Origin: an uncultured SAR116 cluster alpha proteobacterium
GTDB taxonomy: Bacteria; Pseudomonadota; Alphaproteobacteria; Puniceispirillales; Marisalimonadaceae
DNA: 60,851 bases
NCBI GenBank assembly: GCA_902537945.1
Contig: CACBDG010000012.1
Location: forward strand, 1-60,851
Reading direction: 5' to 3'
Shown here: piece after piece, positions 1-60,851 of the stretch
Layout of the letters: every line of letters starts with the position of its first letter
Position numbering within the stretch: position 1 is the stretch's first letter
Position numbers and translations under genes: made by a program
The notes under the pieces: generated by a model
What the model was told of the DNA's origin: nothing
What the model saw: only the letters and a program-made list of their open reading frames with translations
Database searches by the model: none

Positions 1-318
1 TTTGAATTCAAAATTTATTTGATTTTTATTTTTTAACACTTTTAAAGAAGAGTTTGAAGAAAAACATATTTTTGAATTATCCTTTAAAATAATTATAGCA
101 GGTTTTTCTCTAGTGCTTATATAATCACCATTTTTTATGTTTGTTTTTTCACTAAGTAAAAATCTATTTCCATGTATGTTTAATACATGAAATTTATTTT
201 CAATTTTAGAGATATTTATTTCTGAAAAAGAAGCGTTAGGGGAAATAGTTATCAATGAAAAAAATAGTAAGTATTTTACAATTTTTTTATAAGCAAAATT
301 TATTGAAAAGGTAGTCAT
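1..318 (-). CDS. FecR-like exported protein, N-terminal part (runs off the left edge)
   Basis: An open minus-strand frame runs without a stop from an ATG at 318 to the edge of the window, so about 106 residues are visible. It begins with basic residues and a hydrophobic stretch (KKIVKYLLFFSLITIS) ending near NASFSE, which looks like a signal peptide. After it comes a pattern resembling a FecR domain: a short beta segment, then GNRFLLSEKTNIKNGDYIST, then an A-I-I-I-L-K-D-N-S-K-I segment. FecR-type domains are periplasmic and take part in signalling or polymer binding; the role here is unknown. The start codon lies inside the 3' arm of a hairpin and has no visible Shine-Dalgarno sequence, so start and expression are uncertain. 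Confidence 0.6.
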   Translation of the reverse strand, partial: MTTFSINFAYKKIVKYLLFFSLITISPNASFSEINISKIENKFHVLNIHGNRFLLSEKTNIKNGDYISTREKPAIIILKDNSKICFSSNSSLKVLKNKNQINFEFK

Positions 319-333
319 AAATATATGACTACC
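310..333 (-). terminator. Hairpin terminator after the BMP binding-protein gene
   Basis: A perfect 9-bp inverted repeat (GGTAGTCAT at 310-318, ATGACTACC at 325-333) with a 6-base loop lies 12 bases after the stop of the BMP gene. On the minus strand it is followed by only four T residues, so it would be a weak intrinsic terminator or an mRNA 3'-end stabiliser. The 3' arm contains the ATG of the next gene. Confidence 0.55.
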
Positions 334-344
334 CAAAATTATGA

Positions 345-1469
345 TTAACCTGGAACTTTTCCATCTACACCTTGTAAATAATAATTCATACCCCAGAGTG
401 CACCATCATCAAGAGACTTACCAGCGGGAATTATTTCTTTTCCAGTGTTATCAACTAAAGGACCAGCAAAAATATTGATTGAACCATTTTTAAGTCCGTC
501 AAGTGTTTCTTGTGCTTTTTTTGCAACATTATCAGGCATATTTTGAAACTTAGATATTAATAACATATCTGATTTCAAACCACCCCAAACATTACCTGCC
601 CAATGATCAGGTCCGTCCCCAGTTGACCATTTTCCATTTCTTAAAGCTTCAATTTTTTTTATATAATAGGGTCCCCAGTTGTTAATAGAAGCAAATAACT
701 GAGCCTTAGGAGCAAAAGCTGACATATCAGTTGATTGTCCAAAACCTAATGCACCTTCTTTTTCAGCAATTTGAAGCATAGCTGGTGAGTCAGTATGTTG
801 TGCTAATACATCAGCACCTTCAGCTATATGAACCTTTGCTGCATCGGCTTCTTTTACTGGGTCATACCATGTATTTGCCCAAATAACAGAGATAGTTGCA
901 TCTTTATTCACAGATCTTAAACCTTGTGCAAAAGCGTTTATTCCCATTATCACCTCTGCTATTGGATAAGCTCCAATATAACCAATTTTATTTGTTTTGG
1001 TCATTAAGCCAGCAACTACACCTTGAATGTATCTACCTTCATAAAATCGTATATTTCCAGTAGCAACATTTGAAGATCTTTTATAGCCAGTAATATGCTC
1101 AAATTTCACATCAGGAAATTCTTTAGCAACTTTCAATGTTGGATCCATATATCCGAAAGAAGTAGTAAAAATAATTTCATTACCTTGGTTAGCTAATTCT
1201 CTAATTACTCTTGTCGCATCAGGGCCTTCAGGAACATTTTCAACTATTGAAGTTTTAACATCATTCCCAAAATGTTTTTCTACCATTTGTTTTCCAAGTT
1301 CATGTGCATAAGTCCAACCATGATCACCCGGAGTTGTTAAATAAACAAAACCTACTTTAGTTGCGGAACTTTCCTTGTCTGCCACTGGTACTTTAGCTTT
1401 GTCTTGATAAAACAAATAACCAACTGTACCAATTACAAGTACACCTATAATTATTATAATATTTCTCAT
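345..1469 (-). CDS. BMP-family ABC transporter substrate-binding protein
   Basis: A 374-residue periplasmic binding protein of the BMP (basic membrane protein, PnrA-like) family. Family traits visible are VGFVYLTTPGDHGWTYAHELG near residues 39-59, the TTSFGYMDPTLKVAKEFPDVKFEHITGY block, and GRYIQGVVAGLMTKTNKIGYIGA. The N-terminus is a single hydrophobic segment without a lipobox cysteine, so it is either a cleaved signal or a membrane anchor. BMP proteins usually bind purine nucleosides or bases; with purine catabolism 20-30 kb away, a purine ligand is likely but unproven. It is the last gene of the ATPase-permease-permease-binding protein series, 110 bases after the permease gene. GAGG precedes the ATG. 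Confidence 0.9.
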   Translation of the reverse strand: MRNIIIIIGVLVIGTVGYLFYQDKAKVPVADKESSATKVGFVYLTTPGDHGWTYAHELGKQMVEKHFGNDVKTSIVENVPEGPDATRVIRELANQGNEIIFTTSFGYMDPTLKVAKEFPDVKFEHITGYKRSSNVATGNIRFYEGRYIQGVVAGLMTKTNKIGYIGAYPIAEVIMGINAFAQGLRSVNKDATISVIWANTWYDPVKEADAAKVHIAEGADVLAQHTDSPAMLQIAEKEGALGFGQSTDMSAFAPKAQLFASINNWGPYYIKKIEALRNGKWSTGDGPDHWAGNVWGGLKSDMLLISKFQNMPDNVAKKAQETLDGLKNGSINIFAGPLVDNTGKEIIPAGKSLDDGALWGMNYYLQGVDGKVPG

Positions 1470-1579
1470 TTTATGACCTCAATTTAAATTTATTAAATTG
1501 TAGACTCAATAAAACAAATGACAATAAAAAAAAAAGTAATTTATTTTAATTTTTTTAATTTGTTAAAAATCTATTCAAT

Positions 1580-2491
1580 TTATTTATTATCAAAAAAAGG
1601 TTTGCCAAGTGATGACGGAACAACACTATTGTTTTTAGTTAATCTCCCTGAAATCATTGTTAATGCAAAAATAGTCGCTATGTATGGCATCATTGATAGT
1701 AACTGTGAAGGAATAGGCCAACCCCGTGCTTGTCCAACTAATTGAGCAATAGTTATTCCCCCAAATATTAGTGCCCCAACAATAATGCGCCAAGGTATCC
1801 AAGATGCAAATACAACTAAAGCGAGAGCAATCCATCCTCTGCCAGCTGTCATACCCTCTGACCAATGGGGTGTTAAAACTAAGGGTATATATGCTCCTCC
1901 AATTCCTGCACACATTCCTCCAAAACAAGTGGCATACCATCTTATTTTTTTTACTGGATATCCTACTGAGTGTGCGCTCTGATGATCATCCCCAACTGCC
2001 CTTAAAATAATTCCTGATTTTAAATATTTTAAAAAGAAAGATATAAAAATAATAATTGCTATAGATAAATAAGCTACAAAATCTTGTTTGAAAAAAATAC
2101 TACCAATTAGAGGCACATCTGATAATAAATAAATTTCAATTTTGGGTAATGATGGTATAGTCTTCCCAACCAAAGGTGCTCCTGCTAAACCAGTAAGACC
2201 AGTAGCAAATATAGTTAAACCCAAACCAGTAGCAACTTGATTAGTCATAAAATTTATTGTGAATACAGAAAAGATCGATGCCATAAATATACCTGACAAT
2301 GCTCCTGCAATTATTCCATAATAAGGGTTTTCAAGCCATAAAACTGCACCTAGAGCACCTACAGCTCCACTTAACATCATCCCTTCAACTCCAAGATTCA
2401 AAACACCACTTTTTTCAGCTATAAGTTCACCTGTTGCAGCTAGTAATAATGGGATTGAAGTCGCTATAATAGTTAAGATTAATGCTTCCAT
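1580..2491 (-). CDS. BMP-type ABC transporter permease (YufQ/NupC-like)
   Basis: A 303-residue inner-membrane permease with about eight hydrophobic segments. The GVLNLGVEGMMLSGAVGA block near residues 29-46 and GMTAGRGWIALALVVFASWIPWR near 214-236 are typical of the second permease of nucleoside ABC importers in the RbsC/BPD_transp_2 family. It pairs with the 359-residue permease encoded just upstream; the upstream TAA and this ATG share one base, indicating translational coupling. It should form the channel heterodimer through which the BMP ligand passes. A 110-base A/T-rich gap follows before the binding-protein gene. Confidence 0.88.
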   Translation of the reverse strand: MEALILTIIATSIPLLLAATGELIAEKSGVLNLGVEGMMLSGAVGALGAVLWLENPYYGIIAGALSGIFMASIFSVFTINFMTNQVATGLGLTIFATGLTGLAGAPLVGKTIPSLPKIEIYLLSDVPLIGSIFFKQDFVAYLSIAIIIFISFFLKYLKSGIILRAVGDDHQSAHSVGYPVKKIRWYATCFGGMCAGIGGAYIPLVLTPHWSEGMTAGRGWIALALVVFASWIPWRIIVGALIFGGITIAQLVGQARGWPIPSQLLSMMPYIATIFALTMISGRLTKNNSVVPSSLGKPFFDNK

Positions 2492-3570
2492 TATTTTTTA
2501 CCTTTAGACCATTTAACTTTATATTTTTGAAGAGTTTCACCTGTTAACAAAAAAAAGAGTAAAATACCTTCAAATAAACCAGTTACAACTTTTGGTATAC
2601 CCATGGTCATTTGAGCATTATCAGCTCCAAGCTTAACTGTTGCTATAATTATTCCAGCAAATAAAATTCCAACGGGATTTAATCTTCCAAGAAAAGCAAC
2701 AATTATTGCAGTAAATCCATACCCAAAAGATACTTCTGGTTGTAATTGACCTATATTTGCTGACACTTCAATTACTCCTGCCACTCCAGCTAAACCACCA
2801 GATAATAATAGGACAGTAATAGTTATTGAATCTTGTTTGAAGCCTGCAAATTTTGCAGCCTGTGGTGCAGATCCTAATACATTTATTTTAAAACCACTTA
2901 AAGTTTTATTAACAAAAATCCAAGAAAGAGGAATTAATAAGAAAACAAAAAAAATTCCATAATGAAGTTGTCCAAGAAAACCAATTCCTGGAAAAGGTAT
3001 TTTATTGATTAAAGCTCCTTCAGGATAAGGTTTAGATAATGGAAACCCAAAACTCATTGGGTCCCTAAGTGGCCCTCTTACAATAAAATCTATAAATAAC
3101 ATTGCAACATAAACCAGCATTAAACTTACTAAAATTTCATTCACATTTAATTTAGTTTTCAAAATTGCTGGTATAAATGCCCATAATGCTCCCCCAACAA
3201 AGCCAGCTATTATAGTAATTAGTAAGAAGAACTTTGTTTCAATATTTGGAAATGACAATGCTATGAAGCCAGCCAATAAAGCTCCCATAATAAACTGACC
3301 CTCAGCTCCAATATTCCAAACATTTGATTTAAAACATAACATCAAACCAGTGCCGATAATAATTAGCGGGCAAGCTTTAACTAAAATATCACTAATTCTG
3401 TCTATTCTTGAGAAAGGGGATACAAAAATTTGATATAAAGTTTCAACTGGGTTATAGCCTAGGAATGTAAAAATTAGTAAACCAAAAAATATTGTAAAAA
3501 CTATCGACAATATAGGGGCTATAATTAACCAGTTTTTTGAAACTTTATCTCTTGGTATAAACGTAATCAT
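2491..3570 (-). CDS. BMP-type ABC transporter permease (YufP/NupP-like)
   Basis: A 359-residue multi-pass inner-membrane protein of the RbsC/BPD_transp_2 permease family. After an N-terminal hydrophobic segment it carries GTGLMLCFKSNVWNIGAEGQFIMGALLAG (about 74-102), a hallmark of this permease class, and later KFAGFKQDSITITVLLLSGGLAGVAGVIEV. Its ATG overlaps the ATPase stop codon (ATGA). Together with the 303-residue permease it should form the membrane channel of a nucleoside/purine importer. Length and topology are normal for the family. Confidence 0.88.
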   Translation of the reverse strand: MITFIPRDKVSKNWLIIAPILSIVFTIFFGLLIFTFLGYNPVETLYQIFVSPFSRIDRISDILVKACPLIIIGTGLMLCFKSNVWNIGAEGQFIMGALLAGFIALSFPNIETKFFLLITIIAGFVGGALWAFIPAILKTKLNVNEILVSLMLVYVAMLFIDFIVRGPLRDPMSFGFPLSKPYPEGALINKIPFPGIGFLGQLHYGIFFVFLLIPLSWIFVNKTLSGFKINVLGSAPQAAKFAGFKQDSITITVLLLSGGLAGVAGVIEVSANIGQLQPEVSFGYGFTAIIVAFLGRLNPVGILFAGIIIATVKLGADNAQMTMGIPKVVTGLFEGILLFFLLTGETLQKYKVKWSKGKK

Positions 3571-5123
3571 TTAATAGATTCCATTTTTTGCTTTTCTTTA
3601 CTTTTACCTCCCATTAGCAATCCAACATCTGTAGCCGTTATTTCTCTGACATTAAATATTTTACTCAAAACACCTTGATTGATTACGCAAATTTTATCTG
3701 ATAATTCAAAAATTTCTTCTAAATCTTGACTTATTAAGATAACTGCTTTTCCACTTTGAGAAAGATCTAATAGTTTTTGTCTAATTGCAGTTGCAGCTCC
3801 AATGTCAACTCCCCAAGTTGGTTGAGAAAAAATTGCAACTTTAGGATTGTTGGCCAAAGATCTTCCTAAAATAAATTTTTGCAAATTTCCTCCTGATAAC
3901 TGACTAGCTAAAGGATCTGTTTCAGGACACCTTACATCATTATTTTTTATTATTTTTTTACTTTCATCTAAGCTGTTTCGAGGATTATTTAATAGATTAA
4001 TTATCCAACTTTTAGTATTATTGTATTTGAAAAAATAAGTAAGGAATGTATTTTCACTTAAAGTGAAGTTTGGCACTGTTGCATGAAAAGTTCTCTCTTC
4101 TGGTATTGTTTCAATTCCAAGTTTCCGTCTTTCATTTATGTTAGTTTTACCAATGGGTAATTCATCTAAAAGTATTTGGTCATTATCTGCACAATTGACT
4201 TCACCACTTAAGATTTCCATTAACTCTACCTGTCCATTACCAGCAATTCCAGCAATCCCTAAAATCTCTCCATAATTCACTTGTAAATTTATATTTGTTA
4301 AAGAAATCCCAAATTCGTGATTTTTCTCTTTATCTAAATTTTTTATTTCAAATGCAATATTTTTAGTTTTTGTTTTTATAGTTTTTTTAAGTTCAGTAAT
4401 TTTTTTACCAACCATTGTCTCAGCTAAAAAATTGGTTGTTGTTTTTTTTGCGTCAATTGTTGCAATAGATTTTCCTGATTTTAAAATGGTTACTTTATCA
4501 GCTAACTCAATTATTTCTTCTAATTTGTGACTGATGTAAAGTATAGAGCATCCAGAGGATGCAAGTTTTTTTAAAATTTTAAATAAATTTTTTATTTCTT
4601 GAGGTGTAAGAACTGAAGTTGGTTCATCCATAATTAGTAAATTTGGATTTTGCATTAAGCATCTAATAATCTCAACTCTTTGTTTTTCGCCAACAGATAA
4701 CTCACTAACTAATTTGAAAGGATCAACAAATAATTCCCAATTTTTTGACAGTTTCTTTATTTCATTAACTACTTCACTAAACTTAAATTTTTTATCTAGC
4801 GCGATTAAAATATTCTCTGCAACTGTAAGAGCAGGAAAAAGAGAAAAATGTTGAAAAACCATTCCTATACCGTTTTTACGAGCTACATTGGGTGATGTTA
4901 TAGAAATTTTCTGGTTATTAATTTCAATTGACCCACTGTCTGGTTGAAGGACACCATAAAATATTTTTACCAATGTTGATTTGCCAGCACCATTTTCTCC
5001 CAAGAGCGCGTGTATTTGTCCCTTAGCAATAGAAATATCTATGTTTTCATTTGCAACAAAATTACCAAACGATTTACAAATTTTTGTTGCTTTTAAAAGA
5101 ACATTTAATTCTTTTTTGGCCAT
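3567..5123 (-). CDS. BMP-type ABC transporter ATP-binding protein (two ABC domains)
   Basis: A 518-residue ATPase with two ABC modules in tandem, as in RbsA/YufO. The N-terminal module has an intact Walker A (GENGAGKST, about 42-50), signature (LSVGEKQR) and Walker B (LLIMDEPTS). The C-terminal module has a degenerate Walker A (GIAGNGQVELME) and an SQPT in place of DEPT, the usual asymmetry for this family. It should power the two permeases encoded downstream with overlapping start/stop codons. It is the first gene of the four-gene transporter operon; the 65 bases between it and the next upstream gene may hold the promoter. Confidence 0.9.
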   Translation of the reverse strand: MAKKELNVLLKATKICKSFGNFVANENIDISIAKGQIHALLGENGAGKSTLVKIFYGVLQPDSGSIEINNQKISITSPNVARKNGIGMVFQHFSLFPALTVAENILIALDKKFKFSEVVNEIKKLSKNWELFVDPFKLVSELSVGEKQRVEIIRCLMQNPNLLIMDEPTSVLTPQEIKNLFKILKKLASSGCSILYISHKLEEIIELADKVTILKSGKSIATIDAKKTTTNFLAETMVGKKITELKKTIKTKTKNIAFEIKNLDKEKNHEFGISLTNINLQVNYGEILGIAGIAGNGQVELMEILSGEVNCADNDQILLDELPIGKTNINERRKLGIETIPEERTFHATVPNFTLSENTFLTYFFKYNNTKSWIINLLNNPRNSLDESKKIIKNNDVRCPETDPLASQLSGGNLQKFILGRSLANNPKVAIFSQPTWGVDIGAATAIRQKLLDLSQSGKAVILISQDLEEIFELSDKICVINQGVLSKIFNVREITATDVGLLMGGKSKEKQKMESIK

Positions 5124-5188
5124 TAAAACACCTAATTTGATTAAAACTTAATAAATTAAAAATGAGGATAACAAACAAATATAAGTAT

Positions 5189-5374
5189 TCAATTCTTTTG
5201 TTTTGATGTTTTTAGTATTAGAAAAATTAAAATGGCAACTGAAATAAATATTATAGAAATAAATAAGTTGAAGTTGCTAACATGCATTTTGTCAAACCCA
5301 CATGCAAATATTATAGCTGTTGCAATAATTATCATTAACCAATGAATAGGTTTTCCTAAAAATATTTTATTCAT
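5189..5374 (-). CDS. Small two-segment membrane protein co-translated with the TAXI-TRAP permease
   Basis: A 61-residue protein with two hydrophobic stretches (about 12-26 and 34-53) and a basic C-terminus. Its ATG overlaps the TGA of the TRAP permease gene (ATGA), so it is probably translated by coupling. I do not recognise the family. The position directly after a fused TRAP permease suggests an accessory subunit or stabiliser of that transporter, but this rests only on context. The coupling and the clear hydrophobic pattern make it more likely to be real than a random frame. Confidence 0.6.
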   Translation of the reverse strand: MNKIFLGKPIHWLMIIIATAIIFACGFDKMHVSNFNLFISIIFISVAILIFLILKTSKQKN

Positions 5375-7386
5375 ATTGATGCCTTCAACGTGAAATTAAG
5401 TTTTCCTTGTAGATTATATATTACCATTAGAATGAGTATACCTATTAAATTGTAGTAAATACCATCTATCCCGTAAATATTTTGTAATGGTGGAATTAAT
5501 AGAGTTACTGACCCAATTAGAGCTAAAGTTCGTTTGAAAGCATTAAGTTTACCATTAAACCAGCCCTCAAGGCCTAATGTCATACACCAATAAGCTAAAA
5601 GAACTGAAATTAAACTATAAATACTCCATATAATTGGTCCCTCCATCAACAATGAGGGGTTATAAACAAATGCAAAGGGGACAATATATTTAGCTATTCC
5701 AACCTTGCTTGATTCAACAGCTGTTGACATTGGTGGAGATTTTGCTATTGCAGCACCTGCAAATGATGCCAGAGCAACAGGAGGTGTGATTGTTGAAACA
5801 ACTCCAAAATAAAATGCAAACATGTGAGCTGCAATTGGCAAGATACCAGATTCTATTAATGATGGAACGATAAGTGCAGCAACAGTGATATAAACAGCAG
5901 TTGTAGTCATTCCCATGCCAAGAATAATAGCAGATATTGCTGTTAAGCATAACAAGATGAATAAAACACCGCCTGACAGGTCTATAACTGATTGTGTGAA
6001 TTTAAGCCCTAGACCCGAAACAAAAACGGAGCCAATAATAATTCCAGCACAAGCACATGCTATTGTAACTGGCACAGTTGATTTGATGCCACTCTCAAAT
6101 GCTCCTAATAAATCAACAACTGACATCCTTGTATTTTTTTTAATAAAACTAAGAACTATTACAGAAACAATACTCCAAAAACCAGCTGTCATAGCAGTTT
6201 TTCCATAAATCAAAAGTCCTATTAGAACAACAAGTGAAAGCAACATATGTCCTCCACTTTTAAGAACTTCTATTACATTTGGTAAAACAGATTTATCAAT
6301 TTTTTCAATACCATGTTTTTCTGCTTCAACATGGACCATAAAATAAATTGTAGTAAAATATAAAAAAGCTGGAATTATTGCAGCTAAAATTACATATGAA
6401 TATGGAGCCTCTAAAAATTCAGCCATTATAAATGCAGCAGCACCCATTATCGGAGGAGTAATTTGTCCTCCGGAAGAAGCACATGCTTCAACCGCAGCTG
6501 CAAATTTTGCTCTATATCCATAATTTTTCATCAATGGAATAGTAAATGATCCAGTCGTTACAACATTCGCAACAGCAGATCCATAAACCGTTCCAGTCAT
6601 GCCTGATGCTACTACAGCTGCTTTAGCAGGTCCCCCGGTTCTATGGCCTGTAAGCGCAACTGCTAAATCAACAAAAAATCTTCCAACACCTGATCTTATT
6701 AAAATTCCACCAAAAATTATAAATAGAACAATATACGTCGAAGCAACATAAAGTGGTATTCCATATATTCCGTCAGATGTCATAAATAAGGTATCTATGT
6801 ATTTAGCTAATCTTGTTGGAGGACCATAAAAAAAACCAAAAAACTTGTGCGCATATAAAGCATGTAACATAAAAAAACCTGCGACAAATACCATAGCCCA
6901 ACCAACGGCTCTTCTAGTTGCATCTAAAACAATAAATATAAGTATGGATCCTACAATTATATCTCCAATATATTTGTCTCCGTATCTCATCATAAAGTTT
7001 TCAACATCCCAGGTCGTCCATAACTGGACAAAAATTATTGAAAGTATAATTATTAGATCGTAACAAAAACCAAGATATCTTAAAAAATTACCCTTTTTGT
7101 CATTTTTTATAATTACGGGATCTTTAATATTATTTCGAAATAGAGGGTAAATAAACACCGCTAAAACCATCATGGCAGATAGATGGATTGATCTAAATGA
7201 TCTACCTTCAGGAGTTCCATAAACTGCAACAAATAAATGGTAAAATGCCAATCCAATTGATAGCCATGAGCAAAGAACTATAATCCAATAATAAATTGAT
7301 TTATCTTTGTTCCATTCAAGTAATTCATCAAAGAAACTTATTTCTTTAACTTCGTTATATACTAATTTTTTGGTATTTTGCGCCAT
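5371..7386 (-). CDS. TRAP transporter, fused small/large permease (TAXI type)
   Basis: A 671-residue integral membrane protein in which the small (DctQ-like) and large (DctM-like) TRAP permease domains are fused, as usual for TAXI systems. An N-terminal region of several membrane helices is followed near residue 240 by the large-domain core, with AVVASGMTGTVYGSAVANVVTTGSFTIPLMKNYGY and ASSGGQITPPIMGAAAFIMAEF, both typical of DctM. It works with the TAXI binding protein encoded 57 bases upstream, probably as a sodium-dependent symporter. The divergent acyl-CoA/dicarboxylate operon suggests it imports that pathway's substrate. Confidence 0.92.
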   Translation of the reverse strand: MAQNTKKLVYNEVKEISFFDELLEWNKDKSIYYWIIVLCSWLSIGLAFYHLFVAVYGTPEGRSFRSIHLSAMMVLAVFIYPLFRNNIKDPVIIKNDKKGNFLRYLGFCYDLIIILSIIFVQLWTTWDVENFMMRYGDKYIGDIIVGSILIFIVLDATRRAVGWAMVFVAGFFMLHALYAHKFFGFFYGPPTRLAKYIDTLFMTSDGIYGIPLYVASTYIVLFIIFGGILIRSGVGRFFVDLAVALTGHRTGGPAKAAVVASGMTGTVYGSAVANVVTTGSFTIPLMKNYGYRAKFAAAVEACASSGGQITPPIMGAAAFIMAEFLEAPYSYVILAAIIPAFLYFTTIYFMVHVEAEKHGIEKIDKSVLPNVIEVLKSGGHMLLSLVVLIGLLIYGKTAMTAGFWSIVSVIVLSFIKKNTRMSVVDLLGAFESGIKSTVPVTIACACAGIIIGSVFVSGLGLKFTQSVIDLSGGVLFILLCLTAISAIILGMGMTTTAVYITVAALIVPSLIESGILPIAAHMFAFYFGVVSTITPPVALASFAGAAIAKSPPMSTAVESSKVGIAKYIVPFAFVYNPSLLMEGPIIWSIYSLISVLLAYWCMTLGLEGWFNGKLNAFKRTLALIGSVTLLIPPLQNIYGIDGIYYNLIGILILMVIYNLQGKLNFTLKASI

Positions 7387-7407
7387 TTAAATAAAATATT
7401 AATATAC

Positions 7408-7434
7408 AGAAAGGCACAAAAACTGTGCCTTTCT
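7408..7434 (-). promoter_or_regulatory. Hairpin between TAXI binding-protein and permease genes
   Basis: A perfect 10-bp inverted repeat (AGAAAGGCAC at 7408-7417, GTGCCTTTCT at 7425-7434, loop of 7) lies just after the stop of the binding-protein gene and before the permease gene. On the minus strand it is followed by GTATATT rather than a T-run, so it is not a classical terminator. A 3'-end stabiliser or processing site that keeps binding-protein mRNA more abundant than permease mRNA is the likeliest role. Confidence 0.6.
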
Positions 7435-7443
7435 ATCTAAAAT

Positions 7444-8400
7444 TTACATAACACCTTGTTCTTTATAGTACTTTGCAGCTCCAGGATGAATTGGTACTGC
7501 TGCACCATTAACAGCGTCTTTTAAGATTACTTTTTTCCAAACGCTTTTCACTTTTACAAACTCAGCATGATTGTCCCAAAAAGCTTTTGTCATTTTGTAT
7601 ACTAAATCATCAGACAAATCTTTATGCACAATCATAGAAGTTACAATACCTAATGTTGGTATATCCTTGTCGAGTGATTTGTAAGCGCTAGCAGGAATTT
7701 TACCATAAATATAACCTGGATTATTTTTAACAATCCTATCTATTCTGTCTTTAGGAAGACCAATAAATCTGATACCAGGACTATTTTCAAGTTCAATAAA
7801 ACTAGCCTGTGGAACAGAAGTTGCAGCCATAAAAACATCTGCTTGTCCGTCTTTCATCAGAGCAACTGATTCCTTATAACTAACCATATGAACTACACCA
7901 CCATTTTTCTTGATAGTATTAAAATCATACCCATAGTCTTTTATTATTGATTCACAAAATGCAGTACCTGTCCATTTTGGTTTACCAGGACTGATATTGG
8001 CTGACTTCATATCTTCAAAACCTTTAATTTTTGAATCTGCTCTTACAGCAACTTGAAAAGCTGCAGGATATAAAGTTGCAAAATATCTTACATTTTTATG
8101 TGCCTTTTTAAATTTACCTTTTCCTGAATAGCCATTGGCAACTGTGTGAGCATATGTCCATCCAATCTCAGCATCGCCTCCATCAACAGACATTACATTT
8201 GATATTCCACCACCAGAAGTATTAGATGTTGAAACTCCCTTAATATTAGTTTCCATAACTTGCATTACTTTTGCGCCAAGGGGATACCAAGATCCACCTG
8301 AAGGTCCAGATACCATTCTGAGAAACTGATCAGAATATGCAACGGATGATGTTACTAATAAAGAAGAAGCAACTAGTAGTACACTTGAAATACGTTTCAT
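7444..8400 (-). CDS. TAXI-family TRAP transporter substrate-binding protein
   Basis: A 318-residue periplasmic protein. The first 23 residues form a signal peptide (MKRISSVLL..., ending near VAYSDQ). The mature start FLRMVSGPSGGSWYPLGAKV and the DAEIGWTYAHTVANGYSG region are typical of TAXI (TRAP-associated extracytoplasmic immunogenic) proteins. It captures the ligand for the fused permease downstream. A GGGGG ribosome-binding site lies 5 bases before the ATG, unusually strong for this window, consistent with high expression. The ligand is not evident; the divergent HMG-CoA-lyase operon hints at an organic acid. Confidence 0.92.
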   Translation of the reverse strand: MKRISSVLLVASSLLVTSSVAYSDQFLRMVSGPSGGSWYPLGAKVMQVMETNIKGVSTSNTSGGGISNVMSVDGGDAEIGWTYAHTVANGYSGKGKFKKAHKNVRYFATLYPAAFQVAVRADSKIKGFEDMKSANISPGKPKWTGTAFCESIIKDYGYDFNTIKKNGGVVHMVSYKESVALMKDGQADVFMAATSVPQASFIELENSPGIRFIGLPKDRIDRIVKNNPGYIYGKIPASAYKSLDKDIPTLGIVTSMIVHKDLSDDLVYKMTKAFWDNHAEFVKVKSVWKKVILKDAVNGAAVPIHPGAAKYYKEQGVM

Positions 8401-8569
8401 TTAAACCCCCGAATAAATTAAGTTGTTAAGAATTTAATAGTATCACAATTTATTTCTAAAAACGTCAAGCGATAGTTCATTTTTTTATTAATAATTTTTT
8501 ATTAAGGTTTAATTAGAAATAAAAAGAGTGTAAAAGTATTAACACTAAGATGTCTAAAGGTATATAAAC
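8401..8569. promoter_or_regulatory. Divergent promoter region with an 11-bp inverted repeat
   Basis: The 169 bases between the TAXI binding-protein gene and the HMG-CoA lyase gene must carry promoters for both operons. TTTATTTCTAA at 8449-8459 and TTAGAAATAAA at 8513-8523 form a perfect 11-bp inverted repeat, 53 bases apart, one copy towards each gene. This may be a pair of binding sites for one regulator, but the region is A/T-rich and chance cannot be excluded. No regulator is encoded nearby. Confidence 0.4.
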
Positions 8570-9508
8570 ATGAATATAAAAAGAGTGAAAGTCACAGAAG
8601 TTGGTCCACGCGATGGTTTTCAATCTGAAAAAACTATTTTAAATACTGATGATAAAATAGATGTAATAAACAATTTAATTGATGCTGGGTTTCCAAGAAT
8701 TGAAGTTTCATCCTTTGTCTCTCCTAAAGCTATTCCCCAATTAGCAGATGCAGCAACAATTTTAGAAAATGTTAAAAGAAACCATGAGACTACTCTAGCC
8801 GCATTAGTTCCTAATGCTAGAGGAGCATTGAGGGCTGTTGATGCAAAATTAGACGAAATTGTTGTCTTTTTATCTGCCTCTGAAAGTCACAATAAAAAAA
8901 ATGTAAACAGAAGCGTAAAAGATTCGCTTCTTGGATTTAGAGAGATTGCAGATATTGCAGGAAAAAATAATATACCAATTCAAGGTGACATTGCTACAGC
9001 TTTTGGTTGTCCTTTTGAAGGAAATGTTTCTGCTAAAAGGTTAGCCGAGATTTCAAAAGAATATAAAATGATGGGCTTCAAAGGTGTCACTCTTGGAGAT
9101 ACTACTGGGATGGCAACTCCAACAGTAGTTACTGAGGCTGTTAACGCAATTAGAGATATGGTTGCTGATATTGATATAACTCTTCATTTTCATAATACCA
9201 GAGGAATTGGTCTTGCAAATGTTATGACTGGATTAAATCTAGGAATTACAGATTATGAGAGTTGTTTTGGAGGTATGGGTGGATGCCCATTTGCACCCAA
9301 TGCAACAGGTAATATTTGTTCAGAAGATTTGATTTATCTACTTCACGAAATGGGTATTGAGACAGGTATAAATTTAGATCAATTAATCAATATTGCAAAA
9401 AAAGTTGAAAATTTAGTTGGTCATAGATTACCTGGTCAAGTAATGAGGGCAGGTCCAAGGTTGTTAAAATATTCTATGCAAGATGTTCCAACAGCAATTG
9501 GAGCTTAA
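8570..9508 (+). CDS. Hydroxymethylglutaryl-CoA lyase-family protein
   Basis: A 312-residue TIM-barrel lyase of the HMG-CoA lyase family, which cleaves a 3-hydroxyacyl-CoA to acetyl-CoA plus a keto acid. Visible signatures are VGPRDGFQSE (11-20), the metal-binding HFHNTRG (His206 and His208) and GGMGGCPFAPNATGN with the active-site Cys239. Length is normal for bacterial MvaB. It is the first gene of a six-gene plus-strand operon; the next gene begins immediately after its stop. The substrate may be HMG-CoA itself (giving acetoacetate) or a related branched 3-hydroxyacyl-CoA made by the CoA-transferase and crotonase encoded next. Confidence 0.9.
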   Translation: MNIKRVKVTEVGPRDGFQSEKTILNTDDKIDVINNLIDAGFPRIEVSSFVSPKAIPQLADAATILENVKRNHETTLAALVPNARGALRAVDAKLDEIVVFLSASESHNKKNVNRSVKDSLLGFREIADIAGKNNIPIQGDIATAFGCPFEGNVSAKRLAEISKEYKMMGFKGVTLGDTTGMATPTVVTEAVNAIRDMVADIDITLHFHNTRGIGLANVMTGLNLGITDYESCFGGMGGCPFAPNATGNICSEDLIYLLHEMGIETGINLDQLINIAKKVENLVGHRLPGQVMRAGPRLLKYSMQDVPTAIGA

Positions 9509-10663
9509 ATGAGTGAACAAAAAAATATAGGAGCACTTTCAGGTATCAAAGTTATTGACCTTACAAGGGTATTATCCGGACCCTTTTGTACCATGTTACT
9601 TGCAGACATGGGCGCAGAGGTAATTAAAATTGAACCCCCCAAAGGTGACAATGTAAGAAATCAAGGAGATATGGTGGATGGTTACAGTTCCTATTTTGCA
9701 CAGTTTAATAGAAATAAAAAGTCAGTAATTCTTGATCTTTATGTTGACTCAGAGAAGGATGTTTTAAGGTCTTTACTTTCAGATGCAGATGTTGTTGTAG
9801 AAAATTTCAAAGCTGGTGTTTTTGATAAAATGGGTTTTGATTATGATACTTTACAATCAATTAATCCAAAATTAATAAGTGCTTCTGTTAATGGATTTGG
9901 CAGTAAAGGAGAAATGAGTGACAGGCCTGCTTTTGATTTTATAGCACAAGCATTATCTGGTTTTATGTCATTAAATGGAACAGAAGAAAGTGGACCAATG
10001 AGAGCTGCTATGCCTATATCAGATTTAGTTGCAGGATTATACTGTGCGTTTGGGATTGTATGCGCTCTTCAATCACGTATTAAAACTGGTAAAGGACAAA
10101 AGGTTGAGGCAAGCCTTACTTCTGGTTTAATTTCAATGATGGCATACTTATCATCTGAAAGCTTTGTTACAGGAAAAGCACCAAACAAATCTGGTAACAA
10201 TCATCCTATTTTAGCCCCTTATGGAATTTTTAAAACATCTGACGGAGAAATTGCAGTAGCACCAGCAAGTGATAAGTTTTGTAGTATATTTCTTGAATGC
10301 ATTGATTTAATCAGTTTATTAGAAAATGAATTATATAAAAATAATTCCAATAGGATGAAAAATAGACATAGTCTGAACGAAATTGTAAATAAGAGAATGA
10401 TCTCTGAAACTTCCGATTTTTGGATTAAAAAATTAAATAAAGCTGGTTGTCCTGCAGCAAAAATAGTTTCACTTCCAGAAGCTTTAAATAGCCAGTTAAT
10501 TCAAGATAATGAGATGGTCATAAGTTCTAATGGGCCAGAGGGACGACAAATTAAGATGACAGGCTTTCCGGTAAAATTATCTGACACACCGTCTCAACTC
10601 TATAGATCCCCCCCTTTATTAGGTGAACATACAAAGGAAATCTTGAAGACAATTAAAAAATAA
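9509..10663 (+). CDS. Class III (CaiB/BaiF) CoA-transferase
   Basis: A 384-residue family III CoA-transferase. It has the N-terminal GIKVIDLTRVLSGPFCTMLLADMGAEVIKIE block and the catalytic aspartate in RPAFDF (Asp143). These enzymes move CoA from a donor thioester to a carboxylate. The start codon directly abuts the stop of the lyase gene, so the two are probably co-translated. In context it should activate an imported carboxylic acid before hydration and cleavage. It is somewhat shorter than the 400 or so residues common for the family but retains all visible core motifs. Confidence 0.9.
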   Translation: MSEQKNIGALSGIKVIDLTRVLSGPFCTMLLADMGAEVIKIEPPKGDNVRNQGDMVDGYSSYFAQFNRNKKSVILDLYVDSEKDVLRSLLSDADVVVENFKAGVFDKMGFDYDTLQSINPKLISASVNGFGSKGEMSDRPAFDFIAQALSGFMSLNGTEESGPMRAAMPISDLVAGLYCAFGIVCALQSRIKTGKGQKVEASLTSGLISMMAYLSSESFVTGKAPNKSGNNHPILAPYGIFKTSDGEIAVAPASDKFCSIFLECIDLISLLENELYKNNSNRMKNRHSLNEIVNKRMISETSDFWIKKLNKAGCPAAKIVSLPEALNSQLIQDNEMVISSNGPEGRQIKMTGFPVKLSDTPSQLYRSPPLLGEHTKEILKTIKK

Positions 10664-10680
10664 TATGGAGAATAGTTATT

Positions 10681-11472
10681 ATGGATTTAGAGACAATAAA
10701 TTTTAAAATCGAAAATGAAATAGCTTACATTGAATTAAACAGACCAAAACAATACAATTCTCTTAATCAGACTATGGCGGATGACTTGTTTAAAGTTTCG
10801 TTAGAATGCGACGATAATCCTAAAATAAGGTCTGTTTTAATGACTGGATCAGGAGAAGATGCTTTTTGCGCAGGTGGAGATGTTAACTCTTTTTATAAAT
10901 ATGGTAATAAGACTTCCAGTCATTTGAAAGAAGTAACAACAACCCTTCATGGAGCAATTTCAAGACTTTCAAGAATGGATGCTCCATTAATTGTTGCAGT
11001 TAACGGTGTTGCTGCTGGTGCAGGGTTCTCTTTTGTTGGATTTGCTGATATTGCAATTGCTTCAACAAATGCAACATTTGTTTCAGCATATTCAAAAATA
11101 GGATTAACTCCAGATGGATCCTCAACCTATTTTCTTCCAAGAATTATTGGTACTAGAAGATATACAGAACTTATCTTAACAAATAGGGTTTTAAGTGCAA
11201 ATGAGGCTCTTGAGTGGGGATTGATTAATAAGGTTGTTGATTTAAAGGACTTAAAGGATGAAGCAAATAATTTAGCTAAAAAATTAGCTTTAGGGCCATC
11301 TTTAGCTTTTGGAAAATTAAAAAATTTAGTTAATAACAGCTTTTTAGATTCACTTGAAGGTCAAATGGAATATGAATCGAGAATGATTGCTGAATCAGCT
11401 AAAACAAAAGATGGTATTAATGGTATCGAAGCTTTTGTAAATAAAAAGCAAGTTACATTTAAAGGTGAGTAA
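10681..11472 (+). CDS. Enoyl-CoA hydratase/isomerase (crotonase) family protein
   Basis: A 263-residue crotonase-fold protein. IELNRPKQYNSLN (18-30), the oxyanion-hole segment AFCAGGDVNSF and the APLIVAVNGVAAGAGFSFVGFADIAIAS segment are characteristic. The position of the usual catalytic glutamates is not preserved in an obvious ECH pattern (KIGLTPDGSSTYFLPRIIG), so isomerase or another crotonase reaction is possible. It sits between the CoA-transferase and the LeuB-like dehydrogenase in one operon. A hydratase step producing the 3-hydroxyacyl-CoA for the lyase is the simplest role. Confidence 0.88.
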   Translation: MDLETINFKIENEIAYIELNRPKQYNSLNQTMADDLFKVSLECDDNPKIRSVLMTGSGEDAFCAGGDVNSFYKYGNKTSSHLKEVTTTLHGAISRLSRMDAPLIVAVNGVAAGAGFSFVGFADIAIASTNATFVSAYSKIGLTPDGSSTYFLPRIIGTRRYTELILTNRVLSANEALEWGLINKVVDLKDLKDEANNLAKKLALGPSLAFGKLKNLVNNSFLDSLEGQMEYESRMIAESAKTKDGINGIEAFVNKKQVTFKGE

Positions 11473-11484
11473 TAAGAGAATTTT

Positions 11485-12576
11485 ATGAAACTTAATATAA
11501 TAGCTTTTGATGGTGATGGCATTGGACAAGAAATTGTAAGTTCTACCTTAGAAATAATTAACTTATTAAATACTAAATTAAAGCTATGCATAGAAATACA
11601 GAGAGAGATCTTAGGTTTTAATTTATTAAAAAAAATTGGGGTAACTTTTACAGACGATTTATTATTAAAATCTAAAGAAGCTGATGGTATAATTTTAGGT
11701 CCTGTTGATCATAATGCTTATCCCTCAGTTACTAATGGTGGAATAAATCCATCAGCTAAACTTCGTATTGAACTAGATTTATACTCTAATATTAGACCTG
11801 CTAAAAATTATGTTAATGTAAAATCATTATCACAAAATATGGATTTAGTGATAGTACGTGAAAACACCGAAGGTTTTTATGCTGATAGGAACATGCATGA
11901 TGGTAGTGGAGAATTTAGTCCTATACCTGGTGTTGGATTATCGTTACGAAAAATTACGAAAGAAGCTTCTTTAAAAATTGCAAAATCAGCATTTGAAATA
12001 GCCAAATCTAGATCTGTCAATAAATCAATAAAATCTAAAATCCATGTAGTTCACAAAGCAAATGTAATGAAAATTACTGACGGTATTTTCCTTGATGCAT
12101 GTAGATTTGTATCATCAAAGTATAATGATGTTGATTATGAAGAGATGCTAGTAGACGCATGCGCTGCACATCTTGTAAGGAAACCTGATCAGTTTGATGT
12201 TATTGTAACTACAAATATGTTTGGTGATATTTTATCTGACTTAGCAACTGAATTATCTGGATCTTTAGGTCTTGCTGGATCATTAAATGCTGGTAACAAT
12301 CATGCAATGGCTCAAGCACAACACGGAGCTGCTCCAGATATTGCATACAAAAATATTGCAAATCCAATATCACTAATTTTATCTTCGGCTATGTTATTAG
12401 ATTGGCTTGGAAAAAATAGGAACATAGACAAATTAATTTTAGCTTCTAATTTAATCAACAACTCAGTATTAGAATTACTTAAAGACAGAGAAAACTTTAC
12501 TAGGGATCTTGGTGGCAATGCTTCTACTAGTAAAATCACAGAAAATTTGATAAAAATATTAAACAAAATTATTTAA
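11485..12576 (+). CDS. Isocitrate/isopropylmalate dehydrogenase-family protein
   Basis: A 363-residue decarboxylating beta-hydroxyacid dehydrogenase of the LeuB/Icd/TtuC family. Visible motifs are the N-terminal IIAFDGDGIGQEIV, the substrate arginine region (RPAKNY, VIVRENTEGFYAD), the HKANVMKITDG lysine segment and the metal-binding TNMFGDILSDLATELSGSLGLAGSLN. These enzymes oxidise and decarboxylate a 2-hydroxy-dicarboxylate with NAD(P). It lies inside a catabolic operon without leuC or leuD, so a leucine-biosynthetic role is unlikely; a malate-, tartrate- or alkylmalate-type substrate is inferred. Confidence 0.87.
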   Translation: MKLNIIAFDGDGIGQEIVSSTLEIINLLNTKLKLCIEIQREILGFNLLKKIGVTFTDDLLLKSKEADGIILGPVDHNAYPSVTNGGINPSAKLRIELDLYSNIRPAKNYVNVKSLSQNMDLVIVRENTEGFYADRNMHDGSGEFSPIPGVGLSLRKITKEASLKIAKSAFEIAKSRSVNKSIKSKIHVVHKANVMKITDGIFLDACRFVSSKYNDVDYEEMLVDACAAHLVRKPDQFDVIVTTNMFGDILSDLATELSGSLGLAGSLNAGNNHAMAQAQHGAAPDIAYKNIANPISLILSSAMLLDWLGKNRNIDKLILASNLINNSVLELLKDRENFTRDLGGNASTSKITENLIKILNKII

Positions 12577-12581
12577 AATCC

Positions 12582-13682
12582 ATGTCTGATCAAATATCTA
12601 TACCAGCAGTTTATATGAGAGGTGGAACCTCAAAAGGGTTACTATTTAATAAATATTATTTACCCAAAGATCAGTCAGAGTTAGATAAATACCTACTTGC
12701 AGCAATGGGGTCACCTGATCTTAGACAAATAAATGGAATGGGTGGAGCAACATCTGTAACAAGCAAAGTTTGTATAATTTCAAAAAGCAAACAAAAGAAT
12801 GTAGATATAGATTACTTATTTGCTCAAGTAATTATAGATAAAGCAAAAGTAGATTACGGGCCTACCTGCGGTAATATGCTATCTGCAGTTGGCCCTTTTT
12901 CAATTGAAAATGGGCTTATTGATGCTGAGGAAGGTGAAACTAAAATAATTATCAGATCTGTAAATACAGGTTCTATAATTGAAGCTGTGGTACCAACACC
13001 CAATAAAAAAATAAAATATATGGGTGATTTTAAAATTGACGGAGTTCCTGGAAAAGGTGCTCCAATATTATTAAAATTTAAGAATTTAGTTGGTGGAGCC
13101 ACGGGAAAAATTATGCCTACTGGAACACCTAATATAACAGTTAAAGGTATAGAAGTTACATGCCTTGATATTTCAATGCCTATAGTAATGGCCAAAGCTT
13201 CTGACTTTGGCATAAGTGGAAACGAAACAAGTAACGAACTAAATAAAAATCTGGAACTACTTAGAAAGATAGAAGAGATCAGAGTTATTGCGGGTGCTCA
13301 AATGGGATTGGGGGATGTAAGTGGAAAGGTAACACCAAAATTTGCTCTTCTATCAAGACCTCTAAATGGTGGGACAATTACGTCTAGATATTTTACTCCT
13401 AATACTTGTCATGAGACACATGCTGCTACAGGTACTAATTGTATTGCATCTGCTTGTCTCATTTCTAATACAATTGCTTCTCAAATTTCTGAAATTGAAG
13501 TAAAACAAGAAAATAAAGTTACAGTAGAGCATCCTTTAGGTTCAATAGATTGTTTTGTTGAAACATGCTTGTCAACTGCAGACAATAAAAATGACTTCAT
13601 AATTTCATGTGGTATCTATAGAACATCAAGAAAAATAATGGATGGAAAAATTTATATTCCACAAAATATAAATGATCATTGA
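12582..13682 (+). CDS. PrpF-family isomerase/tautomerase
   Basis: A 366-residue protein of the PrpF/DUF453 family, which has a diaminopimelate-epimerase-like double-domain fold. Visible are IPAVYMRGGTSKGLLF near the N-terminus, GMGGATSVTSKVCII with the candidate base lysine, YGPTCGNMLSAVGPF with the candidate cysteine, and THAATGTNC near the C-terminus. Relatives isomerise 2-methylaconitate, 4-oxalomesaconate or methylitaconate, that is, they move a double bond in a small di- or tricarboxylate. No prpB, prpC or acnD is present, so methylcitrate metabolism is not supported. It overlaps the following membrane-protein gene by 11 bases. Confidence 0.88.
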   Translation: MSDQISIPAVYMRGGTSKGLLFNKYYLPKDQSELDKYLLAAMGSPDLRQINGMGGATSVTSKVCIISKSKQKNVDIDYLFAQVIIDKAKVDYGPTCGNMLSAVGPFSIENGLIDAEEGETKIIIRSVNTGSIIEAVVPTPNKKIKYMGDFKIDGVPGKGAPILLKFKNLVGGATGKIMPTGTPNITVKGIEVTCLDISMPIVMAKASDFGISGNETSNELNKNLELLRKIEEIRVIAGAQMGLGDVSGKVTPKFALLSRPLNGGTITSRYFTPNTCHETHAATGTNCIASACLISNTIASQISEIEVKQENKVTVEHPLGSIDCFVETCLSTADNKNDFIISCGIYRTSRKIMDGKIYIPQNINDH

Positions 13683-14742
13683 CAAACCAAGATTAGTTAA
13701 TTTTTTCTTTGGGTGGTGGCCTGAGAGATGGCGATATACTTGGAGTTTATTGTTAGCAATAGCTAGTGGCTTTTTAGCTTACTATATAGGCCTTCCTTTA
13801 CCATGGATGTTGGGTCCGCTGATAGGTTGTGGATTTTTTGCGGCAATTGGTAAAGGAGTAATTATTGGAAAAAAACCAAGACCTGTTTGTAGGGCGCTAC
13901 TAGGTTGTACAATTGGAGCTAATTTTGGACCAGAAATAATTGACAGAGTTGATGAAATTGGGATTTCATTATTATTTGTTCCATTTTTTGTAATTTTAAT
14001 GGGATTTACAACTTATTTTTATTTAAAAAAAATCATGAAAATGGACAGATTAACTTCAATTTACGGCTCTTTTCCCGGTGGTTTAAATGAAATGGTTATT
14101 CTTGGTCAAGAGATTGGATCAAACCCAAGAACTTTGGTATTAATACATGCTACTAGAATTGTTGTTGTTGTTTTTTTAGCCTCTTTACTAATTATGTTTG
14201 TTCCCAAGTTAAGTGTTAATATATTACCAAATCCTAATTTGTTTTATAATTGGCAACAACTTCCATTTGTTTTCATCATATCTTATTTAGGATGGTATTT
14301 GGCGGTAAAGTTAAAAATCCCGGGTCCAACGATAATTGGTCCAATGATTTTTTCAGCACTTATCCATATCTTCGAAATTGTAGAGGCAATGCCAATGTAT
14401 ATAATTGTTATTGCTGTTCAAATTTTATTAGGTTCAGCTCTTGGATGTCTGTTTAAAAATATTACTTTAAAGGAAATGTCAGGGCCTGTCCTCGCTGGAC
14501 TTATAACAACTTTAATAGCTATTATTCCTCTGGTTATTATTTACTTTATATTAGTAAATATTGGATATGACCCTTTATCAATTTTACTTGCATTCTCGCC
14601 TGGTGGACAATCAGAAATGAATATTTTAGCTCTTTCTGTAGGAGCTGACATGTCATTTATAAGTCCACATCACATGTTAAGAGTATTTTTGGTAATAATT
14701 TTTGCTGGAATTCTACATAAAATTATTAAACACAATCTTTAA
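13672..14742 (+). CDS. AbrB-family membrane protein (duplicated AbrB domain)
   Basis: A 356-residue protein with about ten membrane helices in two repeats: GLPLPWMLGPLIGCGFFAAIGKGV near 40-63 is echoed by KIPGPTIIGPMIFSALIHIF in the second half. The FPGGLNEMVILGQEIG and FSPGGQSEMNILALSVGAD segments are the paired signatures of this family, often misnamed ammonia monooxygenase. It is a membrane protein, unrelated to the AbrB DNA-binding regulator. Overlap with the prpF-like gene ties it to the organic-acid operon, where export or import of a carboxylate is plausible but untested. Confidence 0.85.
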   Translation: MIIDKPRLVNFFFGWWPERWRYTWSLLLAIASGFLAYYIGLPLPWMLGPLIGCGFFAAIGKGVIIGKKPRPVCRALLGCTIGANFGPEIIDRVDEIGISLLFVPFFVILMGFTTYFYLKKIMKMDRLTSIYGSFPGGLNEMVILGQEIGSNPRTLVLIHATRIVVVVFLASLLIMFVPKLSVNILPNPNLFYNWQQLPFVFIISYLGWYLAVKLKIPGPTIIGPMIFSALIHIFEIVEAMPMYIIVIAVQILLGSALGCLFKNITLKEMSGPVLAGLITTLIAIIPLVIIYFILVNIGYDPLSILLAFSPGGQSEMNILALSVGADMSFISPHHMLRVFLVIIFAGILHKIIKHNL

Positions 14743-14744
14743 TT

Positions 14745-15146
14745 TTATTTTTTAATTTTAGAATTGTTTATGTCAACCAAGCTCATTTTTGTATTATCCA
14801 CATAAGGAGCGTTTTCAATCCAAGACATTTCAAAACCTTCAATGCAAGCTATATTAAATCCATATTCGTTAGGATTGGATCTTCTTTTGTGGTGTGTGTT
14901 TATTCCACAGATTTTACAGAAATAATGTTCAGCTATATTGGTATTCCATTTGTAAGTTGATAGAAATTTTTTGCCAGATACAATTGTAAGAAGTTTCATG
15001 GGTGCTGATCCCATTACAAATCCTTTTCTAGAACAAATTGAACAATTACACCTACGAAGATCTCTCAAATTTGTGTTAACTTTAAATTTTATTACACCGC
15101 AATGACAACTTCCCTTAAGGGGTGTCTTTAAATCCTTGATTTTCAT
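14745..15146 (-). CDS. GFA-family (glutathione-dependent formaldehyde-activating-like) zinc protein
   Basis: A 133-residue Mss4-fold protein. Zinc-ligand cysteines are visible in GSCHCGVIKF (12-21), RRCNCSICSRKGF and YFCKICGINTHHKRR. The GFA family includes an enzyme that forms S-hydroxymethylglutathione, but most members are uncharacterised. It lies 8 bases after the DapA-family gene in the same direction, so the two are probably one transcript. It converges with the AbrB-like gene with only two bases between their stops. Confidence 0.82.
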   Translation of the reverse strand: MKIKDLKTPLKGSCHCGVIKFKVNTNLRDLRRCNCSICSRKGFVMGSAPMKLLTIVSGKKFLSTYKWNTNIAEHYFCKICGINTHHKRRSNPNEYGFNIACIEGFEMSWIENAPYVDNTKMSLVDINNSKIKK

Positions 15147-15154
15147 TTTGATAC

Positions 15155-16066
15155 CTAAAATTCAAAGCCATAACTAGCTCTAAGTTTGTTTGCTAACTCA
15201 GTTGTTTTATCTTTAGATATAGGTTTAAATGGGGGCCTTAAATTGTTCCATAAAGAGTTTTTTGTCTGTAAGGCTAATAAAGATTTTTGAGCAGGTATTG
15301 GTGCATAGTCTTGAAATAATAATCTTACTGATTTAACCTTTTTCTGAAGTTCTTCAGCCTCCTTCCATTTTTCTGAGTGACAAAGATCTATTACCTTTGA
15401 GATATCTTTGCTATTCAAGTTTGCAGTTGCTGAAATACAACCAGGGGCACCTAGTTTAATTGCTTCAATTACAGGAAGTTCTGCACCTGGATAAACAACC
15501 AAGTCCTTGATATTTAATAAGGCTTCTGTATTTTCCCAAACACCCGAGCTGTCTTTAATACCTATGATGAATTCAGGGTAAGTTTCTTTTAATTTTTTGA
15601 CAAGTTGTATAGATAAACCAACACCACTTACCTGTGGAATATGATATAAATATATATTAAGTCTACTATCATTCACTCCATCAATTAGTTTTTCAAAATA
15701 TTCATATAGTCCTTCGTCGCTCATTCCTTTAAAATAAAATGGAGGTAATGTCATTGCTCCTAAGCATCCCAAATCTATCGCATGTTTGGTAATTTCAATA
15801 GTGTCTGGCAAATTACATAAACCTGTTCCTGGTATTAATGTTTTCGGGTCAATCCCAAACTTAACTAAGCCTTCAATTGCTAGCATTCTTTCTTTATTAC
15901 CAACTGACAAGGCTTCTCCTGTTGTTCCAAAAGGGGCAAGTCCAGAGCAACCATTTTCCATGAGATCTTTAGCCAGATCATTATACATATTTTGATCCAG
16001 TTTAAGATTGTTGTCAAAAGGGGTTAGGATTGGTGCAATTAAACCTTTAATCAATTTTATCTCCAT
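15155..16066 (-). CDS. Dihydrodipicolinate synthase-family lyase
   Basis: A 303-residue TIM-barrel class I aldolase of the DapA/NanA superfamily. The active-site GTTGEALSVG (48-57), a tyrosine in NIYLYHIPQ and the Schiff-base lysine in IGIKDSSG are all present, so it should be catalytically competent. True DapA is normally near a lysine-pathway or housekeeping context; here the partner is a GFA protein and the divergent gene is a hydroxyacid dehydrogenase, so a sugar-acid or keto-acid aldolase/dehydratase is likelier. The exact substrate cannot be read from the sequence. Confidence 0.87.
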   Translation of the reverse strand: MEIKLIKGLIAPILTPFDNNLKLDQNMYNDLAKDLMENGCSGLAPFGTTGEALSVGNKERMLAIEGLVKFGIDPKTLIPGTGLCNLPDTIEITKHAIDLGCLGAMTLPPFYFKGMSDEGLYEYFEKLIDGVNDSRLNIYLYHIPQVSGVGLSIQLVKKLKETYPEFIIGIKDSSGVWENTEALLNIKDLVVYPGAELPVIEAIKLGAPGCISATANLNSKDISKVIDLCHSEKWKEAEELQKKVKSVRLLFQDYAPIPAQKSLLALQTKNSLWNNLRPPFKPISKDKTTELANKLRASYGFEF

Positions 16067-16266
16067 ACAGAAAATTTAAAAATTAATACTACTTTAATTT
16101 TTTATATAAATAAATTTCAATTTAATTACTTATTTACAAATTTAAAATTATAATAAAAAAAATTAAAAGGAATAAACCTTACTCTTTTAGAAAATTACGT
16201 AGATCAATCGATATGTTAATGATATATACAAAATATAAAAAATTGCATATCAAGCGGGGGTAATAA
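16067..16266. promoter_or_regulatory. Divergent intergenic region
   Basis: About 200 very A/T-rich bases separate the DapA-like gene from the YbiC-like dehydrogenase gene and must hold promoters for both. Only the ribosome-binding site of the right-hand gene (GCGGGGG at 16254-16260) stands out. I see no RNA gene, terminator or convincing palindrome here. Confidence 0.4.
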
Positions 16267-17394
16267 TTGTCTGAAAAAAGTACAAATGCAGAAATTCGTG
16301 TGGACGTAAATTATGCGAATGATTTAATAACTGACATTTTTAAAGCTAAATCTTGTAATGATCATGAAGCAAGAACTATTGCTCAAAGACTGTCAGGATC
16401 AAACTTAGTAGGACACGACAGTCATGGTATTGCAAGGGTGCCAAGGTATGTTGAATGGATGGAAAGAGGTTGGGTTTTTCCTAATCTAAAACCTGAAGTT
16501 GTTATTGATGCCGGTGCAATGGGTTGTCTAGATGCAAAACAGGGTTTTGGTCAAGTTGCTGGAGAATATGCAGTTGATGACGGAATTACTAGAGCAAAAA
16601 AACATGGTGTATCTGTTGTAGGTTTAAAAAACTCAGGTCATCTTGGTAGAATTGGGGATTGGGCAGAAAGAGCTGCTGATGCAGGTTTGATTTCTTTTCA
16701 TTTTGTTAATGTAAGAGGCAGTTTGCTTGTTGCTCCTTTTGGAGGAAGTGATAGAAGAGGAAGCACATCACCACTTGCTATAGGTATACCAAATAAAAAC
16801 AAAGACCATATTATTTTGGATATGGCAACCTCAACAGTAGCAGAGGGAAAAGTAATGGTAGCTCAAAAGGGTGGTAAAAAATTACCTCATGGAGCTTTAA
16901 TAGATAATTTAGGAAATTTAACCACTAACCCTGAAGCTATGTATGGTAAAATAGGTGATGATGACGTTCCAGATCCAGATAAAGGAACTGGTGCAATAAC
17001 AGCTTTTGGTCTTCACAAAGGCTCTGGTATAAATTTTATGATGGAAATTTTGGGTGGAGCCTTAACAGGTAATGGTGTTTGTGGAGCATTAACTGACAAA
17101 GAAAGAAGAAGATTTTCAAATGGGATGTTGTCACTTTATATTGAAGTTGAAAAAATGGTTGATATTGATTACTTCACAAAAGAAGTAAAATCTTATGCAG
17201 ATTTTGTTAGAGCTTCTAAGCCATCTCAAAATAATGACAAAGTATTAATACCTGGTGATAAAGAAATATCAACTAATGAAGATAGACTTAAAAATGGATT
17301 ACCTGTTCCTCCACTAGTATGGGAAAATATTAAACAAACGGCAGATAGATTAAATGTTGAAAATTTAGAACGTTTTGAAAAAGCTATTAAATAA
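16267..17394 (+). CDS. Ldh-family (YbiC-like) malate/lactate/ureidoglycolate dehydrogenase
   Basis: A 375-residue NAD(P)-dependent 2-hydroxyacid dehydrogenase of the Ldh_2 family, not related to classical LDH/MDH. Visible motifs are NLVGHDSHGIARVPRYV (51-67), the SGHLGRIGDWAERAADAGL segment with the catalytic-type histidine, and VAPFGGSDRRGSTSPLAIGIP. The closest resemblance is to hydroxycarboxylate dehydrogenase B (YbiC). The start is a TTG six bases after a strong GGGGG site. Substrate could be a hydroxy- or keto-acid; a role downstream of the DapA-like aldolase is possible from the divergent layout. Confidence 0.88.
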   Translation: MSEKSTNAEIRVDVNYANDLITDIFKAKSCNDHEARTIAQRLSGSNLVGHDSHGIARVPRYVEWMERGWVFPNLKPEVVIDAGAMGCLDAKQGFGQVAGEYAVDDGITRAKKHGVSVVGLKNSGHLGRIGDWAERAADAGLISFHFVNVRGSLLVAPFGGSDRRGSTSPLAIGIPNKNKDHIILDMATSTVAEGKVMVAQKGGKKLPHGALIDNLGNLTTNPEAMYGKIGDDDVPDPDKGTGAITAFGLHKGSGINFMMEILGGALTGNGVCGALTDKERRRFSNGMLSLYIEVEKMVDIDYFTKEVKSYADFVRASKPSQNNDKVLIPGDKEISTNEDRLKNGLPVPPLVWENIKQTADRLNVENLERFEKAIK

Positions 17395-17399
17395 TTTTT

Positions 17400-18023
17400 T
17401 CAAGTTTCAAAGGTTCTATCTCCAGCATCTCCAAGCCCAGGTATGATAAAACCATTTTCGTTAAGTTTGTCATCCTTTTGAGCGCAAATAATCTCAACTT
17501 CTGGAAAATTATCTTGAACCTTTTTAATTCCTGGATCAGATGCTAGAAGACAAATAAGTTTAATATTTGAGGCACTGTGTTCTTTTAGTGTATTTATTGC
17601 AGAAACTGCGCTTCCACCAGTTGCAAGCATTGGATCACAAAGATAACATTGTCTGTTTTTTAAATCAGAAGGAAGTTTCTTTATATAATTGACTGGTTTA
17701 AGTGTTTTCTCGTCTCTATACATACCAATATGACCAATTGAGACTTCATCAAATATATCTGTAATGCCCTCACTCATAATTAACCCTGCTCTTAAAATTG
17801 AAATAATGCATGGCTTTGGATCATTTAATTTTACACCATCATATTTTTCTAAGGGTGTTTCAATTGTATTAGGAAATACATTTAAATCCTTAAATATTTC
17901 AAGAACCATAAGAGAAGAAATTTTTCTTGCAAAATATCTAAACTTAATACTTTGAGTGTTTTTCGACCTTAACATAGTCATGTAAAGATTTATTAAGGGA
18001 TGATTTAGGATTCTTAGTTTCAT
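17400..18023 (-). CDS. upp: Uracil phosphoribosyltransferase
   Basis: A 207-residue type I phosphoribosyltransferase converting uracil and PRPP to UMP. The PRPP-binding motif CDPMLATGGSA (about 129-139) and the C-terminal uracil-binding GLGDAGDRTF are both present, and length matches Upp. It is the last gene of the minus-strand series binding protein, two permeases, racemase, upp. A salvage enzyme in this position suggests the transporter imports a pyrimidine- or nucleobase-related compound, although upp could simply be carried along. Confidence 0.93.
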   Translation of the reverse strand: MKLRILNHPLINLYMTMLRSKNTQSIKFRYFARKISSLMVLEIFKDLNVFPNTIETPLEKYDGVKLNDPKPCIISILRAGLIMSEGITDIFDEVSIGHIGMYRDEKTLKPVNYIKKLPSDLKNRQCYLCDPMLATGGSAVSAINTLKEHSASNIKLICLLASDPGIKKVQDNFPEVEIICAQKDDKLNENGFIIPGLGDAGDRTFET

Positions 18024-18034
18024 TTCATCTTTCT

Positions 18035-18766
18035 CTAAGGTTTAAATTTATTAAGATAACCCATATATTCTTTTTTTCTGGGTAACGCATAAGATCCAAC
18101 CTTACTTGTTTTAATTTTTAAATTAACTAAGCTTTCTGCTAACACAACAGCTGAAGAAACCCCTTCGATAACTGGTAATTTATGTTTTATTTCTAGGTTT
18201 TTAGCTAAGTCAGCCATGCCAGCGCATCCTAAAATTATTGACTCTGCATTATCATTTTCTTTTGTATTTTGAATTCCTTTATTTAATTTATCTAAGTTTT
18301 CTTTAGAAATATTTTCTAAATCTAAAACTGGAACTTCAATAGCAGTAACTTTGACGCAATTTTCAAAAAGACCATATTTTTTTAAATTATGAGTCAGTGG
18401 TCTTATAGATCTAGATAATGTTGTTATCACTGTGAAATTACCAGCCACCATAGTCGCAACATGATATGCGGCTTCTCCTATTCCTATCACTGGTTTTTCT
18501 GTAATTGATCTAATTACTTCTAAACCTGTATCATCAAAACAAGCAATAATATATGAATCAGCATCACTATGTTTTTCTATTTCTTCTACCAACCCAGGAA
18601 TACAAAAAGCTTCATCATAAAATCCCTCAATGCTCTCAGGACCAACGTTTGGTTCAACGGAAACAATCTCAGTATCTGCACTAGCATATTTCTTTGCAGT
18701 TAAATCTATTTTCTGCGTCATTGCTTTAGTAGTATTAGGATTAATTATACAAATTTTTCTTTTCAA
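18035..18766 (-). CDS. Asp/Glu/hydantoin racemase (both catalytic cysteines present)
   Basis: A 243-residue member of the Asp/Glu/hydantoin racemase superfamily. It starts with the family's ICIINPNTT and has Cys76 (IIACFDDTG) and Cys181 (ILGCAGMADL), the pair used for two-base proton transfer. Family members racemise 5-substituted hydantoins or allantoin. It follows the permease gene by only 5 bases and precedes upp by 11, so it belongs to the Pot-type transporter operon. Of three homologues in this window it is the only one that keeps both cysteines. Confidence 0.88.
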   Translation of the reverse strand: MKRKICIINPNTTKAMTQKIDLTAKKYASADTEIVSVEPNVGPESIEGFYDEAFCIPGLVEEIEKHSDADSYIIACFDDTGLEVIRSITEKPVIGIGEAAYHVATMVAGNFTVITTLSRSIRPLTHNLKKYGLFENCVKVTAIEVPVLDLENISKENLDKLNKGIQNTKENDNAESIILGCAGMADLAKNLEIKHKLPVIEGVSSAVVLAESLVNLKIKTSKVGSYALPRKKEYMGYLNKFKP

Positions 18767-18771
18767 AATAA

Positions 18772-19665
18772 TTATCCTCTTTTTCTTTTAAGCCAAATGT
18801 AACATGCTATGGAAATACCAATTACGCTAAATGAGACAAACGTAGTTACAGTACCCAATGCATATATAACAGGTGTTGTGACTGTTGTAGTTAGACCTCT
18901 TAACTCTAATGGAAGTGTGTTCCCAGCACCCATAACTTGAGATGATCTCGCTAATTCATCATATGATAAAGTGAATCCAAACAACGCAATGCCAATTATA
19001 CTAGGTGCTATGAGTGGAAAAACAACCTCTTTAAAAGTTTTCCAAGGACTTGCTCCAAGATCTCTTGCTGCCTCTTCATAAGATTTGTCAAATCTATTAA
19101 AAACTGCAAACATTATTAGTAATCCAAAAGGAAGCGTCCACGTCAATTGAGCACCTAACCCACTTGTAAACATTCCTAAAGTAGTTTGAAAAAATTCATT
19201 GATATAATTTATATCAAAAGTTGATCCAAGCCATTTTGTAAAATCATCGAGTAATCTAAATTGAAGAGCTATTCCAAGTGACAATACGATCGATGGTACA
19301 ATTAAGCTTGCAACTGTTGCAAAGAAAAGCGTATCAGATCCCCAAAATTTTTTTCTAAATGCAAGGCCTGCACTAACAGATAAAAGAACTGTTAAGACCA
19401 TAACAATTACACCTAAAATTATCGATCTTTTAAATGCTGAACCTATGTCTACAACAGAACCACCTCGCCATAACTCTTCGAACCAATATGTAGAAACTCC
19501 ATTAAGAGGGAAGGTTAAACCTCCATCAGGTCCCTGAAAACTTAAAAGAACAATTGTGAATGTTGGACCATATAGAAATAAAACAAATAAACAAAAAAAG
19601 AAAACACAAATATAATAAGTTTTATTTTTCTTGTTCAACATTTTAAAGCTCTTTTCGAATGTCAA
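18772..19665 (-). CDS. ABC transporter permease (PotC-like)
   Basis: A 297-residue inner-membrane permease with about six helices. The EAA-loop signature SYEEAARDLGASPWKTFKEVVFPLIAPSI near residues 194-222 couples it to the ATPase. It is the second permease of a Pot-type (polyamine/opine/2-aminoethylphosphonate-like) importer. It overlaps the upstream permease gene by 23 bases. The partner ATPase is encoded divergently beyond the binding protein. Ligand specificity is not evident; the linked racemase and upp argue for a ring nitrogen compound rather than spermidine. Confidence 0.9.
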   Translation of the reverse strand: MTFEKSFKMLNKKNKTYYICVFFFCLFVLFLYGPTFTIVLLSFQGPDGGLTFPLNGVSTYWFEELWRGGSVVDIGSAFKRSIILGVIVMVLTVLLSVSAGLAFRKKFWGSDTLFFATVASLIVPSIVLSLGIALQFRLLDDFTKWLGSTFDINYINEFFQTTLGMFTSGLGAQLTWTLPFGLLIMFAVFNRFDKSYEEAARDLGASPWKTFKEVVFPLIAPSIIGIALFGFTLSYDELARSSQVMGAGNTLPLELRGLTTTVTTPVIYALGTVTTFVSFSVIGISIACYIWLKRKRG

Positions 19666-20527
19666 TCATTTTGGTCATTATCCATATAATCAAAAGTGTT
19701 AATGCAAGTAAAATTACTGCATTAGCTGCAGCTGCAGGTAATTGAAGATAACTCATTTCTACGTAAATTATTTTACCGATTGATGGAATTTGTTGTCCAC
19801 CCATTATTCCTATAGTAATAAAATCACCCATAACTACTGTAATAACAAAAATAGACCCAATTACGATACCAGGTTTGCATAATGGTATAATGATATTCCA
19901 TAATATTTGTAGCCCATTCGCGCCATTGTCATATGCTGCTTCAATAATTGATTTATCAATTCTCATCATAGAATTAAAAATTGGGACTATCATAAATAAC
20001 GTATATAAGTGTACAAATGCTAGAACAATTGAAAAGCCAGAATATAAAAGCCATTCTTGTGGTCCATCAGCCAAACCAGTTGAAAGCAAGAAATCATTTA
20101 CAAGTCCATTTCTGCCTAAAAGAGGTATCCATGAAATCATTCTAATGACATTTGAGGTCCAAAACGGAATTGTACAAAGCAAAAATAATACAATCTGCCA
20201 GGTAACTGAATTTACATAAAAAGCTAGAAAATAAGCTACAAAAAAACCAATAATTAATGTGAAAAACCAAGTAATAAAACAAAATATAAAGGTTGATAAA
20301 TATGTTTTAAAAGTAACACAAATATCTTTTTCAAAGTTTAAGCAATCTTTAAAGATATATGCGTAATTTTCAAAAATAAAATCAGGTATTATAGAGTATT
20401 CGTTATAATCCCAAAAACTTATAATTAAAGTTAATATAAGAGGGATAAAGAAGAAAAATATGAATATTATACTATAAGGTATTGATAATAAACCAACGGA
20501 TGGTTTTAGCTTTAATAACTTCATCAT
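19643..20527 (-). CDS. ABC transporter permease (PotB-like)
   Basis: A 294-residue inner-membrane permease with about six helices. The EAA loop IIEAAYDNGANGLQILWNIIIPLCKPGI lies near residues 189-216. It is the first permease after the binding-protein gene, separated from it by a strong hairpin with a T-run, and it overlaps the next permease gene. Together they form the channel of a Pot-type importer. The start used gives ATGATGAAA; the second ATG is equally possible. Confidence 0.9.
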   Translation of the reverse strand: MMKLLKLKPSVGLLSIPYSIIFIFFFFIPLILTLIISFWDYNEYSIIPDFIFENYAYIFKDCLNFEKDICVTFKTYLSTFIFCFITWFFTLIIGFFVAYFLAFYVNSVTWQIVLFLLCTIPFWTSNVIRMISWIPLLGRNGLVNDFLLSTGLADGPQEWLLYSGFSIVLAFVHLYTLFMIVPIFNSMMRIDKSIIEAAYDNGANGLQILWNIIIPLCKPGIVIGSIFVITVVMGDFITIGIMGGQQIPSIGKIIYVEMSYLQLPAAAANAVILLALTLLIIWIMTKMIDIRKEL

Positions 20528-20550
20528 ATTTATGTTTAAATAATTATAAA

Positions 20551-20580
20551 AAAATAGGGTAACATTAGTTACCCTATTTT
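20551..20580 (-). terminator. Intrinsic terminator/attenuator between binding-protein and permease genes
   Basis: A perfect 13-bp inverted repeat (AAAATAGGGTAAC at 20551-20563, GTTACCCTATTTT at 20568-20580, loop ATTA) lies just after the binding-protein stop. On the minus strand it leads into an uninterrupted run of seven T residues, the classical intrinsic terminator. Because the permease genes follow in the same direction, it probably ends most transcripts and lets a minority read through, giving excess binding protein. Confidence 0.8.
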
Positions 20581-20591
20581 TGAATATTTTT

Positions 20592-21863
20592 TTAAGACGC
20601 GATCATCTCATTCCATTTTCTAACCATGTATTTATTTTCGTCCATGGTAGCATTCCAACACGCGACACCGCCCATTCTTGCTTCATAAGATCCGCCATCT
20701 CTTACTTCGCCTTTAGAAGCTAATTTTTTACCTTCTGGACTCATAATGTCAGCAGTTGCAGGTTTACCCATCATCCAATAATCCCACTCATAAGATTCCA
20801 TATACTTCTTGGCAGTTGGAATAACAGCTGAATAGTAACCTTGACGATTTAAATAAGCACCTACCCAACCAGATAAATACCAATTAATGAATTCGTAGCA
20901 AATATCAGCTTGTCTTCCTTTTGTAGTAGAAGGTAATCCAAAACCTGCTGCCCAGGCTCTGTAACCCTCTTTAAGAGGCTGATAAACACATGGTATACCC
21001 TTTGTTCTCACCGCAGTAATTGCTGGTGACCACATTGATTGTATAACCACTTCACCAGAGGCCATTAAATTCACACTTTCGTTAAAATCACTCCAGAAAG
21101 CTCTAAATTGACCTGCTTTCTTTGCTTCTGTGAAAATTTTCATTGTTAAATCAATTTCTTCTTTAGTCATGTTTCCTTTATCAGGATACTTATACTCACC
21201 CATTGCTTCTACAACCATGGCAGCATCCATTATACCAATTGAAGGTATGTTCAAAATTGAAGCTTTTCCTTTAAATTCTGGATTTAACAATTCTGCCCAA
21301 CTACTAATTGGCCTTTTAATTAAATCAGGTCTTATACCTAAAGTATCAGCGTTATAAACAGTGGGAATTAATGTTACGTATTGGGTTGGTTCTGAGGCAA
21401 ATTCCTTAGATTTTGCACCTTTTAGATACATTACCTTTTTAGGTGCTGTTCCTTGATCTCCAATTTTCTTTCCTGCAACCTCACCTTTAGTAAATGCAGT
21501 AGTTACATTGTCCCATTCTTTAATTCGTTTGGTATCCATACCTAATAAATTTCCAGAAGGCACCAACTTGGGCATACTAAAATATTCAGAATCAACAATA
21601 TCGAAACTATTTGGTTGTGTAAAAATTGTCTTTACAACTTCATCAGTTGTTTTAACAATGAATTTAACCTTAATTCCAGTATCATCAAATAATTTTTTTT
21701 GAACTGCATCACCCATGTTTACAGCGGTTCCTAGATACCTAATTACTGGTGCATCAGCAGCATGTATTGCTGGAAAACCTTTAAGCAATCCCGCACCTGC
21801 AACTGCGCCAATTGCGGCAGTCGAGGTCTTGAGCATATTACGCCTTGTTAAACTTTTTTTCAT
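20592..21863 (-). CDS. Pot-type ABC transporter substrate-binding protein
   Basis: A periplasmic solute-binding protein of the PotD/PotF class, 423 residues from the chosen start. The N-terminus carries a twin-arginine-like signal (SLTRRNMLKTS) followed by a small-residue hydrophobic core ending near FPAIHA, so Tat export is possible. I chose the ATG at 21863 because GGAGG lies six bases upstream; a TTG four codons earlier is embedded in that site. Later segments such as DIVDSEYFSMPKLVPSG and FINWYLSGWVGAYLNRQGYYSA fit the class. It is the first gene of the operon and has a terminator immediately behind it. Confidence 0.88.
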   Translation of the reverse strand: MKKSLTRRNMLKTSTAAIGAVAGAGLLKGFPAIHAADAPVIRYLGTAVNMGDAVQKKLFDDTGIKVKFIVKTTDEVVKTIFTQPNSFDIVDSEYFSMPKLVPSGNLLGMDTKRIKEWDNVTTAFTKGEVAGKKIGDQGTAPKKVMYLKGAKSKEFASEPTQYVTLIPTVYNADTLGIRPDLIKRPISSWAELLNPEFKGKASILNIPSIGIMDAAMVVEAMGEYKYPDKGNMTKEEIDLTMKIFTEAKKAGQFRAFWSDFNESVNLMASGEVVIQSMWSPAITAVRTKGIPCVYQPLKEGYRAWAAGFGLPSTTKGRQADICYEFINWYLSGWVGAYLNRQGYYSAVIPTAKKYMESYEWDYWMMGKPATADIMSPEGKKLASKGEVRDGGSYEARMGGVACWNATMDENKYMVRKWNEMIAS

Positions 21864-21935
21864 ATTAACCTCCAAAAATTGTTAATGTTAAAGTTGTAAA
21901 ATTAATGTATTTGTAATAGGAATTAATCTAATTGG

Positions 21936-21963
21936 AAATATATGTTGCATATATTTTATGCAA
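21936..21963. promoter_or_regulatory. Two overlapping palindromes in a divergent promoter (candidate operator)
   Basis: Between the binding-protein and ATPase genes lies a perfect palindrome with 9-base arms, AAATATATG (21936-21944) and CATATATTT (21948-21956), around TTG. It overlaps a second one with arms TTGCATA (21945-21951) and TATGCAA (21957-21963). Symmetric sites of this kind between divergent transporter genes usually bind a dimeric regulator. The regulator is not encoded in the window. A/T richness increases chance symmetry, but nine-base perfect arms plus an overlapping second palindrome are notable. Confidence 0.5.
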
Positions 21964-22047
21964 ACAAACGTTTTTTATAAAAATTGATTAAAGTCTAGTC
22001 AATTTTATTTTAAGAATTAAGTTTAAAGTAAAAAATAGGCAAAAAAA

Positions 22048-23034
22048 TTGAATAACCCAGAAAATTTAGAATTTGCGATTCTCACAAAAAAATATGGTGA
22101 AACCATTGCTGTTGACAGTATAAATTTAAAAATTCCAGCAGGAACATATTGTTGTTTTCTTGGTCCTTCAGGTTGTGGTAAAACCTCAACTTTAAGAATG
22201 ATAGCTGGACATGAAGAAATTTCAGGAGGTGACATTCTTTTAGGTTCAAGTATTATAAATGATTTGCCCCCAGCAAAACGTGGAACTGCAATGATGTTTC
22301 AAAATTATGCTCTTTTTCCACATTTATCTTGTCTGGACAATGTTGCCTTTGCTCTAAAGATGCGTGGCATTAAAAAAAAAGAAAGATATGACAAATCTTT
22401 AGAAATTCTGAAATTAGTTCAAATGGAAGATTATTCTGATAGATATCCTAATCAGCTTTCGGGGGGACAACAACAAAGAGTAGCTTTAGCAAGAGCCTTA
22501 ATTACTAATCCTTCTATATTACTTTTAGATGAACCTTTGTCTGCTTTAGACCCTTTTTTAAGAATTAAAATGAGAAGTGAATTAAAAACATTACAAAAAA
22601 AGCTGGGTATATCATTCATTCATGTTACTCATTCTCAAGATGAAGCAATGGCTTTAGCTGATATGATTGTTGTAATGAATAATGGAAAAATTGAACAAGT
22701 TGGCGACCCTTATGAAGTTTTTAATAAGCCGAAAAACGAGTTTATTGCAAATTTTGTTGGAGGACACAACGTAATTTCAAAAAACAAAAAATCTTATTCA
22801 ATCAGAATGGATCACATACGAATAATGAATAATAAAAAATCAAAAGACTCATATCCAATGATTGTAAATGAAATTGAATATCAAGGTCAAATTGTCAAAG
22901 TTACAGGTATATCTAAAGATTTTGGGCGTTTAAGTGTATCTATAGGTGATGAGATTTTTTTAAAAAATAAATTTGATATTGATGATGAAATTTTTATAAG
23001 TTGGGATAAAACAAAAGAAAATTCATTAGTATAA
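22048..23034 (+). CDS. Pot-type ABC transporter ATP-binding protein (PotA-like)
   Basis: A 328-residue ABC ATPase. Walker A GPSGCGKTS (about 35-43), Q-loop FQNYALFP, signature LSGGQQQRVALARAL, Walker B LLLDEPLSALD and the switch histidine VTHSQDEA are all intact. The C-terminal TOBE-like region is shorter than in PotA of about 370 residues. It starts with TTG and lies divergent to the binding-protein/permease operon, whose channel it should energise. No other unpaired ATPase is nearby, which supports the pairing. Confidence 0.9.
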   Translation: MNNPENLEFAILTKKYGETIAVDSINLKIPAGTYCCFLGPSGCGKTSTLRMIAGHEEISGGDILLGSSIINDLPPAKRGTAMMFQNYALFPHLSCLDNVAFALKMRGIKKKERYDKSLEILKLVQMEDYSDRYPNQLSGGQQQRVALARALITNPSILLLDEPLSALDPFLRIKMRSELKTLQKKLGISFIHVTHSQDEAMALADMIVVMNNGKIEQVGDPYEVFNKPKNEFIANFVGGHNVISKNKKSYSIRMDHIRIMNNKKSKDSYPMIVNEIEYQGQIVKVTGISKDFGRLSVSIGDEIFLKNKFDIDDEIFISWDKTKENSLV

Positions 23035-23097
23035 CTTACTCATGTTTATTGATTTTTTTAAAATTTAAAAGTTATAATCTTAAAAGTATTAATTCAA

Positions 23098-24516
23098 TTG
23101 AGGTTATGGTCTTTGGCTGACTCAGAAAATATTATTTTAATTAATGAAAGAAAAGTTGAAGTAAAAAATATTCAACATGATATTACCCTTTTAGATTGGT
23201 TAAGAAATTATAATAAAATAACTGGAACTAAAGAAGGTTGCGCAGAAGGTGATTGTGGTGCTTGTTCAGTAATCATAGCAGATGATGGAAGTGACAGCTC
23301 TAGACCTATAAACTCATGTTTAGTAAGATTAGGTCAGGTAATAGGAAGTTCTGTAACTACAATTGAAGGCCTAGGGTGTGATAAAAATCCACATCCTTTA
23401 CAAATTGCTTTTACTAAAGAACATGCTTCACAGTGCGGATTCTGTACTCCAGGTTTCATCATGTCAGGTATTAGTTTACTAAATTCTAATAAAAAAATAA
23501 CCGATGATACAATAAATGATGCAATTTCGGGCAATTTGTGTAGGTGTACCGGTTATTCACCTATAATAAAAGCTATTAAATCTGTTGCTAATGACAGGAT
23601 TTCAAAAAATGACAATCAAACCATTAATAAAAATAAGAAAAATAAACTTGGAAATGTAACTTATTTTAAGCCATCTAATTTAAAAGAACTTAAAAACTAT
23701 CTAAATGATGTAAAGGATTTTCAATTTCTTGCAGGGGGGACAGATTTAAATCTTTATAGACCAATTATAAACCAAAAAGAAGATAATATCATTTGTTTAG
23801 ATTCAATAAAAGAATTGAATCACATTAAGCACCATAAAGAAAAAATAGAATTAGGAGGCGCAGTCACAATTGAAAACTTCCTTGAAGCTATTAAATCCAA
23901 AATGCCACAACTTATAGAAATTCTTCAGAGATTTGGGTCACCTCAAATCAGAAATCAAGGAACAATTGGAGGAAATTTATGTACGTCAAGTCCAATTGGA
24001 GATATTGCACCTATATTATTAGTTTTAAATTCTGATTTAAAAATATTTGGGAGAAATGGTTTTAAGAAAATTAATATAAAAAAGTTTTTTAAAGGTTATC
24101 GAAAGAATATTTTGAAAAAAGATGAAATAATTTCATCCTTGGAATTACCAATAGCTAACAAAAAAAATAAAATTTTTTCCTGGAAGCTTTCAAAACGATA
24201 CGATCAAGACATATCAACTATCTCTCTTGCTATAAATATTCAAATCCAAGACAATATTATTAAAGAATTATATATGGCTGCAGGAGGGGTGGCAGAAACA
24301 CCAAAGTTGCTAGATAAGCTATGTAAAAAAATGGTTGAAAAAAATTTTGATGATTCAATTGAGTTTGCAATTCACAATTTAGATAAATTTATCCAACCAA
24401 TTTCTGATTTAAGAGGTTCAAGTCATTATAGATTAGAGGCAATGAAGGGATTATTTAGAAGATTACAAATTTGTTTAAGGCAGGATAAAGAAAGTTTATC
24501 AATAATGGAAGTTTAA
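23098..24516 (+). CDS. xdhA: Xanthine dehydrogenase, small (Fe-S/FAD) subunit
   Basis: A 472-residue protein with the XdhA layout. A plant-type 2Fe-2S domain (CAEGDCGACSVI) is followed by an all-helical 2Fe-2S domain (CGFCTPGFIMSG, GNLCRCTGYSP) and an FAD domain (FLAGGTDLNLYRP, IRNQGTIGGNLCTSSPIGD). It passes electrons from the molybdenum site to NAD+. The frame opens with TTG at 23098; another TTG at 23113 is possible, and there is no convincing ATG. xdhB follows 2 bases after its stop. No xdhC maturation gene is present in the window. Confidence 0.93.
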   Translation: MRLWSLADSENIILINERKVEVKNIQHDITLLDWLRNYNKITGTKEGCAEGDCGACSVIIADDGSDSSRPINSCLVRLGQVIGSSVTTIEGLGCDKNPHPLQIAFTKEHASQCGFCTPGFIMSGISLLNSNKKITDDTINDAISGNLCRCTGYSPIIKAIKSVANDRISKNDNQTINKNKKNKLGNVTYFKPSNLKELKNYLNDVKDFQFLAGGTDLNLYRPIINQKEDNIICLDSIKELNHIKHHKEKIELGGAVTIENFLEAIKSKMPQLIEILQRFGSPQIRNQGTIGGNLCTSSPIGDIAPILLVLNSDLKIFGRNGFKKINIKKFFKGYRKNILKKDEIISSLELPIANKKNKIFSWKLSKRYDQDISTISLAINIQIQDNIIKELYMAAGGVAETPKLLDKLCKKMVEKNFDDSIEFAIHNLDKFIQPISDLRGSSHYRLEAMKGLFRRLQICLRQDKESLSIMEV

Positions 24517-24518
24517 GA

Positions 24519-26810
24519 ATGAATAATTTAAATAAAATCCCACTTCACGATTCTTCTTTAAGGCATTCCACTGGTCAGGCTATTTATATAGATGATATGC
24601 CTGAGCAAGAAAATTTATTGCATGGGGCTCCCGTTTTATCAAAAGTTGCATGTGGTAAAATAAAAAAAATTAATTCTGACAAGCTAAACAACCTACCATT
24701 TTTTACAAGAATCATAACAGCAAAAGATATCCCTGGTGAAAATGAAATTGGCCCAATCAAAAATGGTGAACCTATTCTAGCAGAAGAATTTTTTTCATAT
24801 TTAGGACAACCAGTCGCGATTGTTTTAGCAAAAACACATCAAGAAGCTATACATGCAAGCAGTTTAGTAGAAATTGAAGTGGAGTTCACAACTAAACCTA
24901 TACTTAATTTAGACGACGCGTATAAACAAAAATCTTTTCTGGAAGATCCAATGATTTTAAAAAAAGGGAACGTTAAAAAGGATATGTCGCAATCAGATTA
25001 TAGATTATCTGGAGATTTTGAAATCGGTGGACAAGATCATTTTTATTTAGAAACTCATGTTGCCATGACTTTTCCTGGTGAAAATAACGAATATGTTGTG
25101 TGGTCAAGTACTCAGCATCCAACTGAGGTTCAACACGGTGTTGGAAAGGTTTTAAATATACCATCAGCAAAAATTGATAGTAAAGTTAGAAGGTTAGGAG
25201 GTGGGTTTGGTGGAAAAGAGAGTCAAGCAACTATTTTTGCAGCAATGTCTGCTTTAGGTGCTTATATAACACAAAAACCAGTAAAGATACGTCTTAACAG
25301 ACATAACGATATGACTGCATCAGGGAAAAGACACGACTTCAAAGTATACTTCACCGCAGGATTTACAGTTGATGGTAAGATTCAGGCTTTGGACATAAAA
25401 CTTCTAAGTAATGGTGGTAACGTCCTAGACCTTTCTGGGCCTGTAATGACAAGAGCTTTAACTCACCTTGATAATTGTTACTTTATAAAATCACTTAAAG
25501 CTATTGGTTATGTATGTAAAACCAATACAGTTTCAAATACTGCCTTTAGAGGTTTTGGTGGTCCACAAGGAATGTTAGCTATTGAAAATATACTTTATTC
25601 AGTTAGTCAACATTTACAAAAGCCAATAGATAAAATTCGCCAAATAAATTATTACTCGAGATTTAATGGTCTTAAAACACCATATGGTCAAATTGTTAAA
25701 AATCCAAGAATTGATAGAGTTTTAAAAGAAATATACAAGTTAAGCGACTATAAAAACAGAATAAGAAATATTAAAGAATTTAACTTAAATCAAAAAAATA
25801 ATAATTTACCTTTCAGAAAAGGCATTGCCTTAATGCCTGCAAAATTTGGTATTTCATTTAATAAACCATCTTTAAATCAAGGTGGTGCCCTCGTCCATGT
25901 TTATTCTGATGGATCAATAAGATTAAATCACGGCGGTACTGAGATGGGGCAAGGTTTATTTATCAAAGTTGCACAAGTAGTAGCGGAATGCTTTAAGGTT
26001 TCTGTTGACCAAATTCATATTACATCCACTAACACAGCAGAGGTTCCAAATACGTCCGCAACAGCAGCATCATCTGGATCAGATTTAAATGGAATGGCTG
26101 CATGGAATGCTTCAAACGTTATAAAAAAAAGAATGGTTGATCATGCTGCAAAATTATTTAAAAAAAATAAAAAAGATATAATTCTTAATGAAGGTAGGAT
26201 TGTTTGTGGTAACAAAAGCTTATCTTTTTCAGAATTGGCATTTTCATGTTGGGAAAATCGTATCTCTCTATCATCCACAGGGTATTATAAAACTCCTAAA
26301 ATTTATTGGAATCAAGGCAAGTTAAAAGGTCATCCTTATTTTTACTTTACTTGGGGAGCCGCAATCTCTGAGGCTTTGTTAGATATTAATACAGGTGAGA
26401 GTAGGATCTTAAGAGCTGATATTGTCCAAGATTGTGGAAATTCTTTGAATGAAAGTATTGATATTGGTCAAATTGAAGGCGGATTTGTCCAGGGACTTGG
26501 TTGGTTGACATGTGAAGAATTATGTTTTTCTCAAGAAGGAAAATTATTAACAACTGGGCCATCAACATATAAATTGCCTGGAAGCCGAGATATACCTAAG
26601 GTTTTTAATGTTAAATTATTAGAAAATGCTGATAATGAAGAAAAAACAATCTTTAGATCCAAAGCTGTTGGTGAACCACCCCTATTACTGGCAATTTCTC
26701 AATTTTTAGCCCTTAAGGAGGCAATCAAAGCTTCTTCGGAAGGATCAAAGCCTGAATTACTTAACTCTCCAGCAACTCCTTCTGAGATTTTAAGAGTGTT
26801 GAAGGCTTAA
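24519..26810 (+). CDS. xdhB: Xanthine dehydrogenase, large (molybdopterin) subunit
   Basis: A 763-residue molybdenum hydroxylase subunit that oxidises hypoxanthine and xanthine to urate. Substrate- and cofactor-binding elements typical of XdhB are visible: GGQDHFYLETHVAM with the substrate glutamate, RLGGGFGGKES at the molybdopterin, NTAFRGFGGPQGM with the substrate arginine, and the catalytic glutamate in VGEPPLLLAI near the C-terminus. Length is normal. It is tightly linked to xdhA and lies directly upstream of a purine permease and urate-pathway genes, which supports xanthine rather than aldehyde as substrate. Confidence 0.94.
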   Translation: MNNLNKIPLHDSSLRHSTGQAIYIDDMPEQENLLHGAPVLSKVACGKIKKINSDKLNNLPFFTRIITAKDIPGENEIGPIKNGEPILAEEFFSYLGQPVAIVLAKTHQEAIHASSLVEIEVEFTTKPILNLDDAYKQKSFLEDPMILKKGNVKKDMSQSDYRLSGDFEIGGQDHFYLETHVAMTFPGENNEYVVWSSTQHPTEVQHGVGKVLNIPSAKIDSKVRRLGGGFGGKESQATIFAAMSALGAYITQKPVKIRLNRHNDMTASGKRHDFKVYFTAGFTVDGKIQALDIKLLSNGGNVLDLSGPVMTRALTHLDNCYFIKSLKAIGYVCKTNTVSNTAFRGFGGPQGMLAIENILYSVSQHLQKPIDKIRQINYYSRFNGLKTPYGQIVKNPRIDRVLKEIYKLSDYKNRIRNIKEFNLNQKNNNLPFRKGIALMPAKFGISFNKPSLNQGGALVHVYSDGSIRLNHGGTEMGQGLFIKVAQVVAECFKVSVDQIHITSTNTAEVPNTSATAASSGSDLNGMAAWNASNVIKKRMVDHAAKLFKKNKKDIILNEGRIVCGNKSLSFSELAFSCWENRISLSSTGYYKTPKIYWNQGKLKGHPYFYFTWGAAISEALLDINTGESRILRADIVQDCGNSLNESIDIGQIEGGFVQGLGWLTCEELCFSQEGKLLTTGPSTYKLPGSRDIPKVFNVKLLENADNEEKTIFRSKAVGEPPLLLAISQFLALKEAIKASSEGSKPELLNSPATPSEILRVLKA

Positions 26811-26843
26811 CAAGTTAAACACATTTATGTTGTTTTTATCAAT

Positions 26844-26859
26844 ATCTTGTGATCTTGTG
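26844..26859 (+). repeat. Tandem 8-bp repeat in the permease leader
   Basis: ATCTTGTG occurs twice without a gap, 33 bases before the permease start. TATGTTG (26826-26832) and CAACATA (26871-26877) also form a 7-bp inverted repeat across the leader. The function is unknown; they may be regulator sites or a weak RNA fold. No purine-riboswitch core was recognised. Confidence 0.35.
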
Positions 26860-26891
26860 TTTGAGTTTTACAACATATAGGGGAGGTATTT

Positions 26892-28217
26892 ATGAGTGCC
26901 TTAGAAAACGTTTCACAAGAAGATTTAAAAAATCCAGATTATGTTCCGCCTTTACAAGTTGGCTTAGTTCTTGGGCTACAACATGTATTAGCAATGTTTG
27001 TAAGTAATATTACACCATCAATAATTATTGCTGGAGCTGCAGGCTTTGCGTTTGGAAGTGCAGATACGGTTTTTTTAATTCAAATGTCTATGCTATTTGC
27101 AGGCATAGCTACATTAATGCAAACAATTGGAATGGGTCCAATTGGAGCTAGGCTTCCGGTAATGCAAGGTACTAGTTTTGCTTTTGTTCCTATTATGATT
27201 GGAGCAGCAAAAATGGGAATGGGTACATTATTTGGAGGGATAGTTATTGGTGGTATTTTTCACGCATTCTTAGGATCTTTTATTGGTAAAATTCGCCATT
27301 GGTTCCCTCCATTAGTATCTGGAATAATTATACTAGCAATTGGAATTTATTTAATTCCTGTAGGTATTCAATATGCCGCAGGAGGTGCAGGTGAATTTAA
27401 CATGTCTAAGCCAACATGGGGTGGCATGGGTAATTGGGGCCTTGCAATAATAGTTATTTTGGTTGCTTTTGGATTAAAATTTTGGACCAAAGGAATTATA
27501 TCTAGTGCCTCTGTATTATTAGGTATGATAGTGGCTTATCTGGTTGCTATTTTTATGGGAAGTGTAAATTTCTCTGGGGTAGAAAAAGCAGCTTGGTTTG
27601 CGTTACCAGAACCATTTAAGTATGGATTTGATATTAATTTAACAGTGATCATAGCTATGTGTTTAATGTCAATTGTAAGTGCAATTGAAACTGTTGGAGA
27701 TATTTCTGGTATAGCAAAGGGTGGTGCTAACAGAGAAGCCACAGATAAAGAAATACAAGGTGGCACCTATGCAGATGGAGTTGGAACTGCAGTCGCAGGT
27801 GTCTTTGGAGGTCTTCCAAACACAAGCTTTAGTCAAAATGTTGGATTAATTTCTATGACTGGTGTTATGAGTAGATCAGTGGTTACGATAGCTGCAGTTT
27901 TTCTTGTACTTTGTGGATTGGTCCCTAAAATTGGCGCCATAGTGTCATCAATGCCAATAGCAGTTTTAGGTGGAGGTGTGATCGTTATGTTTGGAATGGT
28001 CGCATCTGCAGGTATTAATATGCTAAGTAGTGTCAATTGGAATAGAAGAAATATGATGATTTTTGCTATATCACTTTCTATTGGCTTTGGTTTGCAAAAA
28101 GTTCCAGCTTCGGTTTCAGGACTAGGAACTGAACTACAAATGTTAATGACATCTGGCTTGTTACCAGCAGCTTTCTTAGCGGTTGTACTGAACTTGATAC
28201 TTCCAGAAGAAAATTAA
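26892..28217 (+). CDS. NCS2-family uracil-xanthine/urate permease
   Basis: A 441-residue, roughly 14-helix membrane protein of the nucleobase-cation symporter 2 family. Visible are VGLVLGLQHVLAMFVSNITPSII near the N-terminus (with the family's QH motif), the substrate-site region SIVSAIETVGDISGIAKGG with the conserved glutamate, and GLPNTSFSQNVGLISMTGVMSR, where the NTSFSQN segment resembles the bacterial xanthine/urate group. It should import xanthine, urate or a related oxopurine by proton or sodium symport. A strong GGGGAGG site precedes the ATG, and an intrinsic terminator follows. Confidence 0.92.
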   Translation: MSALENVSQEDLKNPDYVPPLQVGLVLGLQHVLAMFVSNITPSIIIAGAAGFAFGSADTVFLIQMSMLFAGIATLMQTIGMGPIGARLPVMQGTSFAFVPIMIGAAKMGMGTLFGGIVIGGIFHAFLGSFIGKIRHWFPPLVSGIIILAIGIYLIPVGIQYAAGGAGEFNMSKPTWGGMGNWGLAIIVILVAFGLKFWTKGIISSASVLLGMIVAYLVAIFMGSVNFSGVEKAAWFALPEPFKYGFDINLTVIIAMCLMSIVSAIETVGDISGIAKGGANREATDKEIQGGTYADGVGTAVAGVFGGLPNTSFSQNVGLISMTGVMSRSVVTIAAVFLVLCGLVPKIGAIVSSMPIAVLGGGVIVMFGMVASAGINMLSSVNWNRRNMMIFAISLSIGFGLQKVPASVSGLGTELQMLMTSGLLPAAFLAVVLNLILPEEN

Positions 28218-28250
28218 ATAAGCATTTAAAAGTTTATTAAATATTGTTAC

Positions 28251-28285
28251 ATTACACCGCTTAAATAAAGCGGTGTAATTTTTTT
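28251..28285 (+). terminator. Intrinsic terminator after the purine permease gene
   Basis: A perfect 12-bp stem (ATTACACCGCTT at 28251-28262, AAGCGGTGTAAT at 28268-28279) with a 5-base loop is followed by seven T residues ending at 28285. It is the clearest intrinsic terminator in the window. The next gene on the same strand begins only nine bases beyond the T-run. Confidence 0.9.
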
Positions 28286-28293
28286 GTGTAAAA

Positions 28294-29646
28294 ATGTCAA
28301 AACTTTTAATTAAAAATGCAAGCATTATTGCCACTATGGACGATGATAGAAATGAGCTTCTCAATAAATCAATTTACTGTGAAGATGGTGAAATTATTGA
28401 CATTGGAGATCTAAAAACTTTTAATTATAATCCTGAAATAGTTATTGATGCATTCGAGATGGTTGTTATACCTGGTTTGGTTAATACACATCACCATTTA
28501 TTTCAAAATTTGACACGCGTTTTTCCAGGCTCCCAAAATGAGTCATTATTTGGTTGGCTTACAAATTTGTACCCTATTTGGAATAAAATTTTACCCTCTG
28601 ATATTTATATTTCAACTTTAATTGGATTATCTGAAATGGTTATTAGTGGGTGTACTACTTCAAGTGATCATCTATATCTTTTCCCAAATGGATCAAAGCT
28701 TGAACATCAAATTGAAGCAGCAGGTGAGGTTGGTTGCAGGTTTCACGCAACTAGAGGTTCTATGAGTATAGGTGTAAGTAAGGGAGGGCTTCCGCCAGAC
28801 ACACTCACCGAAAATGAAAATTCAATTATAAAAGATTGCCAAAGGGTGATTGAAGATTTTCATGATTCATCAGAATTTTCAATGTTAAAAATTGCATTAG
28901 CACCTTGTTCACCATTCAGTGTTAGTCAAAATTTGATGAAGGAAACTGCTAAGTTAGCTCGAAATTACTCTGTTAGTATGCATACACATCTGGCAGAAAA
29001 TGATGAAGATATTGCTTATACAAAACAAAATTTTGGCATGACCTCAGGTGAGTATATTAAAGACTTAGGTTGGGTTGGAGATGATGTTTGGCATGCTCAT
29101 TGTGTAAAATTAAATAAAGATGAAATTGAATTATTTTCTAGAACGGGTACTGGTATTGCGCATTGTCCTTGTTCAAATATGAGACTTGCAAGTGGCATAG
29201 CCCCTTTGAGAACGTGGATAGATAAAGGTGTGAAAGTAGGTTTAGGCGTAGATGGTTCAAGTTCAAATGATAGTGGTCATCTTTTGAGTGAAGCTCGCCA
29301 AGCAATGTTATTACAGAGAGTAAACTTAGGTGCTAATAAATTTTCACCAAGAGAAGCATTACATACAGCAACAAGGGGTGGTGCAGAAGTATTGAACAGA
29401 AATGATATTGGTCAGATTTCTGTTGGCAAAGCGGCAGATTTTGCAATCTATGACTTAAATAAAATTGCTATGTCTGGAGCTTGGAGTGATCCTTTGGCTG
29501 CTTTGGTATTATGTACCCCTGCTGAAACTGCTTACACTATTTGCAATGGAGAGGTAATCTCTCAAAATGGTCATTTAAATAATTTTGATCTTAATTTATC
29601 CCTAGAAAAACATAAGGCTGCATCAAAAAGATTGCTGGATTTATAG
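28294..29646 (+). CDS. 8-oxoguanine deaminase-like amidohydrolase
   Basis: A 450-residue metal-dependent deaminase of the amidohydrolase superfamily (TrzN/AtzA/SsnA clade). Metal and active-site groups are visible: NTHHHLFQNLTR (His66 and His68), MHTHLAEND, VWHAHC and GVDGSSSND with the conserved aspartate. The NTHHHLFQNLTR segment resembles 8-oxoguanine deaminases, which convert 8-oxoguanine to urate and ammonia. Placement between a purine permease and the urate pathway supports this. There is no ribosome-binding site and barely any leader after the terminator. The stop overlaps the convergent allA gene by 6 bases. Confidence 0.82.
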   Translation: MSKLLIKNASIIATMDDDRNELLNKSIYCEDGEIIDIGDLKTFNYNPEIVIDAFEMVVIPGLVNTHHHLFQNLTRVFPGSQNESLFGWLTNLYPIWNKILPSDIYISTLIGLSEMVISGCTTSSDHLYLFPNGSKLEHQIEAAGEVGCRFHATRGSMSIGVSKGGLPPDTLTENENSIIKDCQRVIEDFHDSSEFSMLKIALAPCSPFSVSQNLMKETAKLARNYSVSMHTHLAENDEDIAYTKQNFGMTSGEYIKDLGWVGDDVWHAHCVKLNKDEIELFSRTGTGIAHCPCSNMRLASGIAPLRTWIDKGVKVGLGVDGSSSNDSGHLLSEARQAMLLQRVNLGANKFSPREALHTATRGGAEVLNRNDIGQISVGKAADFAIYDLNKIAMSGAWSDPLAALVLCTPAETAYTICNGEVISQNGHLNNFDLNLSLEKHKAASKRLLDL

Positions 29647-30153
29647 AGTAATGAATCTAGTTTCATTATTTGTGAAATGATATTCTCTTAAATTAACAGA
29701 AGAATCTTCTTGATCATTTATCCTGTCAATTACCCAAAAATCTTGTTTCTTTTTAACTAAAAGAGGGTGGTGCCAAACATTTTTATTGTATGTGATGCCA
29801 GTATCCCCATTTACATGGAAACATCTTAAAGTACTCAAATCTGGTACTTCATTTTTTTCTTCGCAAACAACTATTAACCAATCATAATTTTGAATAGGAA
29901 GAAAACTTTGAGAAGCAACAGGATGTTTCTCCATAATCTTTATTTCTATAGGAAGGTCTTTTGGTAAACCAGAAAAGATAGAAATACCTGAATTTCCATT
30001 TTTACTTTCTAAATCTAACTCAGAAATATTATGATACCTAGCAGTGGTTCCTTGATTGATAGAGCGTAATTCTAATGCATTTTTCTTTTCTATAATATCC
30101 CCAAATTTAGAAAAAATATTAGTATCTATTTGCTCGATTGTTATATTATTCAT
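29641..30153 (-). CDS. allA: Ureidoglycolate lyase
   Basis: A 170-residue cupin-fold enzyme of the ureidoglycolate lyase/hydrolase family, which splits ureidoglycolate to glyoxylate and urea. Family features are the N-terminal FSKFGDIIE, the SGLPKDLPIEIKIMEKHPVASQSFLPI block and the VNGDTGITYNKNVWHHPLL segment, close to the GQGVNYARGVWHHPLL pattern. It is the last gene of the minus-strand operon uraH-puuD-hydantoinase-alc-allA and starts 1 base after the alc stop. The immediate product, glyoxylate, has a candidate consumer 20 kb away (aminotransferase at 50245). Confidence 0.9.
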   Translation of the reverse strand: MNNITIEQIDTNIFSKFGDIIEKKNALELRSINQGTTARYHNISELDLESKNGNSGISIFSGLPKDLPIEIKIMEKHPVASQSFLPIQNYDWLIVVCEEKNEVPDLSTLRCFHVNGDTGITYNKNVWHHPLLVKKKQDFWVIDRINDQEDSSVNLREYHFTNNETRFITL

Positions 30154-30154
30154 T

Positions 30155-31147
30155 TTACAATTTTAAACCACAAATTCTTAATCTTGATACCCCTCCGTCA
30201 GGATAAATATTTAATCTGACATGAGTTACACCTTCAGTTGACGTCTCATCAACTTCGTAATTATGTATATTGTCTGCTTGTAGTTTAGATTTGTCCAATA
30301 TGTATTTCCAGTTCTGTGAGTCATTAATAATTTCTTCTAAACTTTTATTTTCGTCAAAGTTTGAGGCCTGCACTGATGCTTGATCTGGATAATTTCCTTT
30401 AAAATGAGCGGTATCTATTACAATTTTTTTTATTAAACCTTTGGTTGCTAATTTAATTATAATCCAGTCATTACCGGGTTCTCTTCTCCTTCTTGTTTCC
30501 CAACCATCACCCATTGTTTTACCTCTTCCATCAGATAGAAGAGCAGATACGTCACCATAATGAGCATTATTATAAGCAACAATAGAACCACCTAATTTTA
30601 AGGATGATAACTCAATTAGATCTTTTTTATTATTATAAATATCCCAATCAAGTTTTACTTCACCAAATAATCTTAATCTTGCAACCCCTCCGTCAGGAAA
30701 AATTTGCAATTTTATGTAATTAACTTTTGTTTTTGATTCAATCCTAAATTTATTGTCGGAAGCACCTTTTAAAGATGTTTTAGAAAGTATCTTAATCCAG
30801 TCTGAGTCTTTGCTAGGTTTTTGATCACTATAAATACCTTCAATTGAAGCAAAAGGAGGAAAATTTCCAGTAAAAAAACTTGTATCAATATCTATCTCAG
30901 TAATAATTCCAGGAGATCCTAATTCTATTATAGCCCAATCATTGCCACCATCTCTTCTTCTTTTACTCTCCCATCCATCCATCCACTTTCCATGCTCATC
31001 ATACTTATCTTCAATGAAGACTGGCTCTTTGTCATTTAGCATGCGAGAAGCTTCACCAAAGAATTCATCAGAAACTTCAATTATTTTTGTACCAATTTTT
31101 GGAGAAGCTAGATTAGTTAAATTTTGATGTTTATTGTTGGTGTTCAT
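30155..31147 (-). CDS. alc: Allantoicase
   Basis: A 330-residue allantoicase, which hydrolyses allantoate to ureidoglycolate and urea. The protein is two tandem jelly-roll repeats of about 150 residues. MDGWESKRRRDGGNDWAIIELG in the first is mirrored by GDGWETRRRREPGNDWIIIKLA in the second, and FPDGGVARLRLFG by YPDGGVSRLRICG. The duplication is a hallmark of the family, and length is normal. It lies between the hydantoinase/allantoinase and allA in the same operon, so steps and gene order agree. Confidence 0.95.
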   Translation of the reverse strand: MNTNNKHQNLTNLASPKIGTKIIEVSDEFFGEASRMLNDKEPVFIEDKYDEHGKWMDGWESKRRRDGGNDWAIIELGSPGIITEIDIDTSFFTGNFPPFASIEGIYSDQKPSKDSDWIKILSKTSLKGASDNKFRIESKTKVNYIKLQIFPDGGVARLRLFGEVKLDWDIYNNKKDLIELSSLKLGGSIVAYNNAHYGDVSALLSDGRGKTMGDGWETRRRREPGNDWIIIKLATKGLIKKIVIDTAHFKGNYPDQASVQASNFDENKSLEEIINDSQNWKYILDKSKLQADNIHNYEVDETSTEGVTHVRLNIYPDGGVSRLRICGLKL

Positions 31148-31163
31148 TTTTTCCCCTATTTCT

Positions 31164-32570
31164 TTAAAGCATACAAAAATCTCTAGAAATATATTTTCCT
31201 AAATTTTTGTTAACAATGAATTCATTCTGATCGAAGATTTTATTCCCTCTTAACCAAGTTTGTATAGGCCATCCAGTAATATCTAAGCCTTCATAGGGTG
31301 TATAATCAGAGCCATGGCTTAGATTAATTTGTTGAATTTTATTTTTTTTATTAGGATCCCAAATTGTTATATCAGCATCAGATCCAACTTTAATTGATCC
31401 TTTTTGAGGATAAAGGCCATACATTTTGGCTGGATTTGTAGAAGTTAGCTCAACAAATCTTTCTAAGCTTATTCTATTTTTGCTTACACCTTCAGAAAAT
31501 AAAATTGGCAGTCTTGTTTCCACTCCTGGAATACCATTTGGAACCCATTTAAATGAGGTTCTTGCTCCAGGCCTATCTTTACCTTTACTGTCCTTAAAAC
31601 GGAATGGACAATGATCTGAAGAAAAGATGTCGAAAGTTCCATCAATTAATCCATCCCAAATAGCCTGTTGGCTTTCCAAATTTCTAGGTGGAGGAGAGCA
31701 TACGTATTTTGCTCCTTCAAAATCCATATTCAGTCCTTTCATATCATCTTCAGTTAAACAAATATATTGTGGGCAAGTTTCAGAAAAAATTTTAATTCCT
31801 CTATCTTTTGCCCATTTAATTTGAGATAGTGCTTCTTCTCCTGAAACATGAACAATAACAATTGGAATATCAACTATTTGGGCGTGACTAATAGCTCTGT
31901 GTGTTGCTTCTCTTTCCACAATTTGAGGCCTAGACAATCCATGATAATAAGGGGCTAATTTTCCTTCATCTTCTAATTTTTTAGTTAAAAATCTAATAGC
32001 ATCATATCCTTCAGCATGAACCATAACTAACGTCTTCTCATTCTTGGCTACTTCGAAAACTTTTAACAGTTCTTCATCATTTAAAACTAGATCGTCATAT
32101 GTCATAAATACTTTGAAAGAGGTATAACCATCTCTAGCTAGTGCAGGGAGCTCTTGGCCTAAAATTTGTGGTGAGGGATCACTTATAATCAAGTGAAATG
32201 AAGTGTCTACAAACAAATTACCATCAGCTTTTTTATGATAATTTTCTACACATTCTCTTAGGGATTTTCCTTTTTCTTGCATGGCAAAAGGTAAAACTGT
32301 GGTATTACCCCCAGCTGCCGCAGATTTTGTTGCGCTTTGAAAGTTGTCAGCCATTTCAACGTCTGGTCCTGATGGTTGATCTATATGGACATGGGCATCT
32401 ATACCTCCAGGCAGAACCAATAGATTAGAAACATCCTCTACAATTTTTGCATCAGCATTGATCTCGCCTATTTCACAAATTTTTCCCTCAGCAACAGCAA
32501 TATCAACGTTCTCTACACCATTTTCAGTTACCGTTTTTCCATTTTTAAAAATTATGTCAAAATTTTTCAT
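31164..32570 (-). CDS. Dihydropyrimidinase/hydantoinase-family amidohydrolase (probable allantoinase)
   Basis: A 468-residue cyclic amidohydrolase. Binuclear-metal ligands are visible: GGIDAHVHIDQP, the carboxylated lysine in YTSFKVFMTYDD, VHAEGYDA, VHVSGEEAL and the aspartate in FSSDHCPF. The sequence looks more like dihydropyrimidinase/D-hydantoinase than like AllB. However, its place between puuD and alc in the urate operon makes allantoin (5-ureidohydantoin) the most likely substrate. A second allantoinase candidate of the unrelated PuuE type lies at 36507, so one of the two may act on another hydantoin or dihydropyrimidine. Confidence 0.85.
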   Translation of the reverse strand: MKNFDIIFKNGKTVTENGVENVDIAVAEGKICEIGEINADAKIVEDVSNLLVLPGGIDAHVHIDQPSGPDVEMADNFQSATKSAAAGGNTTVLPFAMQEKGKSLRECVENYHKKADGNLFVDTSFHLIISDPSPQILGQELPALARDGYTSFKVFMTYDDLVLNDEELLKVFEVAKNEKTLVMVHAEGYDAIRFLTKKLEDEGKLAPYYHGLSRPQIVEREATHRAISHAQIVDIPIVIVHVSGEEALSQIKWAKDRGIKIFSETCPQYICLTEDDMKGLNMDFEGAKYVCSPPPRNLESQQAIWDGLIDGTFDIFSSDHCPFRFKDSKGKDRPGARTSFKWVPNGIPGVETRLPILFSEGVSKNRISLERFVELTSTNPAKMYGLYPQKGSIKVGSDADITIWDPNKKNKIQQINLSHGSDYTPYEGLDITGWPIQTWLRGNKIFDQNEFIVNKNLGKYISRDFCML

Positions 32571-32587
32571 TAAATATTCTCCAATGA

Positions 32588-33811
32588 TTATTTATTTTTT
32601 AGATTATGAACACTCAAATAAAGTTGATTAATCAAACTTCTTTCATTGTCTTCAAGAAAAGAAATATTCCCAGGCGGCATTGCATAGGATAACACAGACT
32701 GTTTATATACATTATCAATGTTACTTATTATATCTGTATATGATTCTAAATTGACTAATTTTGGTGCATTTTTCATATTTTCCCATAAAGGGTCTTTAGC
32801 ATGACACATTGAACATTTAGAAACAATTACCTCTTGAGCACTTACCAAAGTTTTTTCTGGGATTAGTTCGATCAAAGCAGTTGTGTTTTTAATGTTATTT
32901 AGTTTTGGTTTACCTAAGTCTGAAATATAAAAAACTATTGACCCTAGAATAATTATTGGAACACAAATCCAATAAGGTGGCTTGGCTCCAGTGTGTTTAA
33001 TATTGAAAAAATGTCTAATTAACGCTCCAATTATTAAAATAATTGAAATGATTATCCAAGAATATTTTGTAGCATAAATTAAAGGATAATGATTTGAAAT
33101 CATGATAAAAATTACTGGTAATGTTAAGTAATTGTTATGAAGAGATCGTTGTTTTGCAATAGCACCATAAATTGGGTTAGGTGTCTCATTTGCTAGCAAA
33201 CTAGCTACAACTTTTTTCTGACCAGGAATTATGATCATAAGAACATTAGCAACCATAATAGTACCTAAAACTGTACCTATCTGCATAAAAGCGCCTCTAT
33301 AACTAAATATTTCAGAATAAGCCCACGACATAACAGTAATTAAAATAAATATAGAACTTATTAGTACATAGACATTTGTTTTTAATGATAATCTGCACAT
33401 GAGATCATAAATAACCCAACCAAAGACAATACCTAGTAATGAAATTATTACAGCTTCATATTTTTCTAAATCATATTTGACAATATCAATCATGTATAAT
33501 TCAGCGCCTGCATAATATATAAGAGCTAACAAAGCAAAACCTGAGACCCAAGTAGCATAGGCTTCCCACTTAAACCAGGTTAATTCTGAGGGCATTTTTG
33601 ACGGTGCAACAAGATATTTAACTAAGTGATAAAATCCACCTCCATGAACTTGCCAAGCTTCTCCATGAGATTTATCTGGAAGATTTTTATTTTGTTTTAA
33701 ACTTAAATCTAATGCAATGAAATAAAAGCTTGAGCCAATCCATGCAATTCCAGCAATGACATGGAACCATCGCAAAATTAGTTCAGACCATTCTTCAAAT
33801 AAAAATATCAA
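32588..33811 (-). CDS. puuD: PuuD-type membrane urate oxidase with C-terminal cytochrome c domain
   Basis: A 407-residue integral membrane protein. Roughly the first 300 residues hold about eight helices with conserved histidines (RWFHVIAGIAWIGSSFYF, QVHGGGFYHLVKY). The C-terminal part has a single c-type heme site, CSMCH at 333-337, with a likely axial methionine in YAMPPG. This is the layout of PuuD, which oxidises urate to 5-hydroxyisourate and feeds electrons to the respiratory chain, replacing soluble uricase. Adjacency to uraH, which acts on the product, supports the call. No soluble uricase gene is visible. Confidence 0.93.
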   Translation of the reverse strand: MIFLFEEWSELILRWFHVIAGIAWIGSSFYFIALDLSLKQNKNLPDKSHGEAWQVHGGGFYHLVKYLVAPSKMPSELTWFKWEAYATWVSGFALLALIYYAGAELYMIDIVKYDLEKYEAVIISLLGIVFGWVIYDLMCRLSLKTNVYVLISSIFILITVMSWAYSEIFSYRGAFMQIGTVLGTIMVANVLMIIIPGQKKVVASLLANETPNPIYGAIAKQRSLHNNYLTLPVIFIMISNHYPLIYATKYSWIIISIILIIGALIRHFFNIKHTGAKPPYWICVPIIILGSIVFYISDLGKPKLNNIKNTTALIELIPEKTLVSAQEVIVSKCSMCHAKDPLWENMKNAPKLVNLESYTDIISNIDNVYKQSVLSYAMPPGNISFLEDNERSLINQLYLSVHNLKNK

Positions 33812-33814
33812 AAA

Positions 33815-34165
33815 TTAGCTCCCTCTATAAGTACTATAGCCAAAGGGAGATAGTAATAATGGCACGTGGTAATGTTCAGATTTATTGTTTACAAAAAATC
33901 TAATGGGTATTTTATCAAGAAAAACATGTTTAAGGTTGCTATTTTGTTTTTTTAGATAATCACCAGCAAAAAATAATAATTCGTAATGAATTTCTTCTAA
34001 GCTTTCAGTAGATAACAATGGTTCGTCAATTCTACCATCCTCATTAGTCAAAACAGTTTTGATAAATATTTTTTCTGTATCCAATATTTTATATAATTCA
34101 ATTTTTAATTCTACTGCGGGTATACCTTTGCTAGTATCTAAAACATGAGTTGAAAGACCTGCCAT
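33815..34165 (-). CDS. uraH: 5-hydroxyisourate hydrolase
   Basis: A 116-residue transthyretin-like protein that converts 5-hydroxyisourate to OHCU. The N-terminal LSTHVLDTSKGIPA, the HYHVPLLLSPFGYSTYRGS end with the diagnostic YRGS tetrapeptide, and the length all fit. It is the first gene of the minus-strand urate operon, 3 bases before puuD. It has no signal peptide, so it acts in the cytoplasm. The next gene in the pathway, uraD, begins divergently less than 70 bases away. Confidence 0.95.
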   Translation of the reverse strand: MAGLSTHVLDTSKGIPAVELKIELYKILDTEKIFIKTVLTNEDGRIDEPLLSTESLEEIHYELLFFAGDYLKKQNSNLKHVFLDKIPIRFFVNNKSEHYHVPLLLSPFGYSTYRGS

Positions 34166-34194
34166 ATTTTTCTCTATTTTAATTTGTGTAAAGT

Positions 34195-34755
34195 ATGTTT
34201 AAATTTGAGAATATAATAATGTCAGGTAAAATAATGTACAATAAAACTTTCAAATTTATTTCTAAAAAAATGGAAAGAGAAGAAATAATAGATCTACTAA
34301 AAAGTGTTTATGAACATTCTCAATGGGTACCAGAAAGACTGTTATCTGAAAATATAAGTGGAATTCAAACAAAAGAAGAATTGCAATTAATGATGAAAAA
34401 AATAGTTGATAATTCTTCAGAAACAGAGAAATTAAATTTGATTAATGCTCATCCTGAACTTGGAAAAAAGCTTCAAAAAAAAGAAAAACTTACGAAGTTT
34501 TCGGAAGATGAACAAAAATCTGCAGGTTTAGACCAATGCTCTGATGAAGAATTTGAAATTTTAACGAATCTCAACAATGAATATAGATTAAAATTTAAAT
34601 TTCAATTTATAATTGCAGTGAAAGGTTTAAATAAAAATCAGATCATAGATAATTTGAAAAAGAGAGTTAATAACACCAAAACTGAAGAATTTGAAACCGC
34701 GATAAGTGAAATTCACAAAATTGCTGAACTAAGAATTAAAGATTTGACTTATTAA
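34195..34755 (+). CDS. uraD: OHCU decarboxylase
   Basis: A helical protein of the OHCU decarboxylase family, which forms S-allantoin from OHCU. VYEHSQWVPERL, the catalytic NAHPELGKKL histidine segment and FIIAVKGLNKNQII are clear. The longest frame gives 186 residues, but the family's conserved part begins around residue 26 and only 29 bases would separate it from divergent uraH. Starts at 34219 or 34234 (ATG) are therefore more likely, leaving room for promoters. It heads a plus-strand operon continuing into the DapA-like, racemase-like and PuuE-like genes. Confidence 0.92.
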   Translation: MFKFENIIMSGKIMYNKTFKFISKKMEREEIIDLLKSVYEHSQWVPERLLSENISGIQTKEELQLMMKKIVDNSSETEKLNLINAHPELGKKLQKKEKLTKFSEDEQKSAGLDQCSDEEFEILTNLNNEYRLKFKFQFIIAVKGLNKNQIIDNLKKRVNNTKTEEFETAISEIHKIAELRIKDLTY

Positions 34756-34799
34756 GTAGCTAATTTAATTTTTATCCTAGATAAATTTTAGGAAGGTAG

Positions 34800-35753
34800 A
34801 TGACAAAAGAATTTAAAGATATGAAAGGTGTTATTGCTATTGCTACCACACCTTTCAACAATGAAAATTTAATTGATTTTGAATCAGTAGATAGACTCTC
34901 AAATTATTATATAGAAAGTAAAGTTTCTGGAGTTACAATCCTTGGGGTTATGGGGGAGGCTCATAAACTTAATATTGAAGAACAAAAATCATTAATTAAA
35001 AGATACGTAAATAATTTAATAAGCAGTGTTCCAGTAATTGTAGGGGTATCTAATGCTGGTCTTGATAACTTAGACTTACTTTCTAAATTTTCAATGGATT
35101 CTGGTGCCTCTGGAGTTATGGTATCTGGTAATAATGGTTTAAAAAATGACGATCAAATCAAATCTTACTTCAATCAAGTTGTAGATCGCACTCAAGATAT
35201 TCCAATTTGTTTGCAGGATTATCCACCCACAACTAATGTTTACTTTTCTGAAACTGTTATAAATACTATAATGGAAAATCATCCGTCAATTGAGATGTTT
35301 AAGCACGAAGACTCCCCTGGACATAATAAATTATCAAGACTTATTAGATATAGAGACAATCATTTAAATAGAAAATATAGCGTGTTTGTAGGTAACGGAG
35401 GCTTGTATGTTCCCCAAGAACTTGAAAGAGGTGCTGACGGAATTATGACTGGTTTTGCATTCACTGAAATGTTGGTTAGTTTACATAATTTATTTTCTAA
35501 TAATGATAAAGAAAAAGCAGAAGATTTATTTGATATATATTTACCACTCATAAGGCATGAACAACAATTTGGAATAGGTTTAGGTTTAAGAAAATTTGTT
35601 TTGCAAAAAAGGGGTATTATTAATTCGTTAAATGTGAGATCTCCTGGTCCAGTTCTAACTGAGGATGATATCAAGGAGGTGAATAATTTATTAAAAAGAT
35701 TACACTCAAAATTAATTGAAAAAGGTCTTCCAACTCCAAAAGGAATAAATTAG
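34800..35753 (+). CDS. Divergent dihydrodipicolinate synthase-family protein
   Basis: A 317-residue TIM-barrel protein of the DapA superfamily. It keeps a tyrosine (Tyr141, LQDYPP) and a candidate Schiff-base lysine (Lys168, MFKHEDSPG). The usual GTTGE motif is LGVMGEA here, so both active-site threonines are replaced. Compared with the intact homologue at 15155 this implies a changed reaction, perhaps an aldolase or hydrolase step on a ureide or keto acid. AGGAAGGT precedes the ATG. The racemase-like gene follows after 4 bases. Function is unknown; only family and context can be stated. Confidence 0.8.
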   Translation: MTKEFKDMKGVIAIATTPFNNENLIDFESVDRLSNYYIESKVSGVTILGVMGEAHKLNIEEQKSLIKRYVNNLISSVPVIVGVSNAGLDNLDLLSKFSMDSGASGVMVSGNNGLKNDDQIKSYFNQVVDRTQDIPICLQDYPPTTNVYFSETVINTIMENHPSIEMFKHEDSPGHNKLSRLIRYRDNHLNRKYSVFVGNGGLYVPQELERGADGIMTGFAFTEMLVSLHNLFSNNDKEKAEDLFDIYLPLIRHEQQFGIGLGLRKFVLQKRGIINSLNVRSPGPVLTEDDIKEVNNLLKRLHSKLIEKGLPTPKGIN

Positions 35754-35757
35754 AGGT

Positions 35758-36510
35758 ATGAAAATATTACTGTATAACCCTAATACTTCTGAATCTATAA
35801 CAGAAAAACTTTATGAAACTGCTAAGTTGGTAGTAAGTAGTGAAACAACCTTAATTCCTAAAACAGCAGAAAAGGGTTTCCCATATATATCAACTAAAGT
35901 TGAGGCCCAAATCACTGGCACTTTAGTTCTAGAAAAACTAGCAAAAATACATTCACAATATGATGCTATAATTATAGCCGCTTTTGGTGATCCAGGTCTG
36001 ATACCAGCAAAAAGTTTGTTTAACCTGCCGATAATTGGACTAGGGGAGGCCGCTATGTTAAGTGCTTGCTTATTTGGTAAAAAATTCTCAATTATATCAT
36101 TTACTAACGCAATGGCGTCTTGGTATGAAGAAAGTGTTGAATTGCTAGGATTACAGTCTAGATATGCAGGATTTAGAGCTATAGATGGTGTTAACTTAAC
36201 TATTGATAAAATTCAATCGCTTCAGAAGAAATCTTTAATTGAATCTGCAAAAAATGCTATCAAAATTGATGGTGGTGAGGTGGTTATATTTGCAGGGGCT
36301 CCATTGTCTGGATTTAAAAATATTGTTCAAAAAGAAATTAGTGTACCTGTGATTGATTGTGCTGAAGCAGCTGCAAAGCAAGCAGAATTAGCTGTCGTTA
36401 TGAATAAAAATACTATAAACAAACATAAATTACCTCCTAAATCATCTATAGGGGTTGATAAAAATTTATCGGAATTGATTTCTCACAAAGTTGATAATGG
36501 TTCAAAATGA
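35758..36510 (+). CDS. Asp/Glu/hydantoin racemase-family protein lacking both catalytic cysteines
   Basis: A 250-residue homologue of allantoin/hydantoin racemases. The fold markers ILLYNPNTSESI, AAFGDPGLIPA and PIIGLGEAA are kept. The two positions that carry catalytic cysteines in the intact homologue at 18035 (Cys76 and Cys181) are Ala75 (IIIAAFGDPG) and Ala181 (FAGAPLSG) here. Two-cysteine racemisation should therefore be impossible. Its stop overlaps the PuuE-like start (ATGA), so the pair is probably co-translated. A binding, isomerase or lyase function on a hydantoin-like compound is possible but unproven. Confidence 0.82.
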   Translation: MKILLYNPNTSESITEKLYETAKLVVSSETTLIPKTAEKGFPYISTKVEAQITGTLVLEKLAKIHSQYDAIIIAAFGDPGLIPAKSLFNLPIIGLGEAAMLSACLFGKKFSIISFTNAMASWYEESVELLGLQSRYAGFRAIDGVNLTIDKIQSLQKKSLIESAKNAIKIDGGEVVIFAGAPLSGFKNIVQKEISVPVIDCAEAAAKQAELAVVMNKNTINKHKLPPKSSIGVDKNLSELISHKVDNGSK

Positions 36511-37409
36511 AAAGAAATTTTATTGGTTATGGAAAAGATAAGCCAAAAATTCTTTGGCCTCAAGAAAATAAAATTGCAGTATCGTTTGTTGTAAATATTG
36601 AAGAGGGTGCAGAGCTCTCGATTTCATCAGGCGATAGTCAAAATGAGCATGTATACGAAAATAATAAAATTAAAATATTAGATATCCCTGATCTTTGTAT
36701 GGAATCTCATTTTGAATACGGTTTAAGATCAGGTATTTGGCGCATTTTTGACGTTTTTGATAAATATAACGTAAAAGCAACATTTAGTTGTTGTTCTTTG
36801 GCATTAGAAAATTCTCCTTGGTTAATAGATGAAATTTTAATCAGAAATCATGAAATATCTGCTCATGGCGTCAAGTGGATTTCTCATGCTTATCTTAGTA
36901 AAGAAGAGGAAAAACAAATAATTAATAATTGTTACTCCTCAATACTTAAACTTTCTGGTCATCCCCCAGTTGGTTGGCACACAAAATCTAGTACATCTCC
37001 ATTTACTAGGGATCTTTTGATTGAGCATGGAGGATTTACATATGATTCTAACGCATATAATGACGACATACCTTACGTATTAAAAAAAAATGATCAGAAA
37101 CTTGTTATTATTCCATATTCATTTGATACAAATGACATGAGATATGATGGTAATAATGGTTTTGTACATGGAGATGATTTTAATATTTATTGTAAAGAAT
37201 CATTTAATCAACTTCTCTCAGAAACAGACGATGGATCTTTGAGAATGATGTCTATAGGATTACATCCCAGAATTATCGGAAGACCAGGTAGAATTAAGGG
37301 GCTTGAAGATTTTATTAAATATATAAAAACTTATGAAAATGTATGGATACCAAAGAGAATGCATATAGCAAAATATTGCTTAGAAAAAGATTCATTCAAT
37401 CTTTTCTGA
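36507..37409 (+). CDS. PuuE-like polysaccharide-deacetylase-family hydrolase (candidate allantoinase)
   Basis: A 300-residue protein of the polysaccharide-deacetylase superfamily resembling PuuE allantoinases. FIGYGKDKPKILWPQENKIAVSFVVNIEEGAE near the N-terminus, GLRSGIWRIFDVFDKYNVKATF, ISAHGVKWISHAYLS and GFTYDSNAYNDDIPYV follow that subfamily closely. PuuE opens the allantoin ring. Since a hydantoinase-type enzyme already sits in the alc/allA operon, this may be a second allantoinase or act on a related ureide. It ends the uraD-led run; a 121-base gap precedes the TRAP genes. Confidence 0.8.
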   Translation: MKRNFIGYGKDKPKILWPQENKIAVSFVVNIEEGAELSISSGDSQNEHVYENNKIKILDIPDLCMESHFEYGLRSGIWRIFDVFDKYNVKATFSCCSLALENSPWLIDEILIRNHEISAHGVKWISHAYLSKEEEKQIINNCYSSILKLSGHPPVGWHTKSSTSPFTRDLLIEHGGFTYDSNAYNDDIPYVLKKNDQKLVIIPYSFDTNDMRYDGNNGFVHGDDFNIYCKESFNQLLSETDDGSLRMMSIGLHPRIIGRPGRIKGLEDFIKYIKTYENVWIPKRMHIAKYCLEKDSFNLF

Positions 37410-37530
37410 TTAAATTTCTAACATTTATTTGAAGTAACTTAATAAAATTTTTGGTTACGTTTAATTCAATTTGACTCTTTATTGCTCTAAATGCTTAATT
37501 ATTACACATTTACTATGAAAGGAATTAATA

Positions 37531-38505
37531 ATGATTACAAAAATTTTTAAAAAAACGTTTCTTTTTGTAGCTGTTTCTATCTTTAGTTTTAATTTGCATG
37601 CAGCAGATTGGACAATGGCTTCAGGCTATCCAAAAAGTAACTTTCATACTCAAAATATAATTAAATTTATAGATGATGTTAAGTCCACTACTTCAGTTAA
37701 TATTAATCTAAATCCCAACGATACTCTAATTAAATTAGATGCAATAAAAACATCTCTTCAAAGAGGACAGATTCCAATTGGAGAAATTAGATTAGGTATT
37801 TATGGTAATGAAGACCCAATGTATATTTTAGCAGGATTACCATTTATTGCACCAGACTATTCAAGTGCTTGGTTATTAAAAGATGTGCAAATGGAATATC
37901 TTCAAGAAAAATTCGCTAAAAAAGGACTTATGATTTTGTATACTGCTCCATGGCCAGGACAGGGGTTTTATACTAAGTTTCCAGTAAATAGTGTATCTGA
38001 TTTTAAGGGCAAAAAGCTTAGAATTTATTCTACAGCCACACAACAAATGGGATCTATGTTAGGATTTAATGCAACAATTCTTCCTTTTGCAGAAATTCCA
38101 CAGGCATTTTCTACAGGTCTTATTGAGGCATTATTTACAAGTCCACAAACAGGTATAGATATTCAAGCATGGGATAACACTAAGCATTTTACTTATGCTG
38201 GAGCTATTTTTAGTAAAAATGCAGTTGTCGTTACCAAAAAAGCTTTTAATGCTTTGTCAAAAGGTGATCAAAGTAACATGTTAGCAGCTGCAAAGAAAGC
38301 TGAGCTTAGAGGGTGGGAGATGAGTGCTGAGACTACTAAAAAGCAAATAGGTATTCTTAAGAAAAATGGAATGTCTTCTAAAAATGCCCCAGATGAGGTA
38401 ATTAGCAAAATGAAAAGTATTGGTCTTGAAATGATGAAAAATTGGAGATCAAAAGCTAGTCCAGAGGCTAATGCTGTGTTAGATAGATACTTATCTATGC
38501 GTTAA
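37531..38505 (+). CDS. TRAP transporter substrate-binding protein (DctP family)
   Basis: A 324-residue periplasmic protein. The first 24 residues are a signal peptide ending LHAADW. DctP-family features include GQIPIGEIRLG, the substrate-carboxylate-binding arginine region KLRIYSTATQQMGSMLGFNATILPFAEIPQAFSTGLIEALFTSP, and KNAVVVTKKAFNALS. It is followed by dctQ- and dctM-type genes. The ligand is not readable, but the flanking PuuE-like and HyuAB genes suggest a ureide or carboxylated hydantoin derivative; TRAP ligands normally carry a carboxylate. Confidence 0.92.
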   Translation: MITKIFKKTFLFVAVSIFSFNLHAADWTMASGYPKSNFHTQNIIKFIDDVKSTTSVNINLNPNDTLIKLDAIKTSLQRGQIPIGEIRLGIYGNEDPMYILAGLPFIAPDYSSAWLLKDVQMEYLQEKFAKKGLMILYTAPWPGQGFYTKFPVNSVSDFKGKKLRIYSTATQQMGSMLGFNATILPFAEIPQAFSTGLIEALFTSPQTGIDIQAWDNTKHFTYAGAIFSKNAVVVTKKAFNALSKGDQSNMLAAAKKAELRGWEMSAETTKKQIGILKKNGMSSKNAPDEVISKMKSIGLEMMKNWRSKASPEANAVLDRYLSMR

Positions 38506-38523
38506 AATTTTTTAGAGATAGCC

Positions 38524-39039
38524 ATGAAAAATAAATTGAATAAATTATATTTATATAGTGGCTATCTCTCTGCCTTTTTTATGGTTCTTATTGCTTTGAC
38601 CATAGTTGCTCAAATTTTAGGAAGATTTGTAAATATTACAGTTGATTCAACAGAAACTGCTGGTTTTAGTTTGGCTGCCTTAACTTTTTTTGGATTGTCA
38701 TATACTTTTCATAGCGGTGAACATATTAGAGTAACTTTATTTACAAGATTATTAGGAAAAAAAATTAGAAGATATCAAGAGCTTTTCTCATTGTCATTTT
38801 GCATTATTATTACTGGTTATTTGACATATTGGAGTTGGGACTTTGTATATTTTTCATTTATTTTTGAGGATATTAGCCCAGGTCTCTTGGCTATACCTTT
38901 TTGGATCCCAAGGATAAGTATGTCTATAGGTATAACTATTTTTTTAATTGCTCTTATTGATGATTTTTTTACTGTTTGGAAAAAAGATCAGCCATCTTAC
39001 GTTAAAAATGCTGATCCAATATTGAAAGATAATACTTAG
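38524..39039 (+). CDS. TRAP transporter small permease (DctQ family)
   Basis: A 171-residue inner-membrane protein with four hydrophobic segments, the normal DctQ layout. The AALTFFGLSYTFHSGEHIRVTLF segment with its GEHIRV motif is characteristic. It lies 18 bases after the binding-protein gene and 11 before dctM and should form the small half of the membrane complex. The C-terminus is a polar tail of about 20 residues facing the cytoplasm. Confidence 0.9.
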   Translation: MKNKLNKLYLYSGYLSAFFMVLIALTIVAQILGRFVNITVDSTETAGFSLAALTFFGLSYTFHSGEHIRVTLFTRLLGKKIRRYQELFSLSFCIIITGYLTYWSWDFVYFSFIFEDISPGLLAIPFWIPRISMSIGITIFLIALIDDFFTVWKKDQPSYVKNADPILKDNT

Positions 39040-39050
39040 AAGAGAAATTT

Positions 39051-40349
39051 ATGGCTACTGGATTATCATTAATTTTATTTATTTTACTTCTTTTTCTTTT
39101 ATCTTTGGGTATATGGGTGGCCCCAGCATTAATTACTTTAGGATATATATTACTTGAATTTTTTACTCCAGCACCCGTAGGATCTCTTCTCGCTAGCACT
39201 TTATGGGATGCAAGTTGGAATTGGGCATTAACTGCCTTACCTTTATTTATATGGATGGGTGAAATACTTTTTAGAACAAGACTTTCCTCAGAAATGTTTA
39301 AAGGTCTTGCACCAATGCTGTCTAATTTACCTGGAGGGTTGTTGCATGTAAATGTAGTTGGTTGTGGTATAATGGCAGCTGTTGCAGGCTCTAGTGCAGT
39401 TACATGCGCCACAATAGGCAGAATGAGTATTCCAGAGTTAAAGAAAAGAAATTATGATGAAACGCTCAGCATAGGTTCTTTAGCTGGTTCTGGTACATTA
39501 GGGTTGTTAATTCCACCTTCAATAATGCTTATTGTTTACGGTGTTTTGGCTCAAGTCTCAATATCGAGACTTTTCATAGCCGGCGTTTTACCAGGTATAA
39601 TGATTATTTTGATTTTTATGTCATATATTGCAATTAGGTCTAAACTTAATCCTACTTTAGCACCCAAACAAAATGTTAGTTATACTTTCTTTGAAAAAAT
39701 AAAGGCAGCAAGAAACTTGCTTCCAGTCGTTGCGCTAATATTTTTTGTCCTTGGTTCAATTTATGGTGGTTATGCTACGCCAACTGAGGCTGCAACTATT
39801 GGTGTGATAGGAGCACTAATACTTGCTTGGTCTTCAAAATCTCTTAATTTTAAAAGTTTTATGGATAGTTTGATGGGTGCTGTGAAAACTTCTTGCATGA
39901 TTAATTTTATAATTGTAGGAGCAGCTTTTCTATCTGTTGCTATGGGGTACACTGGCATTCCAAAACAATTAGGACAAATTGTAAATGACTTTGAATTATC
40001 ACAACTTTCACTTCTAGCAATTCTAACAATATTATACATTTTCCTTGGTTGTTTCCTTGAAGGAACATCCATGATGGTATTAACTGCATCTGTAGTATTA
40101 CCAATGGTCCAGACAGCTGGTATAGATTTAATATGGTTTGGGATTTTTACTGTAATAGTTGTTGAAATGGCACAAATCACTCCTCCAGTCGGATTTAATC
40201 TTTTTGTCCTTCAAGGAATGACGGGTAGAGATATATTGAAAGTTACAAAAGCAGCATTACCCTTTTTCTTTTTAATGTTGTTAAGTATTGCCATTATAAT
40301 AATTTTCCCTCAAATCGTTACTGCACCTGTTAACTTCATGATTCAATAA
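39051..40349 (+). CDS. TRAP transporter large permease (DctM family)
   Basis: A 432-residue, roughly 12-helix membrane protein of the DctM family. Diagnostic stretches are GSSAVTCATIGRMSIPELKKRNYDE, GSLAGSGTLGLLIPPSIMLIVYGV and VVEMAQITPPVGFNLFVLQGMTG, all in normal positions. It catalyses sodium-driven uptake of the ligand delivered by the DctP protein. HyuA follows after 26 bases on the same strand, so transporter and hydantoinase are probably one operon, and transported substrate and HyuAB substrate are probably related. Confidence 0.93.
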   Translation: MATGLSLILFILLLFLLSLGIWVAPALITLGYILLEFFTPAPVGSLLASTLWDASWNWALTALPLFIWMGEILFRTRLSSEMFKGLAPMLSNLPGGLLHVNVVGCGIMAAVAGSSAVTCATIGRMSIPELKKRNYDETLSIGSLAGSGTLGLLIPPSIMLIVYGVLAQVSISRLFIAGVLPGIMIILIFMSYIAIRSKLNPTLAPKQNVSYTFFEKIKAARNLLPVVALIFFVLGSIYGGYATPTEAATIGVIGALILAWSSKSLNFKSFMDSLMGAVKTSCMINFIIVGAAFLSVAMGYTGIPKQLGQIVNDFELSQLSLLAILTILYIFLGCFLEGTSMMVLTASVVLPMVQTAGIDLIWFGIFTVIVVEMAQITPPVGFNLFVLQGMTGRDILKVTKAALPFFFLMLLSIAIIIIFPQIVTAPVNFMIQ

Positions 40350-40375
40350 TTGTTTATTTAAAAGGATTTCAATAA

Positions 40376-42448
40376 ATGAGACTTGCTATTGATATCGGTG
40401 GTACTTTTACAGATATAGTTTTAGAGGATAAAACTAACCTTTTTACTAAAAAAGTACTTACCTCAACTTCTCAGCCGGAGGTTGCAGTTATTGAAGGTGT
40501 AGAAGAATTATTACAAGAAAATAAAATAAAATCGTCAGATATAAAGATGATCATTCATGGTACGACTTTGGCTACAAATGCAGTCATTGAAAGAAAAGGT
40601 GCCAAAACTTGTTTTATAACAACTGAAGGTTTTAGAGATGTTTTAGACATTGGTTATGAAAGTAGGTTTGATCAGTATGATATACTTATTGAAAAAACTA
40701 TGTCACTTGTTCCAAGAAAGCATAGATATGTAATTGAAGAAAGAACTGATATTAATGGATCAATAATAAAACCTATTAATGCTAAAAAATTCCAGAGTTT
40801 AGTTGATACTATCAAAAAAGAAAAATTTGAAAGTATTGGAATTGGTTTTTTACATTCTTATGCAAATTCTAAAAATGAAAATGATTTAAAAGAATTTTTA
40901 TTAAAACATTTCCCAGAATTAGAGGTAAGTATATCTTCTGATGTCTGCCCAGAAATAAGAGAATATGAACGTTTTACTACTACTGTAGTAAATTCATATA
41001 TTAAACCTTTAATGTCTAGATATTTAAAGAAATTAGAAAGTGAATTAAAACAAAAAGGTTTTAATTGTCCCCTCTTATTAATGACCTCTGGTGGTACTTT
41101 AACTAACGTGACGAGTGCGTGTAACAACCCAGTTAGGTTGGTTGAGTCTGGTCCTGCAGGTGGAGCTATCTTAGCAACTTCTATTGCTGAAGACTTAAAA
41201 CTAAATAAAGTAATTTCATTCGATATGGGAGGAACAACAGCTAAGATAACCATAATTGAAAACCAAAAAGCAATTAAAGCTCGAGAGTTTGAAGTTGACA
41301 GAAAAGCGAGATTCAAAAAAGGAAGCGGACTGCCTTTAAGAATTCCTGTAATCGAAATGGTTGAGATTGGTGCAGGAGGTGGATCAATAGCTCGAGTAAA
41401 TAAGTTAGATCAAATAATTACTGGCCCAGATAGTGCTGGCTCAAATCCGGGTCCAGCATGCTATTCTAATGGTGGCGACAATCCAACAATTACAGATGCA
41501 GATTTAGTTATAGGTAAGATTGATCCAGATAAATTTGCTGAGGGTAAAATAAACTTATCCAAAGAATTTGCTAAAAATGCAATCACAAAAAATATAAGTG
41601 ATAAGATTAATATGAAAACTTCAATAGCTGCATTAGCAATATCTGAAATAGTTGATGAAACGATGTCAAATGCAGCTAGAGTACACACTGTTGAACAAGG
41701 TCATGAGACATCTAACAGAACTCTAATTGGTTTTGGAGGAGCCGCCCCTCTTCATATTTCTAGGGTTGCAGAAAAATTAAGAGTAAAAAAAATAATCATC
41801 CCGACAAATGCTAGTGTAGGTTCAGCAGTTGGATTTTTGAGAGCACCTGTTGGATACGAAGTAGTTAAAAGTCTTAGAATGTTATTAAATAAATTTAATT
41901 TTGAAAAAGTTAATAATTTACTTAATTCTATGAGGAATGAAGCACAAAAAATTATACAAAACAATTCTGAAAGCACAGAATTTGTTGAAGAACGTTTTGC
42001 ATTTATGCGTTATGCGGGACAAGGCCATGAAATCAAAGTGCCTATTGATAATAAGGTATTATCTAATGAGGACGCAAAAATAATTAAAAACTCTTTTGAA
42101 GCAAATTACGAAAAATTATATTCTAGAACACTACCAAATGCTGACATAGAAATTTTAACCTGGTCTTTATCATTATCTATTATGGGCAATAATATAACTG
42201 AATATATAGAGTTAGGTTCCTATAAAAAAATTAAAGAAAATTCTTTAATTGATTTTTATGATTATCAAAGTGGTGAACAAATTAAAATACCAAATTATGA
42301 GAGAAAAAAGTTAAATCCAGGAGATTTGATACAAGGTCAATGTGTAATCACAGAGGCTCAAACTACAATTGTTGTTTCTAATAATTTTAATACAAAAGTT
42401 TTAAGTAATGATTTTTTACAAATGGAATATATAAATAATGAAACATAA
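40376..42448 (+). CDS. hyuA: Hydantoinase/oxoprolinase family, subunit A
   Basis: A 690-residue HyuA-family protein with the N-terminal ATP-binding start RLAIDIGGTFTDIVLE, a second phosphate-binding block (SFDMGGTTAKITII), VEIGAGGGSIARV and the GPACYSNGGDNPTITDADLVIG segment. HyuA partners HyuB in ATP-dependent opening of hydantoins (N-methylhydantoinase) or 5-oxoproline, and relatives include acetone carboxylase. The two subunit genes overlap by 11 bases. The TRAP importer directly upstream probably supplies the substrate. The specific ring cannot be assigned. Confidence 0.9.
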   Translation: MRLAIDIGGTFTDIVLEDKTNLFTKKVLTSTSQPEVAVIEGVEELLQENKIKSSDIKMIIHGTTLATNAVIERKGAKTCFITTEGFRDVLDIGYESRFDQYDILIEKTMSLVPRKHRYVIEERTDINGSIIKPINAKKFQSLVDTIKKEKFESIGIGFLHSYANSKNENDLKEFLLKHFPELEVSISSDVCPEIREYERFTTTVVNSYIKPLMSRYLKKLESELKQKGFNCPLLLMTSGGTLTNVTSACNNPVRLVESGPAGGAILATSIAEDLKLNKVISFDMGGTTAKITIIENQKAIKAREFEVDRKARFKKGSGLPLRIPVIEMVEIGAGGGSIARVNKLDQIITGPDSAGSNPGPACYSNGGDNPTITDADLVIGKIDPDKFAEGKINLSKEFAKNAITKNISDKINMKTSIAALAISEIVDETMSNAARVHTVEQGHETSNRTLIGFGGAAPLHISRVAEKLRVKKIIIPTNASVGSAVGFLRAPVGYEVVKSLRMLLNKFNFEKVNNLLNSMRNEAQKIIQNNSESTEFVEERFAFMRYAGQGHEIKVPIDNKVLSNEDAKIIKNSFEANYEKLYSRTLPNADIEILTWSLSLSIMGNNITEYIELGSYKKIKENSLIDFYDYQSGEQIKIPNYERKKLNPGDLIQGQCVITEAQTTIVVSNNFNTKVLSNDFLQMEYINNET

Positions 42449-44063
42449 TTTAATTGATGACAAAAATAATATTCAAAATCAAGTAATGTGGAATAGACTT
42501 CTTTCTGTTGTTGAAGAACAGGGTCAAACACTAGTTAGAACTGCATTTAGTCCAATAGTTCGTGAATGTGGGGACATATCTGCTGGAGTTTTTGACCTAG
42601 AGGGTAGAATGATGGCTCAAGCAGTTACAGGCACTCCTGGTCATGTTAATTCTATGGCAGAGTCTGTTAAGCATTTTATCAATCATTTTCCATTAAACAC
42701 AATGAATGAAGGAGACATATTTATTACAAATGATCCATGGATGGGTACAGGGCATTTAAATGATTTTGTATTAACAACTCCTTGTTTCAAAAATAACAAA
42801 ATAGTAGGTCTTTTTTCATGTACCTCTCATTTGACTGATATTGGAGGATTGGGAGTAGGTCCTGATGCTACTGACATACACATGGAAGGTCTTTATATAC
42901 CTATGTTGAAATTAGCTGACAGAGGTGTAATGAATAAAACATTATTAAAACTAGTTAGCCAAAACACAAGACAACCTGTAGAAACAGAAGGTGATGTTTA
43001 CTCATTGGCTGCATGTAATGATATAGGTTGCAAAAGATTAGTAGAAATGATGAACGAATTTAAAATTGATAATTTAAAAAATTTATCTGATTTTATATAT
43101 AACAAGTCATTATCAGCCGTAAAAAATGAAATTAAGAAAATCCCAAATGGCGTATATGAAAATTTTATGATGATTGATGGATTTGAAAAAGATATTAAAT
43201 TAGAGGCAAAATTAACTGTTTCTGATAAATCAATAACAGTTAATTATACAGGCACTTCTGATAAATCTAAATTTGGTATAAATGTTCCATTATCTTATAC
43301 TAAAGCTTACACCTGTTTTGGTTTAAGTTGTCTTGTAAGTGCTGAAATACCAAATAATGCGGGTTCTCTAAAACCTTTTGAAATTGATGCACCATTAGGT
43401 TCTATTTTAAATGCTCCATATCCTGCTGCTGTATGCGCAAGACATATTATTGGACAAATGCTTCCAGATGTAGTTTTTGGTTGTTTAGAAAAAGCCATAC
43501 CTGATAAAGTTCCTGCAGAAGGTGCTTCTTGTTTGTGGAACATCACTTTTCGTGGAAAAACTGATAGGGGAGCAAACAACAACTCACTATTTGCTGTAAC
43601 TGCGGTAGTTAATGGTGGAACAGGAGCCAGGCCAAACAAGGACGGGTTATCAGCTACTGCTTACCCTTCTGGTGTAAGAGGAACTCCAGTTGAAATAAAT
43701 GAAGCTGTTGCTCCATTATTGTTCCTAAAAAAAGAATATAATCCAGGAAGTGGTGGTAAAGGAAAGTATAATGGTGGTTTGGGTCAATTAATTGAAATCA
43801 AATCAGCAATTGATGAGGACATGGATCTTTTAGCTTCTTTTGATAGAATTAAATTTCCTGCAAGAGGTCGTTTAAATGGAAGCAATGGCAAACCTGGACA
43901 AGTCTCGATTAAGGGTAAAGGAAAGTTGAATGGCAAAGGTACACAAGTCATAAAGGCAGGTGATATCTTACAAATTCATACACCTGGCGGTGCTGGTTAT
44001 GGAGATTACTCAGAAAGAGATAAGGCTTTGTTAGAAAAAGATTTAGAGAATGAGTTTTTATAA
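42438..44063 (+). CDS. hyuB: Hydantoinase/oxoprolinase family, subunit B
   Basis: A 541-residue HyuB-family protein. The N-terminal NRLLSVVEEQGQTLVRTAFSPIVRECGDISAGVFD block, TGTPGHVNSMAESVKHF, ITNDPWMGTGHLNDFVL, a central NGGTGARPNKDGLSATAYPSGVRGTPVE and the C-terminal TPGGAGYGD are all typical. It forms the catalytic complex with HyuA. The gene starts inside the end of hyuA and ends 5 bases from the convergent racemase-like gene. Length is normal for a stand-alone B subunit. Confidence 0.9.
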   Translation: MKHNLIDDKNNIQNQVMWNRLLSVVEEQGQTLVRTAFSPIVRECGDISAGVFDLEGRMMAQAVTGTPGHVNSMAESVKHFINHFPLNTMNEGDIFITNDPWMGTGHLNDFVLTTPCFKNNKIVGLFSCTSHLTDIGGLGVGPDATDIHMEGLYIPMLKLADRGVMNKTLLKLVSQNTRQPVETEGDVYSLAACNDIGCKRLVEMMNEFKIDNLKNLSDFIYNKSLSAVKNEIKKIPNGVYENFMMIDGFEKDIKLEAKLTVSDKSITVNYTGTSDKSKFGINVPLSYTKAYTCFGLSCLVSAEIPNNAGSLKPFEIDAPLGSILNAPYPAAVCARHIIGQMLPDVVFGCLEKAIPDKVPAEGASCLWNITFRGKTDRGANNNSLFAVTAVVNGGTGARPNKDGLSATAYPSGVRGTPVEINEAVAPLLFLKKEYNPGSGGKGKYNGGLGQLIEIKSAIDEDMDLLASFDRIKFPARGRLNGSNGKPGQVSIKGKGKLNGKGTQVIKAGDILQIHTPGGAGYGDYSERDKALLEKDLENEFL

Positions 44064-44068
44064 TTAAT

Positions 44069-44773
44069 TTAAATTGGTAATCCAAAAGTTCGACTTGGTT
44101 TAGGAACAAATTTTTTTATTTGTAAATCTAATTTAACAAATTTTTCTATTAAAGCTGTAGCAGCTGTTACTCCCTCAATAATAGGTATGTTGAACTTATT
44201 ACTTAAATTTTTTGATAAATTTAAAATACCTGGGCTTGTTAAAATTATAGCCTCTGGATTATCTTCTATAATTGTTCTTTGAATTTCGTGATCTAATTTA
44301 TTCAAGTTTGATTTTGACATTGTATCCATATCTAATACTGGAACTTCTAGTGAATTTATAGATACACACTTATGTTCCATGTCATATTTTATTAAATTAT
44401 TTTTTAAAGCTTCATGTGATTGAGATAGATTGGTGATTATTGAAAACTTATTTGCAATTATATTGGCAGTATAAAATACAGCTTCACCTAAACCAATTAT
44501 TGGTTTTGACGTGATTTTTCGAATTGTGTCGACACCAATATCTTCAAAGGAAATAACTATAAAAGCGTCTGAAGAATTATTTGTTTCAACTTCGTTAAGT
44601 AATTTTGAAACATTTATAGTTTCTCTGTGTAAGTCATAGTAGTCTTCTTGAAAACTTTTATCACTTATGAAAATACTAGAATTTTTATCTAATATTTTTT
44701 TTGCACAAAGCTTGATTTTTTCATTTGAGATAGCAGTTGCGTAAGGATTAATGATACAAATTTCAATACTCAA
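44069..44773 (-). CDS. Asp/Glu/hydantoin racemase-family protein with both cysteines changed to serine
   Basis: A 234-residue homologue of the intact racemase at 18035; the two align throughout (CIINP start, SKPIIGLGEA, EVPVLDMD, PIIEGV). The catalytic cysteine positions are Ser75 (IVISFEDIG) and Ser180 (IILTSPGIL). Cysteine-to-serine at both sites should abolish or drastically weaken racemisation. It is the last gene of the minus-strand run FAD/Fe-S dehydrogenase, molybdoenzyme, racemase-like, 11 bases after the molybdoenzyme stop, and faces the end of hyuB. A non-racemase role is inferred. Confidence 0.82.
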   Translation of the reverse strand: MSIEICIINPYATAISNEKIKLCAKKILDKNSSIFISDKSFQEDYYDLHRETINVSKLLNEVETNNSSDAFIVISFEDIGVDTIRKITSKPIIGLGEAVFYTANIIANKFSIITNLSQSHEALKNNLIKYDMEHKCVSINSLEVPVLDMDTMSKSNLNKLDHEIQRTIIEDNPEAIILTSPGILNLSKNLSNKFNIPIIEGVTAATALIEKFVKLDLQIKKFVPKPSRTFGLPI

Positions 44774-44784
44774 GTCAGAGTTCT

Positions 44785-47130
44785 CTACTTATTTACAATG
44801 TTGGGTTTATGAAAAACATTAATTTCTGGTAATTCTTTAGTATATTTTTTTATTTCAACTAAAGTTGAATGAGCAGATGGTCCTTGGGCTAAAGATGATG
44901 TGCCAATATCTTCTGTCAAAACATTTGGATTTCCATGTATACAAAATTCACCATCATTTATTGGGTCATACCAAGCGCCTACAGGTAGAAACACAACACC
45001 TTTCATAACCTCATTACTTACAATCACTCCTGCAAGGCATTTACCTCTTTTGTTAAATACTTCAACAATATCACCGTTAACTAACCTTCTTGTTTGTGCA
45101 TCATGAGGATGTATTTTGATTGGTTCTCTACCTAAAATTTTATAATTTTGACTCTCAGAACCATTATCTAGTTGACTGTGTAATCTATTATGAGGTTGAC
45201 CTGATATAAGTTGAAGTGGGTATTGCTTTATTAAATTTGAACCTAGCCATTCTTTTTGTTCTAACCAAGCGGGGTGCCCAGGGCAATCCTCATAATTAAA
45301 ACTATGTACTGTTTCAGAAAAAATTTCTATTTTCCTTGAAGGTGTGGAGACAGGGTTTTTTTCAGGGTCTATTCTAAATTTTTCTAATAAAATAGTTTGC
45401 TTTTTGGGAGATAACACTTCTTGAAAACCATTTTTCCAAAATTTATCGAACTCAGGGAAGGTAAACCCTTCGTCTTTCGCTTTACTTCTTGCTTCATCCC
45501 AAATAAATCTTAACCATTTATCTTCATCTTTACCTTCAGTAAATTTATCTTTAAAATTTAATTTTGTAGCAATTTCAGAAAAAATTGCATAGTCTGATTT
45601 TGATTCTCCTATAGGTTCAATTGCTTTATACATTGGTGAAATTGTCTGATCCCAATGTTTAATACTAATATCATTTCTTTCTAAAGAGGTTGTAGCTGGT
45701 AATATTATGTCTGAGTTTCTTGCAAGACTGTTCCACCAGATTTCATTTACAATTATAGTGTCAGGTTGTTTAAATGCTTTGCTTAGTTTCTTTAAATTCA
45801 TCTGATGATGAAAGGGATTACCACCAGCCCAGTATACTAACTTTATATCTGGGTATTTAATTTCTTTTCCATTATAAGAAAAAACTTTGCCCGGATTCAA
45901 TAGCATGTCTGAAATTCTAGCAACAGGAATAAACTCAGAAACAGGATTTTTGAATTGTTCTAAAGAAGGCCACTTAAAATATTGAACTGGATTTCCAATA
46001 CCATTTTCTGCACTGTATCCAAGGCCAAAACCACCGCCAGGAAGTCCTATTTGACCTAACATACAGGCAAGAACAGTTATCATCCAGTGTGGTTGTTCTC
46101 CATATTGCTGACGTTGCAGGGCCCAAGCTCCAGTAATCATTGTTCTACTTGAAGACATTTTCTTTGCTAAAGAATAAATTGTATTACTTGGAATGCCCGT
46201 AATTTTAGATGCCCAGAAGGGTGTCTTGGCTTTGCCGTCGGACATTCCCTTTAGGTATTGAAGAAATTTATCGTATCCAACGCAATACTTATTTAGAAAA
46301 TCTCTGTCAGCTAAGCTTTCTGTTTCTAAAATAAAAGCAATACCAAGCATTAATGCTGTATCTGTACCTGGTCTTATTTTTACCCATTCAGCTTTACTTA
46401 TTATATCAGCTTCCATCTCCATTGGGCTAATATTGATAAATTCAATACCTTTTTGAACACATTTTTTTATATATTCTTTGGTTGTATGTTTTCCAACTCC
46501 TCCAGAGGTTACTTGGGCATTTTTTAGAGGTAATCCACCAAACATAACTATTAATTCAGAATTATCTTTTATGTTATTCCAGTCAGTATGAGTATCAAGA
46601 AATTGCCGATATGACATGCCAATCACGTGAGGCATAATTGTTTCACTAGCTGCATAAGAATAGGTGTTTACAGACTTGGTATATCCACCATAACAATTAA
46701 AAAATCTATGAAGTTGACTCTGAGCATGGTGAAATCTTCCAGCAGAACCCCAACCATAGGAGCCTGCAAAGAAGGCTTTGTTTTTATACTTTTTTTTGAC
46801 TCTATTTAGTTCAAAAGCAACAATGTCAATTGCTTCTTCCCAGGTAATGGGTACAAAATTATCTGAACCCCTTTTTTCCCTGCTTCGCTTTCCAGTCAAA
46901 GACATTTTACTATTTGCTAATTCTTTACGTATTTCTCTAAGGTATCCTTTACGAACATGAGGAACTCTTATTCGTAGTTCATCGTCAACGCTATTTAAAA
47001 TACCATTAGCTATCTTTGATGGGTCTCTATCGTTTTCATATGGGCGTATGCCAACAAGCTTTTCATTTTCAATTTCAGCATAATAGCTACCCCAATGAAA
47101 CGATGTTGGTTTTCTTATTTTACTTGGCAT
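44785..47130 (-). CDS. Molybdopterin oxidoreductase of the TorA/BisC (DMSO reductase) family
   Basis: A 781-residue molybdenum enzyme. The start TSFHWGSYYAEIENEKLVGIRPYENDRDPS, the GSYGWGSAGRFHHAQSQLHRF block with Trp127, and NTYSYAA with the Mo-ligand Ser158 place it with TMAO, biotin- and methionine-sulfoxide reductases. There is no N-terminal twin-arginine signal and no Fe-S cysteine motif, so it should be cytoplasmic like BisC. Physiological substrate is open: S- or N-oxide reduction, or in reverse a hydroxylation. It follows the FAD/Fe-S dehydrogenase gene by 38 bases in the same direction. Confidence 0.88.
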   Translation of the reverse strand: MPSKIRKPTSFHWGSYYAEIENEKLVGIRPYENDRDPSKIANGILNSVDDELRIRVPHVRKGYLREIRKELANSKMSLTGKRSREKRGSDNFVPITWEEAIDIVAFELNRVKKKYKNKAFFAGSYGWGSAGRFHHAQSQLHRFFNCYGGYTKSVNTYSYAASETIMPHVIGMSYRQFLDTHTDWNNIKDNSELIVMFGGLPLKNAQVTSGGVGKHTTKEYIKKCVQKGIEFINISPMEMEADIISKAEWVKIRPGTDTALMLGIAFILETESLADRDFLNKYCVGYDKFLQYLKGMSDGKAKTPFWASKITGIPSNTIYSLAKKMSSSRTMITGAWALQRQQYGEQPHWMITVLACMLGQIGLPGGGFGLGYSAENGIGNPVQYFKWPSLEQFKNPVSEFIPVARISDMLLNPGKVFSYNGKEIKYPDIKLVYWAGGNPFHHQMNLKKLSKAFKQPDTIIVNEIWWNSLARNSDIILPATTSLERNDISIKHWDQTISPMYKAIEPIGESKSDYAIFSEIATKLNFKDKFTEGKDEDKWLRFIWDEARSKAKDEGFTFPEFDKFWKNGFQEVLSPKKQTILLEKFRIDPEKNPVSTPSRKIEIFSETVHSFNYEDCPGHPAWLEQKEWLGSNLIKQYPLQLISGQPHNRLHSQLDNGSESQNYKILGREPIKIHPHDAQTRRLVNGDIVEVFNKRGKCLAGVIVSNEVMKGVVFLPVGAWYDPINDGEFCIHGNPNVLTEDIGTSSLAQGPSAHSTLVEIKKYTKELPEINVFHKPNIVNK

Positions 47131-47168
47131 ATTAACCTCTTAAAAACAGACTAAATCCTAAATTGTTT

Positions 47169-50123
47169 TTAGTAAATTATATTTTGATCAAGAAACTTCG
47201 CTATATGAATAGCTTCTTTATTTAGACCATCTTTAATTTGACATCTACAAGATGTTCCGTCAGCTATTATAGTAACGTCGCCTTTATTTTTTTTTATTGC
47301 TGGAAAAAGTTTTTCATTGGCCATCTTCATTGAAATATCGTAAGTGTCCTTGTCATAACCAAAAGAACCTGCCATTCCACAACAACTTGTTTCAATTGTT
47401 TCAACCTTAGCACCTTTAATATTTTTTAAAATATTTTCAATTGGTTTTACTACATCAAAAGCTTTTTGATGACAATGACCATGAAGTAAGACTTTTTTTG
47501 TTAAATTTTTGAATATTAATTCTTCACTGTGCTTTGATAGTAATTCTTCAAATGTATATGAGTTGATTTTTAAATAATCTGTTTCTTCATTTTTTATTAA
47601 GTTTGGTATTTCGTCTCTAAATGAAAGAATACAAGAAGGTTCTAAACCAACTATAGATATTCCATTTTTAAGGTAAGGCTTATATGTTTCTATTATATTT
47701 AAAACCTCATTTTTTGCATGATTAATAAGTCCATTGGTTAAATATGTTCTACCACAACAAAGTATTTTTCTTGAATTTTCTAAAGTTGGAATAAATGGGA
47801 AGTAGCCTGCTTTTTTTAAAACTTTTATTGCTGATCTAACGTTTTCAGGTTCATAATATCGATTAAATGTATCCACGAACAAAATAACAGGAATAGATTT
47901 TTCATTTGTGTTCAAATTACTTGGTAATTCATTATCTCTAAAATAATCTTGCCGCCATTTTGGAAGAGGCCTTTTTGCTGTAAAACCCAGAAATATTTCA
48001 CTCAGTTTTGCTAATCCAGGTAACTTATCTCTTAAATTGAAAATAAAAGAAAATTTTGATGCGATTGATGCGTAATATGGAAGAAATGCAACAAGTTTGC
48101 TTTTAGTGTCTAATCCAACTTTTTTTGCCCTTAGACTTGAAATTTCAATTTTCATTTTGGACATATCAACACCTGTTGGGCATTCACGTTTGCATGCCTT
48201 ACAAGAAACACAAAGTTTCATTGTGTCATTCATTTTTTTACTTGATAAAGCATCTTTACCTAGCTGTCCTGAGAGAGCTAATCTAAGCGAGTTTGCTCTT
48301 CCTCTTGTAGAGTCCTTTTCATCTTTTGTTACTCTAAAAGAAGGACACATAACTCCACCTTCTAATTTTCTGCATGAGCCATTATTATTACACATTTCTA
48401 TAGCCCCTTGAAAACCTCCACTTGAACCTGTCCAAGAAGACCAATCTAATATGGTATCAATATTTTTAGCATTATATGATGGCGCATATCTGAAGTAATT
48501 CCTTGAATCTAATTTTGGAGCATCCACAATCTTTCCTGGATTGAAAATATTAAAAGGATCAAAAGAATTTTTAATAATTTTAAATATATTAGTCATTTTT
48601 TTGCCAAACATTACCTCATTAAATTCAGAACGGGCTATGCCATCGCCATGCTCACCTGAATACGAACCCTTAAATTTTTTTACTAAGTTACTTGTTTCAT
48701 TGGCAATATTTCTCATTTTATCGACATCATCTTGAATTTTCATATTCAAAACAGGCCTTACGTGCAAACAACCAACAGATGCATGAGCGTACCAGGTTCC
48801 TTTAACATTGTATTTATCAAATATTTTATTTAGTCCGTCTGTATATTCTGCTAAATCTTTAAGTTCGACAGCGCAATCTTCAATGAAAGAGACAGGTTTC
48901 GCGTCGTTTTTCATTGACATCATGATGTTTAAACCAGATTTTCTCATTTCACTTACTTTAGATTGGAGGTTACTGTCGATTACATCAACAACACCCCCTT
49001 TTGTCATTCCTTTATTCCAAGAATATCCTAGGTCATCCATCAATTGATGAAGATTTTTTAATCTTCTATGATTTTCATCCATATTCTCTTCAGCAAATTC
49101 AACAAGAAGTAGAGATTTTGGATTGCCTTTTACAACTGCGTCTACAGTTAGTTTAAAAATATCAATTTTTTGAGCTAGATTTATCATAGTGTCATCTACC
49201 AACTCAACAGCAACCGGGTCTAAGGGAACAATATGTTGCGCTGCATCCATGGCTTCATAAAATGATGGGAAATGACAGATCCCCATTATTTTTTGTGGCG
49301 GTAGAGGAGATAATTTTAAAGTAATTGCAGTTGAATAAGCTAATGTCCCCTCTGATCCAACTAATAAATGAGATAAGTTAATTCCATCACCTACTTTACC
49401 ATTTGGTCTATTTGCCATAGCATCAGGAAGTAGGGCGTCAATATTATAACCCCCAACTCTTCTTAAGACTTTTGGGAATTTTGATATAATTTCTTTTTTA
49501 TTCGTTTCAGCAAGTTCTTGAAGTTTTTTAATAATTTCGTATGCACTACTCTTACTAGAATTAAGTTGGTTACTTTTTATTTTGCCAAAGTTATAAATTG
49601 ATCCGTCATACAAAATAGCTTCAATATCAATAACATTATCTCTCATCATGCCATATCTTATTGATCTACCACCACAACTATTGTTGCCTGCCATTCCACC
49701 TATCGTTGCTCTACTTGAAGTTGACACGTCTACAGGAAACCATAATCCATATGGTTTTAAAAAACGATTAAGTTCATCTAAGACAATCCCAGGCTCAACA
49801 ATACATGTCATTTTTTCTTTATTAAAATCTAAAACTTTGTTCAGATATTTAGAATTATCAATGACTATTGCGTTATTAACAGTTTGACCACATTGGGATG
49901 TGCCACCACCACGTGCTAGTAAAGGCACCCTTGTCTCACGTGCATAATTAATTGTTTTAATTAAATCTGATTTAGTTTTAGGTATTAAAACTCCAAATGG
50001 CATCATCTGATATATTGATGCATCAGTTGCGTATCTACCTTTATTAAAATTATCAGAGTAAACTTCAGCTGAAGTTTTTGTTTTTAAAGTATCTAGTAAT
50101 TGATCTATATGGCCTTTTGGCAT
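47169..50123 (-). CDS. Fused FAD-linked oxidase/Fe-S protein (YdiJ-like D-2-hydroxyacid dehydrogenase)
   Basis: A 984-residue three-part protein. An FAD_binding_4 domain (ARGGGTSQCGQ at 70-80, IGGMAGNNSCGGRS at 141-154) is followed by an FAD-oxidase C domain (GSYSGEHGDGIAR at 487-499). Then come Fe-S cysteines at 578, 584 and 593 and the motif CVSCKACKRECP at 638-649. Two CCG-type segments complete the C-terminus (ILCCG, ETSCCGMAGSFGYD). This is glycolate-oxidase GlcD and GlcF in one chain, as in YdiJ, which oxidises D-2-hydroxyglutarate or similar hydroxyacids to the quinone pool. It heads the molybdoenzyme/racemase-like operon. Confidence 0.9.
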   Translation of the reverse strand: MPKGHIDQLLDTLKTKTSAEVYSDNFNKGRYATDASIYQMMPFGVLIPKTKSDLIKTINYARETRVPLLARGGGTSQCGQTVNNAIVIDNSKYLNKVLDFNKEKMTCIVEPGIVLDELNRFLKPYGLWFPVDVSTSSRATIGGMAGNNSCGGRSIRYGMMRDNVIDIEAILYDGSIYNFGKIKSNQLNSSKSSAYEIIKKLQELAETNKKEIISKFPKVLRRVGGYNIDALLPDAMANRPNGKVGDGINLSHLLVGSEGTLAYSTAITLKLSPLPPQKIMGICHFPSFYEAMDAAQHIVPLDPVAVELVDDTMINLAQKIDIFKLTVDAVVKGNPKSLLLVEFAEENMDENHRRLKNLHQLMDDLGYSWNKGMTKGGVVDVIDSNLQSKVSEMRKSGLNIMMSMKNDAKPVSFIEDCAVELKDLAEYTDGLNKIFDKYNVKGTWYAHASVGCLHVRPVLNMKIQDDVDKMRNIANETSNLVKKFKGSYSGEHGDGIARSEFNEVMFGKKMTNIFKIIKNSFDPFNIFNPGKIVDAPKLDSRNYFRYAPSYNAKNIDTILDWSSWTGSSGGFQGAIEMCNNNGSCRKLEGGVMCPSFRVTKDEKDSTRGRANSLRLALSGQLGKDALSSKKMNDTMKLCVSCKACKRECPTGVDMSKMKIEISSLRAKKVGLDTKSKLVAFLPYYASIASKFSFIFNLRDKLPGLAKLSEIFLGFTAKRPLPKWRQDYFRDNELPSNLNTNEKSIPVILFVDTFNRYYEPENVRSAIKVLKKAGYFPFIPTLENSRKILCCGRTYLTNGLINHAKNEVLNIIETYKPYLKNGISIVGLEPSCILSFRDEIPNLIKNEETDYLKINSYTFEELLSKHSEELIFKNLTKKVLLHGHCHQKAFDVVKPIENILKNIKGAKVETIETSCCGMAGSFGYDKDTYDISMKMANEKLFPAIKKNKGDVTIIADGTSCRCQIKDGLNKEAIHIAKFLDQNIIY

Positions 50124-50140
50124 TTAAATAACCTTCAGTG

Positions 50141-50154
50141 AGAATTTAAATTCT
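50141..50154. promoter_or_regulatory. 14-bp palindrome in a divergent promoter
   Basis: AGAATTTAAATTCT is a perfect 14-base palindrome 17 bases upstream of the FAD/Fe-S dehydrogenase start, in the 121-base region shared with the aminotransferase gene. It could be an operator, but its A/T content makes chance plausible. Confidence 0.3.
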
Positions 50155-50244
50155 ATATGGAAATTAATGTAATTAAGTGTATAAATAATAAAATATATTC
50201 TCGATAGTTTCAATTAAAGATAATAATTTAGCTAGGATTAATGA

Positions 50245-51417
50245 ATGAATAAAAATTATATGCCAGGTAAACACTTTCTTCAATTACCAGGTCCTTCAAA
50301 TGTTCCTGACAGAATTTTACGTGCAATGGATTATCCTACTATTGATCATAGAGGTCCTGAATTTTCAAATTTAGCTAATGATTGTCTTGAAGGAATAAAA
50401 ACAATTTTCAAAACTAAATCTAATGTGATTATCTATCCTGCTTCAGGTACGGGGGCATGGGAGGCTGCGTTTGTAAATACTTTAAATGAAGACGATTTAG
50501 TACTTATGGTTGAAACAGGACATTTTGCGTCTTTGTGGAATAAAATGGCACATAGACTTGGATTAAAAACAGAGTTTTTAAAAACAGACTGGCAAAGAGG
50601 AGCCATGCCTGAAAAAATTTTTGAGAGATTAAAAAAAGATCCTGAAAAACAAATAAAAGCTGTTTGTGTTGTTCATAATGAAACATCTACTGGAAGCACC
50701 TCAAGAATTAAAGAAGTGAGAGATGCTATAAATTCAGCTAACCATGATGCATTGTTAATGGTAGATACAATATCAGGTTTGGCGTCCATGGAATATAAGC
50801 ATGATGAGTGGGGTGTTGATATTACGGTTTCTGGTTCTCAAAAAGGTTTGATGTTACCACCTGGACTATCATTTAATGCTATATCTGAAAAAGCAATAAA
50901 AATTTCTAAAAAATTTGGGATGCGTAGATCGTATTGGGATTGGGAAGAACAAATAGAAGCTAATCGCTCTGGTTCTTTTCCTTATACACCTGCGACTAAT
51001 CTTTTGTACGGTTTAAGAGAATCAATTAAAATGTTACATGAAGAGGGTCTTGATAAAGTATTTAAAAGACACAACAGACATGCTAAAGCAACTAGATTAG
51101 CTGTACAAGCATGGGGTTTAGAAGTTCTTTGTAAGGAAGAAAGAGATTTTTCAAGTGTTTTGACTGCTGTAGTTTTACCTGAGTCTCATAATGCTGACAA
51201 TTTAAGAAGTATAATTTTAGAAAATTTCAATATGTCACTAGGAAATGGGTTGTCAAAACTATCTGGCAAAGTGTTTAGGATAGGTCATCTTGGTGATTTT
51301 AACGATTTAATGTTAATGGGAACATTGACTGGTATTGAAATGGGTCTTGATTTGGCTGGTATTCCTCATCAAAAGGGCGGTGCAGCGAGAGCATCAGAGG
51401 CTCTAATCAAAAGTTAA
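50245..51417 (+). CDS. Glyoxylate-type class V aminotransferase (serine/aspartate/alanine-glyoxylate)
   Basis: A 390-residue PLP enzyme of aminotransferase class V. LQLPGPSNVPDRILRAMDYPTIDHRGPEF (13-41) is the classic start of serine- or aspartate-glyoxylate aminotransferases, and the PLP lysine is in TVSGSQKGLMLPPGLSF. The RRSYWDWEEQIEANRSGSFPYTPATNLLYGL segment also fits. It makes glycine from glyoxylate and an amino donor. In this window it is the obvious sink for glyoxylate released by allA, though it may serve photorespiration-like or C2 metabolism in general. It is divergent from the FAD/Fe-S hydroxyacid dehydrogenase. Confidence 0.9.
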   Translation: MNKNYMPGKHFLQLPGPSNVPDRILRAMDYPTIDHRGPEFSNLANDCLEGIKTIFKTKSNVIIYPASGTGAWEAAFVNTLNEDDLVLMVETGHFASLWNKMAHRLGLKTEFLKTDWQRGAMPEKIFERLKKDPEKQIKAVCVVHNETSTGSTSRIKEVRDAINSANHDALLMVDTISGLASMEYKHDEWGVDITVSGSQKGLMLPPGLSFNAISEKAIKISKKFGMRRSYWDWEEQIEANRSGSFPYTPATNLLYGLRESIKMLHEEGLDKVFKRHNRHAKATRLAVQAWGLEVLCKEERDFSSVLTAVVLPESHNADNLRSIILENFNMSLGNGLSKLSGKVFRIGHLGDFNDLMLMGTLTGIEMGLDLAGIPHQKGGAARASEALIKS

Positions 51418-51470
51418 TTTATAGTAGATGTAACCATTAAGTTATCTCTTTTGGTATATGGTGAATAGAT

Positions 51471-52775
51471 GTGACAAAATTAAAATTTTTTCAAGAATTA
51501 ATAAATTCTTTATTTGTCAAACAAAAGAATGATAAGACCTTTAGCTTTTTTTTAGATAAAAAAAAACAGCTTACAACTAAAGAACACCTTCATAATGTTG
51601 CTTCAGCAAAAGGAGAAGTGTCTGCACTAAATCATGCTGAGCTATTAATAAGTCATTGTGAACAACTTAATGATAAAGAACTTATGAATTTTTTTGAATT
51701 ATTAAGAAAAAATTATGAAGTTGATTCAGAAAATTTATTATTAGCAATACAAAATTATGAATATGAAAAAAACTCACAAAATCTCGTTAATTTATTAGAG
51801 CTTTCAGAACCCTCTAGAAGAGATATTTTTACAAGATGTAACGGTATAACAAGAGGGACAATTAGGTTAGTAAATTTAAGAAAAAGATTACTAGAACTAA
51901 TGAAAAAAAAACCAGAGTTGAAAGCGGTAGATTATGATTTAGTTTATTTGTTTAAAAATTGGTTTAATAGAGGTTTTTTGATTTTAAGACCAATAAATTG
52001 GGAAACTCCTGCTCATATATTAGAAAAGATTATAGCCTATGAAGCTGTTCACGAAATTAACTCATGGGACGAACTAAGAACTAGATTAGCTCCAAAAGAT
52101 CGTAGATGTTTTGCTTTTTTTCACCCCGCAATGCAAGATGAACCAATAATATTTGTTGAGGTTGCCTTAACAAAAGATATACCCTCAAATATTCAAAATG
52201 TACTCAAAAAAGAAAGAGTTTTTTTAGAACCTGAGGAAGCTAAAGCTGCAGTTTTTTATTCAATTTCTAATTGTCAAAAAGGATTGACTGGCATTTCTTT
52301 TGGTAATTTTTTAATTAAACAAGTAGCTACTGATTTAAGTTACGAATTCAAAAATTTGAAGAAATTTGTAACATTATCTCCAATTCCTGGTTTTAGAAAA
52401 TGGATTAGAAATAAATATCCTAAATTGAATGTAAAAATAGAGAAAATTAAAAAATCAGATCAATTATCAAAAATAAAATATGATTTATTAAACTGTTTAG
52501 GTGAATATTTCTTTAAATCTGAAAGGTCTGATAAAATGCCGAATGATCCAGTTGCGAGGTTTCATCTAGGGAATGGTGCTTCACTGGAACAAATAAACTT
52601 TCTTGGAGATGTCTCATCAAACGGTATAGAATTATCTGGAGGATTGATGGTAAATTATTTATATGATCTTGAAAAAGTAGAGCAAAACCATGAAACATTT
52701 GTGTCAGAAAAAAAAATTAATATTTCAAAAAATGCAAAAAACAGTTTAATTAAATATTATAAAGAAATCGACTAA
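51471..52775 (+). CDS. Malonyl-CoA decarboxylase
   Basis: A 434-residue protein of the malonyl-CoA decarboxylase family, converting malonyl-CoA to acetyl-CoA and CO2. An N-terminal helical domain is followed by the GNAT-like catalytic domain, with FFHPAMQDEPIIFVEVAL, TLSPIPGFRKWI and the C-terminal ARFHLGNGASLEQINFLGDVSSNGIELSGGLMVNYLYDL block, where the family's catalytic serine and histidine lie. It starts with GTG and has only weak ribosome-binding potential. No malonate transporter or malonyl-CoA synthetase is adjacent. It is on the same strand as the aminotransferase, 53 bases away. Confidence 0.92.
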   Translation: MTKLKFFQELINSLFVKQKNDKTFSFFLDKKKQLTTKEHLHNVASAKGEVSALNHAELLISHCEQLNDKELMNFFELLRKNYEVDSENLLLAIQNYEYEKNSQNLVNLLELSEPSRRDIFTRCNGITRGTIRLVNLRKRLLELMKKKPELKAVDYDLVYLFKNWFNRGFLILRPINWETPAHILEKIIAYEAVHEINSWDELRTRLAPKDRRCFAFFHPAMQDEPIIFVEVALTKDIPSNIQNVLKKERVFLEPEEAKAAVFYSISNCQKGLTGISFGNFLIKQVATDLSYEFKNLKKFVTLSPIPGFRKWIRNKYPKLNVKIEKIKKSDQLSKIKYDLLNCLGEYFFKSERSDKMPNDPVARFHLGNGASLEQINFLGDVSSNGIELSGGLMVNYLYDLEKVEQNHETFVSEKKINISKNAKNSLIKYYKEID

Positions 52776-52795
52776 TTTAATTATAAAGGAAAAAA

Positions 52796-53182
52796 ATGTT
52801 TATTTTTAAATATATATTAATCTTACTTTCAATTATTTTATTCTCTGTAAATTCTTATGCAAAAGAAACAAATTATAGTTGTAAACCTAAAAGTGCGGCG
52901 GCAGTAAGATCAAATGGAATAAAAGTTTTTAAAATTAGTGGTAAAGAAAAGCCTGTGGAAATTACCATAAAAGACGGCGAAGGATTAAAGTCTGGTTATT
53001 TTATAGTTAATAAATCAAAATATGAAATATTAGATTTAGGAACTGGTAAAGCTTACGCTTTTGATAGAAATGAACCTTGGACACATATACAAGATATTTT
53101 TTTTCTAGATAATAATATTTTGTCATTTATTTTGGCAGCAAATGCTTCAATTACAAGATATTTATGTGATGAAATTCAGTAA
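52796..53182 (+). CDS. Small exported hypothetical protein
   Basis: A 128-residue protein with a clear signal peptide: a hydrophobic stretch of about 18 residues ending NSYAKE. The mature part of about 108 residues is rich in lysine and short beta-like segments, with cysteines near residues 29 and 125 that could pair in the periplasm. I do not recognise a family. AAAGGA precedes the ATG. It sits between malonyl-CoA decarboxylase and an Ldh-type dehydrogenase on the same strand. Confidence 0.7.
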   Translation: MFIFKYILILLSIILFSVNSYAKETNYSCKPKSAAAVRSNGIKVFKISGKEKPVEITIKDGEGLKSGYFIVNKSKYEILDLGTGKAYAFDRNEPWTHIQDIFFLDNNILSFILAANASITRYLCDEIQ

Positions 53183-53220
53183 TTACAATCACTAACTTTA
53201 TAAGCTAACTAAGGCATTAA

Positions 53221-54249
53221 ATGTTAATTCAATCTAAATTAAACAAATTTTGTACTTCAGTATTTAAAAAATTAGGAATGGATGATGAAAAGGCCAAAGT
53301 TACTTCAGATATTTTAGTGGAAGCCGATATGATGGGGCACTCCACTCATGGAGTTAGGCTTTTACCGCTTTACATTAAAGATGTTGAAGCAGGTAATATG
53401 AAACCATCAGGTAATCCAATTACACTTAATGATACTGGCAGTTGCATTACAATTGATGGGGATAACTTACCTGGTATATGGTTAACTAAACAAGGGTTAA
53501 AATTATCATCTGAACGTGCAAAAATTCATGGTGTTTCGACAGTCTTAATAAAAAACAGTCATCACAATGGAGCTCTGGCAGCTTATCTCTTACCAATTGT
53601 TGAGCAAGGTTTAGTACCAATCGTTAAATGTTCAGTGCCGTCCTCCGCTACTGTCGCTCCTTTTGGTGGAACTAAGGCCTTACTAACACCTGATCCAATG
53701 GCTTTGGCATTTCCAACTAATGGTGAACCTGTAATAATTGACATAAGTGCTTCGATTACTACCAACAACATGATCGCAGATAAAATAGTCAAAAATGAGA
53801 TGTTTGATTTTAATTGTTTACTTACTAAGGATGGGATTCCTACAAATGATCCAAAAGAAGTTTTTGAAAATAATGGAACTGTTATGCCTTTGGGTGGCCT
53901 TGAGTATGGTCATAAAGGATTTGGGCTTGCCTTAGGAATTGAAGCGTTATCTCAAGGACTTTCTGGATCTGGAAGAAGTAGAAAACTTAAAACTATGAAC
54001 CTGTCTATTTATATTCAAGTGATTGATCCCGACGCTTTTGCAGGTTTAGATGCTTTTAAACATGAAATGAGTTTTCTTTATAACGAATGTATAAATAATC
54101 CTCCAATTGACAAAAACAACAAAGTAAGAATGCCTGGACAGAATGCACTTTTGAGTAGAAAAAAGTCTATTGAAAACGGTATTTATTTGAGTAAAGAAAC
54201 TTTAAAAAGTTTAGAAGAAATTGCAAAAAAGTTTGAAATAATTTTATAA
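53221..54249 (+). CDS. Ldh-family malate/lactate/ureidoglycolate dehydrogenase
   Basis: A 342-residue NAD(P)-dependent 2-hydroxyacid dehydrogenase of the Ldh_2 family, a distant paralogue of the enzyme at 16267. DMMGHSTHGVRLLPLYIKDVEAG, KNSHHNGALAAYLLPIVEQGLVPIVKCS and VAPFGGTKALLTPDPMALAFP are the recurring motifs. The family includes AllD, which oxidises ureidoglycolate to oxalurate, so a link with ureide metabolism is possible. The gene is 20 kb from the alc/allA operon and lies next to a MarR/HpaR regulator. Substrate is uncertain. Confidence 0.87.
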   Translation: MLIQSKLNKFCTSVFKKLGMDDEKAKVTSDILVEADMMGHSTHGVRLLPLYIKDVEAGNMKPSGNPITLNDTGSCITIDGDNLPGIWLTKQGLKLSSERAKIHGVSTVLIKNSHHNGALAAYLLPIVEQGLVPIVKCSVPSSATVAPFGGTKALLTPDPMALAFPTNGEPVIIDISASITTNNMIADKIVKNEMFDFNCLLTKDGIPTNDPKEVFENNGTVMPLGGLEYGHKGFGLALGIEALSQGLSGSGRSRKLKTMNLSIYIQVIDPDAFAGLDAFKHEMSFLYNECINNPPIDKNNKVRMPGQNALLSRKKSIENGIYLSKETLKSLEEIAKKFEIIL

Positions 54250-54254
54250 TAATT

Positions 54255-54647
54255 CTATCTTCCTCTCCATTCACTTACGCCCCCAAGTAATTCAAGTAAT
54301 TTAGCAAGCTTTTCCTCACCATAACGCTTTTGGATAGCTTTATATACTAAATCCATATCAGGAACAATTTTTTTCAGGGTTTCTTCACCTAGTGATGTGA
54401 GGGCCAAATTAACTCGTCTTCCATCCTTTTTATCAACATATCTAGAAATAAACTTCTCTTTTTCTAGTTTCCCAATAATTCTTGAAAGACTCGGAGCTAA
54501 AATACAAGCATCAAATGCTACTTGTCCTGCATCAGAAGGACCTTTTTCGCCAAGAACTCTTAAAACTCGCCATTGTTGTTCCGTAAATCCATGTTTAGCA
54601 AGTATAGGTCTAAAAGATATCATTATAGCTTCCCTAGCTCTAAGCAT
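54255..54647 (-). CDS. MarR-family regulator, HpaR-like
   Basis: A winged-helix regulator, 130 residues from the ATG at 54647. LRAREAIMISFRPILAKHGFTEQQWRVLRVLGEKGPSDAGQVA and LAPSLSRIIGKLEKEKFISRYVDKKDGRRVNLALTSLGEE closely follow HpaR, the repressor of homoprotocatechuate degradation. The same frame stays open upstream to 54716, encoding TSKALPIA just before the ATG, which resembles the conserved SLPxALLRARE of HpaR. The true N-terminus is therefore probably longer, with a non-standard start. It is divergent from an HpaI/HpcH-type aldolase, a natural target. It is the only obvious transcription factor in the window. Confidence 0.88.
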   Translation of the reverse strand: MLRAREAIMISFRPILAKHGFTEQQWRVLRVLGEKGPSDAGQVAFDACILAPSLSRIIGKLEKEKFISRYVDKKDGRRVNLALTSLGEETLKKIVPDMDLVYKAIQKRYGEEKLAKLLELLGGVSEWRGR

Positions 54648-54754
54648 TGCTATAGGTAAAGCTTTACTAGTATCTGGAAAAGGTATTTGGTTTGGTTCTT
54701 TTATCTTACTATCCCCCTACAAGATAAAATTAACAGACATAATAACAATATGTA

Positions 54755-54768
54755 GATTTATTTAAATC
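54755..54768. promoter_or_regulatory. Candidate MarR operator
   Basis: GATTTA and TAAATC flank two bases to make a perfect palindrome in the space between the HpaR-like gene and the aldolase gene. MarR proteins bind such symmetric sites near their own promoter. The region is very A/T-rich, so this is a weak call based on position and symmetry only. Confidence 0.35.
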
Positions 54769-54865
54769 AAAAAAATATTTTTTTATATAAAAATATATAA
54801 GAGATGAAAAATTTTTGACCATGCTATAAAATAAATTAAAATTAAAAATATATGGACTAAGAATT

Positions 54866-55642
54866 ATGAAAAATATTGCAAAAGAAAAAATATTAAATAA
54901 TGAGTTATGTTTAGGCGTTGGATTAAGGCAAAGTAGGACGGTAGATATTGGAAAAATAATGGCCACAAGTGGTTATGATTGGTTGTTCATTGATATGGAA
55001 CATAATAGTATGGATATTGATATTGCATCTCAAATTTCAGTTGCCGCGCAAGATGCAGGAATTACCCCGATTGTAAGGGTTCCAGATTTTGCTCATCATC
55101 ACGCAACAAGAGTTCTTGATTCTGGAGCAATGGGTGTGGTTTTTCCACATGTTGAAAATGCAGAAATTGCAAAAAAACTTGTTTCATACTGTCTTTATCC
55201 ACCTAAAGGTCACAGATCAATGACAGGAGTTTTGCCTCAATTAGATTTTAAACAACAACCAATAGCAGATGTAGCAAGTACAATTAATAAAAATATGCTG
55301 ATAGTAATAATGTTAGAAAGTCCAGAGGCTATAGATAATGTTGATAGCATAGCTGCAGTTGATGGTATTGATGTAATATTAATTGGCACTAACGATTTAT
55401 GTATGGAGATGGGTATTCCTGGCGATTACTCTAATCCAAAAGTGAAAGATGCTTACAGCAAAGTGATTGAGGCGTGCAAAAAATATCGAAAAACACCTGG
55501 TATGGGTGGTGTATATAATGAAGAGCTTATGTCTGAGTATATTAATATGGGAATGAAATTCATATTGTCTGGATCTGATCTTTCATTTATGATGCAGTCT
55601 GCCCTTCAAAGATCAAATAAACTTAGGTCTTTTCTTAAATAA
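54866..55642 (+). CDS. HpcH/HpaI-family class II aldolase
   Basis: A 258-residue TIM-barrel aldolase of the HpcH/HpaI family. GYDWLFIDMEHNSMD with the metal-site region, TPIVRVPDFAHHHATRVLDSGAMGVVFPHVENAEIAK with the substrate arginine, LYPPKGHRSM, MLESPEAIDNV and ILIGTNDLCMEMGIPG are visible. These enzymes split 2-keto-3-deoxy or 4-hydroxy-2-keto acids to pyruvate and an aldehyde. Divergence from an HpaR-like regulator fits, but no homoprotocatechuate ring-cleavage genes are here, so the substrate is probably a sugar-acid or other keto acid. Confidence 0.88.
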   Translation: MKNIAKEKILNNELCLGVGLRQSRTVDIGKIMATSGYDWLFIDMEHNSMDIDIASQISVAAQDAGITPIVRVPDFAHHHATRVLDSGAMGVVFPHVENAEIAKKLVSYCLYPPKGHRSMTGVLPQLDFKQQPIADVASTINKNMLIVIMLESPEAIDNVDSIAAVDGIDVILIGTNDLCMEMGIPGDYSNPKVKDAYSKVIEACKKYRKTPGMGGVYNEELMSEYINMGMKFILSGSDLSFMMQSALQRSNKLRSFLK

Positions 55643-55668
55643 TTAAATAGCATTTTGAGGAGTTAAAA

Positions 55669-56805
55669 ATGAATGAAGTGCCTTTATTTTCGTCTTTAAA
55701 TATAAAATCTATAACCTTAAGAAATAGAATAGTGTTGTCTCCCATGTGTCAATACAAAGCTAAAGATGGCATGATAAGTGACTGGCATATGCAGCATTAC
55801 TCAAGATTTGCTTTTTCTGGATTAGGAGCTGCTTTTATTGAAGCAACAGGCGTTTCTCCTGAAGGTAGAATTGGTCATGGATGTACTGGAATTTGGAGTG
55901 ATGATCATATTGAGGGTCTATCAAAAATTGCTAAAACTTTTAAAGAATATAATTGTGTTAGTGGAATTCAACTTGCTCATGCTGGAAGAAAAGCTAGTTT
56001 TTTGAGGCCATGGGATGGGGCTTCTCCAATAACTAAAGACGCAAAAGTAGAACCTGCATGGCAAACTATTGGTCCTAGCGCTATTCCAATTAATGAAAAT
56101 TCACCAGTGCCTAAAGAGATGTCGTTGGAAGATATAAATCACATCAAACAAGCTTTTAAGACAGCTGCTCAAAGAGCAGATAAGGCTGGTTTTGATATAA
56201 TTGAAATTCATGGAGCTCACGGTTATTTATTGCATTCTTTTTTTTCTCCAATATCTAACAAGAGAAGTGACCAATATGGAGGATCTTTTGAAAACAGAAT
56301 ACGATTTGCAAAAGAAACAATCGCAGACATTAAGTCAGTTTGGCCTGAGAGCAAACCAATTTTTTATAGATTATCATCCATTGATGCACCAGGTGAGGGA
56401 GCTACCTTAGAAGACAATGTTTTATTAGCAAAAGTATTAAAGCAAGCTGGTGTAGATGTAATAGATTGTTCTTCAGGAGGTATTACAGGATCACCAGTTC
56501 TTACAAAATCGAAAATTATTCCAGGGTTCCAAGTTCCATACTCTGAAAAAATTAAGAAGGATGCTGATATAAGCACCATGGCTGTTGGCGCTATTATTGA
56601 TGGTGAACAAGCTAATAATATTATTGCAAATAATAGAGCTGATTTAGTCGCGATGGGTAGAGAGTTGCTTGCAGATACACAATGGGTTTACAAAGCTGCC
56701 ACGCATTTTAATTTAGAAAATGCAAAGGATTATCTTCCAGATAGTTATTCTTTTTATCTAACTAGAAGAGACGAATTCTTAGATAGAACAGCAAAACCTG
56801 CGTAA
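55669..56805 (+). CDS. NADH:flavin oxidoreductase (Old Yellow Enzyme, YqjM-like)
   Basis: A 378-residue FMN barrel protein. LRNRIVLSPMCQYKAKDGMISDWHMQHY carries the YqjM-type cysteine and tyrosine. GIQLAHAGRKAS, IEIHGAHGYLLHSFFSPISNKRSDQYGGSFENRIRF with the substrate-binding histidines, and LVAMGRELLADTQW are typical. Such enzymes reduce activated C=C bonds with NAD(P)H. GAGGAG precedes the ATG, and the aldolase gene ends 26 bases upstream, so they are probably co-transcribed. Physiological substrate is unknown. Confidence 0.9.
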   Translation: MNEVPLFSSLNIKSITLRNRIVLSPMCQYKAKDGMISDWHMQHYSRFAFSGLGAAFIEATGVSPEGRIGHGCTGIWSDDHIEGLSKIAKTFKEYNCVSGIQLAHAGRKASFLRPWDGASPITKDAKVEPAWQTIGPSAIPINENSPVPKEMSLEDINHIKQAFKTAAQRADKAGFDIIEIHGAHGYLLHSFFSPISNKRSDQYGGSFENRIRFAKETIADIKSVWPESKPIFYRLSSIDAPGEGATLEDNVLLAKVLKQAGVDVIDCSSGGITGSPVLTKSKIIPGFQVPYSEKIKKDADISTMAVGAIIDGEQANNIIANNRADLVAMGRELLADTQWVYKAATHFNLENAKDYLPDSYSFYLTRRDEFLDRTAKPA

Positions 56806-56813
56806 ATATCTAA

Positions 56814-57137
56814 TTAAATTTTCAAATCATAAAAATCTACTGGTTTAAGCAACTTGTTTTCTTGGTACTCTAATGCTCCTAGTTTTGCACTTTCTTGAGT
56901 GTAATTAATCCAATCTGGGTCAGACCACATAGCAGCTCTTTTCTTTTCTCTGTCGTCAGCATTTTTATATACCCATATATGAGTATATTCATTAGGATTG
57001 CCAGTTTCAGTGGTTGCAAAAAGTAGAGGCTGTCCTAAATGCTTTGATTGTGCTGGCTTACCTTTTTCACTATAAAGTTTAAGGTGTGTATTGATTGTAC
57101 CTGGTTTGCATCTATAGGTTCTTACATCCAAAAGCAT
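56814..57137 (-). CDS. NIPSNAP-family protein
   Basis: A protein of about 107 residues with a ferredoxin-like dimeric alpha-beta fold of the NIPSNAP family. MLLDVRTYRCKPGTINTHLKLY and TETGNPNEYTHIWVYKNADDREKKRAAMWSDPDW are typical. I chose the ATG at 57137, preceded by GAAGGA; the longer frame would use a TTG that lies within that site. Biochemical role of bacterial NIPSNAP proteins is poorly known. It converges with the Old Yellow Enzyme gene, 8 bases between stops. Confidence 0.82.
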   Translation of the reverse strand: MLLDVRTYRCKPGTINTHLKLYSEKGKPAQSKHLGQPLLFATTETGNPNEYTHIWVYKNADDREKKRAAMWSDPDWINYTQESAKLGALEYQENKLLKPVDFYDLKI

Positions 57138-57229
57138 AAATTTGTCCTTCAAAAATTAAAATAAATAATTAACATTTTTTATATACAATTTAAAAGGATA
57201 ATTAAACTTTATAATTTTGGGGAAATGAA

Positions 57230-57517
57230 TTGACCACTGGTGAGACAATTAACACAGTTGAAAAATTAACTATTGATGCTTCAAGAGTTAATAGGTATTT
57301 AAGTTATCCAAGAAAAGTGCCTATTTGGAAACTAAAATTTTCTTTGCCTGAAGAGTGTGTTCTTTTTAGAGATGAAGAGAATTCTGATATTGCAATAGAA
57401 ATAGAAAACATGAGAGGCTTCGCAATAGTACCTGCTTTGTCTGAAAATGAGTCTTTGAGAAGGTTAAAAGGATTAATTCCTCAAATAGAATTAGAGGATA
57501 AAATCATAAGATTATGA
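57230..57517 (+). CDS. Hypothetical protein, translationally coupled to yaiI-like gene
   Basis: A 95-residue protein that I do not recognise. It starts with TTG, eight bases after GGGGA. It has no membrane segment or signal peptide; the sequence is mixed charged and hydrophobic, with the segment VLFRDEENSDIAIEIENM and an acidic C-terminus. Its TGA overlaps the ATG of the next gene (ATGA), which argues that it is a real translated gene. No function can be proposed from the sequence. Confidence 0.6.
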   Translation: MTTGETINTVEKLTIDASRVNRYLSYPRKVPIWKLKFSLPEECVLFRDEENSDIAIEIENMRGFAIVPALSENESLRRLKGLIPQIELEDKIIRL

Positions 57518-57954
57518 AAAAAATTTACGTCGACGCTGATGCATGTCCAGTTAAAGATGAAATAATGAAAGTTGCTACACGCCATAAAATTGAAGTTTTT
57601 ATGGTTTGTAATGGCGGTATAAGGCCGTTTAGAAATAATCTAATAAATTTAATTATAGTATCAGAAGGATCAGATGAAGCAGATAAATGGATCTTTGAAA
57701 ATATTAAAACTGAAGACATTGTTGTTACTTCTGACATCCCTTTGGCTTCAAAATGTATTGATAAAGGCGCATCTGTTTTAAAACACGATGGTTTGATTTT
57801 AAATTTAAAGAATATTGGAAATTTACTAGCCACTAGAGATTTAATGTCTGACTTAAGATCATCAGATCCTTTTTTACAAGGGAAAAATAAAAATTTCACC
57901 AAAGCAGATAAAGGTAAATTTCTAAATTCTTTAGAGATTTTGATAATAAATTAA
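57514..57954 (+). CDS. YaiI/YqxD-family (DUF188) protein
   Basis: A 146-residue protein of the UPF0178/YaiI family with a PIN/NYN-like fold. The start IYVDADACPVKDEIMKVA, with clustered acidic residues, VVTSDIPLASKCIDKGA, and RDLMSDLRSSDPFLQGKNKNFTKADKGKFLNSL near the C-terminus are diagnostic. The family is conserved in bacteria but has no established function; a nuclease role is only inferred from the fold. It is translationally coupled to the preceding small gene. Confidence 0.9.
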   Translation: MKKIYVDADACPVKDEIMKVATRHKIEVFMVCNGGIRPFRNNLINLIIVSEGSDEADKWIFENIKTEDIVVTSDIPLASKCIDKGASVLKHDGLILNLKNIGNLLATRDLMSDLRSSDPFLQGKNKNFTKADKGKFLNSLEILIIN

Positions 57955-58019
57955 ATTTATTTTATTTGCTAAAATTAATATTATAGAATATTGATATATT
58001 TATCTAAGCCTAAGAAGGC

Positions 58020-58136
58020 AGTCAGTAAGTCTGACTAATACGATCGACTTCCTTGCTCATGTAATGTTCAATCTAGTCAAGCGTGTTTTGATTGAACAAT
58101 AAGCTTAATATTTAAGCTAATAATGAGGAGTTAAGT
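58020..58136 (+). ncRNA. Structured 5' leader of the cold-shock gene (three hairpins)
   Basis: Three perfect inverted repeats lie in a row before the cold-shock gene. They are AGTCAG/CTGACT (58020-58025, 58031-58036), TGTTCAATC/GATTGAACA (58065-58073, 58090-58098) and AGCTTAA/TTAAGCT (58102-58108, 58112-58118). The ribosome-binding site GAGGAG (58125-58130) follows the third directly. Cold-shock mRNAs often have long leaders that refold with temperature, so a thermosensing leader is plausible. Transcription start and folding are not known from sequence alone. Confidence 0.55.
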
Positions 58137-58343
58137 ATGCCAAATGGTACAGTTAAATGGTTTAATGCAAATAAGGGTTATGGTTTTATAGAGCCTGAAG
58201 GTGGTGCAAAAGATGTTTTTGTCCATATTTCTGCTGTAGAGGCTGCAGGTATGAATACATTGAACGATGGTGCAAAAATCAGTTTTGAATTGGAAACTGG
58301 TAAAAATGGTAAGGAAGCAGCAGTCAACATTCAACCATTATGA
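58137..58343 (+). CDS. Cold-shock domain protein
   Basis: A 68-residue CspA-family OB-fold protein that binds single-stranded RNA and DNA. RNP1 is GYGFIEPEG and RNP2 is DVFVHIS, and the start GTVKWFNANKGYGFI is typical. Such proteins unwind mRNA structure, in the cold or constitutively. It is a single-gene unit with its own structured leader and a GAGGAG site six bases before the ATG. Paralogue naming (CspA/C/E) is not possible from one sequence. Confidence 0.95.
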   Translation: MPNGTVKWFNANKGYGFIEPEGGAKDVFVHISAVEAAGMNTLNDGAKISFELETGKNGKEAAVNIQPL

Positions 58344-58435
58344 TTAATGTTTCTATTTTTTTGTGAGATTTTTCAAAGTTTCTTTTAATTTCATTAGTTT
58401 TAATTATTATTATTAAAAATATTTATGGGGAAAAT

Positions 58436-59007
58436 ATGAAAACTTTAAAAATAACAAAACCAACAATGGAAAAAGAGTTTCTAGATTTGATGAATTAAAG
58501 CCACTACCTATTCAAATTGATAAAAATATTCCTCAAGCAGGTAAAGATATTGTTTATGCAAGAGAATTACTTTCTGTAATCGGGCTTGATCCCTCAGAAG
58601 GTAAAACTCCTATAAACTCAGGTGCACCTATTGTTGGAGCTGGGGGAATTACGATGACTTTAGCTAAATGTCCTGTTGGTCAAGGCCCGGGTCTTCATAA
58701 TCATCTAGCAACTTTTGAGACTTTTACAGTTTTAGAGGGAGAGTTTCTTATTAAGTGGAATGATGATGGATCAGAAGAGTTAGTTTTAAAAAAACATGAC
58801 ACAATCTCTATACCACCTGGTGTATGTAGATCTTTTACAAATATTGGGAAAGAAGAAGGCCTTTTACAAGTTATTATTTCAGGAGGTGTACATGATATGA
58901 ATGATATTTCATTTACACCTTTTGCTGCTAGTCAAATGGAAAAAATAGAACTAAATTTGTCAAAAAAATTTGAGGATGTTGGGTTTAAGTTTAACGCTGG
59001 GGTTTAG
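58436..59007 (+). pseudogene. Cupin-domain protein gene with an apparent frameshift in an A-run
   Basis: From the ATG at 58436 the frame reads MKTLKITKPTMEK and then stops after about 20 codons. Just past the A-run at 58470-58474, the +2 frame reads RVSRFDELKPLPIQID and continues open to 59007. It contains a cupin domain: PGLHNHLATFETFTVLEGEF with metal-type histidines, then DTISIPPGVCRSFTNIG. Adding one A to the five-A run would give a single protein of about 190 residues. The first ATG in the second frame is at 58654, after 54 good-looking codons. Sequencing error, true mutation or slippage are all possible. Function unknown. Confidence 0.65.
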
Positions 59008-59012
59008 TTACA

Positions 59013-59927
59013 TTATCCAAACATACTTGCTAAAGGAACTGTAACTATAGAAAATAAAGTTGTGATCATCAATGCTCTTGTAATTGCATTGGGATTTACA
59101 CAGTATTGAGCAGAGAAAATTAATGCCATTAATCCTACTGGTGCAGATGCAACCATGATGGTTGTTTCAACTAACGAGAAATCAATATTATCTAAATTCC
59201 ATATAATCAAAATTAACAAAACGGGATGAATAATTATTTTGAACAAAATAATTAAATTTGAAATTTTTATTTCAGTTTTTTCTAATTTTTGGGAAAGGAT
59301 AATACCAGCTGCAAAGAGAGCACATGGTGCTGCAGAATTTGCAATAAAATCGAGTGCCCTATCAATACTAATAGGTATCTCAATATCAAGAAAAATTATA
59401 GTCAAACCTAGGATAAGTGCTAATAGTGGTAGATTAGAGAATTGTTTTATAAATATATTTTTAAATTTAAGATTTTTAAATTTTATAAGATCTAATATTA
59501 TTAGATTTATAACTAAAAAAATTACATCAAAGCCAATTATTACTACTATTGGATGAATTAAATCTGCTTCATATTCATTTAACGCAATGGGGTAAACAAA
59601 TAAAAGGTGATTAGCAAATGACGAGGCCATACCAATTAAAATGGCTTCATTCCATTTAAGACTTAATGTGTATTTCCCAATTAATAGTGTGGTTACATAA
59701 ATAATTAATTCAGAAAAAACATAGCTAAAAATAAGTGTCCAATTTACATTAGAAATACTTATAGATAAAATAATTTTTAAAGTTAATGCTGGTACTGCAA
59801 CTACACCGACATATTTGATAATTGCAATGGAATTTTCTTTACTAAATATTGATTTTTTTGCTGAAATATAGCCAATCAGAATTAATATGGCAACTGGTAA
59901 AAATGAGTTTATAAGTAAGTTAATCAT
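59013..59927 (-). CDS. AEC-family transporter (auxin efflux carrier type)
   Basis: A 304-residue membrane protein with about ten helices in two inverted groups. The N-terminal LPVAILILIGYISAKKSIFSKE and the central SAAPCALFAAGIILSQ and APVGLMALIFSAQY segments are characteristic of bacterial AEC carriers such as MdcF-like proteins, which move small carboxylates. The malonate-carrier connection is suggestive because malonyl-CoA decarboxylase is in the window, but the genes are 6 kb apart. It is convergent with the cupin gene and downstream of the DMT transporter gene. Confidence 0.85.
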   Translation of the reverse strand: MINLLINSFLPVAILILIGYISAKKSIFSKENSIAIIKYVGVVAVPALTLKIILSISISNVNWTLIFSYVFSELIIYVTTLLIGKYTLSLKWNEAILIGMASSFANHLLFVYPIALNEYEADLIHPIVVIIGFDVIFLVINLIILDLIKFKNLKFKNIFIKQFSNLPLLALILGLTIIFLDIEIPISIDRALDFIANSAAPCALFAAGIILSQKLEKTEIKISNLIILFKIIIHPVLLILIIWNLDNIDFSLVETTIMVASAPVGLMALIFSAQYCVNPNAITRALMITTLFSIVTVPLASMFG

Positions 59928-59957
59928 GGAATTTTGTCATTAAATTGAGTAAGGCAT

Positions 59958-60848
59958 TTATTTTAAATTTTTCTTATTAAATCGCGTAATTATAAATCCA
60001 GAAGTAATAATTAAAAATGCACCAATAAATGTGTTCTGACTTGGTACCTCATTATACAAGATATAACCCCAGAAAGCTGCTAGAAGTACTGTTAAATATA
60101 CAAATGGAGCCGCAAAAGAAGCATTAATTACTTTTAGAGCTTCAATAAATAAAAAATGACCTGCTGTAGCTAAAAATCCTAAACAAAACATTAAAAGAGT
60201 GTCGGATAAGTTTGGCCATTTCCAAAAATATATTATGAAAGGTAAAGACAAAATAGTACCAGTTATAGCTGTAAATAAAAGAGTAGTTTGATTGCTATCA
60301 GTTGTATTTAGAAATTTTGTTGAAATAGTAAAAAAAGCGAAACACAAAGCTGCTAAAAATGGGAAAATAACAGCATAATTAAATACACCTTTATTGGGAG
60401 AGGCTATAACTAATGCACCAATTAAACCAATAATCACTACTGATATTTGCGTAAATGATATTTTTTCTTTTAAAATTAAAATGGCCAATATGGTAGTTAT
60501 TGCAGGACCAATCATGTATATTGAAATATTTTCTGCAAATTGTAGGTATGCTAAACCAGTGAACATAAAACAGGTTGTTATCATTAATAACGAACCCCTT
60601 AAGATTTGTAATGGTTTATGATTACTTTTAAGGTGTGTTTTAAATTGTTTGTTAAATATTATAACTAATAAAATTAACTGAGATAAATATCTCGCAAATA
60701 CAACTAAAAAAGGGTTAAATCTTAATGCTAATTCTTTAGCTGTTAATTCCATAACTGAGAAAAATAAATAAGTTAAAATAAGCAGAATAGTACCAATTAA
60801 TGTATTTGATAATTTTTGATTAAAGTACTCAAGGTTAAAATTGGGCAT
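59958..60848 (-). CDS. EamA/DMT-family transporter
   Basis: A 296-residue, ten-helix membrane protein of the drug/metabolite transporter superfamily, with two EamA repeats. The first contains FNPFLVVFARYLSQLILLVII and the second GHFLFIEALKVINASFAAPFVYLTVLLAAFWGYILYNEVPS. Substrates of the family are diverse, so none is assigned. The chosen ATG lies 3 bases from the right edge; a longer N-terminus outside the window cannot be excluded. It may share a transcript with the AEC gene 30 bases downstream. Confidence 0.85.
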   Translation of the reverse strand: MPNFNLEYFNQKLSNTLIGTILLILTYLFFSVMELTAKELALRFNPFLVVFARYLSQLILLVIIFNKQFKTHLKSNHKPLQILRGSLLMITTCFMFTGLAYLQFAENISIYMIGPAITTILAILILKEKISFTQISVVIIGLIGALVIASPNKGVFNYAVIFPFLAALCFAFFTISTKFLNTTDSNQTTLLFTAITGTILSLPFIIYFWKWPNLSDTLLMFCLGFLATAGHFLFIEALKVINASFAAPFVYLTVLLAAFWGYILYNEVPSQNTFIGAFLIITSGFIITRFNKKNLK

Positions 60849-60851
60849 TAT

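Follow-up and report, generated by a model that had tools for sequence, protein, structure and literature searches.

The window considered here, a stretch of 60,851 nt on contig CACBDG010000012.1 of an uncultured SAR116 alphaproteobacterium (Marisalimonadaceae, below "the window's family"), carries three intact PF01177 genes, referred to as RacCC (at 18035), RacAG (at 35758), and RacSS (at 44069), together with the neighboring genes collected in Table 1. A fourth PF01177 protein is encoded elsewhere in the genome, outside the window (G000:C4:73949-74581).

Table 1. Genes of interest in the window
Feature	Position	Strand	Remarks
RacCC	18035..18766	-	Cys76/Cys181 allantoin-racemase homologue; control; RacSS falls in its clade
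Urate/allantoin genes: ureidoglycolate-lyase family, allantoicase, dihydropyrimidinase/hydantoinase, urate oxidase, HIU hydrolase, OHCU decarboxylase	29641..34755		
DapA-like aldolase-family protein	34800..35753	+	First gene of the RacAG cassette
RacAG	35758..36510	+	PF01177, allantoin-racemase fold; Ala75/Gly180 instead of the catalytic Cys pair; Asn9 and Asp78 retained
PuuE-like polysaccharide-deacetylase-fold amidohydrolase	36507..37409	+	283.8 bits, under the TIGR03212 cutoff of 424.6
Three TRAP-transporter-like genes, DctP, DctQ, DctM	37531..40349	+	Named from translations, not by family search
HyuA/HyuB-like ATP-dependent hydantoinase/lactamase pair	40376..44063	+	Under the NCBIfam caprolactamase cutoffs
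RacSS	44069..44773	-	PF01177; Ser75/Ser180; NPN changed to NPY; 3' of the same-strand TorA-like gene
TorA/BisC-like molybdopterin reductase and FAD/Fe-S oxidoreductase	44785..50123	-	Same strand, upstream of RacSS

Active-site residues of the three proteins

The top PDB match of both RacAG and RacSS, by structure as well as by sequence, is KpAllR/HpxA from Klebsiella pneumoniae (3QVJ, 3QVK), which has both catalytic cysteines, whereas RacAG and RacSS have neither. In the alignment, Cys79 and Cys184 of KpAllR correspond to Ala75 and Gly180 in RacAG and to Ser75 and Ser180 in RacSS, the KpAllR numbering being anchored by the spacings from Asn12 to Cys79 (67), Thr118 (106), and Cys184 (172). The cysteine and serine pairs that the original prediction had assigned to RacCC (Cys76/Cys181) and RacSS are borne out by this alignment; for RacAG, where Ala75 and Ala181 had been named, Ala75 and the absence of both cysteines stand, but the second site is Gly180, Ala181 being the next residue.

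At the sequence level, RacCC has the two cysteines, the Asn12 equivalent, and the family match of an allantoin/hydantoin racemase. RacAG and RacSS belong to the Asp/Glu-racemase fold, with PF01177 scores of 129 and 90 bits, respectively, and their AF2 models (pLDDT 84 and 86) match KpAllR (3qvk) best, with TM scores of 0.81 and 0.83. With respect to the substrate residues of KpAllR, RacAG retains Asn12 and carries Ser114 and Phe115 in place of Thr118 and Thr119, whereas RacSS retains Thr118, has Asn for Thr119, and has lost the substrate Asn12. The INP/NPNT motif, said to be kept in the altered proteins, is not kept in RacSS, which reads INPYA, with Tyr in 27 of the 29 S/S rows and Leu or His in one each; its GPESIEG-like loop has been replaced as well.

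All 56 A/G rows of the alignment, i.e. those with Ala and Gly at the two cysteine sites, keep the Asn12 equivalent and have Gly at the second site, and Leu follows at +3 from that site in 15 aligned A/G rows. An acid at +3 from the first site is found in 141/142 rows, including every A/G row; since all 38 C/C rows carry it too, it is no special mark of replacement catalysis. Among 15 aligned RacAG-type sequences from four bacterial classes, Asn12, Asp78, Glu97, and AAFGDPG/GAPL are invariant, and the subfamily signature can be written as AAFGDPG ... GAPLxG.

Conservation, origin, and gene neighborhoods

RacAG is A/G in 25/25 fetched orthologues, with the Ala encoded by four different codons; 28 of 29 RacSS orthologues are S/S and the remaining one C/S, and all 20 of RacCC are C/C. 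Of the A/A and S/S forms to be sought in other genomes, the latter is recovered and the former is in fact A/G. Pairwise dN/dS values against the window copy are 0.045-0.162 for RacAG, 0.079-0.152 for RacCC, and 0.101-0.247 for RacSS, the highest of the three genes. There are no stops in the aligned frames of the 25 RacAG and 29 RacSS orthologues, and the replacing residues are fixed except in the one C/S row, with synonymous codons varying. Both genes are under purifying selection, and the cysteine losses are genuine, conserved, and not a matter of chance.

Both cysteines were lost in two unrelated lineages, a single common origin of the two losses being rejected (AU p 1.6e-54). The A/G clade on its own is weakly supported (73/37) and the clade uniting it with the V/I/M-G rows is supported (96/81). 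The A/G subfamily occurs in three proteobacterial classes and on one Arthrobacter plasmid; the RacAG state is a subfamily-wide trait and not an alteration particular to the SAR116 genome. RacSS branches from within the C/C clade of the window's family, where C/T and C/S intermediates also occur, and by this placement arose by duplication of the local C/C racemase, several active-site residues having been removed stepwise along its lineage; a single S/S clade excluding the C/S row is not rejected (p 0.064). In a search covering the order (136 genomes) and a plasmid collection, RacSS was seen only in the window's family, the plasmid matches, compared by identity alone, being below 60%. A/G-type genes carry the annotation "aspartate/glutamate racemase family protein". 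The five distinct PDB chains matched are allantoin racemases, OpaE, and 2eq5 (the last compared without regard to residue state), with no solved A/G structure recognized among them, and a search of CC-licensed papers gave, among the matches listed, no report of family proteins lacking both cysteines.

Within the window's family, the PuuE-like and the DapA-like gene are each present in 27 of the 28 RacAG genomes. The DapA-like partner, whose constant company with the altered forms was to be checked, was found at none of the 27 A/G loci read outside this family. A ring amidohydrolase (Dhp, PuuE-like, or HyuAB) lies within 7 kb at 14 of the 19 A/G genome loci outside the family, the other five showing none within that distance, and at 8/8 plasmid loci; a ninth plasmid locus, from Rhizobium tropici, shows no ring enzyme and carries an amidase gene together with an AMDase-like one. 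Dhp in particular is found at 11/19 genome loci versus 1/24 control loci (p 1.2e-4). The excess of any ring enzyme over all controls (14/19 versus 9/24, p 0.03) is modest because C/C genes often adjoin HyuAB (5/10). Frequent neighbors of A/G genes are a hydantoinase, an amidase, and an AMDase-like protein, an AMDase-like racemase-fold gene occurring within 7 kb at 8/19 genome and 6/8 plasmid loci outside the family. The proposal that both altered proteins stand beside hydantoin-ring enzymes holds for RacAG at most loci read. A tie of RacSS to HyuAB is not supported: HyuB adjoins it in 24/31 loci, but its constant neighbor is the same-strand TorA-like gene (30/31), and in six loci without HyuB it faces OHCU decarboxylase.

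It has to be noted that 17 of the 41 allantoicase-bearing genomes of the window's family are without the RacAG, PuuE-like, and DapA-like genes, three of them (G009, G012, G015) being at least 90% complete and the others less complete, so that single absences weigh little. Because of these 17 genomes, the RacAG cassette is unlikely to form the core pathway for allantoin, and a role as the sole route is disfavored.

Proposed roles of RacAG and RacSS

The engineered double mutants OpaE C90S/C199S and NozR C75A/C179A are reported to retain at most 0.3% activity and next to no activity, respectively, which makes it likely, by analogy, that neither RacAG nor RacSS is a two-base racemase. RacAG has the racemase fold without the Cys pair, keeps the substrate Asn and the acid, is under purifying selection, and lies in the neighborhood described above. 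With evenly balanced confidence, we read it as a member, not of the two-cysteine type, of a widespread cysteine-free subfamily that acts in breaking down hydantoin-like rings, and RacSS as a separate case that has been repurposed or is non-catalytic. The pocket of RacAG would still bind a cyclic ureide, an imide, or a ring-opened product, and a single general acid/base on one side of it, with Asp78 as the most likely candidate, would take the place of two-base inversion, the reaction being a one-sided isomerization, tautomerization, decarboxylation, or elimination. More tentatively, and short of an even chance, the A/G subfamily may be an uncharacterized cysteine-free enzyme class that relies on Asp to isomerize, decarboxylate, or cleave (as a lyase) an intermediate of the hydantoin, dihydropyrimidine, or cyclic-imide kind; SAR116 would use it, within its TRAP-HyuAB-PuuE-DapA cassette, on some ring compound that is not allantoin. 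On the favored reading, the RacSS lineage lost its substrate Asn together with the second Cys before it lost the first Cys, and its gene now belongs with the TorA-like redox gene set; RacSS is presumably no racemase and may lack catalytic activity altogether.

It is rather unlikely that RacAG and RacSS are both pseudoenzymes with a ligand-binding, scaffold, or regulatory function, perhaps partnering racemase-fold proteins encoded nearby. The absence of both catalytic residues from the two proteins would fit, as would the additional loss of the substrate Asn and the higher dN/dS in RacSS and the AMDase-like genes near A/G genes, R. tropici included, but the residues invariant in RacAG exceed the needs of a pure scaffold, and the pairing is not obligate, since neither the window nor any of 25 named SAR116 cassette loci showed an AMDase-like gene.

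Hydantoin pathways frequently include racemases, and PfAllR racemises despite missing one Cys. A missing cysteine need not, then, abolish racemase activity, and the original statement that the altered pair are not racemases is upheld only insofar as a two-Cys mechanism is unlikely. It is nonetheless improbable that RacAG continues to racemise or epimerise with the help of other bases. Asp78, whose acid is conserved in the whole A/G group, would serve one face, as does Glu78 of PfAllR, which we take to be catalytic, and Tyr123, Cys104, or water the opposite one; there, however, the invariant Gly and the Leu at +3 are found, and the inactive NozR double mutant speaks against such a reaction. Tyr123 is present in 48/56 A/G, 4/4 V/I/M-G, and 0/10 C/G rows, but it arises in the same single clade as the loss of the first Cys, which counts as one event, and it is not claimed as a certain replacement base. 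As for a relocated cysteine, Cys201 is ruled out (Cys in only 2 of the 30 A/G rows outside the window's family), while Cys104 remains a candidate (20 of the same 30, and 46/56 overall), although 10/56 A/G rows lack it and the model places it two helical turns past Glu97 (helix 95-106). Finally, decay with loss of the cysteines by drift, for which the stepwise losses in RacSS might be cited, is highly improbable given intact frames, dN/dS of about 0.05-0.25 in the 25 and 29 orthologues, and replacements fixed amid varying synonymous codons, and the parallel double loss in two unrelated lineages under selection argues against it, as had been proposed at the outset.

The place of RacAG in a widespread, conserved group, often near ring-opening enzymes, suggests that the racemase fold has been reused for another step. 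In the A/G group, nature would offer an instance of this fold working, or binding, without catalytic thiols, and the group points to an unrecognized way of degrading rings in an ocean clade that is abundant. A survey of SAR116 purine genes lists allantoin racemase (PMC11698098); if only the Cys/Cys copy racemises, counts of this enzyme in surveys depend on the homologue chosen.

Comparison with known systems

The epimerases OpaE and NozR belong to the allantoin/hydantoin racemase branch and act on other substrates; their Cys pair is reported to be kept and required, unlike in RacAG and RacSS. AMDase, a member of the same superfamily as RacAG, is likewise without one of the cysteines and catalyzes a one-sided reaction; its Gly74 is accompanied by Cys188, and Thr75 and Ser76 form a dioxyanion hole. 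RacAG lacks this Gly74-Thr75-Ser76/Cys188 arrangement, having Ala75-Phe-Gly-Asp and Gly180 and a cysteine at neither site, and it has no match to the NCBIfam AMDase model at E <= 0.001. EutA shares the superfamily with RacAG, and AMDase/EutA-like genes are often near A/G genes. In PfAllR from Pseudomonas fluorescens (5LFD, 5LG5), the first Cys is replaced by Gly with Glu at +3, and RacAG (Ala75, Asp78) and RacSS likewise combine a small residue with Asp78; PfAllR, however, retains its second Cys, where RacAG has Gly and RacSS Ser.

Catalytic positions of the three homologues

All three PF01177 homologues of the window are full-length proteins (Table), and their residues were assigned by alignment with the Klebsiella pneumoniae allantoin racemase (KpAllR), the mapping being verified by the spacing of the published residues N12, C79, T118 and C184 (PMC12661438), which fall at the expected places. 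Forms are denoted below by the residues at the Cys79/Cys184 equivalents (sites 1 and 2). The alignment upheld the original prediction that both catalytic cysteines are absent from the proteins encoded at 35758 and 44069, with two amendments: the residue aligned at site 2 of RacAG is Gly180 and not Ala181, which lies one position further on, and the NPNT motif thought to be kept in RacSS reads NPYA. RacAG retains Asn9 and Asp78; RacSS is without the substrate Asn, the Asn12 equivalent being Tyr in 27 of the 29 S/S rows, Leu in one and His in one. Across 15 aligned A/G sequences, N7 P8 N9, Y43, AAFGDPG, E97, R135, R140 and GAPL are invariant.

The AlphaFold2 models (pLDDT 84 and 86) match KpAllR best, followed by the Pseudomonas fluorescens allantoin racemase (PfAllR), and in both models residues 75 and 180 come after the ends of strands 70-73 and 175-178, a modelled placement that fits, as expected, the paired active-site positions. 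The fourth PF01177 homologue of the genome, with motifs that read by eye AITSIAGH and LGGTDL, closely followed by Cys90, may to judge from its sequence also have lost both canonical cysteine positions.

Locations of the features discussed, with model matches and aligned catalytic residues
Feature	Location	Strand	Match	Site 1/site 2
RacCC	18035-18766	-	PF01177, 175 bits	C76/C181
Amidohydrolase adjoining xanthine permease	28294-29646		8-oxoguanine deaminase model, 643.9 bits (cut-off 532)	
Dihydropyrimidinase/hydantoinase	31164			
Urate oxidase	32588-33811		PF06181 (N-terminal domain)	
RacAG	35758-36510	+	PF01177, 129 bits	A75/G180
RacSS	44069-44773	-	PF01177, 90 bits	S75/S180
Fourth PF01177 homologue	G000:C4:73949-74581 (L004 1471-2157)		asp_race, 90.2 bits (cut-off 93.1)	
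PuuE-like gene, apparently in two frames	L088 1371-2257 (G030:C19)			
PuuE-like gene, apparently in two frames	L090 8751-9633			

Maintenance and origins of the substitutions

Orthologues were drawn from 136 genomes of the window's order; among the best 30 loci per search, 25 for RacAG and 29 for RacSS were full enough to be kept, the window's own copy excluded. All 25 RacAG orthologues are A/G and between them use every one of the four Ala codons; RacSS is S/S in 28 of the 29, the remaining one (G023) being C/S; the 20 RacCC orthologues fetched are all C/C. Measured against the window copy, pairwise dN/dS (Nei-Gojobori) came to 0.045-0.162 for RacAG, 0.101-0.247 for RacSS and 0.079-0.152 for RacCC, values that are rough because synonymous sites are near saturation in the most distant pairs. 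The aligned frames of the orthologues are free of internal stops.

In a tree of 68 rows (142 aligned rows reduced at 80% identity, the two cysteine columns masked), a branch with 100/98 support divides the rows by their residue at site 2, which is Cys, Ser or Thr in 24 of them and Gly in 44. RacSS is placed within the clade that the C/C proteins of the window's family form (100/98), with the C/T form from genus g3 as sister to the others; the C/S form falls among the S/S rows, although a single S/S clade is compatible with the data (p 0.064). The intermediate sequences L065, L066 and L067 suggest that the RacSS line lost Asn12 and the second cysteine before the first. RacAG lies in the Gly half, alongside C/G and V/I/M-G relatives, where a single A/G clade is weakly supported (73/37) and A/G together with V/I/M-G better (96/81); depending on the root, the second cysteine would here, too, have been lost before the first. 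The data reject a single shared origin for A/G and S/S (p 1.6e-54). The V/I/M-G loci (L072, L114, L115, L129) represent a third group without either cysteine, and no hydantoin-ring enzyme was found within 7 kb of these four.

Genomic setting of the A/G and S/S forms

The window, from a genome that is 75% complete, is a purine-breakdown island comprising genes for xanthine dehydrogenase, xanthine permease, an amidohydrolase scoring over the 8-oxoguanine deaminase cut-off, urate oxidase, HIU hydrolase, OHCU decarboxylase, a dihydropyrimidinase/hydantoinase (Dhp), allantoicase and a ureidoglycolate-lyase-family protein. By eye, the urate oxidase domain is followed by CxxCH close to the C terminus, a layout resembling that of PuuD-type enzymes with a fused cytochrome.

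RacAG belongs to a cassette in the order DapA-like, RacAG, PuuE-like, three TRAP-like genes, HyuA and HyuB, kept, within the reach of each contig, in the 25 named RacAG loci, including divergent genera at 60-70% identity, apart from a rearrangement or misassembly in L085 past PuuE and a few split genes. A 26th locus (L101) carries a C/C gene in place of RacAG. The PuuE-like genes that seem to fall in two frames on two SAR116 contigs (Table) may reflect sequencing error or decay. Within the window's family, the PuuE-like and the DapA-like gene each accompany RacAG in 27 of 28 genomes, RacAG itself being truncated by a contig end in both exceptions. Since 17 of the family's 41 allantoicase genomes are without RacAG, PuuE-like and DapA-like genes alike, the cassette probably forms an accessory route rather than the core allantoin step, which makes the Dhp of the island a candidate allantoinase. 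With the amidohydrolase that scores over the 8-oxoguanine deaminase cut-off and enzymes of the hydantoin type close by, the cassette might draw its substrates from oxidised guanine products.

Outside the window's order, 10 of 384 other genomes in the class sample carry an A/G gene among the loci examined, which covered 29 of the 46 such genomes with a match; in the phylum sample (E <= 1e-40) the figure is 11 of 397 others. With two genomes common to both, this gives 19, three of them outside the class. The A/G form is also present in eight plasmid stretches (e.g., Paraburkholderia, Diaphorobacter, Klebsiella and one Arthrobacter), picked, mostly for their annotation, out of 35 matching plasmid records, as well as in a ninth plasmid locus from Rhizobium tropici, which has an amidase and an arylmalonate decarboxylase (AMDase)-like gene and no ring enzyme of the kinds counted next. 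A ring enzyme (Dhp, PuuE-like or HyuAB) lies within 7 kb of 14/19 A/G genome loci and 8/8 plasmid loci, as against 9/24 non-A/G controls from outside the window's family (C/G 3/10, V/I/M-G 0/4, C/C 6/10; p 0.03 for the genome loci), which include four loci belonging to other families within the order (three C/C, one V/I/M-G) and some short stretches that may depress their counts. Dhp alone occurs at 11/19 versus 1/24 loci (p 1.2e-4) and an AMDase/EutA-like gene at 8/19 versus 0/24 (p 5e-4), the amidase and AMDase-like queries being taken from A/G plasmid loci; HyuAB is near 5/10 C/C loci. The A/G form thus associates chiefly with Dhp and AMDase-like genes, the C/C form with HyuAB.

On plasmids, AMDase/EutA-like genes lie a few kb from A/G genes, usually with hydA (L165, L167, L168, L169, L171, L172, L208), and six aligned proteins have N/S-G-T at the first site and C-T-N at the second; we know of no name for this recurrent module.

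For RacSS, searched in the window's order and plasmids, a same-strand TorA-like gene adjoins 30 of 31 loci, whereas the facing gene is HyuB in 24, OHCU decarboxylase in six and an Ldh2-family gene in one, so that the contact with HyuAB is secondary.

Possible functions and known systems

In published work, OpaE C90S/C199S left <=0.3% activity, NozR C75A/C179A gave no isomerisation, and AMDase catalyses decarboxylation with one Cys. SAR116 purine genes include an allantoin racemase according to Braakman et al. (PMC11698098), whose accessible part makes no mention of Cys-free variants, and none of the papers listed from the openly licensed literature described members of the family that lack both cysteines.

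On the favoured reading, Asp78 of RacAG would serve as the acid/base of a one-sided step that acts on a ring compound or on the product of its opening; counting against this reading, all 38 C/C rows likewise carry Asp at +3. It is possible that RacAG is instead a racemase with unusual bases; in PfAllR, Glu78 presumably stands in for the missing Cys. A pseudoenzyme is likewise possible. RacSS, for its part, would be repurposed or non-catalytic.

RacAG shares its fold with three known types and differs from each: from the allantoin and hydantoin racemases in both cysteines, from the PfAllR type in the second cysteine, and from AMDase in the motif characteristic of that enzyme.
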